64,000 nucleotides of DNA from Acrocarpospora macrocephala (GTDB lineage Bacteria; Actinomycetota; Actinomycetes; Streptosporangiales; Streptosporangiaceae): the NCBI RefSeq assembly GCF_009687865.1, contig NZ_BLAE01000056.1, positions 1 to 64,000 of the forward strand. Direction: 5' to 3'. Below, piece after piece: positions 1-64,000 of the stretch (position 1 is the stretch's first letter; each line of letters starts with the position of its first letter). Below the pieces are notes generated by a model, which was given only the letters and a program-made list of their open reading frames with translations, did not search any database and had not been told where the DNA came from. The position numbers and the translations under genes are program-made.

Positions 1-87
1 CACCCACCCTCCCCTTTGTTTCTTTCGGGCTCCGCCCGACCCCGTCATCGACCCATACGAGACAACCCCTGCGCAGGGCGCCGGGGC

Positions 88-1248
88 CTAATCTCGTGGT
101 GGTTGCCAGCCGAAAATGGGGTCCATCTGGCGGAGGGCCGCGGTGGGGCCGAGCTTTCCGAGTAGGGAGATCATGGTGTTCCTGGCGGCTACGGCCACCG
201 GATTACGCCATGAGGTAATTCGGCAAATTGTTCTGGATCGGGCGACGATGGGCGTCGTACGAGGGAGCCGGGCAGCCGAATAGGCGTCAAGGCCTTCCAG
301 GCGGTTCAGGTCGGCCAGGTGGGCGAGGACGATCGCGTCCTCGATGGCCTGGCAGGCGCCTTGGCCGAGGTTGGGTGTCATCGCGTGGGCCGCGTCGCCA
401 AGCAGGGCGATCCGGCCTCGGTGGAAAGCCGGGAGCGGCTGCTCCAATGAGTAAATATCGTGCCTTAACACCTTGCCGGGATCGGCTTCAGACAAGAGCT
501 TCGGGATCGGATCGTGCCAGCCCTGGAACAGCCGGGTCAGCTCGCCCAGCTCGCCGCCTTCGGCCTTCCGACCTGCGGGGACGGCCGCGGTGGCGTAGCA
601 GTAGACCTGATCGTCGACCAGCGGCATGACGCCGAAGACGAGCCCGGGACCACCCCAGGATTCGGACGCGCTCAGACCGCTGCCGGCGGCGAGCAGCCGC
701 CAACTGGTGACTCCGGCATAGACCGGCCCGGGATGCTCGGGAAACAGCTGCGCGCGAGTCGCCGAGTGAATCCCGTCAGCCGCCACCACCAGATCGGCCG
801 GCAGCTCTTCTCCACTGGAGGTCACCACAACCGGCCGGTCGGGAGTTCCGGAAATCGTGGAGACCGCGGTGTTCAGGCGAATCGTCCCCTCGGTGAGGCG
901 TCCCGCCAGGAGCTCGACCAGTGCGGAGCGAAGCAGGAGAACGGTCGGATCGCCGTACCTCGCGTTGGCGGCTTCCGCGCTGGTTCGGGAGAGCCAGTGG
1001 CCGTCTGCCCGCCTGATCCCGGCTTGCCCCTGCATCGCGGCGAGTTTCCGTACCTGATCGCCGACTTCGATCGTGTCCAGCGCGCGCAATGCGTTAGGAG
1101 CCATCGCGAGCCCGGACCCCACCGGCTCGATCGACGGCGCGCGTTCCAGCACCGTCACCTCCCAACCCCTCCGCTGAAAGGCAGCCGCCGCCGTCAGCCC
1201 GCCGATTCCCGCCCCGACCACTACCACGTGCCCCATCGCATCCTCCAC
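88..1248 (-). CDS. FAD-dependent monooxygenase (class A, PHBH/UbiH-like)
   Basis: This is a cytosolic class A flavoprotein monooxygenase, expected to use NAD(P)H, O2 and FAD to hydroxylate a small, often aromatic substrate. The substrate cannot be read from sequence. The Rossmann motif GAGIGGLTAAAAFQRRGW is near residues 12-29, the middle DG motif VVAADGIHSATR near 155, and the second FAD motif LLGDAAHAMTPNLGQGAC near 282. The length of 386 aa is normal. The longest frame starts at GTG 1248, and an ATG at 1236 directly before the Rossmann strand is equally plausible. It diverges from a TetR gene across a 43-bp gap filled by a palindromic operator. Such pairs often form a substrate-inducible detoxification or antibiotic-modifying unit, which is inference here. 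Confidence 0.88.
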   Translation of the reverse strand: MEDAMGHVVVVGAGIGGLTAAAAFQRRGWEVTVLERAPSIEPVGSGLAMAPNALRALDTIEVGDQVRKLAAMQGQAGIRRADGHWLSRTSAEAANARYGDPTVLLLRSALVELLAGRLTEGTIRLNTAVSTISGTPDRPVVVTSSGEELPADLVVAADGIHSATRAQLFPEHPGPVYAGVTSWRLLAAGSGLSASESWGGPGLVFGVMPLVDDQVYCYATAAVPAGRKAEGGELGELTRLFQGWHDPIPKLLSEADPGKVLRHDIYSLEQPLPAFHRGRIALLGDAAHAMTPNLGQGACQAIEDAIVLAHLADLNRLEGLDAYSAARLPRTTPIVARSRTICRITSWRNPVAVAARNTMISLLGKLGPTAALRQMDPIFGWQPPRD

Positions 1249-1282
1249 TACATCTGTAGTTCGACTGTACTACAGATGTAGT
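1247..1282. promoter_or_regulatory. Double palindromic operator between monooxygenase and TetR genes
   Basis: Two 14-mers, ACTACATCTGTAGT (1247-1260) and ACTACAGATGTAGT (1269-1282), are exact reverse complements of one another. Each is also nearly palindromic by itself (ACTACA-N2-TGTAGT). They are separated by 8 bp and occupy the whole divergent intergenic region, touching the monooxygenase start and ending 9 bp before the TetR start. This is the expected architecture for a TetR operator repressing both directions. Assignment to the adjacent regulator is inferred from position. Confidence 0.8.
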
Positions 1283-1291
1283 ATCAGCGGA

Positions 1292-1870
1292 ATGACGACA
1301 GCACGCGCGGCACTCATCGGGGACACGGCCATCACGATCCTGGCCGAACGCGGCATGCGCGGCCTCACCCATCGAGCGGTCGACGAATCAGCCGATCTCC
1401 CCTCCGGCTCGACGTCCAACCTCGCCCGCACGCGCGCGGCACTCCTGGAGCTGGCCCTGGCTCGCCTCGCCGAACTGGAAGAAGCCCAGCTCGCCGCCCA
1501 GATCCACCGCGCCGCCCCACCCGGCCCCGACCTGCTCGCCGGCCTGGCCGACGCGATGGCCGAATCCGTGCACCAGGCCATCACCGTCGACAGAAACCAC
1601 GCCATCGCCCGCTACGAACTGGCCCTGGAAGCCACCCGCCGCCCCGAACTCCGCAAGGTCTACGACGAAATCGGCCGCCGCTTCCGCGACCCCGCGATCG
1701 CCCTCCTGACCGCCGCGGGCTCCTCCGATCCCGTACGCCACGGGTGCCAGGTCGTCGCCTTCGGAGAAGGCATGCTCTTCGACGCGGTAGTAGGAGCGGG
1801 TACGACTCCGTCGCTGAGCGATTTGAAGGCCGCTTTCGCAGAATTCCTCAACGGAATCCTCGCCCATTGA
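1292..1870 (+). CDS. TetR family transcriptional regulator
   Basis: One-component repressor of 192 aa. The N-terminal 45 residues form a TetR helix-turn-helix domain (AERGMRGLTHRAVDESADLP, then SGSTSNLARTRAALL). The remainder is an all-helical ligand-binding and dimerisation domain of the TetR_C type. The ATG at 1292 is only 9 bp from the palindromic operator and no clear Shine-Dalgarno precedes it, so the transcript may be nearly leaderless. It is divergent from the flavin monooxygenase at 88-1248 and most likely represses that gene and itself until a substrate of the enzyme binds. The inducer is unknown. Confidence 0.88.
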   Translation: MTTARAALIGDTAITILAERGMRGLTHRAVDESADLPSGSTSNLARTRAALLELALARLAELEEAQLAAQIHRAAPPGPDLLAGLADAMAESVHQAITVDRNHAIARYELALEATRRPELRKVYDEIGRRFRDPAIALLTAAGSSDPVRHGCQVVAFGEGMLFDAVVGAGTTPSLSDLKAAFAEFLNGILAH

Positions 1871-1915
1871 CAGCACGGGCCGGGCGGAACTTGATCGAAG
1901 TGAATCGAACTACCG

Positions 1916-2779
1916 TCACCCGACAGGCGCGGGCTCCGGAGCGGGCGTCGGATGGGAATGATCAGGTGTCAGGCGGCTGAGAGTGATCGTCCCCCCGACC
2001 AGCAACACGCTCGCGATAATCGCCGGAATCACTTGCCCAACACCAGTAGGAACCGGCTCTCCCAGCAGAAGCGCCCCCGCCATGATCGACGTGATCGGGT
2101 CAACGATCTGCACTCCGGCATACGCGATCCCGAAATATCCCACCGCGTAAGACTTCTGCAGCAAAACCACCGCACAAATCAGCAGTACCGGAATGACCAC
2201 CGTGAACCAGTGCAGCAGGCGGGCCATATCCCCACTCAACCCACCCCCCACAACCCGCACGAACGTCGACACGGTAGCCGTAACCGACCCCGCCCCAACC
2301 GCCATGGCCAGCGCCTTCCCGGCCCCGCTCAAGAACCGCGCGACCGTGAAACAGATCCCGGTGAACACCCCGACCACCACGATCAGCCCAATAGCCGCCC
2401 CATTGGACAGCGACGGCTTCACATCATGTGAAGGAATCAGCAGCATCAACCCCAGCAACCCCACCGCCACCGCCACCGAACCGGTGATCTCTGCCCGATG
2501 CGGCCGACGACCATGCAGCCAAGCGGCCAACGGCACCGCGAACACCAAGGTGGCCACACTGATCGGCTGAATTACGATGAGCGGCGCGAAACTCAACGCC
2601 ACCGCGTGCAGACACGCCCCCGTGAAGCCGATAACTCCACCGATCCACCACCGCGTCCGGCTCATCAGCCGCAACGTGGCCCCCAGGGCAACCGCCTCAT
2701 ACTGCTGCAAAGCAGCACCAAGCGCGTATCCAAGCGCCCCGGCCAACGCGATCGTTATCCCCACCCAGGTCACGGGCAC
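1916..2779 (-). CDS. DMT-superfamily (EamA-like) membrane transporter
   Basis: Integral membrane protein of 287 aa with about nine to ten hydrophobic helices, beginning VGITIALAGALGYALGAAL. It shows the internal two-fold arrangement of drug/metabolite transporters: PLIVIQPISVATLVFAVPLA in the first half and GVQIVDPITSIMAGALLLGE in the second, the conserved end-of-helix-3 segments of the family. The substrate is unknown. The start is a GTG at 2779. The C-terminus is a Pro-rich tail. It is convergent with the TetR gene and stands alone, so no pathway can be inferred. Some relatives are annotated as magnesium or amine exporters, which I cannot support here. Confidence 0.8.
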   Translation of the reverse strand: MPVTWVGITIALAGALGYALGAALQQYEAVALGATLRLMSRTRWWIGGVIGFTGACLHAVALSFAPLIVIQPISVATLVFAVPLAAWLHGRRPHRAEITGSVAVAVGLLGLMLLIPSHDVKPSLSNGAAIGLIVVVGVFTGICFTVARFLSGAGKALAMAVGAGSVTATVSTFVRVVGGGLSGDMARLLHWFTVVIPVLLICAVVLLQKSYAVGYFGIAYAGVQIVDPITSIMAGALLLGEPVPTGVGQVIPAIIASVLLVGGTITLSRLTPDHSHPTPAPEPAPVG

Positions 2780-3016
2780 CGGCCAAAGCTTAAAGAGTCG
2801 AGGGTCACCCGTTTAGCTTAGGGACAAAGTACGGTGCCCCAGACATCCTTCCCCTGACCCGATCTAACCCTATCCTTGCCCAAAAACCCCCAAACCACCA
2901 CAAGCACCCCAGCCCAACCAATCAAGTCAGGCTGCTCACCTCGATCACGACACGGCCCACCATCACAGTCGACCAGAGCGCCCGCCCGCGTGACCGCTCC
3001 TGGCGGATGGTTCCGG

Positions 3017-3994
3017 TCAGCGCCTTCCTGCTCGCGCTAGGGCGTCCTCGGCCTGCGCGGCCAGGGTGGCGACCAGATCGGTTGCGGATGGCAGGTCGGT
3101 GATGAGATCAACGGCTTCGCCTGCCCAGACCGGCAGCGGCGGCAGATCGCCTCGTGCCACGGCATCCTGATAGGCCCGTTTGGCCTGAGGGTCAGCGGCC
3201 AGTTCCGCTTCCCGGCCGCGCCATTGGTCAAGGTAGGGGTGGCCGAGGGTGCGGGCGGTGTATTTCGACGGCCACCGCGAGCCCCGGGCGATATCCAGCA
3301 CGCTATTGCGCTCGGTGTCCACCCCACGTCCCTCGATGATCGCCTTGATGGTCGAGGGGTCGACGAGAGACTCAGCCGTGGCCTGGAAGCGGGTGCCGAC
3401 GAGGGCCCCGGCGGCGCCAAGTGCCAGGGCCGCGGCGACGCCACGCCCGTCGGCGATCCCGCCGGCCGCCAGCACCGGAACCGGTGCCACCAAATCCACC
3501 ACGACCGGCACGAACGGCAGTGTGGATCGCCCGCGCCGGGCACCATGCCCACCACTTTCTGTCCCCTGCGCCACGATGACATCGGCACCCACGTCCACCG
3601 CCTGCCGAGCCTCCTCCAAATCGGTGACCTGGATGACCAGCGCCACCCCCGCGTCGCGGATACGTCCAGCAAACGGCCGCGGGTCACCGAAGGACAACAT
3701 CACCGCCCGCGGATTGTGCTCCAGCACCCGCTCCACCGCACCAACATCGATCGCCCAGCTCAGGAACCCGACGCCCCACGGCTTCGCGGTGCCCTCCGCG
3801 ACGATGGGCAACTCGCGGGCCAGCCACTCTCGATCCCCATTACCGCCACCCAGCAGCCCGAGCCCCCCGCCACGAGAGACCGCCGCCGTCAGCGCACCCC
3901 CCGCCGACCCACCCATGGGCGCCAGCGCAATCGGATGCTCCACCCCGACCAACTTCGTAAACGCCGTGGGCAACGCCATAACCCCAATCATCAC
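3017..3994 (-). CDS. Nitronate monooxygenase / 2-nitropropane dioxygenase-like FMN enzyme
   Basis: FMN-dependent TIM-barrel enzyme of 325 aa from the NMO/NPD family, which oxidises alkyl nitronates such as propionate-3-nitronate. Family signatures are the N-terminal PIALAPMGGSAGGALTAAVS, the FMN-phosphate segments VIVAQGTESGGHGA and VLAAGGIADGRGVAAALALG, and ALVGTRF. The His in GGHG corresponds to the residue proposed as catalytic base in class I NMOs. Three in-frame starts are close together (GTG 3994, ATG 3991, ATG 3979), and an AGGGG run supports the first two. No neighbour suggests a pathway. The FabK-like enoyl reductase subfamily is an alternative. Confidence 0.87.
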   Translation of the reverse strand: MMIGVMALPTAFTKLVGVEHPIALAPMGGSAGGALTAAVSRGGGLGLLGGGNGDREWLARELPIVAEGTAKPWGVGFLSWAIDVGAVERVLEHNPRAVMLSFGDPRPFAGRIRDAGVALVIQVTDLEEARQAVDVGADVIVAQGTESGGHGARRGRSTLPFVPVVVDLVAPVPVLAAGGIADGRGVAAALALGAAGALVGTRFQATAESLVDPSTIKAIIEGRGVDTERNSVLDIARGSRWPSKYTARTLGHPYLDQWRGREAELAADPQAKRAYQDAVARGDLPPLPVWAGEAVDLITDLPSATDLVATLAAQAEDALARAGRR

Positions 3995-4238
3995 CCCTGC
4001 CGACGTACTGGGGAATCAAAACCGCCAACACCCTGACATCCGCCGACGCGTCCGCCGTCACTAACACAGCGCACCCACGACCACATCACCAGCCAGCGCC
4101 CCACCGCACAGAACAAAGGGTGTCTCACCCCCAGCCTCCGAGAGGACTGCCCGCCCTCCCAGGCGATTACCCACTCCAGGGCTCCACCCGCCCACTCCGG
4201 CTTCGCCCCACCCTCCCGGGAAATCACCCACCCGGGGA

Positions 4239-4841
4239 TCAGCCGAGATCGAGCAGAACCCCGGGATCGAACTCGATCGGCAACGGGTCGTCGACCTTCA
4301 GCACGGTCCCGGCGAACACCCGATCCACCCGCCGGTAAACGCCGTGGGCAGGCAAAAGGCTGTAGAGCGTGATGCTGACCTTCGGTTCCAGATCCACGAT
4401 CCAGTAGTGCGAGATCCCGCTGGCGGCATACTCGCTGGGCTTCTCGTACCGACCGGTACGCTCACTCCCGCTGTCGCGAGAGATGACCTCCACGACCAGC
4501 CGGACATCCAGCCCTTGATGGGCTCGCTCCTCGCGCTGAATGGACAGGCGCGCGGCAGCTCCGTCCACGATGCCAACGTCGGGAACTCGGATACCCGCGA
4601 CCGTGAACACATCAAGAGGCCCGCTGACGTAGAAGTCGGCATCGACATTGGCGATTGCCCGCTCAAAGAAGGAGCGAAGCGCACGGACCACATGGTCATG
4701 CCGGATGCTGGGCCAGGGTGACCACAGAATCCATCCGTTGACGAGCTCATATCGCTCGTCCTGAGGCATCCGATCAAGGTCGGCGATCGTGTAGGGCCCA
4801 TGGTTATACGAGTGGTCCCGATCGTCATACGCGACACTCAT
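4239..4841 (-). CDS. Uma2 family (DUF820) putative endonuclease
   Basis: Protein of 200 aa with the restriction-endonuclease-like Uma2 fold. The N-terminus PYTIADLDRMPQDERYELV is followed by a segment ending VPDVGIVDG, then DVRLVVEVISRDSGSERTGR, then KPSEYAASGISHYWIVD. This matches the family's D..ExK-like constellation: E of RYELV, D of PDV, E of VEVIS and K of YEKP. Members are numerous and stand-alone in actinomycetes and cyanobacteria; their biological role is not established. It is flanked by gaps rather than an operon. Confidence 0.87.
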   Translation of the reverse strand: MSVAYDDRDHSYNHGPYTIADLDRMPQDERYELVNGWILWSPWPSIRHDHVVRALRSFFERAIANVDADFYVSGPLDVFTVAGIRVPDVGIVDGAAARLSIQREERAHQGLDVRLVVEVISRDSGSERTGRYEKPSEYAASGISHYWIVDLEPKVSITLYSLLPAHGVYRRVDRVFAGTVLKVDDPLPIEFDPGVLLDLG

Positions 4842-5285
4842 ATACCCTCACCCCCCGCTCATCCAGCCAAGACGTCCCGCTCACCAAAGAACTTCCCCGA
4901 TGGCAAGTCCCTCTCCTGCCTAAAGGGACAGTCGCAGCCTTTCGAGAACACTCACCATCACGTTACGGGTCGATACGCATGGTAGCCAGGCGATCGTTCC
5001 AACAGGAGCCTAACGGGACCTTCGCCCTCCTCCAGAGAGTGCCTCGGGCCCTCAACTCCGCCCTTCAGCCAGCACAAGCGTTCTGCCCCTAAGAACCGCT
5101 GCGAAGTACGGCGGGCCACCCTGCGGGTGGGCAGGGCGGACACGTAGGCCGACATAAGACCGTGCCAGAGACCACCGCGCCCGCGATGGCCGCTGACCAG
5201 CGGCTAACGAGAGGCCCACTATCACGGTCGGCCGGAGTGTCCGCCCTGCCCACCCGCTACGGCCCTAAGCCACCAGAAACCCCCA
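4842..5285. other. Gene-free gap containing a long inverted repeat
   Basis: No reading frame here has family resemblance or a convincing start. The only structure seen is the inverted repeat at 5123-5257. Short frames on both strands share the peptide VSALPTR only because they read the two arms of that repeat. Confidence 0.6.
5123..5257. repeat. 135-bp inverted-repeat element (31-bp arms)
   Basis: The 21-mer at 5123-5143 is the exact reverse complement of 5237-5257 (GTGTCCGCCCTGCCCACCC read into the element, continuing GC). The match continues after a 3-nt mismatch for 7 more bases, giving 31-bp arms (5123-5153 and 5227-5257) with 28 matches. The roughly 73-bp centre contains a smaller potential stem near 5190-5203. 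It codes for nothing recognisable. A MITE-like remnant or a transcribed hairpin are the two readings; no target-site duplication was found. Confidence 0.65.
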
Positions 5286-5645
5286 TCACTCCCTCGGCGG
5301 GCACACATCAAACAAATGCCCCTCCGGATCCGCGAGCGTCACCCACCCCGCCCCCGCCTGGAACTCCGGCTTGGTAGCCCCCAACGCCAGATACTCCTCC
5401 ACAGCCTTATCCACATCGGGAACCCGAAAGTCCAGATGGAACTGCTTGTCCGGCCCCGGCCAGCTAGGAGCCTTCCGCTCAGGTACGCGCTGGAAGAAGA
5501 TGTTCATCGTCCCATCCCCTATCCCCGCATACTCCTCCTCGGCATACTGCACCTCGAACCCCGTGACCTTCGAGTAAAACTCCGCCAGCCTCTTCGGCTC
5601 AGCACAGTCGATGGTCACCGCTATCAGCGACGCGATCGTTGTCAT
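5286..5645 (-). CDS. VOC family (glyoxalase/bleomycin-resistance-like) protein
   Basis: Small cytosolic protein of 119 aa with the two beta-alpha-beta-beta-beta modules of the vicinal-oxygen-chelate superfamily: TIASLIAVTIDCAEPKRLAE in the first and QFHLDFRVPDVDKAVEEYLA in the second. It ends WVTLADPEGHLFDVCP, the usual last strand. Metal-ligand-like residues are His in QFHLDF and Glu in DPEGH. Many actinomycete paralogues of this type have no assigned reaction. It lies 25 bp downstream of the desaturase-like gene on the same strand and may be co-transcribed with it. Confidence 0.85.
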   Translation of the reverse strand: MTTIASLIAVTIDCAEPKRLAEFYSKVTGFEVQYAEEEYAGIGDGTMNIFFQRVPERKAPSWPGPDKQFHLDFRVPDVDKAVEEYLALGATKPEFQAGAGWVTLADPEGHLFDVCPPRE

Positions 5646-5670
5646 GACCCGAGCATCCCGCAGATACCTG

Positions 5671-7245
5671 TCAGCTCATGTCAGCTATCACAGCCATCGC
5701 CGCGTTCTTCCCATTCAACGCGATCACACTCCCCCCAGGATGCGTAGCCGCCCCACACAGATAAACCCCCGGAATCGGCGTACGCGGCGTAAGCCGGTTC
5801 TCCCACATCTGATCCGGCCGCACCTCCCCCTGAAAGATGTGCCCCCCGGTCAACCCCACCCGCTCCTCGATGTCAGGCGCCCCCAACACCTCATAACTGA
5901 TCAGACAATCCTCAAAATCAGGCGCATACCGCCCGATCAACTCGATGAACTGCCGCGCCACCTCCCCCCGACGCGCCCCCCAGTCCATCCCATACGGCGC
6001 GTACTGCCCGAAAACACTCACCAGATGCTTCCCCTCAGGCGCCGGCGAAGGATCATGCGACGTCTGGAAGTAAATCTCCCCGAACCCAACCGCCGGCTCC
6101 CCCGCCGCACACCGCTCAAAAGCGACCTGCGCCTCATCCAGCGTGGAGATCACATCAACCACCCCCCGCGCCATGAACGTCTCCCCCGGCGCCGCGTTCC
6201 ACGACGGCAGCCGATCCAGAGCGGCATTGAATTTCACGACAGGACTACGGATATCCCACTCATCGATCCGACGCCGGTAATCCGCAGGAACATCCCCCAC
6301 CATGGTCATCAGCCGCTTCGGATCAGCATTGCTGACCACCGCCCGCGCCGCGATGAAGGTCCCATCGTCGAGCCGTACCCCTTCGCCCGGCAGCACCTCC
6401 CCCACCGGCACCCCAGCCGCGAGCACAGCCCCCGCCTCCCGAGCGGCATCGGCGATGGCGAAACTGACCATCCCCATCCCACCCTTGACATATCCCCAGG
6501 CCGCACCATGCCCCTCAACCTCACCGATGAAGTGCATGAGCTTGACAGCAGCCGTGCCAGGATCCTTCGGCCCCGCCCACGTCCCGATGATGCCCTGCCC
6601 GTAAAGCGCATCCCTGAGCCGAGTGTCGGACACGTACTCACTGAGCACCTCCTCTATGGAGGCCCGGAACAGCACATCAATCATGTACGCGTCCCCGCCC
6701 AGCATCTCCTCCAGCTCATCCCGGGACGGCGACTCCCCCGCCCAGGAGTCCCGCCGCCCCTTCCTGAGCTTGATCCGCATCTGATCAAACATCTCTTCAT
6801 AAGCGAAATACCCAGCGATGTCCTTAGGCGACACGCCCAAGGACCGCAACCCCGCCTCGGTCCGCTCATGATCCATCCACTGCGCGAACGCGGTGCCGTC
6901 ATCGAACGGAATCCACAACTGCGGATCCGCGAGATAGACCTCCAGCCCACGCCGATGCAGATCCAGCTCCCGGATGACCGTCTCATCCAGCAGCCCGATC
7001 ACATAGGCGCACGGACTGATCACAAACCGCTGATCCGGAAACGGACGCTCCAGCGTGGCGGCCCCGCCCAGACGTTCCCTCGCCTCCAGAACCAGCACCG
7101 ACTGCCCCGCCCGAGCCAGGTACGCCGCGCAGGTCAGCCCGTTATGTCCGCCCCCGACCACGATCGTGTCCCAGCGCCGCGCCGCCAGCGCGGACACCGG
7201 CTCCGGCAGGCCCACCTGGCCCAGCTGTGCGGCAATCTCGTTCAT
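5671..7245 (-). CDS. Phytoene-desaturase-like FAD/NAD(P)-binding oxidoreductase
   Basis: Flavoprotein of 524 aa in the CrtI/PYROXD2 group. The FAD motif TIVVGGGHNGLTCAAYLARA is near residue 27, followed by VLVLEARERLGGAATLERPF, and the C-terminal signature GVYLCGAATHPGGSVIALNG lies near 485. Enzymes of this fold desaturate or isomerise polyenes or act on other lipophilic substrates. No phytoene synthase or other carotenoid gene is nearby, so a carotenoid role is not supported. ATG 7245 is preferred; the longer frame to TTG 7275 would read through the operator palindrome at 7257-7274. It diverges from secA2. Confidence 0.82.
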   Translation of the reverse strand: MNEIAAQLGQVGLPEPVSALAARRWDTIVVGGGHNGLTCAAYLARAGQSVLVLEARERLGGAATLERPFPDQRFVISPCAYVIGLLDETVIRELDLHRRGLEVYLADPQLWIPFDDGTAFAQWMDHERTEAGLRSLGVSPKDIAGYFAYEEMFDQMRIKLRKGRRDSWAGESPSRDELEEMLGGDAYMIDVLFRASIEEVLSEYVSDTRLRDALYGQGIIGTWAGPKDPGTAAVKLMHFIGEVEGHGAAWGYVKGGMGMVSFAIADAAREAGAVLAAGVPVGEVLPGEGVRLDDGTFIAARAVVSNADPKRLMTMVGDVPADYRRRIDEWDIRSPVVKFNAALDRLPSWNAAPGETFMARGVVDVISTLDEAQVAFERCAAGEPAVGFGEIYFQTSHDPSPAPEGKHLVSVFGQYAPYGMDWGARRGEVARQFIELIGRYAPDFEDCLISYEVLGAPDIEERVGLTGGHIFQGEVRPDQMWENRLTPRTPIPGVYLCGAATHPGGSVIALNGKNAAMAVIADMS

Positions 7246-7256
7246 GCTCAATAGAC

Positions 7257-7274
7257 TGACTGGATAACCAGTCA
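7257..7274. promoter_or_regulatory. Palindromic operator in the divergent desaturase/secA2 promoter
   Basis: TGACTGGATAACCAGTCA is a palindrome with perfect 7-bp arms (TGACTGG / CCAGTCA) around a 4-bp centre. It sits in the 45-bp gap between the divergent starts at 7245 and 7291. The form is that of a TetR- or MarR-family operator. No regulator gene lies beside it, so the cognate protein is unknown. Confidence 0.65.
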
Positions 7275-7290
7275 AAGCGCAAGAGCCACC

Positions 7291-9612
7291 TTGCGGCTAG
7301 CATCGGATCTTCCAGGGCTTTACGACTGGAACCGACTACTCGTGCGGCTCGTTGGAGCGGGCGTGGCCTCTCTACCTCAGTTGATCAGGCGTTTCCTGGA
7401 GAAACCGGGAAGCGTTGATCTCGCGCGCTTCCAGCGCGTCGCCGTCGGGGCCGCGGAGCACGAGCCCCGGATGCGCGAATTGTCCTTCGAAGAGCTCCGC
7501 GAAGCCGCGCTCGACGAGGCCACGTTCTGTGCGGCCGTCCGCGAGGTCGCCCACCGCACGATCGGCGAGCGCCCCTATGACGTGCAGCTCATCGGCACGC
7601 TCGGCCTGCTCGCCGGGCATGTCGTGGAGATGGGCACCGGTGAGGGCAAGACCCTGGCGGGCGCGCTGGCCGCCGCCGGTTACGCGCTGCGCGGGCAGGG
7701 CGTGCACACGATCTCCGTCAACGACTACCTGGCCCGCCGCGACGCCGAGTGGATGGAGCCGTTCTACACCGCGCTCGGCCTGACCGTCGGCTGGATCTCC
7801 GAGACGTCCACGCCGGAGGAACGCCGCGCCGCCTACGCGAAGGACATCACGTACGCGGCGGTCAGCGAGATCGGCTTCGACCTGCTGCGCGACCGGATGC
7901 GTACAGACCCCGCCGAACTCGTGCAACCAGTGCCGCAAGTCGCCCTGGTCGACGAAGCCGACTCGGTCCTCGTCGACGAGGCCCGGGTCCCGCTGGTGCT
8001 GGCCGGCGCCGCCGACCCCGGCGCCGCCGTCCCCGAGATGGCCGCGCTGGTACGGCGGCTGTCCCGCGGCTACCACTACGAGATCGACGACGAGGGCCGC
8101 GCCGTCCACCTCACCGCCAAAGGCACCGACACGGTAGAAAAAGCCCTGGGCATCTCGCTGTACGACCACGCGACCACGGTCACCGAAGTCAATCTGGCCC
8201 TGCACGCCCACGCCCTGCTCACCCGCGACGTCGATTACATCGTCAGGGACGGCCGGGTCCACCTGATCAACGCCTCCCGCGGCCGCGTCGCGCAACTCCA
8301 GCGCTGGCCCGACGGACTGCAGGCCGCCGTCGAGGCGAAGGAGAAGCTCTCCCCTTCAGAAACCGGGGAAATCCTCGACTCGATCACCATCCAGGGCCTG
8401 CTCACCCGCTATCCCACTATTTGCGGAATGACCGGCACCGCCGTCGCGGTCGGCGACAACCTCCGCGAGTTCTATGACCTCAAAGTGGCCGTCGTCCCCC
8501 CCAACAAGCCGTGTATCCGCGTCGACGAACCCGACCGCGTCTACGCGACCGCGATCGACAAGGACATCGCGCTCGTCGAGGAGATCGTCGCCCAGCACGC
8601 CACCGGCCGCCCGATCCTGATCGGCACCCTGGACGTGGCCGAATCCGAGGAACTCGACGCGCATCTCCGCGAGCGCGGCCTGTCCCCCGTCGTCCTGAAC
8701 GCGAAGAACGACGCCGAGGAAGCCGCCATCATCGCCCGCGCCGGCGAACGCGGCGCGATCACCGTCTCCACCCAGATGGCCGGCCGCGGCACCGACATCC
8801 GCCTCGGCTCCGACGGCGTCGCCGACCTCGGCGGCCTGCTCGTGATCGGCACCGGCCGCCACACCAGCAGCCGCCTCGACGACCAGCTCCGCGGCCGCTC
8901 CGGCCGCCAGGGCGACCCCGGCGCCTCGGTCTTCTTCGTCAGCGGCGAGGACCACCTCCTCACCGCGTACGCCCCTGACGAGGCGTTGCCCGCCCCCGGC
9001 AAGGATCGCCGGATCCTCGACACCCACGCCACCTACCTGATCGGCCACGCGCAGCGCGTCGCCGAAGGCGTCAACGTCGAGATCCACCGCAACACCTGGC
9101 GCTACACCCGCGTCCTGGAACAGCAGCGCCGCCAGATCCTGGAACACCGCGACAAGATCCTCTACGGCGAGGCGGGCGCGGAAGCCCTGGCCGAAGCCCG
9201 CCCCGAACGGTACGCCGAACTGGTCGCCCTCAGCTCGGAAGCCGAGATCGCCGAGGCCGCCCGCCAGATCGTCCTGTTCCACCTCGACCAGTGCTGGACC
9301 GAACACCTCGGTTTCCTCGCCGACCTCCGCGAGGGCATCCACCTGCGCGCCCTCGGCCGCCTCAACCCGATCGACGAGTTCAACCGCGAAGCCATCCCCG
9401 CCTACCGCAAACTCCTCCAGGAAATCGAACGCCGCTCAACCAGCAGCTTCGACACGTACGCCCCTGACCAGCCCCTCTCCGAACAAGGCCTGAAACGCCC
9501 GACAGCCACGTGGACGTACCTGGTCTCCGACAATCCCTTCGGCTCCGACTGGGACAGAATCCTCAAACGCGTCTCCGGCGCCCTGAAGAGCAACCGCCGC
9601 CGCAAGAGCTGA
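7291..9612 (+). CDS. secA2: Accessory Sec translocase ATPase SecA2
   Basis: Preprotein translocase motor paralogue of 773 aa, shorter than housekeeping SecA (about 900-950 aa) as in mycobacterial SecA2. Walker A is in EMGTGEGKTLAGALAAAGY, the DEAD-like Walker B in VALVDEADSVLVDEA, and the second helicase domain has GAITVSTQMAGRGTDIRLG and the arginine-finger segment QLRGRSGRQGDPG. The zinc-binding C-terminal tail of SecA1 is absent, as is usual for SecA2. The start is uncertain: TTG 7291 has little ribosome-binding sequence, and an in-frame GTG at 7342 is an alternative. No accessory SecY2 or substrate gene is adjacent. Confidence 0.9.
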   Translation: MRLASDLPGLYDWNRLLVRLVGAGVASLPQLIRRFLEKPGSVDLARFQRVAVGAAEHEPRMRELSFEELREAALDEATFCAAVREVAHRTIGERPYDVQLIGTLGLLAGHVVEMGTGEGKTLAGALAAAGYALRGQGVHTISVNDYLARRDAEWMEPFYTALGLTVGWISETSTPEERRAAYAKDITYAAVSEIGFDLLRDRMRTDPAELVQPVPQVALVDEADSVLVDEARVPLVLAGAADPGAAVPEMAALVRRLSRGYHYEIDDEGRAVHLTAKGTDTVEKALGISLYDHATTVTEVNLALHAHALLTRDVDYIVRDGRVHLINASRGRVAQLQRWPDGLQAAVEAKEKLSPSETGEILDSITIQGLLTRYPTICGMTGTAVAVGDNLREFYDLKVAVVPPNKPCIRVDEPDRVYATAIDKDIALVEEIVAQHATGRPILIGTLDVAESEELDAHLRERGLSPVVLNAKNDAEEAAIIARAGERGAITVSTQMAGRGTDIRLGSDGVADLGGLLVIGTGRHTSSRLDDQLRGRSGRQGDPGASVFFVSGEDHLLTAYAPDEALPAPGKDRRILDTHATYLIGHAQRVAEGVNVEIHRNTWRYTRVLEQQRRQILEHRDKILYGEAGAEALAEARPERYAELVALSSEAEIAEAARQIVLFHLDQCWTEHLGFLADLREGIHLRALGRLNPIDEFNREAIPAYRKLLQEIERRSTSSFDTYAPDQPLSEQGLKRPTATWTYLVSDNPFGSDWDRILKRVSGALKSNRRRKS

Positions 9613-9658
9613 ATCAGCGACGCGAGCAGCATTCGCGGCCCGGGCGCGTCTCTGAGAT

Positions 9659-10192
9659 ATGGAAGTCGAACTGCTCTCCATCGGGGAGCCTGGCGTCCGG
9701 GCGTCGGTGGATGTGGCCGCGATCTTCGCCGCGCACCAGCTCGGGCTGGTACGGCTGGCGCTGATGATGGTCGGCGATCGAGCCACGGCCGAGGACGTGG
9801 TGCAGGAGGCGTTCGCGCGGACGCATGCCGGGCGGAAACGATTACGGGATCCGGACAGGGCGCTGGCCTATGTCAGATCTGCCGTACTCAATGGGTGCAG
9901 ATCTGTGCTGCGCAGGCGGGTTACGGCCGTCCGGCGGGCGGTGCCGTACGAGCCGCCGGTCTGGTCGGCGGAGAGTGCCGCGCTGGTGGGTGAGGATCGG
10001 CGGGAGGTGCTCGTGGCGTTGCGGGGGCTGCCGCGGCGGCAGCGGGAGGCGCTGATCTTGCGCTACTACCTGGAACTTTCCGATCTGGAGATCGCGGAGA
10101 CCATGGGGATCGGCGCCAGTACGGCGCGGTCCACGATCGCACGGGGGCTGGCCGCGCTCGGCCGGGTGCTGGGAGAGGGAGGAAAGGCATGA
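9659..10192 (+). CDS. SigE-family ECF-type RNA polymerase sigma factor
   Basis: Sigma-70 family protein of 177 aa. Region 2 runs from IFAAHQLGLVRLALMMVGDR to RDPDRALAYVRSAVLNGCRS, including the core-binding stretch AEDVVQEAFART. Region 4 is LRGLPRRQREALILRYYLEL followed by the helix-turn-helix SDLEIAETMGIGASTARSTI. The type matches the small SigE-family/M subfamily common in actinomycetes. Its stop overlaps the start of the next gene (ATGA), so sigma factor and membrane partner are translationally coupled. Confidence 0.9.
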   Translation: MEVELLSIGEPGVRASVDVAAIFAAHQLGLVRLALMMVGDRATAEDVVQEAFARTHAGRKRLRDPDRALAYVRSAVLNGCRSVLRRRVTAVRRAVPYEPPVWSAESAALVGEDRREVLVALRGLPRRQREALILRYYLELSDLEIAETMGIGASTARSTIARGLAALGRVLGEGGKA

Positions 10193-10842
10193 ACGATCAG
10201 GTGGAAGTCCGGTTGCGTGCGGCGCTGACCGAAGCGGGCGATACGGTCCAGCCCGTGACGCTGCGGGCGCTGGCGCCGCCGCAGGGGTCCCGCGTGCAAG
10301 TCCATACGCGGCTGCTCGTGGTGGCGATGATCGTCCTGCCCCTGGCCGTGGGGGCGGCCACCCTCCTGCGGCCCACCGATCGGGACAGTCAGCTGGTCGC
10401 GATGGGGGTGATGGGCATGTCTCCCAGTCGCGTGCTGGGCCCGGAAGATCCGGAGATCGCTGTCTATATCTGCGAGGCGCAATCCCCGTTCCGCTCGTGC
10501 TCGGGTAGCCATGGGGCCACGCCGCAGCAGATCGCCGCCATCGAGCAGGCGCTTCGCGCGATGCCGCAGGTCGAGTCGATCACCTTCCGGGACCAGCAGA
10601 CCACTTATGAGCTATTCGTCGAGCATCAAGCCAACAGCACGCTGGCCCAGATCGTGGAACCCACTGACATGCCCGAGTCGTTCCGTTTGAAGATGAAAGA
10701 GGACACCGACTGGACCCCTACCTTGGAAGCCGCCGTGGCCCTTCCCGGCGTGTCCAACGTCATCAACGAGAAGTGCATCTCGGAATACCTCGCCGGAGAC
10801 TCGGACAACAGCAAGTGCAGCGTTGGCGTCATCTTCCGGTGA
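10189..10842 (+). CDS. Membrane-anchored FtsX-extracellular-domain protein, partner of the sigma factor
   Basis: Protein of 217 aa with a cytoplasmic N-terminus (about 45 residues), one membrane helix (LLVVAMIVLPLAVGAATLL) and an outer domain. The outer domain resembles the extracellular domain of FtsX: EIAVYICEAQSPFRSCSGSH, then ATPQQIAAIEQALRAMPQVE, then PTDMPESFRLKM, then ALPGVSNVINEKC. The Cys pair in the first segment matches the family. It lacks the FtsX permease helices. The overlap with the sigma gene and the short cytoplasmic N-terminus suggest an anti-sigma-like or sensor role, which is inference; no zinc-binding anti-sigma motif is visible. Confidence 0.75.
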   Translation: MNDQVEVRLRAALTEAGDTVQPVTLRALAPPQGSRVQVHTRLLVVAMIVLPLAVGAATLLRPTDRDSQLVAMGVMGMSPSRVLGPEDPEIAVYICEAQSPFRSCSGSHGATPQQIAAIEQALRAMPQVESITFRDQQTTYELFVEHQANSTLAQIVEPTDMPESFRLKMKEDTDWTPTLEAAVALPGVSNVINEKCISEYLAGDSDNSKCSVGVIFR

Positions 10843-10856
10843 CGCCACACAGGCGT
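10842..10856 (+). terminator. Possible weak terminator hairpin after the sigma operon
   Basis: ACGCC-ACACA-GGCGT forms a 5-bp GC-rich stem immediately after the stop codon at 10842. No T-run follows. A very similar hairpin lies after the gene ending at 12515. Confidence 0.3.
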
Positions 10857-10903
10857 GCAATCGGGGCGGATGCGCCGGAGCTTCCGTTTATCGTTCGTGA
10901 GCT

Positions 10904-11707
10904 TCAGCGTTTGCGAGCGACGCCGCCGAGGACGATGCGTTCCCAGGGTTCCAGGTCGTGTGGGTTGTCGGGGCGCCAGCCGGGGAGGTGCACGACGCCG
11001 GGTTCGACCAGGTCCAAGCCGTCGAAGAATTGTTCGATCGCTTCTCGGGTGCGGAACCAACCTGTGCCGACGGCGAGTTGGAAGGCCTGCTGGAGGGCGA
11101 TCGAGGTCGCCTCGCCGGAGGCGTGCATGTTGGTGGCGACCAGGTGGCTGCCGGGGGCGAGTTTGTCCATGTAGCCGCGGACGATGCCATGGGGGTCGTC
11201 GCTGTCTGGATATAGGTGCAGAATTCCGACGGCTAGGAGGCCCACGGGGCGGGTGAGGTCGAGCAGGGTGCGTACCTCCGGGTGGCCCAGCACGAGTTCG
11301 GGATGGCGCATGTCCGCATGAATCAGGGCGGTGGTCTCGCGTTGCGGGGTGCCAGCCTCGTCCACCAGAAGCCGGGCGTGGGCGAGAACCATGGGGTCGG
11401 TGTCCACATATGCCACTCGGATCCCGGGGTCGATCGCGCGAAGCGTGTCGTGGGTGGCACGCACCGCCGCCAGCCCTGCCCCCGACGAGACGTCGAGGAA
11501 CTGCCGGATCCCCGCGCGATGGAGGTGGCGAAGGGCTCGTCCGACGAACTCCTGGTTGCTTTGTGCCACTCTGCCGATATCCGGCAGGATCTGCGCGAGC
11601 CGCTCGGCGACCGCACGATCGACCTCGAAGTTCTCCTTACCCCCGAGCAGGGCGTCATGTACACGGGTGGCGCTCGGCGTGCGGGGACCTGTCCCAGCCG
11701 GAATCAT
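10904..11707 (-). CDS. DUF574-family SAM-dependent methyltransferase-like protein
   Basis: Protein of 267 aa of the actinomycete DUF574 family with a Rossmann methyltransferase fold. The N-terminus carries SATRVHDALLGGKENFEVDR (the family's R-x-YDxLLGGKxN-x-D motif). The SAM-site motif is IRQFLDVSSGAGLAAVRATH, with VAYVDTDPMVLAHARLL as the acidic-loop strand. Targets of this family are unknown. ATG 11707 is chosen because GGAGG lies 7 nt upstream; a longer frame reaching 11857 has no family similarity in its extra 50 residues. Fragments nearly identical to codons of this gene recur, rearranged, at 15977-16063. Confidence 0.85.
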   Translation of the reverse strand: MIPAGTGPRTPSATRVHDALLGGKENFEVDRAVAERLAQILPDIGRVAQSNQEFVGRALRHLHRAGIRQFLDVSSGAGLAAVRATHDTLRAIDPGIRVAYVDTDPMVLAHARLLVDEAGTPQRETTALIHADMRHPELVLGHPEVRTLLDLTRPVGLLAVGILHLYPDSDDPHGIVRGYMDKLAPGSHLVATNMHASGEATSIALQQAFQLAVGTGWFRTREAIEQFFDGLDLVEPGVVHLPGWRPDNPHDLEPWERIVLGGVARKR

Positions 11708-11945
11708 CACTCGACCTCCGATACCTGCGGATGGTATCCCAACGAACCCACAGTGTGACCACAGCACCGAAACCCACCGGCCCGCCGAAGGCCGTCTCAG
11801 AATTGTCGGTGGCTCCTGGCAAGCTGACGCTCGTTCCTCGTACGGGTGTGCGATCAAGGGCGGGCCTCAGGTGCGGGGGCTTTCTTGGCCTTTGATCCGG
11901 CCTTCGCTGGGAAGAGGCTCCGTTACGGCGGTGATGGGAGGCAGG

Positions 11946-12515
11946 ATGAGGAAGATCATCCTTATGATGTCGGTGTCGCTCGATGGGTTCTTCGAGGGGC
12001 CGAATCATGAGATCGACTGGCATCTGGTCGATGATGAGCTGCACCGTTTCTTCAACGAGCAGCTGGGGGCGATGGGCGCCTTTCTCGACGGCCGGGTCAC
12101 GTATGAGTTGATGGCCGAGTTCTGGCCGACCGCCGATCAGGACCCTGCCGCCAGCGCGCCCATGGTGGAGTTCTCGCGAATCTGGCGGGAGATGCCCAAG
12201 ATCGTGTATTCGCGGACGCTGGAGCGGGCCGACTGGAACTCGACCATAGTGCGCGAGGTGGTTCCCCAGGAGGTCCTGGAACTGAAGGCGCAGCCAGGCG
12301 GCGATCTGGCGATCGGCGGAGCCAAACTCGCCGCGGAGTTCATGCGGCATGACCTGATCGATGAGTACTGGCTCTACGTCCACCCGGTCGTGCTCGGCCA
12401 GGGCACCCCCTTGTTCCAGGCGCCTGACGTGCGGCTGAACCTCCGCCTGACAGACACCCGGGCCTTCCGCAACGGCGTGGTCCTGCTCCGCTATCAGCGC
12501 CCTGCCATCGACTGA
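11946..12515 (+). CDS. Dihydrofolate-reductase-family (RibD C-terminal-like) protein
   Basis: Protein of 189 aa in the DHFR/RibD_C superfamily of NADPH-dependent reductases. It starts RKIILMMSVSLDGFFEGPNH, continues GAFLDGRVTYELMAEFWPTA, carries the nucleotide-binding GGDLAIGGAKLAAEFMRHDL, and ends in the usual segment PVVLGQGTPLFQ. Stand-alone members of this type are frequent in soil actinomycetes and have no proven substrate. ATG 11946 is preferred because GGGAGG lies directly upstream. The reading frame stays open far upstream, but that part has no family resemblance. Confidence 0.85.
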   Translation: MRKIILMMSVSLDGFFEGPNHEIDWHLVDDELHRFFNEQLGAMGAFLDGRVTYELMAEFWPTADQDPAASAPMVEFSRIWREMPKIVYSRTLERADWNSTIVREVVPQEVLELKAQPGGDLAIGGAKLAAEFMRHDLIDEYWLYVHPVVLGQGTPLFQAPDVRLNLRLTDTRAFRNGVVLLRYQRPAID

Positions 12516-12528
12516 TGTCACTGACGGG

Positions 12529-12543
12529 CACGCCACAGGCGTG
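12529..12543 (+). terminator. Possible weak terminator hairpin after the DHFR-like gene
   Basis: CACGCC-ACA-GGCGTG is a perfect 6-bp stem with a 3-nt loop, 14 bp past the stop codon. It has the same design as the hairpin at 10842-10856 and no T-run. Confidence 0.3.
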
Positions 12544-12584
12544 AAAGCGGCGCGAGTGCCGCCGACGCCGGAGCTCCCGGCTGG

Positions 12585-13739
12585 TCAGCCGCGGTGTCGG
12601 CCCCGGGGGCGGGTGTAGTGGCGGAATCCCGCGGTCGCGGCAGCGAAGACGATGAGTGCGGCGGCGATTCCGGGGATGGGGAGTTCGTGGGTCGGAATTT
12701 CGTTCGCCGCGTTCTGGATCGCGGGGGTCGCGGTTCCCACCGTAGTCATGGTGTTGGCGCTTGTCCCGATGTCGGCGCTTGTCTCGGTGTTAGCGATCTT
12801 CTTGGTGGTGACCGGGCTCTTATCGGGCGTGGATGCGCAGATTTTGGTGACTTCGGAGACTTTGGGGGTTGGGAACTTGGGGGTGGGTGGTTTAGGGGGT
12901 GAGCTGTCTCGCATGTTGTAGGCGCCGGTGGAGAACGGGGCGGGGGCGCCCTTCTTGCCCAGGCCTGAACCCCATTTGGTGATCACGTATTCGATTTTGA
13001 TGTGGCCCTCGCCGCCACTTACGGTCAGGTTGGAGCTGTTCCAACTGCTTCCGGTGAGCTCGGCGAAGGTCTTGCCGTCCAGGTCGAGCATGACGCCGCT
13101 GCCCGATGGAACGCCGGGCCCTCGATCGCCGACGAAGAAGTCGGCTTTCCGGCCGTTGTGGATGACGTAGCCTTCGGTCCCCATCGGCCAGCTGGGGCTG
13201 GCGGCCAGGCCTTTCTGCATGGGTTTGCCCGAGGCGGGCGAACCCGTGTCGCCATTGATACCGGACCCGTCGTCCCAGAAGTACGACGCGGTGGTGCTGC
13301 CCTTGAAGAGCGGGGTCTGGACCTGCTTGGGCACGCCGTACCCGGAGAATTCGGATTCGGGGCGGGTGACGCGCTGGACCTTGCCGTGCAGGGCTTCGAT
13401 GGTGGTGACCTTGCCGCTGGCGGCCTCTTCCACGATGCCGACCTGGGCGTGCTTCTTGAGGAAGGCGACGGCGCCGGGTTGCGGCCGGGTGGCCCAGGCG
13501 TTCTGGGTCTTGAACCAGGCCTGGTGGTCGGGGGTGTGGGCGAACTTGCCGACGGACTTGCTCACGCCCGCCGTGCCGGCCGCCCACGAGACGAAGGAGT
13601 CGCACCAGGGGGCGTTGGCGAACCCGGCCGAGGTGCCTTCCGCGTACCAGGCGCCGTACTTGCTCTTCTGACCGTGCTCAACGCGGTAACCCAACTCCTG
13701 CCGGGCCGCATCAAGCAGCTTGTCCGCGATGCTGGAAAT
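12585..13739 (-). CDS. CHAP-domain protein with C-terminal membrane anchor (possible ATT start)
   Basis: The N-terminal CHAP amidase/peptidase domain begins SSIADKLLDAARQELGYRVE. The active-site Cys is in APWCDSFVSWAA and the His in KKHAQVGIVEEA. A middle region resembling a lectin-like or cell-wall domain follows, then a Ser/Thr/Pro-rich linker, one C-terminal helix (GIAAALIVFAAATAGF) and a basic tail. No signal peptide is seen. Choosing the start is hard: homologue-like sequence begins at codon 13739, which is ATT with AGGAG 7 nt upstream (384 aa). The nearest conventional start is TTG 13802 (405 aa), and the longest frame reaches 13913, inside the divergent gene. A role in peptidoglycan cleavage is likely but unproven. 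Confidence 0.7.
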   Translation of the reverse strand: MSSIADKLLDAARQELGYRVEHGQKSKYGAWYAEGTSAGFANAPWCDSFVSWAAGTAGVSKSVGKFAHTPDHQAWFKTQNAWATRPQPGAVAFLKKHAQVGIVEEAASGKVTTIEALHGKVQRVTRPESEFSGYGVPKQVQTPLFKGSTTASYFWDDGSGINGDTGSPASGKPMQKGLAASPSWPMGTEGYVIHNGRKADFFVGDRGPGVPSGSGVMLDLDGKTFAELTGSSWNSSNLTVSGGEGHIKIEYVITKWGSGLGKKGAPAPFSTGAYNMRDSSPPKPPTPKFPTPKVSEVTKICASTPDKSPVTTKKIANTETSADIGTSANTMTTVGTATPAIQNAANEIPTHELPIPGIAAALIVFAAATAGFRHYTRPRGRHRG

Positions 13740-13893
13740 GGGGGATCTCCTGGGGGTTTGGTCACGGATGAGTAACCGGACATTAATCCCATCGATGCTC
13801 AAACCACAGGAAAACCTGACAAACTTTACCTTTGGTTTGGAATGGATCGGAGGGAGCAGTGGGGAGGGACAGCCTCGGCCCGAGGAGGAGCCC

Positions 13894-14697
13894 ATGGTCA
13901 GCACGAGCCCCACGCGGATCGCCAGAAGGGTGGCGGAACACCCGATTCTTGAGCGGGCGGCGAAGATCGGTTTCGCCGCCAGAGGCGTGCTCTACGGGCT
14001 TATCGGCCTGGTCGCGCTACAGATCGGCCTCGGCAACGGGGTCAGCACGGAAGCCGACAAAAGCGGCGCCATCCACCTCGTCGCGAGCCGTCCGCTGGGC
14101 GGGTTGCTTCTGTGGATCATGGCGTTCGGGCTGGCAGGCCTGGCCCTCTGGCAGACCGGGGAAATGATCTTCGGGTCGCACGAGCCCCTGGACCGCGTCG
14201 AGGCCGCCGGCCAGGTGGTCGTCTATGTCGTCCTCGTGGTCTCGCTGCTGGGTCTGCTCCTGTCCGGGAAGAATGCGAGCTCGACCGACGAGCAGTCCCA
14301 GGACGTGACACGACTGCTGTTCGAGCTGCCTGCGGGTCAGCTGCTCGTCGTGCTGCTCGGCCTGGGGGTGGTGGCGCTCGGTGTGTACTCGATCCGCGAG
14401 GGCTTGACCGAACGATTCATGCGGCACATGACCGTCACCGTGTCCCGAGCCCGGGCAACCGTGGTGAAGCTCGGCAAGGCCGGATATGTCGCTCGTGGGG
14501 CGATCGCTGTGGCGGCCGGAGGCCTCATCTGCCAGGCCGCTCTCACGTACGATCCCGAAAAAGCGGTGGGTATCGACGGCGCGCTCAAGGCGCTGGCCGA
14601 CACCCCGGTGGGTCCGTGGCTGCTGGTCGTCGTCGCGAGCGGCGTCGTGCTGTTCGCCGTGTACTGCTTCGCGGAGGCGCGCTGGCATCGGACGTGA
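13894..14697 (+). CDS. DUF1206 integral membrane protein
   Basis: Membrane protein of 267 aa built from three repeats of the DUF1206 unit, each with two helices and an Ala-Arg-Gly signature: KIGFAARGVLYGLIGLVALQ, a degenerate middle copy around AAGQVVVYVVLVVSLLGLLL, and KAGYVARGAIAVAAGGLICQ. Function unknown. ATG 13894 is chosen because GAGGAGGAG lies just upstream; the frame remains open upstream across the divergent CHAP gene. Codons 1-30 are cytoplasmic and basic. Confidence 0.85.
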   Translation: MVSTSPTRIARRVAEHPILERAAKIGFAARGVLYGLIGLVALQIGLGNGVSTEADKSGAIHLVASRPLGGLLLWIMAFGLAGLALWQTGEMIFGSHEPLDRVEAAGQVVVYVVLVVSLLGLLLSGKNASSTDEQSQDVTRLLFELPAGQLLVVLLGLGVVALGVYSIREGLTERFMRHMTVTVSRARATVVKLGKAGYVARGAIAVAAGGLICQAALTYDPEKAVGIDGALKALADTPVGPWLLVVVASGVVLFAVYCFAEARWHRT

Positions 14698-15786
14698 TCA
14701 GACCAGGAGCATGATCTCCCAAGAGTCGGGGTCATCCGTGTACGCGGCGAGCGGCTTGCCCGTGAGCGTCTCCAGGAAATCGATGTCGATCGGGCACACA
14801 CCCGGCGAAAGCTCGCGGAAGCTCTGCACGCAGTCGGCGCCGAGCAGGTCCTTCAGGCGGGCACGATAGGCGAGGACCACGTCGAACGGGATCACGTCGT
14901 CGTCCGGCACGCGCCCGGTGAACTCGGCCGCGAGCGTGGCCACTCCTTCGGCCACGGCGGGCAAAGGCTCCAGAACCGTGACGAAACGCTCGCGATCATG
15001 GTCGAGGGCGTGCCAGGTGTATTCGGGGCTGACCGAATCGTCGAGATCGCCGTACGTCGCGAGGACCAGCGCGGGGAGGGTCAGCCCGAGCTCGGCCGCC
15101 GGCCGGAACTCCGGCTCTTCCCGTTCGGCCGCCTGCCGCTGGTATTCGGCGACGGTGACGAACGGCCCGAATTCGAAGCTCACGGGGGCGACTTCGCCGG
15201 GCTCGTCCGGTTCGTGGATCTCGGAGTTGGCGGCGATGACGACTAGTTGCACGTGGTCGGCCTCGGGGAGGGTGACCTGCTCGTCGGTGAGCGCGGCGAG
15301 GCTGTCGAGGTCGACCGAGAAGCGCGCCTCGCTCCACCAGCGATAACTGAGCGCGCAGTCGGCCCCGAGAAATTCGCGAAGCCGATCCCGGTAACCGACC
15401 GTCTGATCCAGATCCGCGTACGCGATGTTGGACCCGTAATACGCCGCCGCCAAGCGGGCCAGCCCTTCCGGCGACCGAGGTCGCAGGATGGTGAGAATGT
15501 CGGTGTTGTGGAAGCAGGAGATCCCGTCGGAGAAGGTCTGCGCGGCCAGCCATTCCCGGTCCGGCGGCAGTTCCTGCGGGTCGGAGGCGACCAGCGCGAG
15601 CACGGGTAGCTCGATACCATAGGCCTCAAGGGGCTGGTAGGGGCCGCGGTCCCAGTCGGCGGCCGGGCTGTGACGGACTCCGAGGGCGTCCAGCCGGGCG
15701 GTGTCATCGGCGGCGATGGCGGCGTCGTCTTCGCCCCAATCCGGATAATGTTCATGAGCGATCGCGCGCCAGTCGGTCACGATCAC
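14698..15786 (-). CDS. Unknown protein with internal duplication
   Basis: Acidic soluble protein of about 362 aa made of two related halves of about 170 residues. The clearest repeat is GYRDRLREFLGADCALSYR in the first half against AYRARLKDLLGADCVQSFR in the second. Each follows a segment of the form ELxxPxLALxxxDxx and is followed by an SVDLDSLAAL / PIDIDFLETL motif. No catalytic signature, signal peptide or membrane helix is visible. GTG 15786 (VIVTDWRAIA) is the preferred start; the frame is open further upstream into degenerate DNA. It ends directly against the DUF1206 stop (convergent, no gap). Confidence 0.6.
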   Translation of the reverse strand: MIVTDWRAIAHEHYPDWGEDDAAIAADDTARLDALGVRHSPAADWDRGPYQPLEAYGIELPVLALVASDPQELPPDREWLAAQTFSDGISCFHNTDILTILRPRSPEGLARLAAAYYGSNIAYADLDQTVGYRDRLREFLGADCALSYRWWSEARFSVDLDSLAALTDEQVTLPEADHVQLVVIAANSEIHEPDEPGEVAPVSFEFGPFVTVAEYQRQAAEREEPEFRPAAELGLTLPALVLATYGDLDDSVSPEYTWHALDHDRERFVTVLEPLPAVAEGVATLAAEFTGRVPDDDVIPFDVVLAYRARLKDLLGADCVQSFRELSPGVCPIDIDFLETLTGKPLAAYTDDPDSWEIMLLV

Positions 15787-15793
15787 ACGGTAT

Positions 15794-15963
15794 CTACCGC
15801 AGAACAGTCGGAACAGGGCCCGCGCTGAGCAAAGTATGGCTTGCCGACCGTTCCAGTTCGCTGACGCGAACATCCGCACATCCGGCCTTCACCAACCAGC
15901 CGGACAATTCTTCCGCCGAGTAGAGCCGTCCACCCTCGCTGCGGCGAGCTTTGACCGAAATCG
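15794..15963 (-). pseudogene. 3' remnant of a SAM-dependent methyltransferase gene
   Basis: The minus strand reads a 56-codon open stretch ending in TAG at 15794-15796. It contains GRLYSAEELSGWLVKAGCAD followed by VRVSELERSASHTLLSAGPV, the typical C-terminal helix-strand-strand of class I O-methyltransferases (SADEL..WL..AGF.DV form). Upstream, the frame meets a TGA just where sequence matching the DUF574 gene begins, so the 5' part has been lost. Too short to be functional. Confidence 0.6.
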
Positions 15964-15976
15964 TCGTTCACTGACG

Positions 15977-16063
15977 ACCAGGAGTTCGTCGGGCGAGCCC
16001 TTCGCCACCTCCACCGCGCGGGGATCCGGCAGTTCCTAGGCGGGTGGCGCTCGGCGTGTGGGG
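15977..16063 (+). pseudogene. Rearranged fragments of the DUF574 methyltransferase gene
   Basis: 15977-16037 reads QEFVGRALRHLHRAGIRQFL on the plus strand, nearly identical in DNA (two or three differences over about 60 bp) to the corresponding codons of the gene at 10904-11707, which lies on the minus strand. The adjoining 16042-16063 matches 11664-11685 (the TPSATRV codons of the same gene) but in the opposite relative orientation. The two pieces are therefore an inverted and a direct fragment joined together. Confidence 0.7.
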
Positions 16064-16200
16064 TGCGTGAGCCACAGATTGAGCGCGAACCCGGCCGTAC
16101 GGTCAAGGGACCCGTGGATTCGCAAGGCGACCGACATTGTTGTACGAAGCGTCGGCTGGGTCGAGGCGGTGGAGGAACCGCAGGCGTTCCTGGCCCGGGG

Positions 16201-19200
16201 TCACGGGATGCCTCCTCGCTCGCTGACCATGGCGGCGATTCCGGCGATCGTGGGTGTGTCGAAGAAGGCGTAGAACGGGACATCGACGTTGAATCGGTCG
16301 CGGATTCTGGCCGCGATCTGGGCGATGGTGAGGGAGTGGCCGCCCAGGTCGAAAAGGCTCTCTTCCGGATCGATGCCAGCCAAGCCAAACACGTCCGCCC
16401 AGATCTCCGCGACGGCTTCCAGCGGCGATCCGCCCGCCTGGACGTCGGCGACGGGCTCGTCATAACGGGGTAGAGCGGCGCGGTCGAGCTTGCCGTTGGG
16501 GGTCAACGGCAGTGTGTCGAGCTCGACGAACGCAGCCGGCACCATGTAGGCGGGCAACTGGCGCGCGAGGTGGCGGCGCAGGTCAGGAGCGCCGCCCACG
16601 GTGTACGCGATGAGTTGCTCGTCCTGGACCGCGACCGCGGCCTCCTTCGCGTGCGCCAGCAGGCAGGCTTCGATCTCGCCAAGCTCGATGCGGTGCCCAC
16701 GAAGTTTGATCTGATTGTCGGTACGCCCCAGGAACTCCAGTTCGTCCCCCCGGAGGCGGACCCGATCGCCGGTGCGATACATCCGAACCGGCTGGGTGAG
16801 AAACCGTTCGGCCGTCAGCTCAGGCCGGTTGAGATAGCCACGAGCGAGCCCAGCTCCGGCGATGTAAAGCTCACCAGGCACGCCACGTGGGACCGGGTCA
16901 AGGTTGTCGTCGAGAATCAGCAGCTGGGTGTTGGCAAGCGGACGCCCAATCCTCACCCGATCGGGATTGAGCGGAATGTCGGCCAGCGTGGACCAAATCG
17001 TGGTCTCGGTCGGTCCATACATGTTGAGCAGCCGCCCCACTCGCGCCCGAAGCTGCCCGGCCAACGGCAACGGAAGAGCTTCGCCTCCAGTGAGAGCGGT
17101 TCCTTCGAAGGCGAACCCAGCATCCAGCAACAGACGCCAGGTCGACGGAGTGGCCTGCAGGTGGCTGATCCGGTGACGCTCGGCAAGCTTCGTCAGAGCC
17201 GCGCCATCGGCCGTCTCGGGCTCCGCAGCGACAACAACCGAGCCCCCCGTGATCAGCGGAAGCCACAACTCCAGCACCGAGATATCGAAAGACAACGACG
17301 TCACAGCCAGCCAGACATTCCCCGCTTCGGCGCGAAGCTCATCGCGCATCGCCAACAGCAGGTTGGCCAACGCCCGATGCTCAATCTCGACGCCCTTGGG
17401 CCGCCCAGTGGACCCCGAGGTGTAAATCACATACGCGAGCTCGCCACCAACTGAATCCGACTGAGACCGCGAAACCACACTCGCAGCCACGGGGTAGCTA
17501 CTCGAACCGGCGAATGCACCCACATCCCCGGTTCCGCTATCACTCCCAGGACCGGCAAACGAAACCCCATCCGCGAGATCAGCGCCCGAATCGGAGACCG
17601 AAGCCACCTGATTGGTACCAGGGCCGGGGAACGAAACCGCAGCCGCGTGGTCGGTGCCCGGAGCGGCGAACGAGGCCGCGTCGGCAGCTGAGTGATTGGC
17701 GCCCTGATTGGCGAACGAAGCCGCGACCGCGTGGTCAGCGCCCGAATCCAGGCGATCGACGCCAGCATCGGCAAACGACACCGCAGCCGCGAGATCCGCA
17801 CTCGAACCCACGTGATCGACGCCAGGAACGGCAACCGAAACCGCAGCCGCGCGATCGGCGAACGAAGCCGCTGTCGTGGGTGCGTGATCAGTATGAGGAT
17901 CGGCGAATGGGACCACTGTCACGCCCGGCAAGTGAGTGCCTGGGTCGGCGAGGAGGACCTTGGCGCCAGAGTCAGTGAGGATGTAGTTGAGGCGTTCTGC
18001 CGGGTATGCGGGGTCGAGTGGCAGGTAGGCGGTGCCGGCCTTCCAGCAGGCTAGGACTCCCGTCACCGATCGCTCCGAGCGCCCGGCAGAGAGGGCGACC
18101 AGATCGCCCGTTTTGACTCCGGCCAGCCTGAGCTGTTCTGAGAGCCGCTCGGCTAGGCGATCTAGCTCGGCGTAGGTCAGGCGGGTCTCGCCGCTGATCA
18201 CGGCGACCGCGTCCGGTGTCGACGCGACCTGCTCCTGGACCAGGTCCAGAACGCTCACCTGCGGGTACGCGGTGTCCGCCCCTGCCACGACCGGTCCATC
18301 GGCGACCTCCAATCCCCGCAACGCGATATCCGGATTTTTCGTGACCTGGGCGAGGATTGCCTGCCAGTGCGCGGCGATCCGTTCCACGTCGGCGCGAGCG
18401 ATCGATCGAGGCGCGAATTGGAACATGACGCCCAGTCCGTCCGGCCCGTCCACCAGGTGAATGCGCAGGGCATTGCGGGCGGTGCGGTTGAAGACCACCC
18501 AGTCCACGCTGGTCCCTGATGGTGGCGCGATCCGGCGGCGATAGGTCAGCGAGACGGGCGCGAGCGAGACCCCAGGCCGGAGCCCGGAAACCGCCCGCCC
18601 CAGCGGAACCTCGCGAACGCGATAGAGCTCCCGCAATCCGGCTCGAACCGACCGGGCGAACTCCGCGAAGCTCACATCCGGCGATGGTTCCGAGGCGAAG
18701 GGTAACTCGTTCACGTACACGCCGATGCGGCCAAGCGCCTCCGCGGGCCGTAGCCCAAGATCTAGAGCGGTCACCGGGCGTTCGTTGCCGTAACGGCGTA
18801 GAAGCGCGTGCACGCTGGCGACGACCAGCTCGAACCGCGTCACGCCGAGCCGCTCGGCGGCATTCGCGAGCACGGATTCGGGCAGCCGGAACTCGACCGC
18901 GTCTCCCGCCTGAACCTCCTGGTCAGACCGGTCGAACCCGGGCAGCACGACCTCGTCAGGCTCGGCCCACCGCCCCGACCAGTACGCCCGGGCCGCCGGC
19001 GCCCCCGCCGCGATCCGCGCCGCCTCCTGATCGGGACCCTCACCCGGACCGAGCCCCGGCAGCTCCGGCGCGAAACCCTCGACCTCGGCCCGATAACACG
19101 CCGCCAGATCGGCCACGAAGACGTCGGTCGACTGCCCGTCGAAGGCCAGATGGTGCACGACGACGAGCAGCCGCCCGTCGTCGAGCAGGCTCATCCGCGC

Positions 19201-19497
19201 CAGCGGCCCTTTCTCCAGATCGAACGGCCGGAGAATCTCCTCCTCCGGGTCCGAACCGAGCTCGACCCGGACCGGCAATCCCTCGACCAGGTACGGAACC
19301 CCGTCCGTTTGCCGGATCGCCGCCCTGAGCAGCGGATGCCGTTCGACCACTCGCGCGCACGCCCGGCCCAGCGCCGGAATGTCCACGGGACCGGCGAACC
19401 GGACCGCGAACGGCATGTGATGAACCGCTCCCAGGTCACTGAGCTGCTCGTTGAACCAGATGCCGCTCTGCGGGACCGAGATTCGAACGTGTTCCAT
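16201..19497 (-). CDS. Non-ribosomal peptide synthetase, C-A-T module with repeat-expanded A domain
   Basis: NRPS of 1098 aa. The condensation domain starts VRISVPQSGIWFNEQLSDLG, with active site VHHLAFDG near residue 114. The adenylation domain has core motifs YVIYTSGSTGRPKGVE near 690, SFDISVLELWLPL, NMYGPTETTIW near 827 and TDNQIKLRGHRIELGEIE near 935. The carrier has LFDLGGHSLT near 1050. A by-eye specificity code of D-I-L-Q-L-G-M-I-W-K is close to published glycine codes, so Gly is the tentative substrate. Residues about 520-680, between the A2 and A3 motifs, form a degenerate repeat insertion. There is no thioesterase, epimerase or MbtH. It diverges from the second NRPS gene. Confidence 0.9.
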   Translation of the reverse strand: MEHVRISVPQSGIWFNEQLSDLGAVHHMPFAVRFAGPVDIPALGRACARVVERHPLLRAAIRQTDGVPYLVEGLPVRVELGSDPEEEILRPFDLEKGPLARMSLLDDGRLLVVVHHLAFDGQSTDVFVADLAACYRAEVEGFAPELPGLGPGEGPDQEAARIAAGAPAARAYWSGRWAEPDEVVLPGFDRSDQEVQAGDAVEFRLPESVLANAAERLGVTRFELVVASVHALLRRYGNERPVTALDLGLRPAEALGRIGVYVNELPFASEPSPDVSFAEFARSVRAGLRELYRVREVPLGRAVSGLRPGVSLAPVSLTYRRRIAPPSGTSVDWVVFNRTARNALRIHLVDGPDGLGVMFQFAPRSIARADVERIAAHWQAILAQVTKNPDIALRGLEVADGPVVAGADTAYPQVSVLDLVQEQVASTPDAVAVISGETRLTYAELDRLAERLSEQLRLAGVKTGDLVALSAGRSERSVTGVLACWKAGTAYLPLDPAYPAERLNYILTDSGAKVLLADPGTHLPGVTVVPFADPHTDHAPTTAASFADRAAAVSVAVPGVDHVGSSADLAAAVSFADAGVDRLDSGADHAVAASFANQGANHSAADAASFAAPGTDHAAAVSFPGPGTNQVASVSDSGADLADGVSFAGPGSDSGTGDVGAFAGSSSYPVAASVVSRSQSDSVGGELAYVIYTSGSTGRPKGVEIEHRALANLLLAMRDELRAEAGNVWLAVTSLSFDISVLELWLPLITGGSVVVAAEPETADGAALTKLAERHRISHLQATPSTWRLLLDAGFAFEGTALTGGEALPLPLAGQLRARVGRLLNMYGPTETTIWSTLADIPLNPDRVRIGRPLANTQLLILDDNLDPVPRGVPGELYIAGAGLARGYLNRPELTAERFLTQPVRMYRTGDRVRLRGDELEFLGRTDNQIKLRGHRIELGEIEACLLAHAKEAAVAVQDEQLIAYTVGGAPDLRRHLARQLPAYMVPAAFVELDTLPLTPNGKLDRAALPRYDEPVADVQAGGSPLEAVAEIWADVFGLAGIDPEESLFDLGGHSLTIAQIAARIRDRFNVDVPFYAFFDTPTIAGIAAMVSERGGIP
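17470..17930 (-). repeat. Degenerate in-frame repeat insertion in NRPS adenylation domain
   Basis: About 150 codons between the LLADPG and ELAYVIYTSGS segments are a run of loosely repeated units of about 17-20 residues, each containing an Ala-Ala-x-SFA block followed by PG-x-DH or AG-x-D. Examples are AAAVSFADAGVDRLDSGADH, AVAASFANQGANHSAAD and AAAVSFPGPGTNQVAS. Normal A domains have about 30-40 residues here. The frame is uninterrupted and the composition is Ala/Ser/Gly/Asp-rich, so it probably forms a disordered surface loop. Confidence 0.8.
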
Positions 19498-19577
19498 TGA
19501 ACCGCCCCAACGATCGCTTATTTCGTGAGTATGACTAGAAATTGCATCCGTTTGCTAGATACTTGTGATGATTCGTT

Positions 19578-19594
19578 CGGAGTGGTTTACTCCG
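19578..19594. promoter_or_regulatory. Palindrome in the divergent NRPS promoter region
   Basis: CGGAGT-GGTTT-ACTCCG has perfect 6-bp arms. It lies 34 bp before the preferred start of the plus-strand NRPS and about 80 bp before the minus-strand one. It could be an operator for a pathway regulator or a 5'-leader hairpin; no regulator gene is adjacent. Confidence 0.4.
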
Positions 19595-19627
19595 AGAGAT
19601 CATCCACGGCTGCGGAAGAAGCGGACG

Positions 19628-22600
19628 ATGACCGTCACACTCCCCGGACTGCTCCGGGCAAGAGCCAGGGAGCAACCGTCGAGAACGGCTTTGATCTGCG
19701 ACGACACCGTGAAGTTGAGCTTCGGCGAATGGGACGAACAAGCCGACGCCACCGCGTTCGAACTACTCGAACGGGGCCTCACGCCCGGCGATCGCGTCGG
19801 CCTGCGCTACGACAACGCCCACTGGGCGGACTACGCGATCGCGTTCCTGGGTGTCCTCCGCGCGGGCGGCGTGGCGGTCCCCCTCCCGTCCCGCCAAACC
19901 GACGCCACCCTCCGCCTGATGCTCGAAGACTGCCAAGCCCGCTGGATCCTCAACCAACCCCTCCACACCGGCCCTGCCCGGACTTCCACCGCCACGACGG
20001 ATGAGTCCGCCGTCTCTTCAACAGGAATCGCCCGAAATCCCGAAATCGACTCCCACGCCACTCGCAGGGAGACCCGTCAGGATCCTGCGCTCCAACCGGG
20101 CACCGCAGGGACAGAGATCGCCAGAGTCACCCAGAGGGAGATCCACGCTGCGACCCAACTGGGGCTTGCTTGGACAGGGATCGGCGAGCCCGACGCTGGG
20201 ACCGCCCGCAGGGAGCTCAGCGGGAATCTCTCGTCCCACCCGAGTCTCATTTGGACAGGGATCGGCACGCCCAACCCTGGGACCGCCCGGAAGGAGCTCA
20301 GCGGGAATCTCTCGTCCCACCCGAGTCTCATTTGGACAGGGATCGGCACGCCCAACCCTGAGATCGCCCGGAAGGAGCTCGGCGGGAATCTCTCGTCCCA
20401 CCCGAGTCTCATTTGGACAGGGATCGGCACGCCCAACCCTGAGATCGCCCGGAAGGAGCTCGATGGGAATCTCTCGTCCCACCCGAGTCTCATCTGGACA
20501 GGGATCGGCCGGCATCCCGATTCTGGGAGCGAGGAGCCGAGCGGGAGTCGTTGGGAGCCTGTGGTCGGGTCTGGTGATTTGGCGCAGATCCTGTACACAA
20601 CTGGGACTACGGGGCGGCCGAAGGGGGTTGCGGCCAGTCATGCCAACCTGGCTTTTGGGCATCGGCCGCATCCGGGGTATCGGATGTTGTCCCACTCGGA
20701 GCATTTTCTGCATGCGTTCCCGATTGGGACGAATGCGGGGCAGATGATGCTCGTCAACACACTTGTCGCGCATCCGGCCGCGCTTGTGGCCTCGGTGTTC
20801 GAGGCGGAGCGGTTCTGTGCCTTGATCGCGGAGCATCGGGTGGGGACCGTGTTCCTGGTGCCCTCGATGGCCGTTGACCTGCTGAACTCGGGAGCGTGGC
20901 GGCGACATGATCTGTCTTCTGTGCTTCTGCTCAGTTCGTCGGCGGACGCGCTGCCCCCGCATGTGGCCGTCGCGCTTCCGGAGGCTTTTCCGAAGGCCAC
21001 GATCGTGAACTTCTACACCTCGACGGAGGCGGTGCCGGCGCAGACGACCATGATCGTTGATCCGGCTCGGCCGCATTCGGTGGGGCGGGCCACCGAGTCG
21101 GGGGATCTCCGGATCACCGGGGAGGACGGGGAAGCCGCCGGGATCGGGGAGGTCGGGGAGGTGTGGTTGCGGGCGCCCGCCGCGCAACGCTCGTACTACG
21201 GGGATCCGCAGGCGAGCGAGCGGGTGTTCCAGCGTGGGTGGACGCGGATGGGAGATCTCGGGTACCTGGATCAGGACGGGTATCTCTACCTGGTCGGACG
21301 TGAATCCGACGTGATCAAGTCCGGGGGTTTGAAGATCTCCACGCTGCAGGTTGAGGCGGCGTTGCAGGAACATCCCGCGGTGGCGGAGGTCGCCGTGCTC
21401 GGGGTGCCGCATCCGGTGATGGGGGCGATGGTGGCGGCTGCCGTGGTGCCACGAAGCCCGGCCACCGCCGACGAGCTCCGGACATTCCTGCATCAACGAC
21501 TGGCCCGCAACGAAATCCCCACACGGTACGCCTTCGTGGACGCGTTGCCTCGAAACGAGCTGGGCAAGGTCCTCAAGAGTGAACTCCGCGAGCTTTTCAC
21601 GGCGCCCCGGAATGCCAAGGGGCGGCCGTTGGAGACGCCGGAGCAGCGGGCGCTGGCCCGGTTGTGGAGCGGGGTGCTCGGCCTGCCGGTCACGAGCCCC
21701 GACGACGACTTCTTCGCCCTGGGCGGCGACTCCCTCAAAGCCACCCAACTCGCCACGCGGGCGACTGAGGAGTTCGGCGTCGACGTTCCGGGCACGCTCG
21801 CCTTCGATCATCCGACGCTGTCGGCTCAAGCCGAGCACGTGACCCTACACACCCCCACCCAGAACCTGATTTATCCCGAAATATCGGCAGAATTGGGTGC
21901 GCTCTCCGGGGTTCAGGAGCATTGGTGGCGCTGGATGCACGCCGCTGCCGAGACCCGGCATATGCCGCCTGTTCACGTCGCCGTCCAGATCGATGGGCAG
22001 GTCGATGCGGGTCTCGTCGACCGCTGCCTGGCCGAGCTCGTCAGAAGGCACGAAGCTCTGCGAACCGTCTTCAGAGACGGCCGAGCCTTCATCGAACCGG
22101 AATCCAATGTCCACGTCACCGTCCACGAAGCCTCCGACGAAGCCGAAGCCGGGCAACTCGCGGCCGACCTCGTCCGCGCACCTTTCGACATCGGCCGGGG
22201 GCCATTGCTCCGCGCCGCCCTGATTCGCCTTCGCCGTAGGCGTACGGGCTGCGCGGGAGAACCCGCCGCCGGTGGTGGCCTTTACCGGGATTGCGGCCCC
22301 ACCGGCGGCGCGGGTTCCACCAACTCCACCAGCACCGCGAATTCCACCACGCACGCACAATCCACCGGCAGCCCCAAATCCACCACGGGCCCACAATCCG
22401 ACGGCAGCCCCGAGGCGGGCACACAATCCGGCGGTAGCCCGAAATCCACCACGGGCACACAATCCGACGGCAGCCCCGAGGCGGGCACACAATCCGGCGG
22501 TAGCCCGAAATCCACCACGGGCACACAATCCGGCGGTAGCCCCGAGGCCACGATGGGCACACAATCGAGCGGCGGCCCGGAGGCCGCCACGGGCCATTTC

Positions 22601-23539
22601 GGCGGCAGCGTGGAGTCCACCGTCCTCGTCCTAGCCGCCCACCACATGATCTTCGACGGCTGGTCGGCCGGAGTCCTCCTCCGGGAGCTGGGCGTGCTCT
22701 ACTCCGCCTTCAGCCACAACGCCCCTTCGCCCCTCCCTCCACCCGTCCAGTACGCCGACTTCGTCGCCTTCGAACACCGCGAATGGCGCCGAACCCGCCC
22801 CCACTGGACGGCAACGCTCACCGGAGCCCCAAGCACCCTCCCGGCCCTCCCCGGCCGCTCCCCCACCGTGACCCTGTGCGCGGCCATCTCGCACGATTTC
22901 CCCATCGCTCCCGTACGCGACCTGGCCAGCCGCCACAACGCGACCTCAGCCATGGTCCTCGCCGCCGCCTGGGCCACCACCTTGAGCACCTGGGCCGACT
23001 CCCCCGAAATCGTCCTCGCCACCCCTGTCACCGGCCGCTCCCGCCCCGAATTCGAAGCCACCATCGGCTGCCTGTTCCGCTGGAACCTCCTCCGCATCCT
23101 CATCGACAACACGAGGGACGAGGACACCAACCACGGAGATATCAGGGCACCAGACAGCGACAGCGGAGACGCCCAGGGGGGAGGCATTATCGCCCGAGTT
23201 CGCCGAGCCATCCTCACCGCCAACGATCACCAGTTCCACAACTTCGCTCGCCTGCACGAACTGGTCCCCTACCCGGCGTACTTCCGATTCGAAAGCTGGG
23301 GCCGCCCCGCCCACCTCCCCGGCCTGCCGTCCCAGGAGTTCCCCATCCCGGCCGGCCCGATCATGGAATGGTGCCTGGCCGACGACGACCCGGACACCCA
23401 CCCGCCTGAACTCCTCATCACCGAACACCCGGACGGCTCGCTAACCGGCTCAATGATCTACAACAAACACGCCTATCGGACCGCCGACATGGCCGCCCTC
23501 GCCGAGGCGTTCACGGCCACGATTCCCCGGCTGGCATAA
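19628..23539 (+). CDS. NRPS-like A-T-C synthetase with two tandem-repeat insertions
   Basis: Protein of 1303 aa. An acyl/aryl-CoA-ligase-like adenylation domain has QILYTTGTTGRPKGVAASH near residue 322, KATIVNFYTSTEAVPAQTT and SDVIKSGGLKISTLQVE near 560. Its core lacks the NxYGPTE and FD motifs of amino-acid-specific domains, so it may load a carboxylic acid. A carrier (DDDFFALGGDSLKATQLA) follows near 690, then a C-terminal condensation domain with LAAHHMIFDGWSAG near 1003. Tandem repeats interrupt the A domain (about 157-297) and the C domain (about 896-994). ATG 19628 has GGAAG upstream and begins the conserved MTVTLPGLLRARAREQPSRT. Confidence 0.87.
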   Translation: MTVTLPGLLRARAREQPSRTALICDDTVKLSFGEWDEQADATAFELLERGLTPGDRVGLRYDNAHWADYAIAFLGVLRAGGVAVPLPSRQTDATLRLMLEDCQARWILNQPLHTGPARTSTATTDESAVSSTGIARNPEIDSHATRRETRQDPALQPGTAGTEIARVTQREIHAATQLGLAWTGIGEPDAGTARRELSGNLSSHPSLIWTGIGTPNPGTARKELSGNLSSHPSLIWTGIGTPNPEIARKELGGNLSSHPSLIWTGIGTPNPEIARKELDGNLSSHPSLIWTGIGRHPDSGSEEPSGSRWEPVVGSGDLAQILYTTGTTGRPKGVAASHANLAFGHRPHPGYRMLSHSEHFLHAFPIGTNAGQMMLVNTLVAHPAALVASVFEAERFCALIAEHRVGTVFLVPSMAVDLLNSGAWRRHDLSSVLLLSSSADALPPHVAVALPEAFPKATIVNFYTSTEAVPAQTTMIVDPARPHSVGRATESGDLRITGEDGEAAGIGEVGEVWLRAPAAQRSYYGDPQASERVFQRGWTRMGDLGYLDQDGYLYLVGRESDVIKSGGLKISTLQVEAALQEHPAVAEVAVLGVPHPVMGAMVAAAVVPRSPATADELRTFLHQRLARNEIPTRYAFVDALPRNELGKVLKSELRELFTAPRNAKGRPLETPEQRALARLWSGVLGLPVTSPDDDFFALGGDSLKATQLATRATEEFGVDVPGTLAFDHPTLSAQAEHVTLHTPTQNLIYPEISAELGALSGVQEHWWRWMHAAAETRHMPPVHVAVQIDGQVDAGLVDRCLAELVRRHEALRTVFRDGRAFIEPESNVHVTVHEASDEAEAGQLAADLVRAPFDIGRGPLLRAALIRLRRRRTGCAGEPAAGGGLYRDCGPTGGAGSTNSTSTANSTTHAQSTGSPKSTTGPQSDGSPEAGTQSGGSPKSTTGTQSDGSPEAGTQSGGSPKSTTGTQSGGSPEATMGTQSSGGPEAATGHFGGSVESTVLVLAAHHMIFDGWSAGVLLRELGVLYSAFSHNAPSPLPPPVQYADFVAFEHREWRRTRPHWTATLTGAPSTLPALPGRSPTVTLCAAISHDFPIAPVRDLASRHNATSAMVLAAAWATTLSTWADSPEIVLATPVTGRSRPEFEATIGCLFRWNLLRILIDNTRDEDTNHGDIRAPDSDSGDAQGGGIIARVRRAILTANDHQFHNFARLHELVPYPAYFRFESWGRPAHLPGLPSQEFPIPAGPIMEWCLADDDPDTHPPELLITEHPDGSLTGSMIYNKHAYRTADMAALAEAFTATIPRLA
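20190..20512 (+). repeat. 81-bp in-frame tandem repeat (four copies) in NRPS A domain
   Basis: Four near-identical 81-bp units (27 codons) follow one another; their GGGAATCTCTCGTCCCAC blocks start at 20222, 20303, 20384 and 20465. Each encodes GNLSSHPSLIWTGIG followed by TPNPGTARKEL or a close variant. A more diverged partial copy (LGLAWTGIGEPDAGTARREL) precedes them from about 20160. The copies differ at only a few positions, so the expansion is recent. It lies between the A2-like segment and the A3 motif. Confidence 0.95.
22315..22610 (+). repeat. 66-bp in-frame tandem repeat in NRPS condensation domain
   Basis: Units of 66 bp (22 codons; SPKSTTGTQSDG then SPEAGTQSGG) begin at AAATCCACCACGGG blocks at 22376, 22442 and 22508, with partial copies on both sides. 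The insertion ends about 10 codons before the HHMIFDG active site. The reading frame is preserved and the units are nearly identical in DNA. Confidence 0.93.
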
Positions 23540-23596
23540 GCGCCAACAGGATGACCAGGTTGCTCGCTGTTATCCGGCCCCGTTCACGCAAGTGAA

Positions 23597-24300
23597 GGTT
23601 CTCGCCGCACCGGCGCCGAGAGCGGCGGCAGCATTCTGTTCGATGGTTAGTGCTGTGACCGGGAACGTTCACCGGGTTCAGGGGCGATCCGGTCATGGTC
23701 GAGGTATCGGCGAAATCCCTGGGCAAGTGGCCGGAAACCGCAGGCTCGGTAGAACGTGTGGGCTTCATGCCCGTCGGCTGCCAACAGCTGGATCTTGTAG
23801 CAGCCAGCTGATTCGGCGAGTCGTACAGCGGCGTCCATCAATTGCCTGCCGACGCCGCGTCGGCGATGGGCGCTAGCGACCACGACGTTCTCCACGACCA
23901 GGATCGATCGCCCGCCGCGAGTGAGGTTCGGCAGGACCACACAGTCTGCTGTGCCTGCCAGCACGCCGTTCAGGGCCGCAACCAGCACGGTCCGGCCTTG
24001 CTGGAGGCGGATAGCCGCCCAGATGTCTCGTGTGGACTTCGTCGGCAACGGCGCATCGTCGGGGTTCAGCTCACCGTAGAGCGCCAGCAGCGCCGACAGG
24101 TCCGTCTCAGCGGCCGGCCGGATGATGATCGTCATGTACCCGAGCTTATGAAGGATCCGAGCGTCGCGGCCGATGGCGTCTCGCGAGCGGACGACCCGGT
24201 GAACGTTCCCGGTCACAGCACTGGGCGGACAGGAGGCGTCGCCAGCTGCGGCATCAATCCGTTCGATAGGTGGTTCTCGCCGCACTGGCGCCGACATTCT
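23597..24300. repeat. Direct and inverted repeats bracketing the GNAT gene
   Basis: A perfect 28-bp inverted repeat flanks the acetyltransferase gene: 23650-23677 (GTGCTGTGACCGGGAACGTT and onward) is the reverse complement of 24194-24221. Outside it, a direct repeat beginning GGTTCTCGCCGCAC occurs at 23597 and 24272 and continues, with a short indel, through CATTCTGTTC near 23631 and 24295. The arrangement resembles a small inserted cassette or a recombination-prone island. No transposase is present. Confidence 0.75.
23647..24135 (-). CDS. GNAT family N-acetyltransferase
   Basis: Protein of 162 aa starting MTIIIRPAAETDLSALLALY. The acetyl-CoA site is VVVASAHRRRGVGRQLMDAA (motif A, R/Q-x-x-G-x-G/A form) and the later strand-helix segment is HTFYRACGFRPLAQGFR. 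The acceptor is unknown. ATG 24135 is preferred over the longer frame to 24297, which would read through one arm of the 28-bp inverted repeat. The last codons overlap the other arm, so the 3' end may have been set by whatever moved the segment. Confidence 0.85.
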   Translation of the reverse strand: MTIIIRPAAETDLSALLALYGELNPDDAPLPTKSTRDIWAAIRLQQGRTVLVAALNGVLAGTADCVVLPNLTRGGRSILVVENVVVASAHRRRGVGRQLMDAAVRLAESAGCYKIQLLAADGHEAHTFYRACGFRPLAQGFRRYLDHDRIAPEPGERSRSQH

Positions 24301-24420
24301 GTTCCGTGGCTAGGAGGCCGCCATCTGCGCATTAATCCGTTCAGCGGCTAAGCCGACAGGAACGCCGCCATCCCGTTCGGTTGCTAAGCGGACAAGAGGC
24401 GCTGCCATCTGCGGCGGGCC
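24227..24420. repeat. Degenerate tandem copies of the ABC permease 3' end
   Basis: Reading on the minus strand, the last codons of the permease at 24384-25190 (CGCAGATGGCAGCGCCTC, then TTGTCCGCTTAG and a CCGAACGG tail) are repeated about three more times downstream in diverged form. Copies include GATGGCGGCGTTCCTGTCGG near 24372, GCAGATGGCGGCCTCCTAG near 24320 and GCAGCTGGCGACGCCTCCTG near 24240. Spacing is about 48-60 bp, and each copy carries a CGAACGGATT-like block. Confidence 0.65.
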
Positions 24421-25190
24421 AGGAGGAGGCAGGTGGTGCCTAGGACGAGTAGGTAGGTGGCGTTGGCTAGGAGGGTTGGTTCTAGTTGGCCGAGGGCGGG
24501 TTGGCGGATCAGTTCGATCGCGTGGTAGAGGGGGAGGGCTTTCACGATGAGTTGGATGGGCTCGGGGTAGATCGTTACGGGGTAGAAGGTGGTGGCGAAG
24601 AGGAACATGGGGAGCATGACGAGTTGGGTGTACTGGAAGTCGTCCCAGCTTCGGACGTAGCCGGCTACGAGGAAACCGGCGGCGCCGAAGGTGTAGGCGA
24701 TGAGGAGGCTGCCGGGGAGGGCCAGCAGGATCCAGGGGGAGGTGACCAGGCCGAAGGCGGTGACGGCGGTGAGGAAGCCGAGTCCGGTGATGAGGCCGCG
24801 CAGCATGCCCCAGGCGATCTCGCCGGTCACCAGGCCGGTGACTGTCATGGGGGTGACGACCAGGGCGTGGTAGAAGCGGTCGAAGGTGAGTTTGGCGTAG
24901 GCGGTCTGGGTGGTTTCTTCCAGGGCGCTGTTCATTACGGCGGTGGCCAGCAGGGCGGGGGCGATGAAGGTGGCGTACGGGACGTCGATCCCGGGGACGT
25001 CGCCGACCAGGGCGCCGATGCCGACGCCGATCGCCAGCAGGTAGAGGATCGGCTCGAAGATGGAGAACAGGGCCATCGTCCATGGGCTGCCGCCTTTGTG
25101 TACCCATATGTTGCGCAACACCAGTAGGTGGGCGCCTCCGGCGCGAGGCAGGGCCATGGGACGTTCCTTCAGTTCCGTCAGTTTCGTCAT
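24384..25190 (-). CDS. ABC-2 type exporter permease (second of pair)
   Basis: Six-helix ABC-2 membrane protein of 268 aa, like DrrB or NodJ: an amphipathic N-terminus, then PWTMALFSIFEPILYLLAIG and LLATAVMNSALEETTQTAYA, with the late signature MLPMFLFATTFYPVTIYPEP. It is coupled to the preceding permease by an ATGA overlap at 25187-25190. A second possible start (MALPRAGG, 25156) has an AAGGA ribosome site. With the upstream permease and ATPase it forms a heterodimeric exporter for a drug, lipid or peptide. Location near the NRPS genes allows, but does not prove, product export. Confidence 0.87.
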   Translation of the reverse strand: MTKLTELKERPMALPRAGGAHLLVLRNIWVHKGGSPWTMALFSIFEPILYLLAIGVGIGALVGDVPGIDVPYATFIAPALLATAVMNSALEETTQTAYAKLTFDRFYHALVVTPMTVTGLVTGEIAWGMLRGLITGLGFLTAVTAFGLVTSPWILLALPGSLLIAYTFGAAGFLVAGYVRSWDDFQYTQLVMLPMFLFATTFYPVTIYPEPIQLIVKALPLYHAIELIRQPALGQLEPTLLANATYLLVLGTTCLLLARRRWQRLLSA

Positions 25191-26005
25191 TCGTGGAGAC
25201 ACCGCCGGTAGGTGATGCGCGCGATCATCGCGCCGATGGCGCAGAGGGCGGTCAGATAGCCGATGTGCAGGAGGCTCGTGCCTAGGGTGGCGGTTCCGAG
25301 TGCCAGCGTTCTGGACAGATCCACACCGTGCCAGAGCGGCAGCGCGTACGCGATCGCTCGCAACGGCGCCGGCAGCTGCGTGACCGAGAAGAATGTGCCG
25401 GAGAACAGGTACATCGGCATGACCACGAACCGGAACACGGTGTTGAGCTGGGGAAAGTCCGCCACGGTCACCGCCCACGCGGCCAGCGGTGTGGCGAAAG
25501 CCAACCCGGTCAGCGTGGCCGCGAGGGTCACCGCCAAGGCGATCGCGATGTTCTCGATCAATCCGAACAGCGCCATCGCCATGACGAAGGCGGCGGCGCT
25601 CAGGAAGAGCCGCAGCGTGATGAATATCAGATGCCCGGCGAAGATATGTCCGGGTTCGAGCGGAGTCGCTGCGGCGGTCGAGTAGATGCGCTCTCGCCGC
25701 AGCGCGCTGTTCACCACGAAGCCAGCTTCCACGAACGCGTTCTGCAACGCCGCTGCGGCCAGCAGGCCGGGCGCGAAGAACGCCAGGTAGGACGCCCCCT
25801 CGACCGGCCCTTCGACCAGCGTGCCGAGTCCGGCCCCGATCGCCAGCAGAAACAGGATCGGATTGGCGACACTCACCACGATCGTGCCTCGCCAGGTTCG
25901 GCGATACCGCACCAGCCAGTACGCCATGGCCCGAAACGCCATCGCCAACCCACCGGCACGCGGGGCATCACGCCAGTCCGCCAACATCATGATCAGTCCA
26001 CCCAT
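25187..26005 (-). CDS. ABC-2 type exporter permease (first of pair)
   Basis: ABC-2 membrane protein of 272 aa with about six helices: GTIVVSVANPILFLLAIGAG, then FFAPGLLAAAALQNAFVEAG, then the late signature FVVMPMYLFSGTFFSVTQLP. It is paralogous to the following permease, with the same order of motifs at about 25-30 percent by eye. It begins at ATG 26005, 21 bp after the ATPase stop, and overlaps the next gene by ATGA. The three genes form one operon. Confidence 0.87.
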   Translation of the reverse strand: MGGLIMMLADWRDAPRAGGLAMAFRAMAYWLVRYRRTWRGTIVVSVANPILFLLAIGAGLGTLVEGPVEGASYLAFFAPGLLAAAALQNAFVEAGFVVNSALRRERIYSTAAATPLEPGHIFAGHLIFITLRLFLSAAAFVMAMALFGLIENIAIALAVTLAATLTGLAFATPLAAWAVTVADFPQLNTVFRFVVMPMYLFSGTFFSVTQLPAPLRAIAYALPLWHGVDLSRTLALGTATLGTSLLHIGYLTALCAIGAMIARITYRRCLHE

Positions 26006-26026
26006 GGCGTACTAAATCCCGAAAAA

Positions 26027-26971
26027 TCAGTCCGTGAGAGAACGGCCCGTAAGGCGGAGGAACACGTCCTCCAGGCTGGCGCGGCGGACCAAGGCGGTAA
26101 GCGGGCGTACCCCCGCCTCGGTCGCCTGAGCCAAGGCCTGTTCGCCGTCGTCCGCATACCAGAGCAGCCGATCCGGCAGCACCTCGACGTGATCGCCCAC
26201 CTTTCGCGCGACCTCCTCGTTCTCCCCCGGCGGAAAGCGCAACTCCAGCACCTCCCGCGTGACATGCCGCTCGATCAACTCCCGCGGCGACCCTTCATCG
26301 GCGATCAACCCCTTGTCCATCACCACCAGCCGATCGCACAACTGCTCCGCCTCATCCATGTAATGCGTGGTCAGAATCAACGTGACCCCGTCCTGCTTGA
26401 GCCGGAAGAGCCGATCCCACAGCACATGCCTGGCCTGCGGATCCAACCCGGTGGTCGGCTCGTCCAGCAACAAGATCTCCGGCTCATTGATCAGCGCCCG
26501 TGCGATGGTCAACCGCCGCCGCATCCCCCCGGACAGGTGCTCCACCCGCTCCCCCGCCTTATCCTCCAACCGGGCGAACTCCAGCAACTCCCCAGCCCGA
26601 GCCTTCACGGCTCGGCGAGACAAGCCGAAGTACAGCCCGTACACCACGAGGTTCTCCTCGACGGTGAGCTGGGTGTCGAGGGAGTCGTCCTGAGGCACGA
26701 CACCCAGCCGGGCCCGGACCCGGCGGCCGTCGGCGACCGGGTCCAGGCCGAGGATGCGCAGCGACCCGGCCGTGGGCGCGGACACCCCGCCGAGCATGCG
26801 CATGGTGGAGGATTTCCCGGCTCCGTTCGGCCCGAGGAAGCCGAACGCCTCGCCCCGGTGGACCTGGAAGTCCACCCCGGCCACGGCGCGGAACGGGGCC
26901 CCCTTCCGATCCCGCGCCGGATAGGTCTTCTCCAGGCCGGTGGCGAGAATGAGCGGATTCAGGCGAGCCAT
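26027..26971 (-). CDS. ABC exporter ATPase (DrrA/NodI-like)
   Basis: ATPase of 314 aa with Walker A FLGPNGAGKSSTMRMLGG near residue 50, Q-loop VVPQDDSLDTQLTVEENL, signature VEHLSGGMRRRLTIARAL, Walker B EILLLDEPTTGLDPQ and H-loop LILTTHYMDEAEQLCDRL. The C-terminal 80 residues match the extension typical of the DrrA/NodI group. It drives the two permeases downstream. Its start lies inside the last 13 nt of the upstream alpha-glucosidase gene, so the exporter is physically fused to the sugar operon although the functions appear unrelated. Confidence 0.92.
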   Translation of the reverse strand: MARLNPLILATGLEKTYPARDRKGAPFRAVAGVDFQVHRGEAFGFLGPNGAGKSSTMRMLGGVSAPTAGSLRILGLDPVADGRRVRARLGVVPQDDSLDTQLTVEENLVVYGLYFGLSRRAVKARAGELLEFARLEDKAGERVEHLSGGMRRRLTIARALINEPEILLLDEPTTGLDPQARHVLWDRLFRLKQDGVTLILTTHYMDEAEQLCDRLVVMDKGLIADEGSPRELIERHVTREVLELRFPPGENEEVARKVGDHVEVLPDRLLWYADDGEQALAQATEAGVRPLTALVRRASLEDVFLRLTGRSLTD

Positions 26972-28491
26972 ACCGCAGTGTCCGTAGGAAGTTCCTCACC
27001 TTCGAGGGGACCGCTGGCGAGCAGCACGGTTTCGTGCGGCGGGAGCCGTACGGGCTCGGAACCCAGGTTGACCAGGCAGGTCAGGCCGGATTCCCGAGTG
27101 AAGGCCAGGACTTCGGGGGTGGAGTCGAGCCAGGTCAGGGTGCCGTCGCCGAGGCGGTCGCGGCGGATGGCGAGCGCGGTCTTGTAGAGGGTCAGCATCG
27201 AGCCGAGGTCCTGGGCCTGGGCTTCGGCGGTGAGCTTGTTCCATGCCTCCGGCTGGGGCAGCCACGGCTCGCCCGTACCGAACCCGAACGGCGGCTCGCC
27301 GCCGGACCAGGGCAGCGGGACGCGGCAGCCGTCGCGGCCGGGGATGGTGTAGCCGGAGCGGGGCCACATCGGGTCCTGGCGTAGCTCGCCGGGGATGTCG
27401 TCGACCTCGGGCAGGCCGAGCTCCTCGCCCTGGTAGATGTAGACGCCGCCGGGCAGCGCCATGGCCAGCAGCGCGGCGGCGCGCGAGCGGCGGTAGCCGA
27501 GTTCCAGGTCGGCGGGCACGCCGTCGCGGCGGGCACCGTGGTCCCAGGAGGTGTCCTCGCGGCCGTAGCGGGTGACCACCCGGGCCACGTCGTGGTTGGA
27601 GAGCACCCAGGTGGGCGGCGCGCCGAGCGGGATGTGGGTGGCCATCGTCTCCTGGATGGAGTGGCGTAGCGCGGCGGCGTCCCAGGGGCAGGCCAGGAAG
27701 TCGAAGTTGAAGGCGGTGTGCATCTCGTCGGGGCGCAGGTAGCGGGCGAACCGCTCCTGGTCGGGGAACCAGACTTCGCCGATGAAGATGCGGTCGTCGT
27801 ACTCCTCGGCGAGGCGGCGCCAGCCGCGGTAGACGTCGTGCACCTCGGGCTGGTCGGTGTACCCGTCGGGGTCGCCGCCGTCGAAGTCCTTGACGAGCAC
27901 GGCGGCCGAGTCGATCCGGATGCCGTCCACGCCCCGGTCGAACCAGAAGCGCAGCACGTCGTGGAACTCCTGATGGACTTCCGGGTTGGTCCAGTTGAAG
28001 TCGGGCTGCTCCGGTGCGAACAGGTGCAGGTACCACTGGCCGTCGGGGACCTGCGTCCAGGCGGGGCCGCCGAAGATGGACTTCCAGTCGCCGGGCTCGT
28101 CCCGGAACCAGAACCGCTGCCTGGCGGCCGAGCCGGGACCGGCGGCGAGCGCCTCCTGGAACCACGCGCTCCGGTCGGAGCTGTGGTTCGGCACGACGTC
28201 GATGATGACCTTGATGCCCAGCTCGTGGGCCTCCGCGATGAACTTCTCCGCCTCCTCCAGGGTGCCGAAGGTCGGCTCGATGTCCCGGTAGTCGGCGACG
28301 TCGTAGCCGCCATCCGCCATCGGGGACGGATACCAGGGCGTGAGCCATACGGCGTTGACACCGAGGTCGGCGAGATACGGCAGGCGACTCCGCAGGCCGG
28401 CGAGGTCGCCGATTCCGTCGCCGTTGCCGTCGGCGAAGCTGCGCGGGTAGACCTGGTAAATCGCGGCCCCCCGCCACCACGTTTCGGGCAT
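26959..28491 (-). CDS. GH13 alpha-glucosidase (oligo-1,6-/alpha-glucosidase type)
   Basis: Cytosolic glycoside hydrolase of 510 aa that releases glucose from imported alpha-glucosides. The four GH13 regions are visible: DVVPNHSSD, GVDGIRIDSA (nucleophile Asp), FIGEVWFPD (acid/base Glu) and VLSNHDVARV (third Asp). It begins PETWWRGAAIYQVYPRSFAD, the family's usual N-terminus, and ends with a beta-sandwich domain C. It is the last sugar gene of the operon after the solute-binding protein and two permeases. Linkage preference cannot be read with certainty; the context favours oligosaccharides derived from alpha-glucan. Confidence 0.93.
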   Translation of the reverse strand: MPETWWRGAAIYQVYPRSFADGNGDGIGDLAGLRSRLPYLADLGVNAVWLTPWYPSPMADGGYDVADYRDIEPTFGTLEEAEKFIAEAHELGIKVIIDVVPNHSSDRSAWFQEALAAGPGSAARQRFWFRDEPGDWKSIFGGPAWTQVPDGQWYLHLFAPEQPDFNWTNPEVHQEFHDVLRFWFDRGVDGIRIDSAAVLVKDFDGGDPDGYTDQPEVHDVYRGWRRLAEEYDDRIFIGEVWFPDQERFARYLRPDEMHTAFNFDFLACPWDAAALRHSIQETMATHIPLGAPPTWVLSNHDVARVVTRYGREDTSWDHGARRDGVPADLELGYRRSRAAALLAMALPGGVYIYQGEELGLPEVDDIPGELRQDPMWPRSGYTIPGRDGCRVPLPWSGGEPPFGFGTGEPWLPQPEAWNKLTAEAQAQDLGSMLTLYKTALAIRRDRLGDGTLTWLDSTPEVLAFTRESGLTCLVNLGSEPVRLPPHETVLLASGPLEGEELPTDTAVWLA

Positions 28492-28536
28492 GCTGGAAAC
28501 AACTCCTTTAGAGGTTGGGGATTGCGGTCGGGTGGT

Positions 28537-29511
28537 TCAGCCTTTGAGGCTGCCCGCCGTGAGACCGGCCATGATGCTGCGCTGGAAGATGAGAAAGACC
28601 ACGATCGCCGGAACGCTCGCGATGAAGAGCGCGGCAATCAGGACATTTTGCGGCATCTGTGCAGAAAGGGAGGAGATGCCAACGCTGATTGACATCTTCT
28701 CGCTATCCGGCAGCACCAGGAGCGGCCACACGAAGTCCTTCCAGACATTGACCACGGCGAGGATGGAGACCACGCCGATGATCGGCCGGGACACCGGCAG
28801 GACGACCGACCACAGGATCCGCAGCGGCGAGGCCCCGTCGATCTGGGCCGCCTCCAGCAGTTCGCGTGGGATCGAGTCGAAGAAACGTTTGAGCAGGAAG
28901 ATGAAGAATCCGTTGGCCACCGCCGGAAGCCAGATGGCCCACGGGGTGTTCAGCAGGTTCCATCCCAGGATCGGCAGATCCTTGACCGTCAGGTAGGCCG
29001 GCAGCAGGATCACCGTCGGCGGGATCATCAGCGTGGACAACATCAGCGCGAGCACGACGTTGCCCAGGATCGGCCGCAGCTTGGACAGCGCGTAGGCCGC
29101 CGCCACGTCGAAGGTTAGCGTGAACAACCACGCCCCGGCGGCGTAGAGCAGGGTGTTCTTCAGGAACAGCCCCAGATCGAGCAGATCCCACGCCTCCGCC
29201 CAGACCCCCCAGTTGAGCGTCTCGGGGAAGAAGGTGGGCGGCACCTGGGCCAGCTCCTCGGGCGACTTCATCGCGCCGGTGAACATCCAGTAGAGCGGGA
29301 ACACGAACGCCGCGGTGAAGGTGACGAGCACGACGCTCATCACCACCCAGTAGACGATCTTGCCGCGGGTGGTGGTCAGCGTGTGCGGCGAGACCAGGCC
29401 GCGGAACTGCGGCCCCTCCCGCCGGCGGCCCGGCTTGCGGCTCCGCCTGGGGCTCGGCGCGGGCGCGACCGGCCGCGCCGCGGCCCGGTCCTGCACGGTG
29501 CTGTACGACAT
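28537..29511 (-). CDS. Carbohydrate ABC transporter permease (MalG type)
   Basis: Binding-protein-dependent permease of 324 aa with six helices after a 45-residue basic cytoplasmic tail. The first helix is YWVVMSVVLVTFTAAFVFPL. The ATPase-docking EAA loop is PRELLEAAQIDGASPLRILW. ATG 29511 is chosen for its AGGAGG ribosome site. It partners the MalF-type permease 13 bp upstream. The cognate ATPase is not in the window; such importers commonly share an MsiK/UgpC-type ATPase encoded elsewhere. Confidence 0.9.
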   Translation of the reverse strand: MSYSTVQDRAAARPVAPAPSPRRSRKPGRRREGPQFRGLVSPHTLTTTRGKIVYWVVMSVVLVTFTAAFVFPLYWMFTGAMKSPEELAQVPPTFFPETLNWGVWAEAWDLLDLGLFLKNTLLYAAGAWLFTLTFDVAAAYALSKLRPILGNVVLALMLSTLMIPPTVILLPAYLTVKDLPILGWNLLNTPWAIWLPAVANGFFIFLLKRFFDSIPRELLEAAQIDGASPLRILWSVVLPVSRPIIGVVSILAVVNVWKDFVWPLLVLPDSEKMSISVGISSLSAQMPQNVLIAALFIASVPAIVVFLIFQRSIMAGLTAGSLKG

Positions 29512-29524
29512 GCGCCCCTCCTCT

Positions 29525-30439
29525 CTAGGTCCGGTCCCGCGAAACACGCAGGTAGACGGCGGAGAACACGATGAGCACCAGCATCAGCATGAGGCCGAGC
29601 GCGCCACCGCCCCCCCAGTTCCCGAAGCTGAACGCGTACTGGTACATGAGGTACGCCACGGTGACGGTCCCGTTCTCCGGACCGCCTCCGGTCAGCAGGA
29701 ACGGCTCGATGAACACCTGCATGGTGGCCACGATCTGGAGCAGCAGCATCACCAGCAGGATGAGCTTCGTCTGCGGGATCGTCACGTGCCAGACCCGCTT
29801 GAACAGGCCGGCGCCGTCCAGTTCGGCCGCCTCGTAGAGCTCGCTCGGGATGCTCTGCAGCGCGGCCAGGTAGATCAGCGTGCCGGTGCCCAGGTTCATC
29901 CAGGTGGAGACGATGACCAGCGAGAGCAGCGCGGTGTCGGTGGAGTCCAGCCAGGCCAGCGGGCCCAGGCCGAACACGTCCAGCGCCTGGTTGAACAGGC
30001 CGGCGCCCGGGTCGTAGAACCACTTGAACAGCAGGACGGCCACGGCCGGCGGGAGCATCACCGGCAGGTAGACGACCAGGCGCAGGTAGGCGCGGGCGTG
30101 CCGCAGCTCGTTCAGCACGAGCGCGAACACGAACGGCACCACATAACCGAAGACGAGCGCGAGCAGGGTGAACGTGGCGGTGTTCAGCCAGGCGGAGGCG
30201 AACGCCGAATCATCGAACACCGTCTCGAAGTTCTCGAAGCCCACCCACTCGGGCGGGTCGATGAAGTTCGTCTTCTGGAAACTGAGAATGAACTCCCGGA
30301 TCATCGGATACCAGGAGAAGAACGCGAAGCAGATCAGTGCCCCGCTGAGAAACCCGTAGGCCGTCAGGTTGCGGCTCACCGAGCGCCGTGTCGCCCCGGG
30401 GGATCGTCGCCGTGATCCCTTCACGGTCATTGTGCTCAT
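29525..30439 (-). CDS. Carbohydrate ABC transporter permease (MalF type)
   Basis: Six-helix sugar permease of 304 aa. The N-terminal helix is AYGFLSGALICFAFFSWYPM. The EAA loop is PSELYEAAELDGAGLFKRVW, and the late signature FLLTGGGPENGTVTVAYLMY is typical of MalF/UgpA proteins. It lies between the solute-binding lipoprotein and the MalG-type permease on the same strand, so one importer is encoded by 28537-31884. Confidence 0.9.
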   Translation of the reverse strand: MSTMTVKGSRRRSPGATRRSVSRNLTAYGFLSGALICFAFFSWYPMIREFILSFQKTNFIDPPEWVGFENFETVFDDSAFASAWLNTATFTLLALVFGYVVPFVFALVLNELRHARAYLRLVVYLPVMLPPAVAVLLFKWFYDPGAGLFNQALDVFGLGPLAWLDSTDTALLSLVIVSTWMNLGTGTLIYLAALQSIPSELYEAAELDGAGLFKRVWHVTIPQTKLILLVMLLLQIVATMQVFIEPFLLTGGGPENGTVTVAYLMYQYAFSFGNWGGGGALGLMLMLVLIVFSAVYLRVSRDRT

Positions 30440-30507
30440 CGGATGGCTCCCGATCTCGACGTGAGTGTCGGGGGCCGGCCACTCTCGGCCAGCCCCCGGA
30501 TGTCAGG

Positions 30508-31884
30508 TCAGCCCGCTGCCAGCAGCTTGTTGACCTTCGACTCGGCATCGGCGAGGAGCTCGTCGACGTTGGCGTCCTGGCGGGTCAGGACCGCCGACAT
30601 CGCGGTGTCGAGGATGGCGTAGATCTCCTGGGCCTTCGGCGGCTCCAGCTTGAACTGGACCGTCTTGGCGGCCTCGACGTACGGGGCGAAGTGGGCGACC
30701 GGCACGTTGGCGAACTGCTCGCGCTGGGCGTTGATCTCCGTGCCGGGGGCGGCGGTGCCGTACAGGTCGGTGGTGGGCAGGCCCACCGGGATGCCGTCCC
30801 TGGCCGAGCGCTCGTAGTTGAACTGGCCCTGGCCGGGGGTGAGGAAGCGGAAGTCCAGCCAGAGCAGGCCGGCCTTGATCTGCTCGGGGGTGGCCTTCGC
30901 GTTGAACATGTAGCCGTCGCCGCCGCTCAGGGAGGCGGTGGACTCGGGCAGCGCGGTGACGCCGTAGTCCTCGAACTTGCCCTTGAAGTCGTTGTTGACG
31001 GCCTGCACCACGTCCGGGGCGCCGATCATCATGCCGAGCTTGCCGCCGCCCATCATCCGCATCAGGTCTTCCCAGCGGTGCAGCTGCTTGGTGCCCATGC
31101 TGTTGTCGGTCCAGCGCATGGTCTTGAGGTTCTCCAGCACGGCCTTGCCCTGCGGGCTGTTGAACGCCGCGGTCTTGCCGTCGGGGCTCACCACGTCGCC
31201 GCCGCGGCCGTAGATGGAGGAGGTGAAGTGCCAGCCGCCGGTGTTGCCCGCGCTGTACTCGCCGTAGCCGACGTAGCCGGCGCCGAGGGCGGAGATCTTC
31301 TTGGCGGCGTCCTGGACTTCGGCCCAGGTCTTGGGCGGGGCGTCCGGGTTGAGGCCGGCCTGGGTGAAGAGCTTGCGGTTGTAGACCAGGCCGGTGCCGT
31401 AGTTGGTGCGCGGGATGCCGTACACCTTCTCGCCGTCCTTGAAGATGCTCATCACGTCCTGGCGGAGCTCGCCGACCTTAGGCGCCTCGCTCAGGTACGG
31501 GCTGATGTCAGCGGCCTGGCCGGCCTGAATGATCTTCCGTACGTCCGTGTAGTAGACGTAGAACAGGTCCTCCATCTCGCCACCGGCGAGCTTGGCCTGG
31601 AAGGTCTCCGGAACGATGCAGGGGAACGCGTCCTTGCTCTCGATCGTGATGTACGGGTACTGCGCCTGGAAGGCCGTGACATCGGCGTCCCACTGCGCGC
31701 GTTCCTTGGGGTTCGTCTTCGGCGGCTGGCAGCCCACGCTGATCGTCACCGGAGCGTTGGCGGCGGGGGCTGACGAACCGGCGGCGGCGGTCGGGGTCGC
31801 AGCCGGCTCCTCGCTGCCACACGCCGCGGCGGCCAGCACGAGACCGGCCGCGGCGAGTACTGTCGCGATCTTTCGGGATTGCAT
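30508..31884 (-). CDS. Sugar-binding lipoprotein of ABC importer
   Basis: Extracellular solute-binding protein family 1 (MalE-like), 458 aa. A lipoprotein signal peptide with lipobox LAAAACGS (Cys near residue 22) is followed by an Ala/Thr/Pro spacer. The mature protein starts PVTISVGCQPPKTNPKERAQ and contains IPRTNYGTGLVYNRKLFTQA, the usual hinge segment of oligosaccharide binders. ATG 31884 has a GGAGGG site. It is the first gene of the importer/alpha-glucosidase operon and the most heavily translated member expected. The substrate is inferred to be an alpha-gluco-oligosaccharide. Confidence 0.9.
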   Translation of the reverse strand: MQSRKIATVLAAAGLVLAAAACGSEEPAATPTAAAGSSAPAANAPVTISVGCQPPKTNPKERAQWDADVTAFQAQYPYITIESKDAFPCIVPETFQAKLAGGEMEDLFYVYYTDVRKIIQAGQAADISPYLSEAPKVGELRQDVMSIFKDGEKVYGIPRTNYGTGLVYNRKLFTQAGLNPDAPPKTWAEVQDAAKKISALGAGYVGYGEYSAGNTGGWHFTSSIYGRGGDVVSPDGKTAAFNSPQGKAVLENLKTMRWTDNSMGTKQLHRWEDLMRMMGGGKLGMMIGAPDVVQAVNNDFKGKFEDYGVTALPESTASLSGGDGYMFNAKATPEQIKAGLLWLDFRFLTPGQGQFNYERSARDGIPVGLPTTDLYGTAAPGTEINAQREQFANVPVAHFAPYVEAAKTVQFKLEPPKAQEIYAILDTAMSAVLTRQDANVDELLADAESKVNKLLAAG

Positions 31885-32187
31885 GAATGTTTCCCTCCTG
31901 CCGTGGTCGCCCACGACATCGTGAGAACACCAGTTCTGGTGGTGGTGCCGGTGAACGAGCCCCCGAGGTCCCGCTCGATGTAGGTGGGGTTACGAGATTG
32001 ATTCGTTTAGCAGTTGCGAGAAACATACAGAGACGGACAATGCCTAGCAAGAGCCCGTCATGCATGATGCAAAAAAGTGACAGGTGTGTGGACGTGGCGG
32101 AGAACGCCCAGGTCACGCGAAAGAGCCCGCGTCGCGGAAAGCGACGCGGGCTCAGGGCGGGGAGGGGCTCACGGCCCTCGGCCGGTG
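31885..32187. other. Promoter gap of the sugar importer operon
   Basis: Relatively AT-rich in its middle (about 31995-32075). It holds a short palindrome TGCATGATGCA at 32061-32071, which could be part of an operator, and the terminator of the LacI gene at 32123-32153. No gene is visible. Confidence 0.5.
32123..32153 (-). terminator. Strong intrinsic terminator of the LacI gene
   Basis: GAGCCCGCGTCGC (32123-32135) pairs perfectly with GCGACGCGGGCTC (32141-32153) around a 5-nt loop. On the minus strand it is followed by CTTTC, and it lies 35 bp after the LacI stop. It separates the regulator transcript from the importer operon. Confidence 0.85.
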
Positions 32188-33213
32188 TTACACGAGGGCT
32201 CTGACCTTTGCCGGGGCGGTCGAGCCGCGGACCACGAGCTCGGGCTCGTAGAGCAGTTCCTCGGCGGTGACCACGGCGCCGTCGATCTGGTTGACCAGCA
32301 GGGTGACCGCGGCCCGGCCGATGGCCTCGATCGGCTGGCGCACGGTGGTCAGCGGCGGGTTGGTGCAGTTCATGAAGTTGGAGTCGTCGAAGCCGACCAC
32401 CGAGATGTCCTCGGGCACCGACATGCCGAGCCGCCGGACCGCTCGGATCGCTCCAAGGGCGAGCGGGTCGCTGGCGCAGATGATGCCGGTGACGCCGTTG
32501 CGGATCAGCCGGTTGGTCACCGCCTGGCCGCCTTCGAGGGAGAACATCGCGTGCTCGACCGAGATCTTGTCGATCCCGGCCGCCTCGGCGGCCAGCCGCA
32601 GCGCGGCCAGCTTGCGGCGGGACGGGATGTGGTCCTCGGGGCCGAGCACCAGGCCGATGTGCTCGTGGCCGAGCGAGACCAGGTGGGCGAAGGCCTGCTC
32701 GACGGCGACCGCGTCGTCGGTGGAGACGCGCGGGAAGTCCAGGTTGTCGCTGGCCGCGTTGACCAGCACCACCGGCAGGCCCAGGGCGAGCAGCCGGAAG
32801 TAGTGCTCGTGCGGGGCGTCGGCCTCGGCGAAGTGCCCGCCGGCGAAGACGACGCCGGAGACCTGCTGCTCCAGCAGCATCTCCACGTAGTCGGCCTCGG
32901 ACAGGCCGCCGGCGGTCCGGGTGCACAGCACCGGCGTGAAGCCGCGCTGGGCGAGCGCGCCGCCGACGATCTCGGCGAGCGCGGGAAAGATCGGGTTGCC
33001 CAGCTCGGGCAGCACCAGGCCGACCAGGCGGGCGCGCTCGCCCCGCAGCTGGGTCGGGCGCTCGTAGCCGAGAACGTCCAGGGCGGTCAGCACCGCGGCC
33101 CGGGTCGCGTCGGAGACCCCGGGTTTGCCGTTGAGAACCCGGCTCACGGTGGCCTCGCTGACCCCGACTTTCTTCGCCACTTCAGCAAGTCGACGTGTCA
33201 CAACGCAAATCAT
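32188..33213 (-). CDS. LacI family transcriptional regulator
   Basis: Repressor of 341 aa. The N-terminal helix-turn-helix and hinge are LAEVAKKVGVSEATVSRVLN, then GKPGVSDATRAAVLTALDVL. The rest is a periplasmic-binding-protein-like sensor: RLVGLVLPELGNPIFPALAE, then VSGVVFAGGHF, then GIICASDPLALGAIRAVRRL, then DISVVGFDDSNFMNCTNPPL. ATG 33213 or the GTG at 33201 (VTRRLAEV) may start it. It sits directly upstream of the importer operon on the same strand and diverges from the secreted glucanase, so it most likely controls both. Confidence 0.92.
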   Translation of the reverse strand: MICVVTRRLAEVAKKVGVSEATVSRVLNGKPGVSDATRAAVLTALDVLGYERPTQLRGERARLVGLVLPELGNPIFPALAEIVGGALAQRGFTPVLCTRTAGGLSEADYVEMLLEQQVSGVVFAGGHFAEADAPHEHYFRLLALGLPVVLVNAASDNLDFPRVSTDDAVAVEQAFAHLVSLGHEHIGLVLGPEDHIPSRRKLAALRLAAEAAGIDKISVEHAMFSLEGGQAVTNRLIRNGVTGIICASDPLALGAIRAVRRLGMSVPEDISVVGFDDSNFMNCTNPPLTTVRQPIEAIGRAAVTLLVNQIDGAVVTAEELLYEPELVVRGSTAPAKVRALV

Positions 33214-33755
33214 ACGCCAGATTCACGCAATCCGCTTGCGTTCCATCGACGGGTTCTGTCGATGAGAGCGTTTTCCACCGCACCGCTGGGATCGGAGCGG
33301 GGTGAAGACCATCCAGGTAGTCCCGAATATTCGCTGATTTGCGCAGAAATTCACGGACTTGCGGAGGCGGGGGGTCCGGCGGGGCGCGGGAGGGGTCCCA
33401 CGACGCGAGATCGGCCGGTTTCGCGGCGCAAACTTGCCGAAACATCTGGCATGTCGCCATGTTTTCCCAGCTCAGCATGCTGACAGAGGGGCAATCCAGG
33501 AGCAAGGAGGGGCGTGAAGGGTGGGTGGGACAGGTCGCGGGCAAAGTCGGACCGGTTACCTAATGCACTCGACATGTTCTTTTGCGAAATCAAGTTGAAA
33601 TATTGCGGACTTCTGTTGGCCATCCTATGGTGTGCACAACTCGATGCCTCCGATCGCGGCCGGACCGGTGGCGTCAACACCCCCCGCCGGTTCGCGTCAT
33701 CAGAAGCGTCCCTGGTCACGTGGCAAGCCCGGCTCTGCTGAGGAAGGGTCCACCG
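33214..33755. other. Divergent regulatory gap between LacI and glucanase genes
   Basis: 542 bp without a convincing gene. It contains the palindrome at 33225-33241. The stretch at 33571-33620 is less GC-rich than the surroundings and includes TTTTGCGAAATCAAG, a possible further half-site. The glucanase promoter should lie in this segment. Confidence 0.5.
33225..33241. promoter_or_regulatory. Candidate LacI-type operator
   Basis: ACGCAA-TCCGC-TTGCGT has perfect 6-bp arms and lies 12 bp upstream of the LacI start. LacI-family operators in actinomycetes are typically such short odd- or even-centred palindromes, and autoregulation is common. TTGCG half-sites recur near 33583 before the glucanase. 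Confidence 0.5.
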
Positions 33756-36677
33756 ATGATGACATCGGGCCATCCCCCCACCGACGGCGCGTTACGCGCC
33801 CGGACGACCCGCAAGATGTCCGCCATCGTGGCCTCCGTGGCGCTGACCGTGGCCGGGGGTGCGGTCGCAGTCCCGCTCCTGTCCACCAGCGCGAGCGCGG
33901 CCACCTCCACCATCGGCCCGTTCGACGTGCCAGGACGCGGCGCGACCGTCCCGTTCATCGAGTTCGAAGCCGAGGCCGCCGTCACCAACGGCACGGTCAT
34001 CGGCCCCAACCGCATCTACGGCACGCTGCCCTCCGAGGCGTCCGGACGCCGCGCGGTCACCCTCGACTCCGCCGGCGAGTACGTCGAGTTCACCCTCACC
34101 CAGCCCGCCAACGCGATGACCGTGCGCTACAGCATCCCCGACGCCAACGGCGGCACCGGCCAGACCATCAACGCCGACATCCGGGTGAACGGCACCAAGC
34201 TGAAGGACCTCTCGCTGACCAGCAAGTACGGCTGGTACTACGGCGGCTACCCGTTCAACAACAACCCGGGCGACACCAACCCGCACCACTTCTACGACGA
34301 GACCCACACCCTGCTCGGCAGCACCTACCCGATCGGCACGAAGATCCGGGTGCAGACCGCCTCCGGCACCCCGGTCACCGTCGACGTGGCCGACTTCGAG
34401 GTGGCCCCCGACGCGATCGCCCGCCCCGCCAACTCGCTCTCGGTGGTGGACTTCGGCGCCGTACCCAACAGTGGCGGCACCGACAACACGGCCGCGTTCC
34501 AGGCCGCCGTCGACGCGGGCCGGGCCCAGGGCCGCGAGGTGTACGTCCCCGCTGGAACCTGGACGCTCTGGGACCACGTGGTCGTGGACGGCGTCACCCT
34601 GCGCGGCGCGGGTCCGTGGCACACCACGCTCACCGGACGCCACCCCACCCAGCGCAATCGCGCCGTCGGCATCTACGGCAAGTACGTCGCGGGCGGCGGT
34701 TACCAGGGCGGGATACGGCCGCACGAGGCCGGCGGGCCCAGCCGGAACGTGACCGTGCGCGACCTGGCGATCCACGGCGAGATGCAGGAGCGCGAGGACA
34801 ACGACCAGGTGAACGCCTTCGGCGGGGCGATGAGCAACTCGGTCATCGACAACGTCTTCATGGAGAACACCAAGGTCGGGGCCTGGATGGACGGCCCGAT
34901 GGACAACTTCGTCATCAGGAACAGCAGGATCGTGGACCAGATCGCCGACGGCGTGAACTTCCACACCGGGGTGACGAACTCCACGGTGACCAACACCTTC
35001 GTCCGCAACAGCGGCGACGACGGCCTGGCCATGTGGCCGGACCGGATGGCGAACGTGAACAACTCCTTCACGTTCAACACGGTGGTCTCGCCGATCCTGG
35101 CCAACAACATCGTCACGTACGGCGGCCGGGACATAAAGATCACCGACAACGTGGTCACGGACACGGTCACCAACGGCGGCGGCATCCATGTCGCCAACCG
35201 CTATCCAGGGGTCAACTCCGGCCAGGGCACCGCGGTCGCGGGCACGCACACGGTGTCCCGCAACACCCTGATCCGAGCGGGGAACAACGACTACAACTGG
35301 CGCTTCGGTGTCGGCGCGATCTGGTTCTCCGGCCTGAACGAGCCGGTCAACGCCACCATCAACGTCACCGACTCCGACATCCTGGACAGCTCGTACGCCG
35401 CGATCCACTTCATCGAGGGCTCCACGAGCACGGTCAACTTCCGGAACGTCAACATCGTCGGCGTCGGCACGTACGTGATGCAGGCCCAATCCGCCGCCAG
35501 CACGACATTCCAGAACGTGGACGCGTCCTACATCGGCGCGGGCACGCCGATCCACAACTGTGTCGGCGCCTCGTTCAGCCCGGTGGACCTGGGTGGCAAC
35601 TCGGGGTGGAACATCCCGAACAACACCACCTGCGGCGGCGTCTGGCCGGAGCCGAACTACATCTACCCCGGTGGCGGCGGCCCGACCCAATCACCCCCGC
35701 CGAACTCCCCGTCCCCGTCTCCGTCGCCCTCGCCTTCGCCGCCGCAGTGCAACGTCGGCACCGGTGACCTGGCGCGCGGCAAGACCACGACCGCGAGCAG
35801 CCAGAACCAGGGCTTCACCCCGGCCAACGCGGTGGACGGCAACGCCGACAGCTACTGGGAGAGCGCCAACAACGCCTTCCCGCAGAACATCACCGTCGAT
35901 CTGTGCGGGAACGCGAACGTGCAGTCGGTGGTCCTGAAGCTGCCCCCGGCGACGGCCTGGAACACCAGAACCCAGACCCTCTCGGTCCAGGGCTCCACCA
36001 ACGGCTCCACATTCACCACCCTGGCGGCCTCGGCCGGCCAGGTCTTCAACCCCGCCACCGGCAACACCGTGACAATCAACTTCCCCACGGCCAATGTCCG
36101 GTACGTCCGCATCAACGTGACCGCCAACACCGGCTGGCCCGCCGCCCAACTCTCCGCCCTCGAGGTGTACGGCACAGCCGCCAGCCCCTCACCAAGCCCT
36201 TCACCAAGCCCATCGCCCAGCCCATCGCCCAGCCCGAGCCCGTCACCGTCGCCTCCGGCGGGGAACCTCAACCTGGGCCGCCCGATGACCGCGAGCAGCT
36301 TCACCGACGTCTACCCGGGCTCCAACACCAACGACGGCAACGCCAGCACCTACTGGGAAAGCGCCAACAACGCCTTCCCGCAGACCCTGACGGTCGACTA
36401 CGGCCAGAACCGCACGATCAGCCGCGTCGTGCTGAAACTGCCACCGCCCGCCGCCTGGGCCACCCGCACCCAGACCCTCTCGGTGCAGTGCTCCACCAAC
36501 AACACCACCTACACCGTGGTCTCCGCTTCATCCGGCCGGGTCTTCAACCCCGCCACCGGCAACACGGCGACGATCACATTCCCCCAGGCCAGCTGCCGCT
36601 ACCTACGCCTGCACTTCACCGGCAACACCGGCTGGCCGGCCGCTCAACTGTCGGAATTCGAGGCCTACACCTCGTAA
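33756..36677 (+). CDS. Secreted multidomain glucanase (GH87-like, CBM35 and two discoidin domains)
   Basis: Exported polysaccharidase of 973 aa. A signal peptide ends near residue 48 (STSASA). A CBM35-like domain (FIEFEAEAAVTNGTVIG) is followed by a right-handed beta-helix catalytic domain from about 228 (LSVVDFGAVPNSGGTDNTAA) with the acidic motif RNSGDDGLAMWPD. A Pro/Ser linker leads to an F5/8-type discoidin domain (about 667-806), a longer Ser-Pro repeat linker, and a second discoidin domain (about 835-973) closely similar to the first. This architecture fits mycodextranase/alpha-1,3-glucanase (GH87). It probably attacks fungal or bacterial alpha-glucan outside the cell, feeding the adjacent importer. 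A GH55- or pectate-lyase-like activity is an alternative. Confidence 0.8.
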   Translation: MMTSGHPPTDGALRARTTRKMSAIVASVALTVAGGAVAVPLLSTSASAATSTIGPFDVPGRGATVPFIEFEAEAAVTNGTVIGPNRIYGTLPSEASGRRAVTLDSAGEYVEFTLTQPANAMTVRYSIPDANGGTGQTINADIRVNGTKLKDLSLTSKYGWYYGGYPFNNNPGDTNPHHFYDETHTLLGSTYPIGTKIRVQTASGTPVTVDVADFEVAPDAIARPANSLSVVDFGAVPNSGGTDNTAAFQAAVDAGRAQGREVYVPAGTWTLWDHVVVDGVTLRGAGPWHTTLTGRHPTQRNRAVGIYGKYVAGGGYQGGIRPHEAGGPSRNVTVRDLAIHGEMQEREDNDQVNAFGGAMSNSVIDNVFMENTKVGAWMDGPMDNFVIRNSRIVDQIADGVNFHTGVTNSTVTNTFVRNSGDDGLAMWPDRMANVNNSFTFNTVVSPILANNIVTYGGRDIKITDNVVTDTVTNGGGIHVANRYPGVNSGQGTAVAGTHTVSRNTLIRAGNNDYNWRFGVGAIWFSGLNEPVNATINVTDSDILDSSYAAIHFIEGSTSTVNFRNVNIVGVGTYVMQAQSAASTTFQNVDASYIGAGTPIHNCVGASFSPVDLGGNSGWNIPNNTTCGGVWPEPNYIYPGGGGPTQSPPPNSPSPSPSPSPSPPQCNVGTGDLARGKTTTASSQNQGFTPANAVDGNADSYWESANNAFPQNITVDLCGNANVQSVVLKLPPATAWNTRTQTLSVQGSTNGSTFTTLAASAGQVFNPATGNTVTINFPTANVRYVRINVTANTGWPAAQLSALEVYGTAASPSPSPSPSPSPSPSPSPSPSPSPPAGNLNLGRPMTASSFTDVYPGSNTNDGNASTYWESANNAFPQTLTVDYGQNRTISRVVLKLPPPAAWATRTQTLSVQCSTNNTTYTVVSASSGRVFNPATGNTATITFPQASCRYLRLHFTGNTGWPAAQLSEFEAYTS

Positions 36678-36686
36678 CAGACCGGT

Positions 36687-36721
36687 GCTCGGGAGGAGGG
36701 AGGACGCCCCTCCTCCCGAGC
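36687..36721. terminator. Bidirectional terminator between glucanase and thioesterase genes
   Basis: GCTCGGGAGGAGG pairs perfectly with CCTCCTCCCGAGC across a 9-nt loop, giving a 13-bp GC stem. It begins 9 bp after the glucanase stop and lies 7 bp from the convergent thioesterase stop, so it can serve both transcripts. There is no long T-run, as is common in actinomycetes. Confidence 0.8.
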
Positions 36722-36728
36722 CCCGCAA

Positions 36729-37160
36729 TCACTTGAGCAAGCCTGTGCAGGCTTCGCGCACGTCGTCGCCGATCGGGGTGGGGCGCAGGGTGGCTGGGTC
36801 GATCTTGATCTGGACCCGGCGGCCTTCCGCGTGCAGCACGCTTCGGTCGGCGGAGAGGACGCGGAAGCCGTACACCAGGCTGGTGGTGCCGATGTGGTCC
36901 AGCCAGAAGTGCACGTCGATCGGGCCGACCGTGGTGATCGGGAGGTGGTAGGTGATGGTGAACTCGCGGACCACGAAGAAGATGTCGGCGAAATGCGGCA
37001 CCGCCGGGTCGAACGGCCAGCCGCGCTCGGACCAGTAGGCGGCCAGGGCTCGTTCCAGCAGTAATACGTAGCGGCCGTTGTGGAGGACGCCCATCGCGTC
37101 CAGGTCGTCGAAGTGGATCTGCACCTGCTCGATGTGGCCAGGTTCGACTGCCGTGGTCAT
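36729..37160 (-). CDS. Acyl-CoA thioesterase (4HBT hot-dog family)
   Basis: Hot-dog-fold thioesterase of 143 aa. The family motif HFDDLDAMGVLHNGRYVLLL near residue 16 contains the catalytic Asp-x-(N)6-G-x-x-x-N pattern of 4-hydroxybenzoyl-CoA thioesterases. The following strand FFVVREFTITYHLPITTVGP also fits. The acyl-CoA substrate is unknown. ATG 37160 overlaps the upstream TetR stop (ATGA), so the two are co-translated and the TetR protein probably controls this operon. Confidence 0.9.
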   Translation of the reverse strand: MTTAVEPGHIEQVQIHFDDLDAMGVLHNGRYVLLLERALAAYWSERGWPFDPAVPHFADIFFVVREFTITYHLPITTVGPIDVHFWLDHIGTTSLVYGFRVLSADRSVLHAEGRRVQIKIDPATLRPTPIGDDVREACTGLLK

Positions 37161-37792
37161 GGGGTGGCCTCCGGGAGGACGCTGGGGTCGGTGGCGAGGG
37201 CGCGTAGCCGGTCGAGCACGGCGCGGCGGGCGAAGCGGAAGCTGGGCTCCTGGTGGTGCACCAGGGTGTGGGTGATCACGGCCGCGCCGAGCGCCTGGAT
37301 CTCGAAGGCGAGCTGGTCGGCGTCGGTGCCGGGCCGCAGCTCGCCGAGCTCGGCGGACTGGGTGATCAGGGTGGTGAGCAGGGTGACCCAGTCGCGTTTG
37401 GCGGCGGCGATGGCGTCCCGCACGGGACCGGGGTGATCGTTCACTTCGGGTTCGACGTTGGCGAAGAAGCAGCCGCCCGGGAGGGCGCGCCGCTCGTAGA
37501 ACTCCATCCGGTTGGCGTGCAACGCCCAGAGCCGCCGGAGCCCGCGCGGCTCGCGCAGAGCAGGACGGACGATCTCCTCGATCCACTGCAGCCGGGCGTG
37601 CTCGATCACGGCGAGTTGCAGAGCCTGTTTATCTGGCCAATGACTGAAAAGTCCGGATTTGCTGACACCGAGACCCTGGGCCAGTCGCGCCAGGGACATG
37701 CCCTCCAGACCTTCCACGGAAGCCAGCGCCACCGCATGATCGAGCACTGCCTGCCGGGTCCGCTCCCCGCGCACCAGCCGTCCGTCTATCAC
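37157..37792 (-). CDS. TetR family transcriptional regulator
   Basis: Repressor of 211 aa with the N-terminal helix-turn-helix RLAQGLGVSKSGLFSHWPDK (S-K-S/G-x-x-Y/F-x-x-F/W pattern) and a TetR C-terminal domain containing RALPGGCFFANVEPEVNDHP, common in YcdC- or AcrR-like actinomycete regulators. It is the first gene of a two-gene operon with the thioesterase, and a palindrome lies just upstream at 37821-37830. Confidence 0.9.
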   Translation of the reverse strand: MIDGRLVRGERTRQAVLDHAVALASVEGLEGMSLARLAQGLGVSKSGLFSHWPDKQALQLAVIEHARLQWIEEIVRPALREPRGLRRLWALHANRMEFYERRALPGGCFFANVEPEVNDHPGPVRDAIAAAKRDWVTLLTTLITQSAELGELRPGTDADQLAFEIQALGAAVITHTLVHHQEPSFRFARRAVLDRLRALATDPSVLPEATP

Positions 37793-37820
37793 GGCTACAC
37801 CCTAGCAAACAATAAGACCG

Positions 37821-37830
37821 ACCGGTCGCT
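37821..37830. promoter_or_regulatory. TetR-type palindrome upstream of the TetR/thioesterase operon
   Basis: CGACCGGTCG is a perfect 10-bp palindrome, preceded by an overlapping GACCGACCGGTC stretch and flanked by ATAAG and CTTAT. It lies 29 bp before the TetR start and a few bases after the LanC-like gene's stop codon region. Many TetR operators contain GACCGnCGGTC-like cores. Confidence 0.6.
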
Positions 37831-37836
37831 TATATT

Positions 37837-39150
37837 TCAGAGCTGGGAGATCGGCACCGGAATCGCCGGGAACGGGTTGTCCGGGAGCAGGATGACGCGG
37901 CGGCAGGAGCCGCCCTCGCGGGCCGCGCTCAGATGGAGCAGCGCCGCTCCGATCCCGGCCGCGCCGACCAGGTAGCCCGTGTCAGCGGTGATCTCTCCGG
38001 GCCGGAGCCGCCGGTATGCCTGATACCAGCGGTATCCACCGTTCCGCGTAGCCCGCCCGATCAGGTCGTCGGCGATCGTGCCCGCCACCTCCAGGTGCTC
38101 GACCTCGCCGGTCGCCGCCCACAATCCGATGAACAGCTCAAGCAGCCCGGCCGCGCCGCAACACTGGCATGCCACGTTCCAGTAACCTTCGGTCCGCCGC
38201 CTCGGCGCCCCGCTGTTGACGATCCCGCGCGCCAGCCGCTCAACCCAATCGAGATCGCCGGGATCGCCGGTCACCCGGTAGAGCTCGTAGAACATCCTGG
38301 CCACCCCGGCCGAACCTGAACAGAAGCCGAGATAGTGCAACGCTCTGGCCTGCGGCACATGATGCGGCACGAGCGCGCACTTCTCGCTCACCGCGCTGAT
38401 GGTACGGACGAAGTCCGCCCCCCGCCTCGCCGCGGCCAGGAACCGCTCGTCGCGGGTCACCCCGTACAGACGGGCCAGCAGGAAGCCGGTGCCGGAGGTG
38501 CCGGACAGGAACCCGGGCGTGACCGCGTCCATCGGCAGGTCGGGCGTCTCGATCCCGAACCGGTGCCCGGGCACGACGAGGTGCGCGATCCGCTCCCCCG
38601 CCTCGACGGCCACCTGCTCGTACTCCGACACCCCGAGAATCCCCGCCGCGTACAGCAGCCCGAGGATGACCCCGCCATCTCCCCGCTGGGCCGGATCCCC
38701 GGTCCACCCGATGCCCTCGTCGAACTTGCGCACGCTCCGCACGACCTGATCGGCCACCTCCCTGGCGGTGGCCGAGAACCGTTCCTCCCCGGTCGCCCAC
38801 CCGGCTTCGGCGAGCGCGAACGCGATGCCCATCAAACCGTGATAGAGCGTAGGGTCACGGACATCCTGCCAGGTGGCGGCCAGGTAGTCGGCGCCCGATC
38901 GAGCGTCCTGCAAGTACGTTTCGTCCCCGGTCGCGGCAGCCAGTTCCAGGAAGAACAGCACGATCCCGGCCGCGCCGGAGTAGAGCGAGGCCTCCTGGCC
39001 GGGGGCCGCGGAGGCGCCGTCCGGGTCCGGGTTGGCCCGCCAGCGCCGCCCGCGCGCGTCGTCCACGGAGGCAGCGCGAATCCAGCGACCGGCCCCCATC
39101 GCGACCGCGACGGGTGACTCGGCACGCTGCCCCTGGTCTCCCGCGTGCAT
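37837..39150 (-). CDS. Orphan LanC-like cyclase-domain protein with CCG zinc motif
   Basis: Alpha/alpha-barrel LanC-family protein of 437 aa with repeated Gly-rich turns: SLYSGAAGIVLFFLELAAAT, TPGFLSGTSGTGFLLARLYG, HYLGFCSGSAGVARMFYELY, NVACQCCGAAGLLELFIGLW and GYLVGAAGIGAALLHLSAAR. Zinc ligands would be the Cys in GFCSG and the adjacent Cys-Cys in QCCGAAG. The usual CHG is therefore replaced by CCG, a variant known from ProcM-type lanthipeptide cyclases. No LanB, LanM kinase domain, precursor peptide or transporter is adjacent. The function (peptide cyclisation or eukaryote-like LanCL activity) is unknown. Confidence 0.8.
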   Translation of the reverse strand: MHAGDQGQRAESPVAVAMGAGRWIRAASVDDARGRRWRANPDPDGASAAPGQEASLYSGAAGIVLFFLELAAATGDETYLQDARSGADYLAATWQDVRDPTLYHGLMGIAFALAEAGWATGEERFSATAREVADQVVRSVRKFDEGIGWTGDPAQRGDGGVILGLLYAAGILGVSEYEQVAVEAGERIAHLVVPGHRFGIETPDLPMDAVTPGFLSGTSGTGFLLARLYGVTRDERFLAAARRGADFVRTISAVSEKCALVPHHVPQARALHYLGFCSGSAGVARMFYELYRVTGDPGDLDWVERLARGIVNSGAPRRRTEGYWNVACQCCGAAGLLELFIGLWAATGEVEHLEVAGTIADDLIGRATRNGGYRWYQAYRRLRPGEITADTGYLVGAAGIGAALLHLSAAREGGSCRRVILLPDNPFPAIPVPISQL

Positions 39151-39182
39151 CCAGCCTCCCGGTATTTCCTACAAGGATAGTC

Positions 39183-41351
39183 CTAATTAGACTCTCCGAG
39201 TAGCCCGCGCAGCATCGCCGGCAGTTCCCCCTCGTGAACCACCGTCAGCCGCCGGGTCGCCCTGGTGATCGCGACATACAGCTCACGACCCGCCATCTCC
39301 TCTGGCGCCACGACGACGACCTCGTCGAACTCCAGCCCCTTGGACCGCGTCACCGTCAGCAGAGCCACCGGAGAATCCAGCGGATCGAGCGTAACCGCTT
39401 CCGGCAACAACGCGGCGACTTCGGCATAGCGTGCGTCAGTCGTGATCACGGCGATCCGGCCGTCGCCGGGGGTGGCCACCAGGTCCGCGAGCACGCCGGG
39501 GAGGGTGCCCGGGGTGGCCTGGATGGCGTGGGGCGGTTCGCCGTGCCGTACCGACCGGGGAGGTTCCTGGTCGGGGGCCACCGCGCGGAGCACGTCGGCG
39601 GCCACGTCCATGATCTCCTTGGGGGTGCGGTAGTTGACCGTCAGGCGTTCCTCGCGCCACTCGACGTAGCCGTCGAGCATCTCGCTCCAGCTGCGGGCAC
39701 CCGCCGGGGAGCCGGTCTGGCCGAGATCGCCGACGACGGTCATCGAGCGGGTCGGCACCCGGCGCATCACCATCCGCCAGGCCATCGCGGACAGCTCCTG
39801 GGCCTCGTCCACGATGACGTGGCCGTAGATCCAGCCGCGGTCGGCGGCGGCCCGGCTCGCGGTGGTGCCGTCCGGGCCCCGGTCGTTGTGCCAGTCGGCG
39901 AACGCCGCGGCGTCGATGTCCTCCTGGCCGGTGATGGTCAGCACCTCGCGGGCGTACAGCTCCTCTTCCTGGCGGGCCCGCTGGGCCGCCAGCCGCTGCG
40001 CCCGGCTCTGCGGCTCCTGGCCGAGCAGCTCCGCGGCCTCGTCCAGCAGCGGCACGTCGTCCACCGTCCAGGGCGCGCCGGCGGGCCGCAGCAGGGCCTC
40101 GCTCAACCCGGCCGCCGTCAGCCGCTCCCGGTCCGCGAACAGGTCCGCCACCAGCTGGTACGGCGTGAGGGCCGGCCACAACGCGTCGATGGCCGCGCGG
40201 ACCGCCGGCTCCTGCCAGAGCACCTTGCGGGCGTACTCCAGGTCTTCCTCGTCGTCCGGGGCGTCGAGCTGGCGGGCCTCGTCGCGGGCGAGCGCCCGCA
40301 GCAGGTCGAGGGCGAAGAGTTTGCGGCCGACGTTGTGGAGGTGGCGCGCGGCTCGCTTCCTGGCCTGGACGCAGACGGCGTGCGGGACCACGAGCGTGAG
40401 AGCGTCGAGTTCGATCTCCAGGTCCCCGTCGGGCACGCGCTGCCGGTCGGCGACCGCGCCGGCCATCGCCTCGACCATGCGGAGGTCGCCTTTGATCAGG
40501 GCCACGGCCGGGGTGTCCACGTGCGTCGCGGCGACGCCGGGGAACAGTTCGCCGACACTGGAGAGCACGACGTCGGTTTCGCCCAGTGAGGGCAGGACTT
40601 GTTCGATATAGCGGGAAAAGATGGCGTTCGGGCCGACGACGAGGACGCCTCTGCGTGCCAATGTGTCCCGGTAGGTGTAGAGCAGGTAGGCCGCGCGATG
40701 CAGCGCGGCGACTGTCTTGCCGGTGCCGGGGCCGCCCTGGACGACGAGCGTGCCGTGCAGGCCCGACCGGATCACCCGGTCCTGCTCGGTCTGGATGGTC
40801 GCCACCACATCGCCCATCCGGCCGGTGCGGCCGCGCTGGAGGGCGGCCAGCAGGGCGGCCTCGCCGACCAGGGCGTTCCGGTCGCCGTCGCTCATCCCGG
40901 TCAGGTCGAAGACCTCGTCGTCCACGCCGATCACGGTCCGGCCCCGGGTGCGCAGGTGCCTGCGCCGTACGAGCCCCGCCGGAGCCGACGGCGTCGCGGC
41001 GTAGAACGGCCGAGCGGCCGGCGCACGCCAGTCGACCAGAACGGTCTCGTGCTCGTCGTTCCGCAGGCCAATCCTGCCGATGTAGAGCGTCTCGCCGGAT
41101 TCGTCCATCCGGCCGAGGTCAATACGACCGAAGCAGAGCCCCCGCTCCACCGCGTTCAGCTGGGCCAGCCGCCGGACATGCTCCCCCGCCGCGACCTCAC
41201 GCTCCACCCTCGCCTGCCGCGTACCGCCCGCCTCACCGCGCCCCTGCTCGGCGGCCAATGCCTTCTCGGTTCGTTCACGTACGGTGTCGAGACGGTAATA
41301 AAGCAGCGATACACGATCTTGCTCGAGCTGAATATCTTGACGTGGATTCAC
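39183..41351 (-). CDS. HelD-like UvrD-family ATPase (RNA polymerase recycling factor type)
   Basis: Superfamily 1 ATPase of about 722 aa. A coiled-coil N-terminal arm (QDIQLEQDRVSLLYYRLDTV, then RERTEKALAAEQGRG) is followed by Walker A TLVVQGGPGTGKTVAALHRA, Walker B HVIVDEAQELSAMAWRM, TVVGDLGQTG, the late motif LLTVTRSKGLEFDEVVVVA and motif VI LYVAITRATRRLTV. Actinomycete HelD/HelR proteins remove RNA polymerase from DNA and can confer rifamycin tolerance. GTG 41351 has an AAGGA site and matches the family's N-terminus; the frame opens to TTG 41405. No rifamycin-associated element was found upstream. Confidence 0.87.
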   Translation of the reverse strand: MNPRQDIQLEQDRVSLLYYRLDTVRERTEKALAAEQGRGEAGGTRQARVEREVAAGEHVRRLAQLNAVERGLCFGRIDLGRMDESGETLYIGRIGLRNDEHETVLVDWRAPAARPFYAATPSAPAGLVRRRHLRTRGRTVIGVDDEVFDLTGMSDGDRNALVGEAALLAALQRGRTGRMGDVVATIQTEQDRVIRSGLHGTLVVQGGPGTGKTVAALHRAAYLLYTYRDTLARRGVLVVGPNAIFSRYIEQVLPSLGETDVVLSSVGELFPGVAATHVDTPAVALIKGDLRMVEAMAGAVADRQRVPDGDLEIELDALTLVVPHAVCVQARKRAARHLHNVGRKLFALDLLRALARDEARQLDAPDDEEDLEYARKVLWQEPAVRAAIDALWPALTPYQLVADLFADRERLTAAGLSEALLRPAGAPWTVDDVPLLDEAAELLGQEPQSRAQRLAAQRARQEEELYAREVLTITGQEDIDAAAFADWHNDRGPDGTTASRAAADRGWIYGHVIVDEAQELSAMAWRMVMRRVPTRSMTVVGDLGQTGSPAGARSWSEMLDGYVEWREERLTVNYRTPKEIMDVAADVLRAVAPDQEPPRSVRHGEPPHAIQATPGTLPGVLADLVATPGDGRIAVITTDARYAEVAALLPEAVTLDPLDSPVALLTVTRSKGLEFDEVVVVAPEEMAGRELYVAITRATRRLTVVHEGELPAMLRGLLGESN

Positions 41352-41884
41352 GCGTATGATATCCTTCCAGCGGAACGAGTTGTGAATGTTTATTGCAAGC
41401 AGCAATTATTCAGATTAGCGTTCGCTGCCGCGCCGATCAAGCGCGGCTTTTGGTTGCTCTTTCTCTGCGGCAATGCGTAACAGACGGACACGGCCGACGC
41501 TGCCCTCGATCTCGTCATCGCACTCATGGTCGCAGCCGTGGTCGAACGGCCCCTGATCGCGTTCGGACCCAGCGGCTCCGCTGGCTGCAACCCGCCGAAC
41601 CGACCTCGTCCGCGGACGCTCCAACGGGTCATCGGCCAGGGCAATGAAACCGCCTGAGGCGCTGGATGGACTGATATACCCCGGGCCTCCGCGTCCTGGT
41701 GATCGATTCTGGTGATCGGTCCTTCCCGGATCCCCTGTTTCCGCCCAGCACGTAGGGGTGTTGATTCAAGGTGAACGAGTTTGACCGTCGGCGCCGCGAT
41801 TCCGCGGCGTCCGGCCACCTGCTTCGAGCGGTCCGGAAGACCGATCCCGCGCAGACATCGATGCACCGCCATAGGAGTTCGATC
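41352..41884. other. Intergenic gap upstream of helD-like and GlsB-like genes
   Basis: 533 bp with no convincing gene. The segment at 41370-41430 is notably AT-rich and probably holds the HelD promoter; it contains ATTGC-AAGCA-GCAAT (41392-41406), a small inverted repeat. The rest is high-GC and featureless to the eye. Confidence 0.5.
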
Positions 41885-42181
41885 ATGGGCATCATCGCCT
41901 GGATCATCCTTGGACTGCTTGCCGGGGTGGTGGCCAGAACGCTGGTCCCCGGCAGAGATCCGCAAGGGTTGATTATCACTTTCGTGCTCGGCGTCGCCGG
42001 GGCACTGCTGGGTGGCTTCGTGGCCACTGAGGTGTTTCACGTCAAGGGCATCGAGGGGTTCTTCAACCTGTCCACCTGGATCTGCGCCATCGCTGGCGCG
42101 ACAGTCCTGCTTCTCGGTTACAACCTCCTCACCAGTCGCCGTCCGAGCCGCCGTCCGGGCCGCTGGGCCGGCCGCCGATGA
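41885..42181 (+). CDS. GlsB/YeaQ/YmgE family stress-response membrane protein
   Basis: Small membrane protein of 98 aa with three helices: IIAWIILGLLAGVVARTLVP, GLIITFVLGVAGALLGGFVA and a third near WICAIAGATVLLLGYNLL. The GVAGALLGG motif defines the transglycosylase-associated/GlsB family. Relatives are induced by general or envelope stress, but their biochemical role is unknown. ATG 41885 has AGGAG 9 nt upstream. The C-terminus is Arg-rich. The next small membrane gene follows 43 bp later. Confidence 0.88.
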   Translation: MGIIAWIILGLLAGVVARTLVPGRDPQGLIITFVLGVAGALLGGFVATEVFHVKGIEGFFNLSTWICAIAGATVLLLGYNLLTSRRPSRRPGRWAGRR

Positions 42182-42224
42182 CCCCGCCCAGCTCACCCTC
42201 CTGCCGCGCCGCGAGTGATACCTG

Positions 42225-42518
42225 ATGCCCATCGCCGGTGCCATCGCGGTCATCATCGTGGGCGCCATCCTCACCTTCGCGCTGAGCACCGGCACGGTGG
42301 GCAGCATCGACCTGCGCATCGTGGGTGTCATCCTGATGCTCGGCGGCGGGCTCCTGCTGCCCCTGCTGCTGCGCACCAGATCACGCTGGAGCGGATCGAC
42401 CGTCCGCAGCCTCCAGGACGTCATCGACGACGGACCGCCGCCCACCCTGGTAGACCCACCCGGCCACGACGCTGGGCAGAGCGGTAACCGCAGGACCCCC
42501 GACACCCGTCAGCCTTGA
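42225..42518 (+). CDS. DUF6458-type small membrane protein
   Basis: Protein of 97 aa with two helices: AGAIAVIIVGAILTFALSTG and LRIVGVILMLGGGLLLPLLL. They are joined by TVGSIDLRIVG, the conserved turn of this actinomycete family. A hydrophilic tail of about 45 residues follows. No function known. It lies directly behind the GlsB-like gene on the same strand and is probably co-transcribed in a stress response. Confidence 0.8.
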   Translation: MPIAGAIAVIIVGAILTFALSTGTVGSIDLRIVGVILMLGGGLLLPLLLRTRSRWSGSTVRSLQDVIDDGPPPTLVDPPGHDAGQSGNRRTPDTRQP

Positions 42519-42572
42519 CCAGAGGGCCAGCTGCCTGACGCGTGTCCGGTCCGACGAGGGCTGCGGCGACAC

Positions 42573-42617
42573 GAGCGAGTCGACGGACGCCCGGTGATGG
42601 CGAGACGGACTCTCGCC
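42573..42617. repeat. Degenerate copy of the flavin reductase 3' end with hairpin
   Basis: The stretch around 42573-42603 (GACGGACGCCCGGTGATGG) resembles the flavin reductase 3' coding sequence at 42679-42703 (AAGGACGCCCGGTGGTAG) together with its flanks. This looks like an old duplication of the gene's end. It runs into GGCGAGA-CGGAC-TCTCGCC (42599-42617), a perfect 7-bp stem that may terminate either convergent gene. Confidence 0.4.
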
Positions 42618-42642
42618 GCGCCGAGCACGCGCGGCCCCTTTG

Positions 42643-43188
42643 TTACTCGCTCTCGCGAGGGTGCGGCACGAACGAGCCGAAGGACGCCCGGTGGTAGAGG
42701 AGCGGCTTCCCGCCAGTGGTTCCGGTCTCCACGACATGGCCGACCACCAGGATGTGGTCCCCGATGTCGGCGACCGAATGGCGATGACAGGTCAGACGCG
42801 CCGAAATTCCAGCCAGCAGTGGAACACCATACGCGCCGATACGCCAGCCGGGGCAATTCGCGAATCGGTCGATTCCCCTGCGCGCGAAAATCTCCGCTAA
42901 TTCCGTTTGCTCGTCGGCCAGGACATTTACCGCGAAGTAATCCGCGAGTTTCAGCGACGGCCACGTCGTGGACGCCCGGTCGACATAGAAAGAGACCAGC
43001 GGCGGCGTGAGACTCACCGAGGTGAACGAGGTCACCGTGAGGCCGACCGGGGCGCCGTCCACCTGCGCGGTGATCACCACAACGCCGGACGCGTGCGCCG
43101 CCAGGGCCTGCCGAAACCGCGCTCCGTCCACACTCTGATCATGCAACGACGGACCCGTGCCCTCAATGATGGCGGCCGTCTGTACCAT
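42643..43188 (-). CDS. Flavin reductase family protein
   Basis: FMN/FAD-binding reductase domain protein of 181 aa of the HpaC/ActVB type that supplies reduced flavin to a partner monooxygenase. Characteristic segments are FRQALAAHASGVVVITAQVD, then PVGLTVTSFTSVSLTPPLVS, then SLKLADYFAVNVLADEQTEL and GDHILVVGHVVE. No two-component monooxygenase is adjacent; the flavin monooxygenase at 88-1248 is a single-component type and would not need it. The start is ATG 43188. Confidence 0.9.
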   Translation of the reverse strand: MVQTAAIIEGTGPSLHDQSVDGARFRQALAAHASGVVVITAQVDGAPVGLTVTSFTSVSLTPPLVSFYVDRASTTWPSLKLADYFAVNVLADEQTELAEIFARRGIDRFANCPGWRIGAYGVPLLAGISARLTCHRHSVADIGDHILVVGHVVETGTTGGKPLLYHRASFGSFVPHPRESE

Positions 43189-43567
43189 TTAATCTCCCCG
43201 AGAAAGGGCTGCGCTCTTTCGGATTGTGTACACCCGAATAGCGACGGATCAAGGGCGATATTGCGCCCTGCGCAAGCGCACCACGAGGCCCTTGTCGCCG
43301 GATTTAAACATCCGATGTCACCGAGGTCACCACATACGCCGTGCATCGGTGAGATCATCCGCCGATTCGGATCCTATGATCTTTCGAGGGCGATCCCAGC
43401 CTCACGCAACACACCCGCCCGCCGGCACACCATCGACATCGGAATCAACGACCACGACGACGAATCCGCACGCGACCACGACGAATATGCGCACGTGGCG
43501 GGCAGGGTTTGCGGGAGACAGCGGCCACCTGCCCAGCGCCTCAGCGACATACACGCCACGAACAGCG
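43189..43567. other. Intergenic gap, nothing recognised
   Basis: 379 bp upstream of the flavin reductase and downstream of the SnoaL-like gene. Short frames on both strands lack family resemblance or ribosome sites. No strong palindrome was seen. Confidence 0.5.
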
Positions 43568-44008
43568 CTACGTGGCGGGCTGATCAAGCTCGGTCAGGCC
43601 CAAGCCGAGTTGGCTGTACAGCTCCAGCTGATCGTAGTAATCCCGGTGCGTAATGATCAGGTCGTCAGCCACGTAGGCCACGCATGAAGCGCGCACGGTG
43701 ATGCGACGGCCGGTTCCTGGCAACTCGCGCCCGTCAGGCAGAAGAAGGGGCCCCAGGTGGGTGCCGGTAAACGTCCATTCCGTGACCAGGGGATCGTCGC
43801 CCGGGGCCTCCAGCCACGCCATCTGGTGATAGTCCGGGAAGCCCATGAAGAGCTGATCGTAGAACCAGCCGATCTGCTCATGTCCTTCTGCTATGCCTGC
43901 TGGTGTGACCAGGACAGCGTCCGGGCTGTAGAACCCGAGCACCTGGTGCAGATCGTGCGTGTTGATCGCTTCGGTCAACCGGCGTTTGATCTCCCAAGCA
44001 TCAGACAT
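43568..44008 (-). CDS. SnoaL-like / NTF2-fold protein
   Basis: Protein of 146 aa with the cone-shaped NTF2 fold used by polyketide cyclases, steroid isomerases and many enzymes of unknown role. Typical segments are EAINTHDLHQVLGFYSPDAV, then GHEQIGWFYDQLFMGFPDYH, then EWTFTGTHLGPLL. The residues preceding and following match SnoaL-like stand-alone proteins rather than a known ketosteroid isomerase. ATG 44008 is preferred; the frame opens to 44077 without support. No polyketide genes are nearby. Confidence 0.85.
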   Translation of the reverse strand: MSDAWEIKRRLTEAINTHDLHQVLGFYSPDAVLVTPAGIAEGHEQIGWFYDQLFMGFPDYHQMAWLEAPGDDPLVTEWTFTGTHLGPLLLPDGRELPGTGRRITVRASCVAYVADDLIITHRDYYDQLELYSQLGLGLTELDQPAT

Positions 44009-44361
44009 GACGATGACCCTTCGCTGGTGGGGAGGAGGCGTTGGGCTCGCCAAGCCCCCGCTGCGATCGGATGACAAAATGTCGCGACACAGGCGACATG
44101 AGTCGGGTCGGAGCCTCGACCGCGCTTACTCAACGCTACCCATCAAAGTGTCAGCCGCCGATCCCGATAGCGTTGTATGCGCGCCACGGGAGGGGTCTCC
44201 GTTTCCCGGCCAGCCCATAGCAGTGCCAACAAAACCCCATAGCAGTGCCGACAAGACAAACCTGAGCAGGTGACCCGACCAAGAATGGTGGGGCCAGCAC
44301 TACCCCACATCGGGATACCTCCGTCATGTCGCGAGGTCCGCGCGGTCCCTACCGTAGGGGC
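44009..44361. other. Promoter gap of the two-component operon
   Basis: 353 bp without a gene. The only structure seen is the direct repeat at 44214-44254, about 110 bp before the histidine kinase start, a plausible activator-binding position. Confidence 0.5.
44214..44254. promoter_or_regulatory. 22-bp-spaced direct repeat upstream of the two-component operon
   Basis: CCCATAGCAGTGCCAACAA (44214-44232) is repeated with one mismatch as CCCATAGCAGTGCCGACAA (44236-44254). The 22-bp spacing is two helical turns, as expected for tandem regulator binding. The NarL-type response regulator encoded downstream is the obvious candidate. Confidence 0.5.
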
Positions 44362-45609
44362 ATGGCAACCTCGATCGAGACGACCACTCCTTGGGAGCGG
44401 GTGCGAGGGCACTGGGCGGGGCCGGCGTGGCTGCGGAGCGCGCATGTGGTGACCGGGTTTCCGGTCGCGCTGGCGGCGGTGGCCGTCATCGGCGGGCTGA
44501 CCGCGGCCTCGATCGTGCTGATCTGGACGGTCGTGGTGCCGGTGATCTCGCTCATGCTGCTGTTCCGAGCGGTGCCGGTCTTCACGAGGGTGCAGCGTAA
44601 CCGGTTCAACGCGTTTCTCGGTCTGGACATCCCGCAGGTGCCCCGGCGGGTCCCGGCCAGCTGGAATCCGTTCAAGGTGCTGTATCTGGAAGCCAAGGTG
44701 GCGAGCACCTGGCGGCAGCTCGGATACCATCTGCTGGCTCCGCTGATCGCCGGGATCGGCTCGCTGCTGGTGATACTGGCCTGGTCGGGGGCGCTGGTGG
44801 CGATCGCGATCGCCGTACAGATCTGGATCGAGGATGGCACCACCTGGAGGGGCACGCTGGCCATGCTGGTCGCGATGGGGCTGCTGGTGACGGGGCCGTG
44901 GGTGGCGAGAGGGGTGAGCGCGCTGGATGAGTACGCGGCGGCGGCCCTGCTCGGCCCGAGCCTCAAGGAGCAGCTCGCCCAGCGGGTGGAGACGCTCCGG
45001 GAGAGCCGCGCCGAGGTGATCGACGCCGCCGACACCGAGCGCCGCCGGATCGAGCGGGACCTGCACGACGGCACCCAGCAGCGGCTGGTGTGGCTGGCGA
45101 TGAACCTCGGCATGGCCCGCGCCACCCTGACCGACCTGCCGGACCCGGCCGTCAAGCTGATCTCCCAGGCGCACGAGGAGGCCAAACTGGCCCTCAAGGA
45201 GCTACGCGACCTGGTCCAGGGCCTGCACCCGGCCGTACTCAACGACCAGGGCCTGGACGCCGCGCTGTCCGGCGTCGCCGCCCGCGCGCCGGTCCCGGTC
45301 CGGCTGAACGTGGACGTCAAGGAGCGGGTCACCCCGACCATCGAGGCGGTGGCGTTCTTCGTGGTCTCCGAGACGCTGACCAACATCGCCAAGCACGCCG
45401 CCGCGTCCAGCGCGCAGGTGCTCGTCTGGCGGGAGGGCGACCGGCTGCACCTGGTCGTCCACGACGACGGCGGAGGCGGGGCGGACCCGGCCCGGGGCAG
45501 CGGGCTGCGCGGCCTGGCCCAGCGAGTCGGCTCCGTCGACGGCGACCTGCGCATCGACAGCCCGCCCGGCGGGCCGACCACGATCCGGGTGGAGCTGCCA
45601 TGCGCGTGA
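44362..45609 (+). CDS. Sensor histidine kinase (NarL/DesK type)
   Basis: Membrane kinase of 415 aa. The N-terminal half has four hydrophobic segments (for example VVTGFPVALAAVAVIGGLTA and LVILAWSGALVAIAIAVQIW) and a two-helix linker. The HisKA_3 box is RRRIERDLHDGTQQRLVWLA, with the phospho-accepting His in DLHDG. The HATPase has ETLTNIAKHAAASSAQVLVW and RGSGLRGLAQRVGSVDGDLR. ATG 44362 follows GTAGGGG. It pairs with the response regulator 37 bp downstream. The signal is unknown; the third gene encodes a secreted domain that may be the target or a sensor component. Confidence 0.92.
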   Translation: MATSIETTTPWERVRGHWAGPAWLRSAHVVTGFPVALAAVAVIGGLTAASIVLIWTVVVPVISLMLLFRAVPVFTRVQRNRFNAFLGLDIPQVPRRVPASWNPFKVLYLEAKVASTWRQLGYHLLAPLIAGIGSLLVILAWSGALVAIAIAVQIWIEDGTTWRGTLAMLVAMGLLVTGPWVARGVSALDEYAAAALLGPSLKEQLAQRVETLRESRAEVIDAADTERRRIERDLHDGTQQRLVWLAMNLGMARATLTDLPDPAVKLISQAHEEAKLALKELRDLVQGLHPAVLNDQGLDAALSGVAARAPVPVRLNVDVKERVTPTIEAVAFFVVSETLTNIAKHAAASSAQVLVWREGDRLHLVVHDDGGGGADPARGSGLRGLAQRVGSVDGDLRIDSPPGGPTTIRVELPCA

Positions 45610-45646
45610 ACCGCGACTCCCAGGCCGGCCCGTCGGGCGTGCCGTC

Positions 45647-46291
45647 ATGCGGGTAGTCCTCGCGGAGGACTCGGTCCTGCTCAGAGAGGGTCTTGTCTGG
45701 GTGTTGCGGTCGGCGGGGATCGAGGTGGTGGCCGCTGTCGCGGATGCGGACGGGCTGCTCCGCGCGGTGGATGAGCACGTGCCCGACCTGGTCGTGACCG
45801 ATGTGCGGATGCCGCCCTCGCATACCGACGAGGGTCTGCGGGCGGCCCTCGTGCTGCGCCGCCAGCGGCCCGATATGTCGATCTTGGTGCTTTCCCAGTA
45901 TGTCGAGGAGCGGTACGCGACGCAGTTGCTCTCCTCGACCACCAGCGGCATCGGCTACCTGCTCAAGGACCGGGTGGCCGACGTGCCGGAGTTCCTGGAC
46001 GCGTTGCGCCGGGTCGCGGCGGGGGGCACCGCGCTGGATCCCGAGGTGGTGGCGCAGTTGCTGCTGCGGCGGCACAGCGATCCGCTGGACCGGCTGACCC
46101 GCCGGGAACGCGAGGTGCTCGCGCTCATCGCCGAGGGCAGGTCCAATACCGGCATCGCGGAGACGCTGGTCATCTCGGAGAGCGCGGTCGGCAAGCACAT
46201 CAACAATATTTTCGCCAAGCTCGACCTGCCGGGGGCCGACAAGGACCATCGGCGGGTGCTGGCCGTGCTCCGCTTCCTGAAGGTGGGCTGA
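45647..46291 (+). CDS. LuxR/NarL-type response regulator
   Basis: Regulator of 214 aa. The receiver domain begins MRVVLAEDSVLLREGLVWVL, with the phospho-accepting Asp in DLVVTDVRMPPS, the Thr/Ser position in SILVLSQYVEE and the Lys in YLLKDRVADV. The C-terminal LuxR helix-turn-helix is LTRREREVLALIAEGRSNTG followed by IAETLVISESAVGKHINNIF. It is cognate to the preceding kinase. The stop is 2 bp before the following small gene. Confidence 0.93.
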   Translation: MRVVLAEDSVLLREGLVWVLRSAGIEVVAAVADADGLLRAVDEHVPDLVVTDVRMPPSHTDEGLRAALVLRRQRPDMSILVLSQYVEERYATQLLSSTTSGIGYLLKDRVADVPEFLDALRRVAAGGTALDPEVVAQLLLRRHSDPLDRLTRREREVLALIAEGRSNTGIAETLVISESAVGKHINNIFAKLDLPGADKDHRRVLAVLRFLKVG

Positions 46292-46293
46292 GC

Positions 46294-46731
46294 ATGCGGG
46301 TCAACGCCTGGCGGGTCGTGGGCGGCGCCTTCACCGCCTTCGTCGTGATCTCCGCGGCGATGATCGCCCACTCCGAGCTCCTCTGGAACGGCGGCCTGGA
46401 CGGCTCCGCCCCCACCACGCTGATCTCCGCGCACCATTCCGAAACCCTGACCGAGGTGTACGCCTTCGACGAGCCGATCCTGATCGTACGGGCGGGCGAC
46501 GGCGTACAGGTGAACATCGTCCCCGGCACGGACAAGCAGCTGACCATCCGCCGCGAACTCAGCTGGACCGGCGACGATTCGCCTAACCTGCGCCAGTTCT
46601 GGAACGGGCGGACCCTGCGCGCCGATGTGTCCTGCCGGGACAGTTGCACCGCCGCGTACACGCTGAGCGTGCCCTCCAACGTCAAGGTCGAGCGGCCTGA
46701 CGGCTCCCCGGTTGCGCCGGGAATACCATAG
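46294..46731 (+). CDS. Small membrane-anchored protein of the two-component operon
   Basis: Protein of 145 aa with one N-terminal helix (VVGGAFTAFVVISAAMIAHS) and an outer beta-rich domain (VYAFDEPILIVRAGDGVQVN and RELSWTGDDSPNLRQFW) containing a Cys pair (SCRDSCTAAY). The beta pattern resembles the start of DUF4097-type adhesin-like domains, but the protein is shorter than those. Its TAG stop at 46729-46731 lies inside the CsoR operator, so the 3' end may have been shortened when the copper island became joined here. Confidence 0.6.
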   Translation: MRVNAWRVVGGAFTAFVVISAAMIAHSELLWNGGLDGSAPTTLISAHHSETLTEVYAFDEPILIVRAGDGVQVNIVPGTDKQLTIRRELSWTGDDSPNLRQFWNGRTLRADVSCRDSCTAAYTLSVPSNVKVERPDGSPVAPGIP

Positions 46732-46747
46732 GGGGGTATGGTGTTCC
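46720..46747. promoter_or_regulatory. CsoR-type copper operator
   Basis: GGAATACCATA (46720-46730) and TATGGTGTTCC (46737-46747) are inverted with one mismatch around GGGGGG. The form TACC..GGGGGGTA matches known actinomycete CsoR operators (A/T-rich arms, central G tract). It ends 19 bp before csoR, placing it over the promoter, and should repress csoR and the downstream copper genes until Cu(I) binds. Confidence 0.8.
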
Positions 46748-46766
46748 GTGAGCAGGAGGCAATGAC

Positions 46767-47048
46767 ATGCACGGATACACCCACAACAAACCAGATCATC
46801 TTAAAAGGCTGCGCCGGATCGAAGGGCAGATCCGAGGCCTGCAACGGATGGTCGACGAGGACGACTACTGCATCGACATCCTGACCCAGGTGTCGGCCGC
46901 CAACCGGGCTTTGCAGTCGTTCGCCCTCGCGCTCCTCGAGGAACACCTCGCCCATTGCGTCGCCGAAGCCACCGCCAAGGGCGGCCCGGAGGCCGACGCC
47001 AAGGTCAAGGAAGCCTCAGCGGCCATCGCCCGCCTCGTCCGCTCGTGA
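46767..47048 (+). CDS. csoR: CsoR family copper-sensing repressor
   Basis: All-helical metal sensor of 93 aa, starting MHGYTHNKPDHLKRLRRIEG with the family's DNA-contact helix IRGLQRMVDEDDYCIDILTQ. The Cu(I) ligands are the Cys in DDYCIDI and the His and Cys in LEEHLAHCVAE (C-H-C pattern). It is the first gene of the copper island and is preceded by its own operator. Family knowledge says that Cu(I) binding releases the operator. Confidence 0.95.
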   Translation: MHGYTHNKPDHLKRLRRIEGQIRGLQRMVDEDDYCIDILTQVSAANRALQSFALALLEEHLAHCVAEATAKGGPEADAKVKEASAAIARLVRS

Positions 47049-47146
47049 ACTGATCAATCACGATGCGGGTCACTCGTAGTTCGTCATTCGTGGCGGCTTT
47101 GCCATTGCCTCTGATTCGTACGTTCGCCTGACTTAAGGGATAGCTC

Positions 47147-47359
47147 ATGACCACTAGCACCTTCACCGTTTCCGGTATGACCTGTGGGCACTGTGTCTCC
47201 TCCGTGCGCGAGGAAGTCTCGGGGATTCCCGGTGTTACCACCGTCGAGGTCGATCTGCCGACCGGGCTGCTCACCGTCACCGCCGATGTTCCCGTCGACT
47301 CCGAGGCCGTCTCGCGGGCCGTCAAGGAGGCGGGGTACGCGATGACCGGATCGTCATGA
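47147..47359 (+). CDS. copZ: Copper chaperone (heavy-metal-associated domain)
   Basis: Single HMA domain of 70 aa with the ferredoxin-like fold and metal motif GMTCGHCVSSVREEV. It carries Cu(I) in the cytosol and hands it to the CopA ATPase encoded downstream. It lies 98 bp behind csoR and overlaps the next gene by ATGA, so it is translationally coupled to the His-rich exported protein. Confidence 0.93.
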   Translation: MTTSTFTVSGMTCGHCVSSVREEVSGIPGVTTVEVDLPTGLLTVTADVPVDSEAVSRAVKEAGYAMTGSS

Positions 47360-48288
47360 ACACCGCGGTAAAGCTCGGGGTCTACGTTTCCGGGCTGGTT
47401 GTGGTCTTCGGCGGAGCGCTGGGCGTCGGCGCTCTCGCCGGACCACTGCCCGTCGAAACACCCCGGACGAGTCATGAAATTTCGGATCAAACGGCGGGGC
47501 ATGGGCACGGCGCCGATGCCCAGCCGGCCAGTGGTCAGGAAGGGTCCGGTCACGAAATGTCCGGTCACGAAGAGTCTGGTGAGGCGGCCGAGGTTCCGGG
47601 TGGGCTGCAGGTGTCGGAGCGAGGGTTCACCCTCGTGCCCGAGACCACGACCCTCACTCCCGGCCAGGAAACCGACTTCCGGTTCACCGTGGTCGGAACG
47701 GACGGGCGGCCCGTCACCGCGTACAAGATAGAACACGAGAAGTATCTGCACTTCATCGTGGTTTCGCGGGATCTCGGCCACTTCCAGCACCTCCACCCGG
47801 AACTGTCCGGCGACGGCGTCTGGTCGGTCCCCCTGAAGCTCCCGTCCGCCGGAACCTATCGGGCGTTCGCCGACTTCACCCCCAACCCAGGCAAGAACCT
47901 CACGCTCGGCATGGACTTGTTCGCCCCCGGGGCGTACACGCCTGAGCCCGCTCCCCCGACGAGCCGCACGGCCACTGTGGACGGCTACACCGTCACCCTC
48001 ACCGGCGACCTCGTCCCCGGCGCCGCGAGCATGCTCACCGTCAATGTCACCAAAGACGGCAAACCGGTCACCGACCTCCAGCCCTACCTCGGCGCGTACG
48101 GACACCTGGTCGCCCTTCGCGCCGGTGACCTCGCCTACCTCCACGTCCACCCGGAAACCACGAAAACCGCGGGTCCGGAGATCACTTTCCACACCGAGGT
48201 GCCGAGCCCCGGCGGCTACCGCCTCTTCCTCGATTTCCAGCACGGCGGAACCGTCCGCACCGCGGACTTCACCGTCCAAGCGCACTAA
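47356..48288 (+). CDS. His-rich membrane-anchored protein of the copper island
   Basis: Protein of 310 aa with an N-terminal helix ([20 protein letters not shown]), a His/Gly/Glu/Met-rich spacer (GHGHGADAQ and [14 protein letters not shown]) and an outer part with two related beta domains. These contain [20 protein letters not shown] and [20 protein letters not shown], followed by [11 protein letters not shown] and [11 protein letters not shown] respectively. The repeated HxHPE motifs and His/Met-rich linker suggest extracytoplasmic copper binding. The ATGA overlap with copZ and the 14-bp gap to copA support a copper role. The exact function is unknown. Confidence 0.8.
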
Positions 48289-48302
48289 GGGAGGAGCAGA
48301 CG

Positions 48303-50879
48303 ATGACGATCATCACTGACGAGCGGGCCAGACAGGCGATCGAACTCTCGATCACCGGCATGACCTGCGCGTCCTGCGCCAACCGGATCGAACGTAAGCT
48401 CAACAAGCTGGACGGCGTCTCGGCCACGGTCAACTACGCCACCGAGAAGGCCACCGTCCACGCCGCCCCCGGCGTCCCCACCGAAACCCTGATCAACGAG
48501 GTCCGCAAAGCCGGATACGACGCCAGCCTGCCCGCCCAGAAAACCCCGGAAGCGCCCGACGAATTGGCGCCGCTCCGGCAGCGCCTGATCATCTCGATCG
48601 TCCTGTCGGTCCCGGTGATCGCGATGGCGATGATCCCGGCTCTCCAGTTCGACTACTGGCAGTGGCTCTCGCTGACCCTCGCGGCCCCGGTCGTCGCCTA
48701 CGGCGGATGGCCGTTCCACCGCGCCGCCTGGACCAACCTCCGGCACGGCGCGGCCACCATGGACACGCTGGTCTCGCTCGGCACCCTAGCCGCCTTCGGC
48801 TGGTCGATCTGGGCGCTGTTCCTCGGCACGGCGGGCATGCCCGGCATGACCCACCCGTTCGCGTTCGTCATCGAACGCGGCGACGCGTCGGCCAACATCT
48901 ACCTGGAGGCCGCCGCCGGGGTGACCGCGTTCATCCTGACCGGCCGCTACTTCGAGGCCCGCGCCAAACGCCGCGCCGGTTCGGCCCTGCGCGCCCTGCT
49001 CGACCTGGGCGCCAAGGACGTCGCCGTGCTCCGTGACGGCCGGGAGACCCGCGTCCCCACCGACCAGCTCGCCGTCGGCGACCTCTTCGTGGTACGGCCA
49101 GGCGAGAAGATCGCCACGGACGGCGTGGTCGAGGAGGGCGGTTCCGCCGTCGACATCTCGATGCTCACCGGCGAACCCGTCCCCGCCGAGGTCGGCCCCG
49201 GCGACCCGGTCACCGGAGCCACCCTCAACACCTCAGGACGCCTGGTCGTACGCGCCACCCGTGTCGGCGCCGACACCAAGCTGGCCCAGATGGCCGCCCT
49301 CGTCGAAGCCGCCCAAGCCGGAAAGGCCCAGGTCCAGCGCCTGGCCGACCGCATCTCCGGCGTCTTCGTGCCGATCGTGATCGCCCTCGCGGTCGCTACG
49401 CTGGGCTTCTGGCTCGGCACCGGCGGCGGCGCGGCGGCGGCCTTCACCGCGGCCGTGGCCGTGCTTATCATCGCCTGCCCGTGCGCGCTCGGCCTGGCCA
49501 CCCCGACCGCACTCCTGGTCGGAACCGGCCGGGGCGCCCAGCTCGGCATCCTCATCAAGGGCCCCGAAGTCCTGGAGTCCACCCGCGCCGTCGACACCAT
49601 CGTCCTCGACAAGACCGGCACGGTCACCGAGGGCAAGATGACCCTGATCGACGTCATCCCCGCCCTCGGCGAGAACCGCGACGAGGCCCTCTCCTTCGCG
49701 GCCGCCCTCGAACACGCCTCAGAGCACCCCATCGCCAAGGCCATCACGGCGTCCTTCCGCGCCCTGCCGGCCGGCCTTGAAACCGGCAAGACCAACACGG
49801 CCGCCCTACCCGCCCGCCCTGAAGCCGGCAAGGCCAACACGACCTCCCTGCCTGTCCGCCCCGAAACCGGCGAAACCAACGCGACCTCTCCACCCGCTGA
49901 AATCAGCAAGGCCAACACGACCTCCGTGCCCGCCCGCCCTCAAACCGGCGAAGCCAACGCGACTTCTCTGCCCGCTGAAGTCGGCAAGGCCATCGCCACC
50001 TCCTTGCCTGCCCCGCGCAAGCCCATCGACGCTGAACCCAGCAGGGCGACGACCCCTCGCGCCCTGCCCAGTCCCGAGGGTTTCGCCAACCTCGAAGGGC
50101 TTGGCGTCCGGGGTGTGGTCGACGGGCGTGCCGTCCTCGTGGGACGGCCCGAGTTGGTGGGTTCGCTGCCGCCCGAGCTCGAAGTCGCGGTGGCCGATGC
50201 CCAGGCCGCAGGCCGTACCGCAGTGGCTGTCGGATGGGACGGGAAGGCGCGGGCGGTGATCACCGTCGCGGACACCGTGAAACCGACGTCGGCGGAGGCG
50301 GTGTCGAACCTGCGGGCGCTCGGACTGACCCCGATCCTGCTCACCGGCGACAACCAGGCCGCCGCCCGAGAAGTTGCCGCCGAAGTCGGGATAAATCAGG
50401 AAGACGTCATCGCCGACGTGCTGCCCGCCGACAAGGTGGACGCGGTCAAGCGGCTCCAGGCCGAGGGCCGGGTCGTGGCGATGGTCGGCGACGGCGTCAA
50501 CGACGCGGCGGCGCTGGCCCAAGCCGACCTGGGTCTGGCCATGGGCACGGGCACCGACGCGGCCATCCAGGCCGCCGACCTCACCCTGGTCCGGGGCGAC
50601 CTGCGGGTGGCCGCCGACGCCATCCGCCTGGCCCGGCGCACCCTCCGCGTGATCAAGGGCAACCTGTTCTGGGCGTTCGCCTACAACGTGGCCGCCCTGC
50701 CCCTGGCCGCCCTCGGCCTGCTCAACCCGATGATCGCCGGAGCCGCGATGGCGCTCTCGTCCGCATTCGTGGTGGCCAACAGCCTGCGCCTGCGCGGGTT
50801 CAGGACATCAGTTCGCGAGCCGCGAGCGCACCAGCACGGTTTGCCAGATCGGCATGCTACGACGTCCCCGACCTTCTGA
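48303..50879 (+). CDS. copA: Copper-exporting P1B-type ATPase with expanded nucleotide-binding domain
   Basis: Membrane ATPase of 858 aa, about 100 longer than usual CopA. An N-terminal HMA ([15 protein letters not shown] near residue 18) is followed by the actuator loop [10 protein letters not shown] near 286, ion-site [17 protein letters not shown] near 390, phosphorylation site [12 protein letters not shown] near 435 and hinge [17 protein letters not shown] near 729. Exports Cu(I). Residues about 493-580, in the N-domain between the HP motif ([12 protein letters not shown]) and the [12 protein letters not shown] strand, hold tandem repeats. It is the last gene of the copper island. Confidence 0.93.
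49775..50035 (+). repeat. In-frame tandem repeats inside CopA N-domain
   Basis: Six units of 12-16 codons follow one another: [68 protein letters not shown] and [13 protein letters not shown]. Long and short units alternate, and all lengths are multiples of three. The insertion falls in the nucleotide-binding domain loop between the conserved HP motif and the next core strand, where CopA proteins normally have only a few residues. Confidence 0.9.
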
Positions 50880-50896
50880 CGGGAACCCGCTCATCA

Positions 50897-50940
50897 GACT
50901 GCCCCCACTGTCGTGCCTGGTCAGGACCGTAGTGGCAGTC
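50897..50940. terminator. Probable bidirectional terminator between copA and glpD
   Basis: GACTGCC(CC)CACT at 50897-50909 can pair with AGTGGCAGTC at 50931-50940, a stem of 7 plus 3-4 bp with a small bulge and a loop of about 20 nt. It lies in the 95-bp gap between convergent stops at 50879 and 50975. Confidence 0.5.
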
Positions 50941-50974
50941 CACTTAGCAACCTATTAGCAAACGGTCCTGCCGG

Positions 50975-52774
50975 TCACATCAGCGCCGACGCGACCTGCG
51001 GGCGTGCTTCGGGCGCGGCTGATCGGCGGGCGTCCGCCGCCTCGTCGTCGGGCTGGGTCTGGGAATCCCGCTCAGCCTCGACCCGGGCTGTATACACGGC
51101 GATCTCCCGGTTCCGGGTGGCGGCGTCCCAGCCGAGTTCGGCGGCCATCAGGTCAGCGACCTCCTCGGCGCAGGCCACCCCCCGGTGGGGATATTCGATG
51201 CTGATCCGGGTGCGCCTGGTGAGCACGTCCTCCAGGTGTAACGCGCCCTCATGGCTGGCCGCGTACACGACCTCGGCGCGCAGGTAGTCGGGCGTGGATG
51301 TGATCGGCGCGAGCAGGTCCGGCCGGTCCACCGCCGCCGCCAGCACGTCGTGCAGCTGCGAGCCGTACCGATCGAGCAGGTGGCAGATCCGGTACGGGTG
51401 GATGTCGTACCGGTGGCCAAGCTCTTCGACCTGGTTGACCAGCGCATGGTAGCCGTCGGCGCCGAGCAGGGGAACCCGGTCGGTGATCGACCGCCGGATG
51501 AGCCGGGGGATGTCAGGGGCGGCGGCGCGCACGGCGGAGGCGGCCATCACGCGGTATGTCGTAAGCTTGCCGCCGGCGATCGCCACCAGGCCGGGCGAGA
51601 CCCGGGCCACCGCGTGCGTGCGGGAGAGTTTGTGTGAGGAGAGGTTGTGTGAGGAGAGGTTGGAGGTCTGCTCATTCTCCCCGGCTAGCAGCGGCCGCAG
51701 CCCGGCGTAGACACCCTCGATGTCCTCATGGGTCAGCGGGGTGACCAGCACCCGGTTGACGTGGTCGAGCACGTAGTCGATGTCGGCCTTGGTGGCGGCC
51801 GGATGGGCCAGGTCGAGGTTCCACTCCGTGTCGGTGGTGCCGATGATCCAGTGGTTCCGCCACGGTATGACGAACAGTACCGACTTCTCGGTGCGAAGAA
51901 TCAGACCGGATTCGGAGACGATCCGGTCCCGGGGCACGACCAGGTGCACTCCCTTGGAGGCTCGCACCCGGAACCGGCCGCGACTGCCGGACAACCGCTG
52001 GATCTCGCCGGTCCACACCCCGGTGCAGTTGATCACGGCGTGCGCTTTGACCTCGGTCCGCTCGCCCGTCTCGCAGTCCAGCACGCGAACCCCACAGACC
52101 CGGTCGGCCTCCCGCAGGAAACCGATGACCTGGGTCGAGGTGCGGACCACGGCACCGTACTGCGCGGCGGTCCTGGCGATCGTGAGCGTGTGCCGGGCGT
52201 CGTCAACCTGGGCGTCGAAGTACCGCATGCCACCGATCAGCGCGTTCCGGCGCAGCGCAGGCATCAGCCGCAGCGCCCCGGCTTTGGTGAACTGCCGGTG
52301 CCGAGGCACGGAGCGTGCGCCCCCCATCGTGTCGTACAGGATCAGGCCGGCGGTGACGTACGGCCGCTCCCAGAACCGCTTGGTGAGGGGGTAGAGGAAG
52401 GCGACCGGCTTCACCAGGTGCGGGGCGAGCCGGCTGAGCATCAGGTCGCGTTCCCGCAGCGCCTCGCGGACCAAGCCGAATTCGAGCTGCTCCAGGTAGC
52501 GCAACCCGCCGTGGAACAGCTTCGACGAACGCGACGAGGTTCCCGACGCCAGGTCGCGAGCCTCGACCAAGGCGACCCGCAGTCCGCGGGTGACCGCGTC
52601 CAGGGCGGTGCCCACACCCACCACCCCTCCGCCGATCACTACCACGTCGAACTGTTCAGATCCGAGTCTCCGCCACGCGGTCTCCCGCTCGGACGGCCCC
52701 AACCGGCCCGGTGGCTCCAACGCCGGACGGCGGGCGGGTCGGTGTCCGTTGTCACGATCGGTCGCCATGCGCAT
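50975..52774 (-). CDS. glpD: Aerobic glycerol-3-phosphate dehydrogenase
   Basis: FAD-dependent enzyme of 599 aa oxidising sn-glycerol-3-phosphate to dihydroxyacetone phosphate at the membrane with quinone reduction. The FAD motif is VVVIGGGVVGVGTALDAVTR near residue 44, followed by SSRSSKLFHGGLRYLEQLEF and later GLVAIAGGKLTTYRVMAASA, all diagnostic of GlpD. The C-terminal DAO domain follows. A small 15-bp tandem repeat (NLSSHNLSSHKLS) sits near residue 375, just before ARVSPGLVAI. A palindromic operator of the regional GntR family lies 17 bp upstream, linking it to the genes at 53.7-64 kb. Confidence 0.92.
   Translation of the reverse strand: MRMATDRDNGHRPARRPALEPPGRLGPSERETAWRRLGSEQFDVVVIGGGVVGVGTALDAVTRGLRVALVEARDLASGTSSRSSKLFHGGLRYLEQLEFGLVREALRERDLMLSRLAPHLVKPVAFLYPLTKRFWERPYVTAGLILYDTMGGARSVPRHRQFTKAGALRLMPALRRNALIGGMRYFDAQVDDARHTLTIARTAAQYGAVVRTSTQVIGFLREADRVCGVRVLDCETGERTEVKAHAVINCTGVWTGEIQRLSGSRGRFRVRASKGVHLVVPRDRIVSESGLILRTEKSVLFVIPWRNHWIIGTTDTEWNLDLAHPAATKADIDYVLDHVNRVLVTPLTHEDIEGVYAGLRPLLAGENEQTSNLSSHNLSSHKLSRTHAVARVSPGLVAIAGGKLTTYRVMAASAVRAAAPDIPRLIRRSITDRVPLLGADGYHALVNQVEELGHRYDIHPYRICHLLDRYGSQLHDVLAAAVDRPDLLAPITSTPDYLRAEVVYAASHEGALHLEDVLTRRTRISIEYPHRGVACAEEVADLMAAELGWDAATRNREIAVYTARVEAERDSQTQPDDEAADARRSAAPEARPQVASALM
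51618..51657 (-). repeat. 15-bp tandem repeat within glpD
   Basis: On the minus strand AACCTCTCCTCACAC is followed by AACCTCTCCTCACAA and by a diverged third copy, ACTCTCCCGCACG, encoding NLSSH-NLSSH-KLSRT. The unit is five codons. Other GlpD proteins have a short variable loop here, so this is a small version of the in-frame insertions seen in the NRPS and copA genes. Confidence 0.85.
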
Positions 52775-52790
52775 AAGCCCATCTGTTAAA

Positions 52791-52806
52791 CATAAGACGT
52801 CTTATG
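52791..52806. promoter_or_regulatory. GntR-regulon operator upstream of glpD
   Basis: CATAAGACGTCTTATG is a perfect 16-bp palindrome 17 bp before the glpD start. Extended rightward (ATGACTTAT) it matches sites at 55776, 58983, 59044 (other strand) and 59990, giving the consensus TAAGACGTCTKATGACT. The neighbouring HutC-type regulator (52868-53614) is the likely binder. Confidence 0.8.
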
Positions 52807-52867
52807 ACTTATTCTAGCGAGCGCATGCCGATTCGGACACCGGATACTCAGCGTCGGTGTCTGGCGT

Positions 52868-53614
52868 TCAGCTGACGCTCGGACCGGGGCCGCGCCGGTA
52901 CACGCGCAGCTCGACCACCGACGGGACGTGCCATTCCATCGACCGCATCACCGGCCGGCCCTGCGCGTCCACGTCCACCTGCTCAAGGTGCTGCAGGGGA
53001 GTGCCCACCGCGACGTCGAGCACCCGGGCCAGCTTGCGATCGGCCACTACGGGAACCAGGATCGCCTCTCCGTGATCGACCGCATGGGCACGTTCGGCCA
53101 GCAACCGGTACAGCGAACCGCGGAAAGCGTTTCGGTCCGCCTTGGGATCCACGATGTCGGCCGGGATGTAGTCCTCAGAGTAGATAGCCGGACGGCTGGC
53201 GGCCGTACGGACTCGGCGGATCTCCACCACGCCGGACTCGACTTCGACCCGCAGCGCCCTCGCCGTCTCGTCGTCGGCGGGAACCACGCGGGCGCTGAGG
53301 ATGTGCTTGCTGGCTCGGACGCCGCTGCTCTCCAAATACTCTGTGTAGCTGAAGTTCGTGTCCAGGAAGTTGCGGAGCGCCGGCCGGTGGGTGACGTAGG
53401 TACCGGAGCCGTGCTGGCGGACCACCATGCCGTCCTCGATCAATCCGCGCACGGCCTCGCGCAGAGTGACCCTGCTGACCGAGAAACGCTCGCGGAGTTG
53501 TTCCTCGTTCGGCAGCTTCGAGCCGAGCGGGAACTCCCCCGACATGATCGCGTTTCGCAGCTCGGCCCGCACCACGTCGGCGAGCAACGGTCTAGTCCGC
53601 AAGCCTGGCGCCAT
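52868..53614 (-). CDS. GntR/HutC family regulator
   Basis: Regulator of 248 aa. The N-terminal winged helix is RAELRNAIMSGEFPLGSKLP followed by EEQLRERFSVSRVTLREAVR and GLIEDGMVVRQHGSGTYV. The C-terminal UTRA effector domain (about 90-245) includes AIYSEDYIPADIVDPKADRN and LEQVDVDAQGRPVMRSMEWH, typical of HutC proteins that bind sugar phosphates or similar ligands. It sits between glpD and the catabolic genes, and a family of palindromic sites precedes those transcription units. It is therefore the predicted master regulator. The effector is unknown, possibly a pathway phosphate ester. Confidence 0.92.
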   Translation of the reverse strand: MAPGLRTRPLLADVVRAELRNAIMSGEFPLGSKLPNEEQLRERFSVSRVTLREAVRGLIEDGMVVRQHGSGTYVTHRPALRNFLDTNFSYTEYLESSGVRASKHILSARVVPADDETARALRVEVESGVVEIRRVRTAASRPAIYSEDYIPADIVDPKADRNAFRGSLYRLLAERAHAVDHGEAILVPVVADRKLARVLDVAVGTPLQHLEQVDVDAQGRPVMRSMEWHVPSVVELRVYRRGPGPSVS

Positions 53615-53697
53615 ACCATGATCCCCCGGTAGTCAGGTCAAGTTTGCTTTACGACTATTCATATCATGTCACACGTCAGACACACTGCACTCGCATG

Positions 53698-54738
53698 TCA
53701 GCCCAGCCAGCCATCGAGCCGCTCGGCGATGAAGTCGTCATCGGTCAACTCTGGATAGGCGAGGCAGACCCGGTCGATCTCCTCAAGCTGCCCGGGGGAA
53801 AGATCCTCGCCGGGGTCGAGACACCAGCGGCCGGCCAGCAATCCCTGGCGGCGCAGGATCTCGTGGATGCCGGGGATGCAGCCGTGGAAGCCCCCGGCCA
53901 CGTCGAAGATCACGGCGTTGGCGTCGGTGAGCGAGCCATCCAGGACGAGCAGGCGTCGCAACGCGAAGTCGTCACCGGCGCGAGCGGCGGCGGCTTCGGC
54001 GTGCAGCCGTACGGCGGGCTCGGTCCAGACCGCCCACTGGCCGAGCAGCCCGCCGACGAACTCGACCTCCATGGTCCGCCCGTCCAGAGTGACCCGGTTT
54101 CGGATCGCGAGGTCGGGCAAAATGTGGTTGTCATTGCCCGTGTAGAGGGCGATCTCCGGCAACCGTCCCGATCGGCAGACGCCGTGCAAGACATCCAGCG
54201 TGCGGTACCGGTCGAACGGCGCGACCTTGATTCCGGCCACCGACGGGATAGCGGCGAACTCCGTCCAGTAGCCCGCCGAGAGCACGCGTCCGCCGACGGC
54301 CGGCTGCAAGTAGAAGCCGATCACCGGGAGCACTTCGCCGACGGCGCGGGCGCGATCGAGTAACTCGGCCTCGCTCACCTCCGTCGCGGGGGCGAGCAGG
54401 GCCAGGTGGTAGCCCAGCGCGGCGGCGAGCTCCGCCTCCCGGACCGCCTGCTCCGTCGGCCCCTGGACCCCGGCGATCAGCACGACCGGCCGACCGGCCT
54501 CCGCCGCGACCGTTTCCGCGGCGAGTTCCAGCACGGGAGAGAGAAGGCCGTTGTCATGGATCGCGAACTGGGTGGTGTGCACCCCGACGGCGAGCCCACC
54601 GGCACCGGTGGCCAGGTAGTAGCGGGTGAGCGCCCGCTGGCGGCGTTCGTCCAGGCGGCGCCGGGCGGTTAGCGCCAGCGGGTGAGCGGGGATCGCGCAG
54701 CCGCGGGCGAACAAGGCGAGGGCTTCGGTCGCGGTCAT
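53698..54738 (-). CDS. Dihydrodipicolinate synthase/N-acetylneuraminate lyase family protein
   Basis: TIM-barrel class I aldolase-like protein of about 346 aa (NAL/DapA family). Key segments are GCAIPAHPLALTARRRLDER, then YYLATGAGGLAVGVHTTQFA, and the Schiff-base Lys in VAGIKVAPFDRYRTLDVLHG. The expected reaction is a retro-aldol cleavage or dehydration of a keto-acid, but the substrate is unknown. ATG 54738 is 1 bp after the epimerase stop. A GTG at 54756 would instead overlap it by 17 bp. The gene is co-transcribed with the epimerase under the site at 55776-55791. Confidence 0.85.
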   Translation of the reverse strand: MTATEALALFARGCAIPAHPLALTARRRLDERRQRALTRYYLATGAGGLAVGVHTTQFAIHDNGLLSPVLELAAETVAAEAGRPVVLIAGVQGPTEQAVREAELAAALGYHLALLAPATEVSEAELLDRARAVGEVLPVIGFYLQPAVGGRVLSAGYWTEFAAIPSVAGIKVAPFDRYRTLDVLHGVCRSGRLPEIALYTGNDNHILPDLAIRNRVTLDGRTMEVEFVGGLLGQWAVWTEPAVRLHAEAAAARAGDDFALRRLLVLDGSLTDANAVIFDVAGGFHGCIPGIHEILRRQGLLAGRWCLDPGEDLSPGQLEEIDRVCLAYPELTDDDFIAERLDGWLG

Positions 54739-54739
54739 G

Positions 54740-55756
54740 TCAGAACCGGCCGTCACGGCGCTGGAACCCGGTCGGCTTGTTCAGCGACGGAAGGCCTGAC
54801 CCGACCCACGCGGCGGTGTAGTCGAGAAGCTCGTCAAGGGTGACGTCGGGATAGCCGAAGAGCCGATGGCACCGTCCCGCGTTGGACAGCAGGGCGGTGT
54901 CCGCCTCCTGCCCGGTGAAACGGACCGGCACGTCGAGGCGAGCCGCCAGGGCGGCCGCCACCTGCCGGATCGAGACCAGCTCGGGACCGGTCACGTTGAG
55001 GACGGCGGGAGGGACATCCGCCAGCAGGAGAGCCCGGAGCACGACCTCGTTGGCGTACCCCTGCCACACCATGTTGGCGTGGCCCATGGTCAAGTCGATC
55101 GGCTCTCCCGCCAGGATCGCGCCGGCCAGGTCGACGAGCAGGCCGTAGCGCATCTCCACCGCGTAGTTCAGCCGGATCAGCGCGGTGGGGGTGCCGCTCA
55201 CGACGGCTGAGTGTTCCAGAATCCGCTCCCGGCCCAGGCAGCTCATCGCGTACTCGCCGACCGGTCCCAGCGGGGTGTCCTCGGTCGGTCCCGCAGCGGC
55301 GACCGGTGTGAGCGGATAAACGTTGCCGGTGGACAGGGCGACGATCCGGCTGCCGCGGAAGCGCTGGACGACCCGTCCCGGCAGGAAGGCATTGGTATAC
55401 CAGGTGGCCGCCTCCCGGCCGCTGGTGCCGAACTTGGCACCGACCAGGAACACCACGTTCGGGGCGTCTGGCAGATCTCCAAGCGCCGTGTCATCAGCGA
55501 TGTCCGCAGCGATCGTGGTGGCGCCGATCGCCCGCAACTCGTCGGCGAGACCGCTCTCGCCGAACCGGGAGACCGCGATCACCCGGCGACCGCCGCCAGC
55601 GGCCTCGGCGGCGCGCACCGCAAGCCGTACCAGGCTGGGCCCGAGCTTGCCGCCGGCGCCCAGCACCAGCAAATCGCCGTCGATCTTCCGCAGGTCGTCG
55701 ACAAGGGCGGTGCGGGGCGTGCTGAGCCGGTCCTCCAGCTCGGCCACGGACTCCAT
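54740..55756 (-). CDS. NAD-dependent epimerase/dehydratase-like protein
   Basis: Extended short-chain dehydrogenase-like protein of 338 aa. The nucleotide motif is LLVLGAGGKLGPSLVRLAVR near residue 30. The catalytic region reads GPVGEYAMSCLGRERILEHS: the Tyr of YxxxK is present but the Lys position is Cys, and the Ser/Thr of the triad may be in IVALSTGNVYPL. The missing Lys suggests altered or lost redox chemistry, or a different register. It heads a two-gene operon with the DapA-like lyase and has a regulon operator 20 bp upstream. AGGAG precedes ATG 55756. Confidence 0.82.
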   Translation of the reverse strand: MESVAELEDRLSTPRTALVDDLRKIDGDLLVLGAGGKLGPSLVRLAVRAAEAAGGGRRVIAVSRFGESGLADELRAIGATTIAADIADDTALGDLPDAPNVVFLVGAKFGTSGREAATWYTNAFLPGRVVQRFRGSRIVALSTGNVYPLTPVAAAGPTEDTPLGPVGEYAMSCLGRERILEHSAVVSGTPTALIRLNYAVEMRYGLLVDLAGAILAGEPIDLTMGHANMVWQGYANEVVLRALLLADVPPAVLNVTGPELVSIRQVAAALAARLDVPVRFTGQEADTALLSNAGRCHRLFGYPDVTLDELLDYTAAWVGSGLPSLNKPTGFQRRDGRF

Positions 55757-55775
55757 GCTGATCTCCTATGTAGAT

Positions 55776-55791
55776 CTAAGACGACTGATGA
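55776..55791. promoter_or_regulatory. GntR-regulon operator upstream of the epimerase/lyase operon
   Basis: CTAAGACGACTGATGA matches the glpD-site consensus (TAAGACGTCTKATGA) with one change in the core. It lies 20 bp upstream of the epimerase start at 55756, overlapping the expected promoter. Confidence 0.7.
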
Positions 55792-55820
55792 TTCTTGGGT
55801 TATCGACCTCGGCCGACCGG

Positions 55821-56888
55821 TCACGCGTGGCCATCACGCTCAGCATGAATGACATCGGCGGACTGCCCGGTCTCGGCGGACTGGTAGATCGCCAGCACCG
55901 TGGCCAGGGCGGCGGCGGCGTCCCGCGGACCGATGGGGGGCGCCAAACCGGCCTGAACGGCCTGCAGGAAACCGCGTAGCACCTCGACGTAACCGCCGAG
56001 GACGGGCGAGTCCACCGTGTTCCACCGTCCCGCCGACAGGTCGCCCCATGGCTGGCGCAGGTACACCCGCGCCTGACCGCCCTGATACGGATCGGGCAGG
56101 TCGATCCGGCCCTGCGAACCGTCGATCTCGATGCGTTCCTCCGCCCGCGCGCCGGGGCTGTGCGCGGACGCGGCGAGGGTGGCCAGGGCGCCGCCGGAGA
56201 GCTTGAGCACGGCGCCGGCGTTGTCCTCCACCTCGACCTTAGCGGTCAGAGTGGCGATCTCCGCGCTGGCCCTGATCACCTCCAGGCCGGTCAGGTAGCG
56301 GAGGGCGTCGAGCTGGTGCAGGACGTTCATCAACACGACCCCGCCCCCGGCCTTCGCCCGCCGGGACCGCCAGCCGTCCGCCACCCGGCCCGACGGGCCG
56401 GACTCCCAGTAGGAGTCCGGCTTGTCGATCACCGTACGAATCCGCACCGCCCGGACCTGCCCGATCGCCCCCGCCGCGATCAGGTCGCGGGCGGCGCGCA
56501 CCGGACCGGTCATGCGCATCGGAAACACGACCCCCAACCGGCGATCCCGCTCGGCCGCGGCCCGCTCAAGGGCGCGCAGCTCCGCGAGGTCGAGCGCCAT
56601 GGGCTTCTCCACGAGGACGTGACGGTTCGCCTGCAGCGCCTGGCGAGTGATGGGCGCGAGCAGGTGGTGCGGCACGGCCACGTAGACGATGTCGACCGCG
56701 GGGTCCGCCAGCAGCGAGGCGAGCGATCCATGCACGGCGGCCCCGCGCGGCAGGGCCAGGCTGGCGGCCAGGTGCTCGACCAGGTCGAAGGCGCCGGCGA
56801 GACGGCCGCCGGGCAGCTCGTCGATGGCGTGGCACAGGTCGACCGCGGCGCCACCGCAGCCGGCCACGCCCACCCCGAGCCGGGTCAT
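55821..56888 (-). CDS. Gfo/Idh/MocA family NAD(P)-dependent oxidoreductase
   Basis: Sugar or polyol dehydrogenase-like protein of 355 aa. The N-terminal Rossmann segment is LGVGVAGCGGAAVDLCHAID. The conserved EKP motif is HVLVEKPMALDLAELRALER, and the substrate-domain helix GGVVLMNVLHQLDALRYLTG carries the likely catalytic His. It begins at ATG 56888, overlapping the upstream BNR gene by ATGA. Reactions in this family include oxidation of inositols, amino sugars or glycosides; no specific substrate can be given. Confidence 0.88.
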   Translation of the reverse strand: MTRLGVGVAGCGGAAVDLCHAIDELPGGRLAGAFDLVEHLAASLALPRGAAVHGSLASLLADPAVDIVYVAVPHHLLAPITRQALQANRHVLVEKPMALDLAELRALERAAAERDRRLGVVFPMRMTGPVRAARDLIAAGAIGQVRAVRIRTVIDKPDSYWESGPSGRVADGWRSRRAKAGGGVVLMNVLHQLDALRYLTGLEVIRASAEIATLTAKVEVEDNAGAVLKLSGGALATLAASAHSPGARAEERIEIDGSQGRIDLPDPYQGGQARVYLRQPWGDLSAGRWNTVDSPVLGGYVEVLRGFLQAVQAGLAPPIGPRDAAAALATVLAIYQSAETGQSADVIHAERDGHA

Positions 56889-58126
56889 CCGGCTGGCTCG
56901 GCATCGGCTGGGTACCCGCCACCGGCGACCAGATGCGACCGCGTGTCGAAGTACTTGTCGCCATAGTGCTCGACGGCCAGAGCCACCACGTCGAGCCCGC
57001 CGGCCGGATCGATGATCGCCCACGGGCGGGCGATCCGGACCGGGCCGGGCGGCAAGAGCTCGCGCGCGTCCCAGACGCCGGACGCGTTCCGGTCGCGGCG
57101 CTCGAAAAACCAGATGCCGGCGCTCTCGCGGGTCAGGTAGATCCGCCCGCCCGGACTGCGGTGCGGAAACGCGACGCCGCCCGCGTAGAAGCCGGCGTGG
57201 GTGTAGCCGAAAATGGTCCCGGCCGGAGCCACGTCCTCGGTGTGCCAGCCGCCGTCACGATAGATGCTGACGTGGTAGCGCGCGTCCACGGTCGCGTCGT
57301 CGCCCTTGACCTTCGACACAAAGCCGATCTCGAAGTCCGGCCCGTCCGACACGTCGAACAGGTTGACCGTACGGTCCGACGGCGTAGCGTGCACCAGTTC
57401 AAGCTGGTCCTGGTTGAGGGGCAGGGTGGCCTCGACGTACAGATTGGCGATGACGGCGCCGTCGCCGGGCAGGCTCACCTCGCCGGTCTCGAGGTCGACC
57501 TGGCAGGCCCAGACATCGTGCAGCGGCCGCGGCGTCTCCTGCGGATGTCCGGACACGGCCATCCGCACCGTGCGGCCGTCCTCGAGCATCGTCGTGGCCA
57601 GATAGATCATCTGATCAGTGTCGAAGACGAGGAACGGAACGGGCTCCCCCCAGGAGGCCGCCCAGTCGTCCGACCGGCGGTAGCTCCACCCGATCTCGTC
57701 GACCCTGGTGAACAGGTGCAGTTCGTCGCCGCGCACGTGCACTTGCGCGTAGCTGGTCTCACCGCCGAACTTCAGGTCTCGCTGAGGATGCCAGCCGTTG
57801 ATCTCGGTGGCGTTCTCGGCGGGGACGCTTTCGGAGACGACGTTTTCGGATATACGGAACTGCAGTGTGTCGCCGCAGTCGTGCCGCGAGTAGAACGCGA
57901 CCAACGGCTTGCCCGGCACGGCGACCAACGCGGGGTTGTTGTGATCGTCCGGCTCGTACGCGGCCAGGATAGTCCTGGCCGAACGGTGCGTCACCAGATT
58001 CCAGGTCGCGGCGTAGATCTGTCCGGCGGAATCCATCGCCCCGAAGAACACGCGGTCCCTGATTCGCACCGCGCGCGGCCGGGTCCACCAGCACCACGAG
58101 ACATCTTCGAGCAAAATGCCCTTCAT
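56885..58126 (-). CDS. BNR-repeat (BNR_4-like) six-bladed beta-propeller protein
   Basis: Protein of 413 aa, soluble with no signal peptide. It has repeated blade-like strands: AMDSAGQIYAATWNLVTHRS, then HNNPALVAVPGKPLVAFYSR, then QVHVRGDELHLFTRVDEIGW, then SGHPQETPRPLHDVWACQVD, and a final blade with GKI/GGRIYLTRESAGIWFFE. The fold is that of BNR_4 proteins, which include uncharacterised sialidase-like and polysaccharide-lyase-like enzymes. Its position between the phosphatase (7-bp gap) and oxidoreductase genes (ATGA overlap) places it in a single operon. Cytosolic location argues for acting on imported oligosaccharide. Confidence 0.75.
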   Translation of the reverse strand: MKGILLEDVSWCWWTRPRAVRIRDRVFFGAMDSAGQIYAATWNLVTHRSARTILAAYEPDDHNNPALVAVPGKPLVAFYSRHDCGDTLQFRISENVVSESVPAENATEINGWHPQRDLKFGGETSYAQVHVRGDELHLFTRVDEIGWSYRRSDDWAASWGEPVPFLVFDTDQMIYLATTMLEDGRTVRMAVSGHPQETPRPLHDVWACQVDLETGEVSLPGDGAVIANLYVEATLPLNQDQLELVHATPSDRTVNLFDVSDGPDFEIGFVSKVKGDDATVDARYHVSIYRDGGWHTEDVAPAGTIFGYTHAGFYAGGVAFPHRSPGGRIYLTRESAGIWFFERRDRNASGVWDARELLPPGPVRIARPWAIIDPAGGLDVVALAVEHYGDKYFDTRSHLVAGGGYPADAEPAG

Positions 58127-58133
58127 GAGGCCC

Positions 58134-58979
58134 TCACTTCTTCAGGGGTTGTCGGGTGACCTCGCCGGTCATCAAGTGAGCGATACTGTCGAGAACATAG
58201 GTCGGCGGCGGGTCGGCCCGGCGGGCGGCGGCCCGGTCCGTCGCACCCGAGAGCACGAGAGCCGCGTCGATTCCCGCGCCGACGGCCATCGCGACGTCGG
58301 TCTCCAACCGGTCCCCCACGATCAGTACCTCGCCTGCCGGTAGCCCGAACCGGGCCAGGATGGTGGCGGCCATCTGCGGAGACGGCTTGCCGACCACCGC
58401 CTCCGCTGTTACTCCCGTGCACGCCTCGATCGCGGCGAGCATGGCCGCGCAGTCCGGGAGCCCGCCCTCCGGCGTGGGACAGTAGCGGTCCGGATTGGTC
58501 GCCACGATCGCGGCCCCGGCGGTGACCGCGCGGAACGCCGCGTGCAGCTTGGCGTAGTCGAAGCCGCGGTCGAACGACACCACGACCAGGTCGGCGCGCT
58601 CCGCGTCGGCGGCGGCAAGCACCATGAAGCCGTGGCGGCGAAGCGTGTCCGCCAGCAGTGGCTCGGAAACGCACAGCACGGAGGCGCCGGGGTGCCTGTC
58701 GCACAGGTAGCCGACCATGGCGTCGAGCGAGGAGACCACCTCGTCCGGCGCCGTGGGTATCCCGAGCCGGGTCAGCTTCGCCGCGTACGTCGCGGACGGA
58801 TCGAGCGGCTTGTTGGTCAGGTAGAGGACTGAGCGATTCGCCTCACGCACCGCCTCGATCACCGCGCGGGCGCCCGGCAGCAGCCGTTCGCCCAGGTAAA
58901 CGGTGCCGTCGAGGTCGAACACGATTCCACGATATCGATCCAGGATATTTGCCAACCCGTTCCAATCCAGACATTTCAT
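58134..58979 (-). CDS. HAD-IIA phosphatase (NagD/AraL/PGP-like)
   Basis: Haloacid-dehalogenase phosphatase of 281 aa with a C2 cap. Motif I is GIVFDLDGTVYLGERLLPGA, motif II YLTNKPLDP, motif III Lys in EAVVGKPSPQMAATILARFG and motif IV VLIVGDRLETDVAMAVGAGI. This subfamily dephosphorylates small metabolites such as p-nitrophenyl-phosphate-like sugars, phosphoglycolate or glycerol phosphate. In Bacillus the AraL phosphatase is encoded with AraM, a glycerol-1-phosphate dehydrogenase; here too a G1P dehydrogenase is in the same regulon. It is the first gene of the operon, with an operator just upstream at 58983. Confidence 0.88.
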   Translation of the reverse strand: MKCLDWNGLANILDRYRGIVFDLDGTVYLGERLLPGARAVIEAVREANRSVLYLTNKPLDPSATYAAKLTRLGIPTAPDEVVSSLDAMVGYLCDRHPGASVLCVSEPLLADTLRRHGFMVLAAADAERADLVVVSFDRGFDYAKLHAAFRAVTAGAAIVATNPDRYCPTPEGGLPDCAAMLAAIEACTGVTAEAVVGKPSPQMAATILARFGLPAGEVLIVGDRLETDVAMAVGAGIDAALVLSGATDRAAARRADPPPTYVLDSIAHLMTGEVTRQPLKK

Positions 58980-58982
58980 ATC

Positions 58983-58999
58983 GTAAGACGTCTGATGAC
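58983..58999. promoter_or_regulatory. GntR-regulon operator upstream of the HAD-IIA operon
   Basis: GTAAGACGTCTGATGAC lies 4 bp upstream of the HAD start at 58979 and matches the glpD site at 14 of 17 positions, including the palindromic core AAGACGTCT. So close a position would block initiation or overlap a short leader. Confidence 0.75.
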
Positions 59000-59043
59000 T
59001 TTACCGATCCCACGCCGGGACTGTCCACTCCTTGACGCAATGT

Positions 59044-59066
59044 CATAAGTCATCATACGTTTTATG
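59044..59066. promoter_or_regulatory. GntR-regulon operator upstream of the isomerase gene
   Basis: Read on the minus strand, CATAAAACGTATGATGACTT followed by ATG matches the glpD site extended on its right flank (CATAAGACGTCTTATGACTT). It overlaps the ATG at 59064, which argues that the true isomerase start is downstream at 59112. Confidence 0.7.
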
Positions 59067-59111
59067 TCTCAAGCTCCGGTAGTGGTTCCCGGAGCCCGCC
59101 GAGGAGTGCGA

Positions 59112-59930
59112 GTGACGCCTGATCACGACAGCCAGATCCATGAAGCGCAGCCGGCCGACCAGGGCAGGCGTCCTCGCCTCCTGCGGCACGGCCTGTGCTC
59201 GGTGACCTTCCGGCCGCTACCGGTCGTGAAGGTGATCGAACTTGCCGTGTCGGCCGGGCTGAGCGTCGTTGAGTGGGGGGCTGACATCCACGTCCCCCCC
59301 GGCGACCTCGCCGTCGCGAGGGAGGTCAGGAGCCGGACGGCCGAGGCGGGACTGGCGGTCGGATCGTACGGGACATACGTCTATCTGGGGCCGGACTGCG
59401 AGTTCGGGCCGGTCATCGCCGGGGCCTTGGCCCTGGGCGCGCCCCGGATCCGGGTGTGGGCCGGGCGCACGGGCTCCGCCGCGGTCACCGCAGCCGAGCG
59501 CGCCGCCGTCGTGGCCTCGGCCAGGGAGCTCGCCGCCCGCGCCGAGGACGCGGGACTCACGGTCGGACTCGAGTTCCACGACGGCAGCCTCACCGACACC
59601 GCCGAATCCACGCTCGCGCTGCTCGCCGACATCGACCGGCCTGTGATCAATACCTACTGGCAGCCGCCTCCGGGTCTGGACGACGGCGCGACCCTGGCCG
59701 GACTCGACCTGATCCTCCCGCACGTCATCGCCGTGCACGCGTGCTCGCTCTCGCCCACCGGGCGATGGCTGCCGCTGGACGCCAGGCGCAGGCTCTGGGA
59801 GGCCGTCGTGGCCAGGCTGGTGGCCCGCGGCGTACCGACCGACGTGCTGCTGGAGTTCGTGCTGAACGACGATCCGCTCCAGTTCGCCGAGGACGCGCAG
59901 GCCCTGGACGCGATCATCAGGGGCGCGTGA
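59112..59930 (+). CDS. Sugar phosphate isomerase/epimerase (xylose-isomerase-like TIM barrel)
   Basis: Protein of about 272 aa in the AP2EC superfamily. Typical segments are GLCSVTFRPLPVVKVIELAV, then GLSVVEWGADIHVPPGDLAV, then the metal-ligand Glu in LTVGLEFHDGSLTDTAES and His in HVIAVHACSLSP, and near the end VLLEFVLNDDPLQFAED. The substrate is unknown. GTG 59112 is chosen because GAGGAG lies 5-6 nt upstream; the ATG at 59064 lies inside an operator-like site. It diverges from the HAD operon and faces the kinase gene 106 bp downstream. Confidence 0.8.
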   Translation: MTPDHDSQIHEAQPADQGRRPRLLRHGLCSVTFRPLPVVKVIELAVSAGLSVVEWGADIHVPPGDLAVAREVRSRTAEAGLAVGSYGTYVYLGPDCEFGPVIAGALALGAPRIRVWAGRTGSAAVTAAERAAVVASARELAARAEDAGLTVGLEFHDGSLTDTAESTLALLADIDRPVINTYWQPPPGLDDGATLAGLDLILPHVIAVHACSLSPTGRWLPLDARRRLWEAVVARLVARGVPTDVLLEFVLNDDPLQFAEDAQALDAIIRGA

Positions 59931-59948
59931 AAACCAGCTCACGCTGAA

Positions 59949-60009
59949 CATCAGACGAATGATCGTCATCCCAAGCGTTGCTCCAAGAGTCGTAATACGT
60001 CTACTGTCT
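59949..60009. promoter_or_regulatory. Two GntR-regulon half/whole sites upstream of the FGGY kinase
   Basis: TCGTAATACGTCTACTGTCT (59990-60009) matches the operator consensus at most positions. Another partial copy, CATCAGACGAATGA (59949-59962), lies 40 bp upstream in the opposite orientation. The kinase start is at 60037 with GGGAGGA upstream. Confidence 0.6.
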
Positions 60010-60036
60010 ACATCTACTTCGCGACGGGAGGACTGA

Positions 60037-61521
60037 ATGTCCTACGTGATGGGCGTCGATGTCGGCTCGCAGAGCGTCAAGGGCGTGCTGCTGGATCCAG
60101 ACGGCAGGCAGGTCGCCGCGGGTGGCCACGGCTACCCGATGAGCCACCCCGCCGCCGGCTGGGCCGAACAGGATCCACTGGACTGGTACGGCGGCCTGGC
60201 CGAGGTATCCCGGCGCCTGGTGAAGACCGCCGGAATCCGCCCCGGCGAGGTCGGCCATCTGTGCCTGGCCTCCCAGGTGGACGGGGTGGTGGTCACCGAG
60301 GCGGACCTGACCCCCCGCCGTCCCGCGATCATCTGGCTGGACTGCAGGGCGACAGCCGAGGCCGCCGAGTTGGCCGAGCGCGTCGGCGCCGACCGGATCT
60401 TCGCGATCACAGGGCTGAACGCCGACGCCTTGCACGTGGCGCCGAAGATCGCCTGGCTGCGCCGGCACGAACCCGAGGTGCTGCGCCTCGCGTCGGCGCT
60501 GCTGCCGGTGGGTGGCTGGCTGCTCGCCAAGCTGACCGGCGTCCTCGCGCAGGACCCCGCCAACGCCTCCAGCACGATGCTGTTCGACGTGACCTCCGGG
60601 AACTGGTCCGACGAGTTGCTCGCCGCCATGTCCCTCGACCCGGCGCTGCTCGGCGCCGTACGGCCCTCGACCGAGGTGGCCGGGACGCTCACCGCGACGG
60701 CGGCCGGCGACCTCGGGCTGAGCACCGGGTGCCGAGTCCTGGTCGGCACGGGCGACGAGCACGCCGCGTCTGTGGGCGCCGGAGCCGTCCGCCCCGGAAT
60801 CGTGGCCGATGTCGCGGGCACGGCGGAGCCCGTCACGGTTACGGCCCGCACGCCGGTGTTCGACCCCACCCGGCTGGTCGAGACCCATGCCCACGCGCTG
60901 CCGGGGCTGCTGCTGGTGGAGAACCCGGGGTTCGTCTCCGGCGGCTGCACGCTGTGGCTCGCCGGCACGATCCTCGGCCTCGACCAGGGCACGCTGATCG
61001 GACGAGCGTCGACCGTACCGGCCGGCAGTGACGGCGCGCTGTTCCTCCCCACGTTGAGCGGAGCCACCACACCGGTATGGGACGACCGGATGCGCGGGGT
61101 GTTCGCCGGGTTGTCGATGAACCACGGGCCCGCGCACCTGGCCCGCGCGGTGATCGAGGGCTGCGTCTACGCGCTGCGCGACATCGTCGACCGGCTCGGC
61201 GAGCTCGGCCTGCTCACCGCCGACAGCGAGATCCGGGTGGTCGGCGGGGGCGCCCGATCGGCGCTATGGCTCCAGATCAAGGCCGACGTGCTCAACCGCC
61301 CTGTGCGCGCGGTGCGCAGGCTGGACGGCGCCGCGTCCGGCGCGGCACTGCTCGCCGGCCTCACCGCCGGCACCTTCGACTCGGTCGAGGACGCCGTGGA
61401 ACGCGGCGTGGATCTCGACCCCCAACCGTATCTGCCCGACCCGCACAGGGCCGAGATCTACACCCACGGCCACGCCGCATACCGCCGACTGTTCTACGCC
61501 ACCCGTGAGGCTATGTCATGA
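60037..61521 (+). CDS. FGGY-family carbohydrate kinase
   Basis: ATP-dependent sugar or polyol kinase of 494 aa, closest by eye to xylulokinases. The N-terminal phosphate-binding segment is YVMGVDVGSQSVKGVLLDPD. The C-terminal domain contains GVFAGLSMNHGPAHLARAVI, EGCVYALRDIVDRL and the adenosine motif IRVVGGGARSALWLQIKADV. The sugar cannot be predicted. Its stop overlaps the start of the glycerol-1-phosphate dehydrogenase gene (ATGA), so the two are co-translated and probably act in sequence. Confidence 0.9.
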   Translation: MSYVMGVDVGSQSVKGVLLDPDGRQVAAGGHGYPMSHPAAGWAEQDPLDWYGGLAEVSRRLVKTAGIRPGEVGHLCLASQVDGVVVTEADLTPRRPAIIWLDCRATAEAAELAERVGADRIFAITGLNADALHVAPKIAWLRRHEPEVLRLASALLPVGGWLLAKLTGVLAQDPANASSTMLFDVTSGNWSDELLAAMSLDPALLGAVRPSTEVAGTLTATAAGDLGLSTGCRVLVGTGDEHAASVGAGAVRPGIVADVAGTAEPVTVTARTPVFDPTRLVETHAHALPGLLLVENPGFVSGGCTLWLAGTILGLDQGTLIGRASTVPAGSDGALFLPTLSGATTPVWDDRMRGVFAGLSMNHGPAHLARAVIEGCVYALRDIVDRLGELGLLTADSEIRVVGGGARSALWLQIKADVLNRPVRAVRRLDGAASGAALLAGLTAGTFDSVEDAVERGVDLDPQPYLPDPHRAEIYTHGHAAYRRLFYATREAMS

Positions 61522-62909
61522 CCGCACTCGCCGAACCCTCCAACGCGCTGTCCCAGGTCCGCGCGATCTTCGGTTCAGCCGCCGACATCGGGTTACGCCG
61601 TCTCGTCGCCGGCCCTGGGACGTTGCGCCGTCTCGGTGAGCTGGTGCGGGAGACCCGCAGCGGCAGCGGGCCGATCGTGCTTCTGACCGACGCCACCCCC
61701 AAGGTGGCGTACGGAGCCGACCTCACCGAATCGGTGCTCGACCGGCTCCGCCAGGTGGGCCGGCCGGTGCACGTCACCGTCGGGTCTCCTGGCCACCACA
61801 CGACGGCTGACCCGGCCACGGTGGCTGACGCGATAGCCAGGACCGCGGGAGCCGGAGTCCTGGTCACCCTGGGTTCTGGAACGATTTGCGACGTCGGCAA
61901 GGTGGCCAGCGCCCGCGGCGCGTTCCCGCACGTGGTGGTGCAAACCGCGGCCAGCGTCAACGGCTACGCCAACGCCCAGTCGGTGCTGCTGCTCGACGGG
62001 GTCAAGACCACCGTTTCGAGTAGCTGGCCGGAGGTGCTGCTGATCGATGAGGAGACGCTGGTGTGCGCCCCGCCTGAGCTCACCAGGGCCGGGCTCGGCG
62101 ACCTGATCTCCGTCTACACCGCGTCCGCCGACTGGGCATTGTCCGACGCCCTGCGCGTCGACTGCGGCTATCGGCCGGAACTGGTGCGACTGCTGCGGCA
62201 GGCCGCGACGGCGGTGCTCCCGCTGGCCGGTGAACTGCCCACCGGTACCGCCGCGGTGACCGCGCTGGCGCATGGTCTCACCCTCGGCGGGCTGGTGATG
62301 GGCATGGCCGGGCAGACCGCCCCCTCATCCGGTACGGAGCACGCGATCAGCCATCTGCTGGACATGGCGGCGGGCGGCGAAGGACGGCCGCACGCGCTGC
62401 ACGGCGCCCAGGTCGGGATCAGCGCCCTGGTAGCCGCCGCGACCTGGGAACACCTGGGAGCGAGGTTTGCCGCCGCGCGCGTCGAGGTGCCGCAGGACGC
62501 GGCCGCCCGCGACCAGGTGCTTGCCGCGTTCGCAGAGGTCGACCCGAGCGGCGCGATGGGCGAGCGGTGCTGGCAGGGCTATGCCGCGAAACTCCAGGCA
62601 CTTCGGGCCAATCCCGAGGCTCTCGCCTCGCTGGCCGCTCGATGGGACGCCTGGGCGGATGGCGTGGCGCCACGGCTGGAGGTGCTGGCCGACGCGCTGC
62701 GCCGGGCCGGCGCGCCGACCAGGTTCACCGACCTCAACCCGGCGGTGAGTCCCGAACGAGCCCGCTGGGCCATAACCAACGCGCCGTTGCTCCGCAGCCG
62801 CCTGGGAATCGCCGACCTGGCCGGGCTGGCCGGGCTCTGGACGGATGCCGACATCGACGCCATCTTGACCCGGCTCACCTCTGTGGGAGCAGGACTGTCT
62901 GCCTCTTGA
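61518..62909 (+). CDS. sn-glycerol-1-phosphate dehydrogenase-like (AraM/EgsA family)
   Basis: Iron/zinc-type NAD(P)-dependent dehydrogenase of 463 aa of the glycerol-1-phosphate dehydrogenase family, longer than typical AraM (about 400 aa). The NAD motif is VLVTLGSGTICDVGKVASAR, then AASVNGYANAQSVLLLDGVK. The metal ligands appear as Asp in GLGDLISVYTASADWALSD, His in GTEHAISHLLDM and His in HALHGAQVGISALVA, the exact D-H-H pattern of the family. Family members interconvert sn-glycerol-1-phosphate and dihydroxyacetone phosphate. An altered sugar-phosphate specificity is possible, given the kinase upstream. Confidence 0.88.
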   Translation: MTALAEPSNALSQVRAIFGSAADIGLRRLVAGPGTLRRLGELVRETRSGSGPIVLLTDATPKVAYGADLTESVLDRLRQVGRPVHVTVGSPGHHTTADPATVADAIARTAGAGVLVTLGSGTICDVGKVASARGAFPHVVVQTAASVNGYANAQSVLLLDGVKTTVSSSWPEVLLIDEETLVCAPPELTRAGLGDLISVYTASADWALSDALRVDCGYRPELVRLLRQAATAVLPLAGELPTGTAAVTALAHGLTLGGLVMGMAGQTAPSSGTEHAISHLLDMAAGGEGRPHALHGAQVGISALVAAATWEHLGARFAAARVEVPQDAAARDQVLAAFAEVDPSGAMGERCWQGYAAKLQALRANPEALASLAARWDAWADGVAPRLEVLADALRRAGAPTRFTDLNPAVSPERARWAITNAPLLRSRLGIADLAGLAGLWTDADIDAILTRLTSVGAGLSAS

Positions 62910-62992
62910 CCGTGATCCACCTGTCAACGGTGGACGACCTCCTGGGCGTGAACGCCCGGGATTCCTGGCTAGATCTCGCTGAAGGAGCACCC

Positions 62993-63673
62993 GTGATCAA
63001 CTTTGTTTTCATGCTGACCCACAACGACCGCACCGTACCCGACGCCGCCGATGTGCTGAACAGCCTGGCCGGCAGCGGGCTCCGCCACGTCGGTTTCAAA
63101 GACGTCGGGGTCAGCCCGGCGGTAATCAGAGCGCTCACCGACCAGGCCCACGAGCTGGGCATGACCGTCATGCTCGAAGTGGTATCCACCAGCCGCGAGG
63201 ATGAGCTGGCGTCGCTGCACGCCGCGGTCGCCGGTGGGGTGGACTGGGTTCTCGGCGGCACCCACGGTGACGCGGGCGCGGCCCTGTTCCGCGGCACCGG
63301 GCTGCGGTACTGCCCGTTTCCGGGGACGGTGGTCGGCCATCCCAGCGTGCTGCGCGGAACGATCGAGGAGATCGCCGCGGACGCGGCCCGGCTCACCGCG
63401 CTGGACGGTGTTCACGGCGTCGACCTGCTCACCTACCGGCACGCCGACGCCGACCCGCATGGCCTGACCGCGGCCGTGACCGCCGCGAGCGGCGGCCCGG
63501 TGATCGTCGCGGGGTCGATCACCGGGGCCGCGCAAATCGCGCTCATGTCCCGGGCCGGCGCCTGGGGCTTCACCATCGGCGGAGCCATCTTCGAAGGGAA
63601 GCTGCCCGGTGGGCCGAGCATCGCGGATCAGGTCCGCACGGTCCTCGACTTCTCCGCCATGGTGGATGCGTAG
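62993..63673 (+). CDS. Phosphate-binding TIM-barrel protein of unknown function
   Basis: Protein of 226 aa starting at GTG 62993 (AAGGAG 6 nt upstream), MINFVFMLTHNDRTVPDAAD. The C-terminal half has the standard phosphate-binding arrangement GGPVIVAGSITGAAQIALMS followed by GAWGFTIGGAIFEGK, as in HisA/TrpC/KDPG-aldolase-like barrels. The N-terminal strand LRHVGFKDVGVSPAVIRALT may supply a Lys. I do not recognise a specific family function. It follows the G1P dehydrogenase by 83 bp, with a small hairpin (62940-62959) in between, and is convergent with the phosphodiesterase gene. Confidence 0.75.
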   Translation: MINFVFMLTHNDRTVPDAADVLNSLAGSGLRHVGFKDVGVSPAVIRALTDQAHELGMTVMLEVVSTSREDELASLHAAVAGGVDWVLGGTHGDAGAALFRGTGLRYCPFPGTVVGHPSVLRGTIEEIAADAARLTALDGVHGVDLLTYRHADADPHGLTAAVTAASGGPVIVAGSITGAAQIALMSRAGAWGFTIGGAIFEGKLPGGPSIADQVRTVLDFSAMVDA

Positions 63674-63682
63674 CCCGCCGGA

Positions 63683-64000
63683 TCAGGCGAGAGATCGGTC
63701 GACCACCTTGACGATCGCCGCCACGTCGTCGCCCATCAGACCGACGACGCCCATGGCGTGCACGCGTTCGATGGATTCCGCCGACGTCGCCGGCCACGCC
63801 CAGATCGCGACACCGGCCTCCTGTGTGGCCCGCACCACGTCCGGAGTGAGATCGGCGTGGTGGTGCTGGATGATCTCGGCACCAATCCGGCGGGCCTGTG
63901 TGATGAGGGTCTCGGCCTGGCTCGGTCCGCGCTCAGGAAGCCGGTCCGGGGCCAGCTTCAGGCCGGGGGTCACCCGGCCCGCCTCGGCCAGCGCCTCGTG
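63683..64000 (-). CDS. Glycerophosphodiester phosphodiesterase family protein (partial, runs off the window)
   Basis: The frame is open to the last base of the window, so this is the C-terminal part (106 residues visible). It ends in the GDPD signature series GAEIIQHHHADLTPDVVRAT, then AGVAIWAWPATSAESIERVH and AMGVVGLMGDDVAAIV, matching the last strands of the TIM barrel where WT(V/P)..n....l...GVDGiiTD occurs. This enzyme class cleaves glycerophosphodiesters to glycerol phosphate and an alcohol, which would feed GlpD or the G1P dehydrogenase in this regulon. The N-terminal catalytic His residues lie outside the window. Confidence 0.8.
   Translation of the reverse strand, partial: HEALAEAGRVTPGLKLAPDRLPERGPSQAETLITQARRIGAEIIQHHHADLTPDVVRATQEAGVAIWAWPATSAESIERVHAMGVVGLMGDDVAAIVKVVDRSLA

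Follow-up and report, generated by a model that had tools for sequence, protein, structure and literature searches.

A locally operator-controlled gene set of Acrocarpospora macrocephala with a possible role in the catabolism of glycerophosphodiester-linked sugars

About fifteen genes of the soil actinobacterium Acrocarpospora macrocephala, including those of a transporter past the end of the window (the whole stretch of 64,000 nucleotides analysed here, positions 1 to 64,000 of contig NZ_BLAE01000056.1), form a tightly co-regulated set. We tentatively favor the view that this set serves to import a glycerophosphodiester-linked sugar and to split it inside the cell, both hands of glycerol phosphate being converted to dihydroxyacetone phosphate. 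The analysis centered on the part of the window to the right of 50 kb. Open reading frames were picked by length or by codon-position GC, without a gene caller, and neighbor labels given below as by eye were assigned without a family search. Profile searches located all of the genes named in a first-pass annotation of this DNA in the places that it had given, as follows:

50975-52774, minus strand: glpD, the regulon copy of glycerol-3-phosphate dehydrogenase, with DAO and DAO_C domains.
52868-53614, minus strand: GntR/HutC-type regulator (GntR HTH 74.9 bits and UTRA 95.9 bits, both above cut-off).
53615-53697, minus strand: promoter region of the regulator, with the element ACGTGTGACATGATA, distinct from the 19-base operator and conserved in 3/3 species.
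53698-54756, minus strand: DapA-like class I lyase/aldolase (DHDPS 26 bits, cut-off 22.1).
54740-55756, minus strand: NAD-dependent epimerase/dehydratase-fold protein (profile match).
55821-56888, minus strand: Gfo/Idh/MocA oxidoreductase, its start corrected to the ATG at 56888, overlapping the stop of the propeller-like gene.
56885-58126, minus strand: all-beta, weakly BNR_4-like (propeller-like) protein without an evident signal peptide.
58134-58979, minus strand: HAD-IIA phosphatase (TIGR01460 119.4 bits, cut-off 100.15).
59064-59930, plus strand: TIM1, a xylose-isomerase-like TIM barrel (AP_endonuc_2), deleted in M. glauca.
60037-61521, plus strand: FGGY carbohydrate kinase of a subfamily with an [SC]QVDGVV motif, deleted in M. 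glauca.
61518-62909, plus strand: G1PDH-like (Fe-ADH_2) dehydrogenase, by profile, alignment and tree.
62993-63673, plus strand: TIM2, a HisA/NanE-like barrel of phosphate-binding type, without a Pfam family.
63683-64000, minus strand: GDPD, cut by the window end, the gene reaching about 64441 in contig coordinates (GDPD 134.2 bits; no evident signal peptide).

The unity of the set rests on a 19-base operator, AGTCATMAKACGTYTTATG, six strong copies and one weaker copy of which stand before 7 of the 8 transcription units that gene spacing and strand suggest, and this bears out the earlier claim of a motif upstream of most units. The sites are as follows:

52791-52809, minus strand: operator of glpD, strong, perfectly palindromic over the 16 bases CATAAGACGTCTTATG.
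55775-55793, minus strand: weak operator-like site before the epimerase-dapA unit (score 17.8), left out of motif training.
58982-59000, minus strand: operator of the HAD-BNR-Gfo unit, strong; kept in M. glauca and NEAU-GS5.
59048-59066, plus strand: operator of TIM1, strong, overlapping the TIM1 ATG; kept in NEAU-GS5 and, without the TIM1 gene, in M. glauca.
59988-60006, plus strand: operator of the FGGY-G1PDH-TIM2 unit, strong; kept in M. glauca and NEAU-GS5.
64515-64533 (contig coordinates, past the window end): operator at the GDPD promoter, strong.
64693-64711 (contig coordinates, past the window end): operator at the transporter, strong.

At up to three mismatches to the operator pattern the window contains 7 matches, some of which are one site counted on both strands, against 0.26 expected, and at least 7 were reached in 0 of 100 shuffles. 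Genome-wide, the three perfect matches are all inside the cluster, and the 35 matches at up to three mismatches (8 in the cluster) compare with 33 for the reversed control pattern, which gives no sign of a wider regulon. At a score cut of 10 the operator was absent near glpD copies elsewhere (the region on the genome's own contig C53 and loci L098, L099 and L100). The operators at the HAD, FGGY/G1PDH, GDPD and transporter promoters are kept in two other genera, and a chance motif was rejected on these conserved sites and on the window and genome counts. The GntR/HutC-type regulator would repress this local regulon by binding the operator until an inducer releases it; its own gene lacks a good copy of the 19-base operator and bears ACGTGTGACATGATA in its promoter instead.

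The full cluster is conserved in Microtetraspora glauca and in Streptosporangiaceae NEAU-GS5, with operators at matching promoters and regulator orthologues of 85 and 89% identity, respectively, and the M. glauca Gfo orthologue begins at the same residue as the corrected start; the weak epimerase-dapA site has no counterpart in either genome. In M. glauca, FGGY and TIM1 are deleted and GDPD, G1PDH, TIM2 and HAD are still open frames, which suggests a source of phosphate ester other than this kinase, GDPD being the obvious one. FGGY, G1PDH, HAD and TIM2 occur together in five more genomes of the family, without GDPD or the sugar-oxidizing genes; no GDPD was found within the 10.7-20 kb of sequence of these reduced clusters, and three putative transporter genes from them proved on testing to be amino-acid-type permeases. 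These five clusters also gave no match to the operator (best score 13.7), suggesting that another operator is probably used there. The question of whether the set is conserved has a divided answer: two other genera retain it with its operators, but M. glauca is without FGGY and TIM1, and the set splits into sub-modules that also occur apart (dapA-epimerase, FGGY-G1PDH-HAD-TIM2 and transporter-GDPD).

We infer from these genes a route that, in its reactions, stereochemistry, repression and substrate, would run as follows. A GntR/HutC-type repressor would govern a local catabolic regulon for a glycerophosphodiester-bearing sugar or oligosaccharide, which the CUT1 binding protein and permeases would import. 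Cleavage of the phosphodiester by the cytosolic GDPD would release glycerol phosphate along with a sugar or polyol. The sn-1 form of glycerol phosphate would be oxidized to dihydroxyacetone phosphate by the G1PDH-like enzyme with NAD(P), and the sn-3 form by the GlpD of the regulon. The HAD-IIA phosphatase may strip phosphate from an intermediate or a dead-end ester, the sugar half may be opened by the Gfo/Idh/MocA oxidoreductase, the epimerase-fold protein and the DapA-like lyase, together with TIM1 (as isomerase) and FGGY (as kinase) where present, and TIM2 presumably acts on a small sugar phosphate. Lipoteichoic acid built of sn-glycerol-1-phosphate (PMC7086022) and the growth of a marine bacterium on this compound (PMC12718374), both as described in the available parts of these reports, indicate that such substrates exist.

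The import step agrees with the sequence beyond 64 kb, where the transporter anticipated by the first-pass annotation was found once the sequence was extended: genes for a CUT1 binding protein and two permeases that run divergently to GDPD, one operator per side. Among 15 PDB sequences matched by the binding protein up to E 10, the closest are sugar-binding proteins, headed by 7c1b (E 2.4e-6), and no entry carries a UgpB label, which makes a saccharide a likelier ligand than a bare glycerophosphodiester. No ATPase frame is among the frames listed between contig positions 64722 and 68037. An ABC-ATPase-like frame (by eye) of a neighboring system lies at contig positions 71890-72969. For GDPD itself, the closest PDB sequence is 2pz0 (E 2.8e-38), and the PDB relatives of the HAD-IIA phosphatase include the glycerol 3-phosphate phosphatase 4i9f (E 1.3e-26).

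The main doubt about the favored reading is that the G1PDH-like protein sits in an uncharacterized clade and that a haloarchaeal protein with the same annotation is a glycolaldehyde reductase. The compound in question, sn-glycerol-1-phosphate, is the enantiomer of ordinary glycerol phosphate and occurs also in archaeal lipids, and the metal ligands of its dehydrogenase are Asp, His and His. In the window protein and its aligned relatives (15) the residues G194 D195, E274 H275, H279 and H295 G296 are invariant, so that the metal ligands are retained. It was rejected as a curated G1PDH, its score of 126.3 bits on the equivalog NF002022 falling far short of the cut-off of 413. The Asp of the SxDG motif, which has a substrate role in G1PDH, is Asn in the eight-member group of the window protein, and Asp in the Priestia AraM-type protein, the genome's own copy on contig C105 and some relatives. 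The tree places the window protein and the Priestia AraM-type protein in separate groups, with moderate support (85/78 and 92/81) and long branches. No haloarchaeal record was among the 60 of 66 matches listed for relatives of this dehydrogenase.

Regarding the sn-3 branch, the regulon GlpD is 63% identical to the genome's other GlpD, on contig C53, for which housekeeping is a label given in this analysis, and scores 349.3 bits on the curated model NF008899, below the cut-off of 360. The regulon GlpD and the GlpDs of three related clusters group with the probable housekeeping GlpD of the family, and are separate from the GlpD-like proteins found in Rhizobium, Shinella, Acidiphilium and Rubrobacter. 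GlpD-type enzymes of differing origin beside G1PDH suggest that both dehydrogenases are needed. The proposal of a route through both sn-glycerol-1-phosphate and sn-glycerol-3-phosphate, with a putative chemistry, gains from the joint occurrence of the two gene types in 14 of 22 distinct G1PDH-like loci and from the housekeeping type of the GlpD, but only one of the three full clusters includes glpD, although the M. glauca contig ends 636 bases past the last permease.

These 22 loci are a non-random sample (family and phylum searches, 3 of 4 plasmid records and 6 of 62 further records, one of them a glycerol dehydrogenase outgroup). FGGY is present in 20, a HAD phosphatase in 15 and a GlpD-type gene in the 14 just mentioned, each count including one or two fragments or weak matches. 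In Rhizobium, Shinella, Acidiphilium and Rubrobacter, G1PDH-type genes are again accompanied by FGGY, HAD and GlpD. Both main G1PDH groups, that of the AraM-type protein among them, show the association. GDPD occurs in only 3 of the 22, which, with the core shared by the reduced clusters without GDPD, is evidence against the favored reading.

An alternative that is possible, although unlikely, is a kinase-aldolase-reductase pathway for a rare sugar, in which TIM1 would turn an aldose into a ketose, FGGY would phosphorylate it, and TIM2, as an aldolase or an epimerase of the HisA/NanE-like superfamily, would release dihydroxyacetone phosphate and an aldehyde; the G1PDH-like protein would be an aldehyde or polyol(-phosphate) dehydrogenase and GDPD an accessory. 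FucK and RhaB carry a VD motif at the FGGY position where the GlpK and XylB motifs differ, a QRET-type motif being the substrate motif of glycerol kinase. In agreement with this alternative, the window kinase has the VD motif and is of neither type: GlpK was rejected (209.3 against 590.35 bits, with SQVDGVV in place of the QRET-type motif), as was the xylulokinase XylB (323.3 against 380.25 bits). A search of 72,556 plasmid records at E 1e-80 gave no relative of this kinase. In low-GC genomes of the phylum, the neighbors of TIM2 relatives are FGGY, class II aldolase, fucose-isomerase-like and EIIC-GAT genes (two loci by Pfam, others by eye), and proteobacterial plasmids carry such relatives within DUF1537 kinase-PdxA-TIM2 operons, with a Gluconobacter version without the kinase; DUF1537 kinase-PdxA pairs end in dihydroxyacetone phosphate. 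According to the available part of PMC9700705, a haloarchaeal G1PDH-annotated homologue is a glycolaldehyde reductase, without notable activity on sn-glycerol-1-phosphate, and works in a pathway that also employs a HAD phosphatase and an aldolase. The lack of GDPD in the five reduced clusters points the same way, but this pathway leaves unexplained the GDPD under the common operator in 3/3 full clusters, the housekeeping-type GlpD, and the retention of G1PDH, TIM2 and HAD in M. glauca despite the loss of FGGY and TIM1. As for TIM2 itself, PcrB/GGGPS was rejected, no PcrB being among the Pfam matches up to E 1; of 23 members, NF003198 matches 9 (best E 0.00083), the HisA model 22 and the NanE model 21, and a structure model (mean pLDDT 69.3) gave general TIM-barrel matches only.

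The catabolism of an erythritol-type tetritol or a pentitol, with the GlpD- and G1PDH-like proteins as polyol-phosphate dehydrogenases, appears improbable. In erythritol operons EryD is a SorC-type regulator and EryB is a dehydrogenase related to GlpD. The neighbors of the Rubrobacter radiotolerans G1PDH-like gene are HAD-IIA, RpiB, FGGY, DHA-kinase and GlpD, in a related genome HAD and FGGY occur with frames that, by eye, resemble RpiB and class II aldolase, and the Rhizobium, Shinella and Acidiphilium versions combine sugar-binding regulators with FGGY and GlpD-type genes; in the available part of PMC3599248, erythritol loci are built around EryA, EryB and EryD. However, the cluster genes of the window include no RpiB-like or SorC-type gene, its regulator being of GntR/UTRA type, its GlpD belongs to the housekeeping group and not with those of the clusters just named, and the CUT1 transporter, Gfo, DapA and GDPD would go unexplained.

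Instead of feeding on a foreign nutrient, the cell might recycle phospholipid head groups or a glycerol-phosphate wall polymer of its own. This reading has a chemistry near that of the favored one, GDPD, G1PDH, GlpD and HAD being suited to poly-glycerol-phosphate turnover. It is nevertheless quite improbable, given an importer and sugar-oxidizing genes under the common operator and a sporadic distribution: at E 1e-60, 8 of 297 genomes of the family, this one included, contain G1PDH relatives, as against 0 of the 4 other same-genus genomes listed. Finally, unrelated neighbor genes sharing a motif by chance would fit the very mixed enzyme families and the lack of a wider regulon, but are already refuted by the gene order and operators conserved in two other genera and can be dismissed as extremely improbable.

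With regard to the sugar half in the favored reading, class I lyases of the DHDPS/NAL type use a Schiff-base Lys and a partner Tyr; this Lys is present in 12/12 aligned members of the DapA-like family and the Tyr in 10/12, the window protein among them. An epimerase-fold gene is near dapA in 9/9 plasmid loci (9 of 19 plasmid records covered). YxxxK is the catalytic pair of SDR epimerases, and the epimerase-fold protein keeps the Tyr with the Lys replaced by Cys (10/12) or Val (2/12), so that the pair is incomplete. The Gfo protein was rejected as inositol 2-dehydrogenase IolG (97.2 against 355 bits, curated score). The earlier label of a BNR propeller is only weakly upheld, by a Pfam BNR_4 match of E 0.003 (17.4 bits, below the cut-off of 27.3), the structure model being unusable (mean pLDDT 43.7, three sequences); among the loci compared this protein is present only in the two other full clusters, and it has no relative in 72,556 plasmid records at E 1e-4.

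A broader claim, which we regard as doubtful, is that of a dedicated bacterial catabolic route for sn-glycerol-1-phosphate, in which a recurrent G1PDH-like/HAD/FGGY/GlpD cassette of Actinomycetota and Pseudomonadota would convert both hands of glycerol phosphate from glycoconjugates to dihydroxyacetone phosphate; TIM2 would then be a new enzyme family attached to the cassette. Accounts of bacteria that feed on this compound have only begun to appear, and deal with its transport. A regulon complete in itself, with an importer, an operator and the two glycerol-phosphate dehydrogenases, offers a direct test of such carbon use. As rhizobia and other bacteria also have the wider cassette and the TIM2 family, one assignment would help to annotate many clusters.

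Searches of the open-access literature found no description of such a pathway for this gene set, in line with the earlier failure to match the set to one, whereas its core enzymes co-occur in other bacteria as well. The Ugp layout for glycerophosphodiester uptake is ugpBAEC-ugpQ; the window system resembles it in a CUT1 binding protein and two permeases beside GDPD under shared control, but its unit has no ATPase and no UgpB-type binding protein (by PDB matches) and adds sugar-degrading genes and a GntR/UTRA regulator. Bacterial uptake of sn-glycerol-1-phosphate by GpxB and UgpB has the nutrient in common but, in the available part of PMC12718374, concerns transporters rather than a regulon that oxidizes it, and the window binding protein is of another type. 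The haloarchaeal non-carboxylating pentose bisphosphate pathway shares a HAD phosphatase, a step forming dihydroxyacetone phosphate and the G1PDH-annotated aldehyde reductase, whereas it has a FucA-type aldolase and no FGGY kinase, GDPD or GntR regulon in what is available of PMC9700705. The DUF1537 kinase/PdxA acid-sugar operons have the TIM2 family in common and differ in kinase and dehydrogenase. In ara operons of the B. subtilis type, AraL is a HAD-IIA protein and AraM a G1PDH, and the likeness extends to HAD-IIA and G1PDH-type genes near an FGGY kinase; the window G1PDH, however, is in another tree group, no arabinose isomerase was seen, and the kinase is not AraB-like by score. The Priestia plasmid copy carries araB, araA and a G1PDH-type gene together.

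The window covers bases 1-64000 of contig C56, which is 78,861 bases long and belongs to a genome of 12.1 Mb; the genes of the cluster are arranged on this contig as follows.

From 50975, minus strand: glpD; a GntR/UTRA regulator; a DapA-like lyase and an epimerase-fold gene; Gfo/Idh/MocA, propeller-like and HAD-IIA genes
Then, plus strand: the xylose-isomerase-like barrel TIM1 (AP_endonuc_2); FGGY, the gene resembling sn-glycerol-1-phosphate dehydrogenase (G1PDH), and the HisA/NanE-like barrel TIM2
After TIM2, minus strand: GDPD, start probably at 64441 (contig coordinates)
Contig 64722-68037, divergent from GDPD and outside the window: a CUT1 binding protein and two permeases

The M. glauca orthologue places the Gfo start at the ATG at 56888, not at 57023. 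The CUT1 genes supply the transporter that the first-pass annotation had guessed to lie past 64 kb, and their binding protein has a lipoprotein-type start, as judged by eye. Directly downstream (contig 68758-72969), inspection by eye gives another sugar ABC system, which includes an ATPase-like frame of its own; no strong operator was found there in the matrix scan, and this ATPase might also serve the transporter of the regulon. A 475-residue frame near the contig end (76920-78347) is transposase-like by eye.

The operator-based regulon proposed from the sequence proved to be real. The pattern AGTCATMAKACGTYTTATG is common to six sites, and a weight matrix built from them gave these sites scores of 27.4-33.6, the best position on the contig outside the cluster scoring 15.5 and the maximum of a 48 kb control (window 1-48000) being 12.4. 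When left out in turn, each site kept a rank between 2nd and 12th over every position of the 78.9 kb contig, being outranked by other sites, their overlaps and, in one case, the weak epimerase site; the GDPD site (16.3 when left out) was the sole case outranked from outside the cluster (position 75542, 16.5). With up to three mismatches the pattern occurred 7 times in the window versus 0.26 expected, and none of 100 shuffles reached 7. The same search over the genome gave 35 matches (8 in the cluster) versus 33 for the reversed pattern, and the three perfect matches were all inside the cluster, so the regulon is local. The same operators were found in Microtetraspora glauca and Streptosporangiaceae bacterium NEAU-GS5, both kept out of the matrix construction: the HAD, TIM1, FGGY, GDPD and transporter promoters scored 28.9, 24.0, 25.6, 21.8 and 21.6, respectively, in the former, and 22.4, 17.0, 25.6, 16.5 and 29.4 in the latter. 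The regulator gene promoter carries another element instead, conserved in all three species. No site scoring at least 10 was present at the GlpD copies elsewhere (L085, L098, L099 and L100) or at the M. glauca FGGY gene on C41 (L090). Additional M. glauca sites at 3408 (17.7), 18805 (23.0) and 18825 (18.2), the last two near the contig end, adjoin frames without assigned name.

The set is in part conserved as a neighbourhood. Gene order is the same in M. glauca and NEAU-GS5, with identities of 73-89%, but glpD is missing from both clusters, being the only gene lacking in NEAU-GS5, and M. glauca also lacks FGGY and TIM1. The closest GlpD in each of these two genomes is 63% identical and lies on a different contig, and the nearest FGGY elsewhere in M. 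glauca is 35% identical and adjoins a GlpD 46% identical to that of the window. Between HAD and G1PDH of M. glauca (L026:9541-10001), the three operators can be recognised together with short pieces of the 3' ends of TIM1 and FGGY, and the deletion puts G1PDH directly 3' of the FGGY operator. This cluster also has an additional ORF of 512 residues that has no Pfam match and separates TIM2 from GDPD (L026:12408-13946).

G1PDH relatives were present in 8 of 297 family genomes at E 1e-60 and in 7 of 396 genomes of the phylum sample at E 1e-50, own genome included in both counts; none of the 4 other same-genus genomes listed has one at E 1e-60. Five of the eight positive family genomes (L033-L037) have a reduced core with the gene order FGGY-G1PDH-HAD-TIM2, at 59-64% (TIM2) and 42-45% (G1PDH) identity to the window; it is joined by GlpD in three and by a related GntR gene in three. 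Relatives of dapA, epimerase, Gfo, propeller, TIM1, GDPD and transporter were absent to E 1e-3 from these contigs, cut at 20 kb, and the three transporter-like genes tested were amino-acid-type permeases.

Scanning 25 loci with profiles made for this analysis yielded 22 distinct G1PDH-like loci, since L087 and L121 are outgroups and L047 and L104 are apparently one record. FGGY was found in 20 (in L116 only a 54-bit hit on a truncated araB), HAD-IIA or HAD-IIB in 15 (57 bits in L105, 76 bits in L046), a GlpD-type gene in 14 (in L120 only a 123-bit fragment), TIM2 in 8 and GDPD in 3, absences being soft because several contigs are short; the NEAU-GS5 G1PDH, hidden in the scan by a longer overlapping frame, was counted from the cluster comparison. 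In Rhizobium leguminosarum, Shinella sumterensis and Acidiphilium, a sugar-binding regulator adjoins G1PDH-HAD-IIB-GlpD, with FGGY and a sugar ABC transporter; Rubrobacter radiotolerans has HAD-IIA-G1PDH-RpiB-FGGY plus GlpD. E1/E2 genes resembling 2-oxo-acid or acetoin dehydrogenases lie in the G1PDH/FGGY/GlpD clusters of Rubrobacter (L048:13687-17502, by eye) and Shinella (L105:2443-8077, annotated). The FGGY proteins of the window clade carry a [SC]QVDGVV motif, and the G1PDH-adjoining kinases of Rubrobacter (L047, L048) and Shinella WSC3-e (L105) have in the same place HQRETFV, the motif of glycerol-kinase-type enzymes.

In the G1PDH tree, the window protein, its two orthologues and those of L033-L037 formed a set of eight (support 100/100) nested in a 16-row group (85/78). 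The opposite group (92/81) holds the Priestia AraM-type protein and those of R. radiotolerans, the own contig C105, Rhizobium, S. sumterensis and Acidiphilium; therefore, the cassette occurs on both sides of the tree, whose long deep branches are only partly settled. The window GlpD and that of L034 cluster with what is probably the family's housekeeping GlpD (5 rows, 99/98; 8 rows, 96/93); those of L035 and L036, the latter a fragment, join this set more loosely. Beyond a 100/99 split lie the GlpD-like proteins encoded at the loci of Rhizobium, Shinella, Acidiphilium and Rubrobacter, and the GlpD-type partners of G1PDH therefore have more than one origin.

The chemistry of the regulon, as suggested by family membership, would tentatively be the uptake and intracellular splitting of a glycerophosphodiester-linked sugar. 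A role of glycerol phosphate is favoured by the common control of GDPD in all three full clusters, the apparently housekeeping-type GlpD, the relatives of the putative HAD-IIA phosphatase, and the loss in M. glauca of the kinase yet not of G1PDH, TIM2 and HAD. Against it speak the other 19 G1PDH loci, which are without GDPD (several contigs are short), the non-canonical G1PDH-like protein and a precedent in PMC9700705, where one protein annotated as G1PDH is a glycolaldehyde reductase. A kinase-aldolase-reductase pathway for a rare sugar is the first rival, and we consider it somewhat less likely.

The own contig C105 harbors a second G1PDH-like gene (L087:4286-5344) with the SHDG motif of archaeal enzymes; it adjoins CDP-alcohol phosphotransferase-like and nucleotidyltransferase-like frames (by eye) and possibly serves a biosynthetic use of G1P.

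The DapA-like protein has a Schiff-base-type Lys in 12/12 aligned members, and its epimerase-fold partner lacks the usual (YxxxK) Lys in 12/12. Plasmid records from three phyla numbered 19; in all nine loci retrieved from them (L068-L070, L110-L115) both genes are adjacent or nearly so. Several of these loci also carry CUT1 transporters and Gfo genes, and the pair therefore resembles a sugar cassette in its own right.

No Pfam family matches TIM2, and its profile searches return HisA, NanE and comparable barrels, in each case their C-terminal part; residues invariant among 23 relatives include D12, K36, E62 and R149. Relatives at E 1e-12 occur in 11 of 396 phylum-sample genomes, own included. 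In low-GC genomes of the phylum, TIM2 relatives adjoin genes for FGGY, a class II aldolase and a fucose-isomerase-like protein. Among the 5 of 23 plasmid records examined for neighbourhoods, those of Gemmobacter, Roseateles, Rhizobium and Bradyrhizobium place the relative within DUF1537 kinase-PdxA operons, and Gluconobacter (L066) has it with PdxA, the kinase missing. On these proteobacterial plasmids it is the third gene of the operon (L063:6878-9657, L064:6820-9687, L065:6789-9711 and L067:6927-10029), and the annotations of the plasmid relatives vary between hypothetical protein, 4-hydroxythreonine-4-phosphate dehydrogenase and cupin protein.
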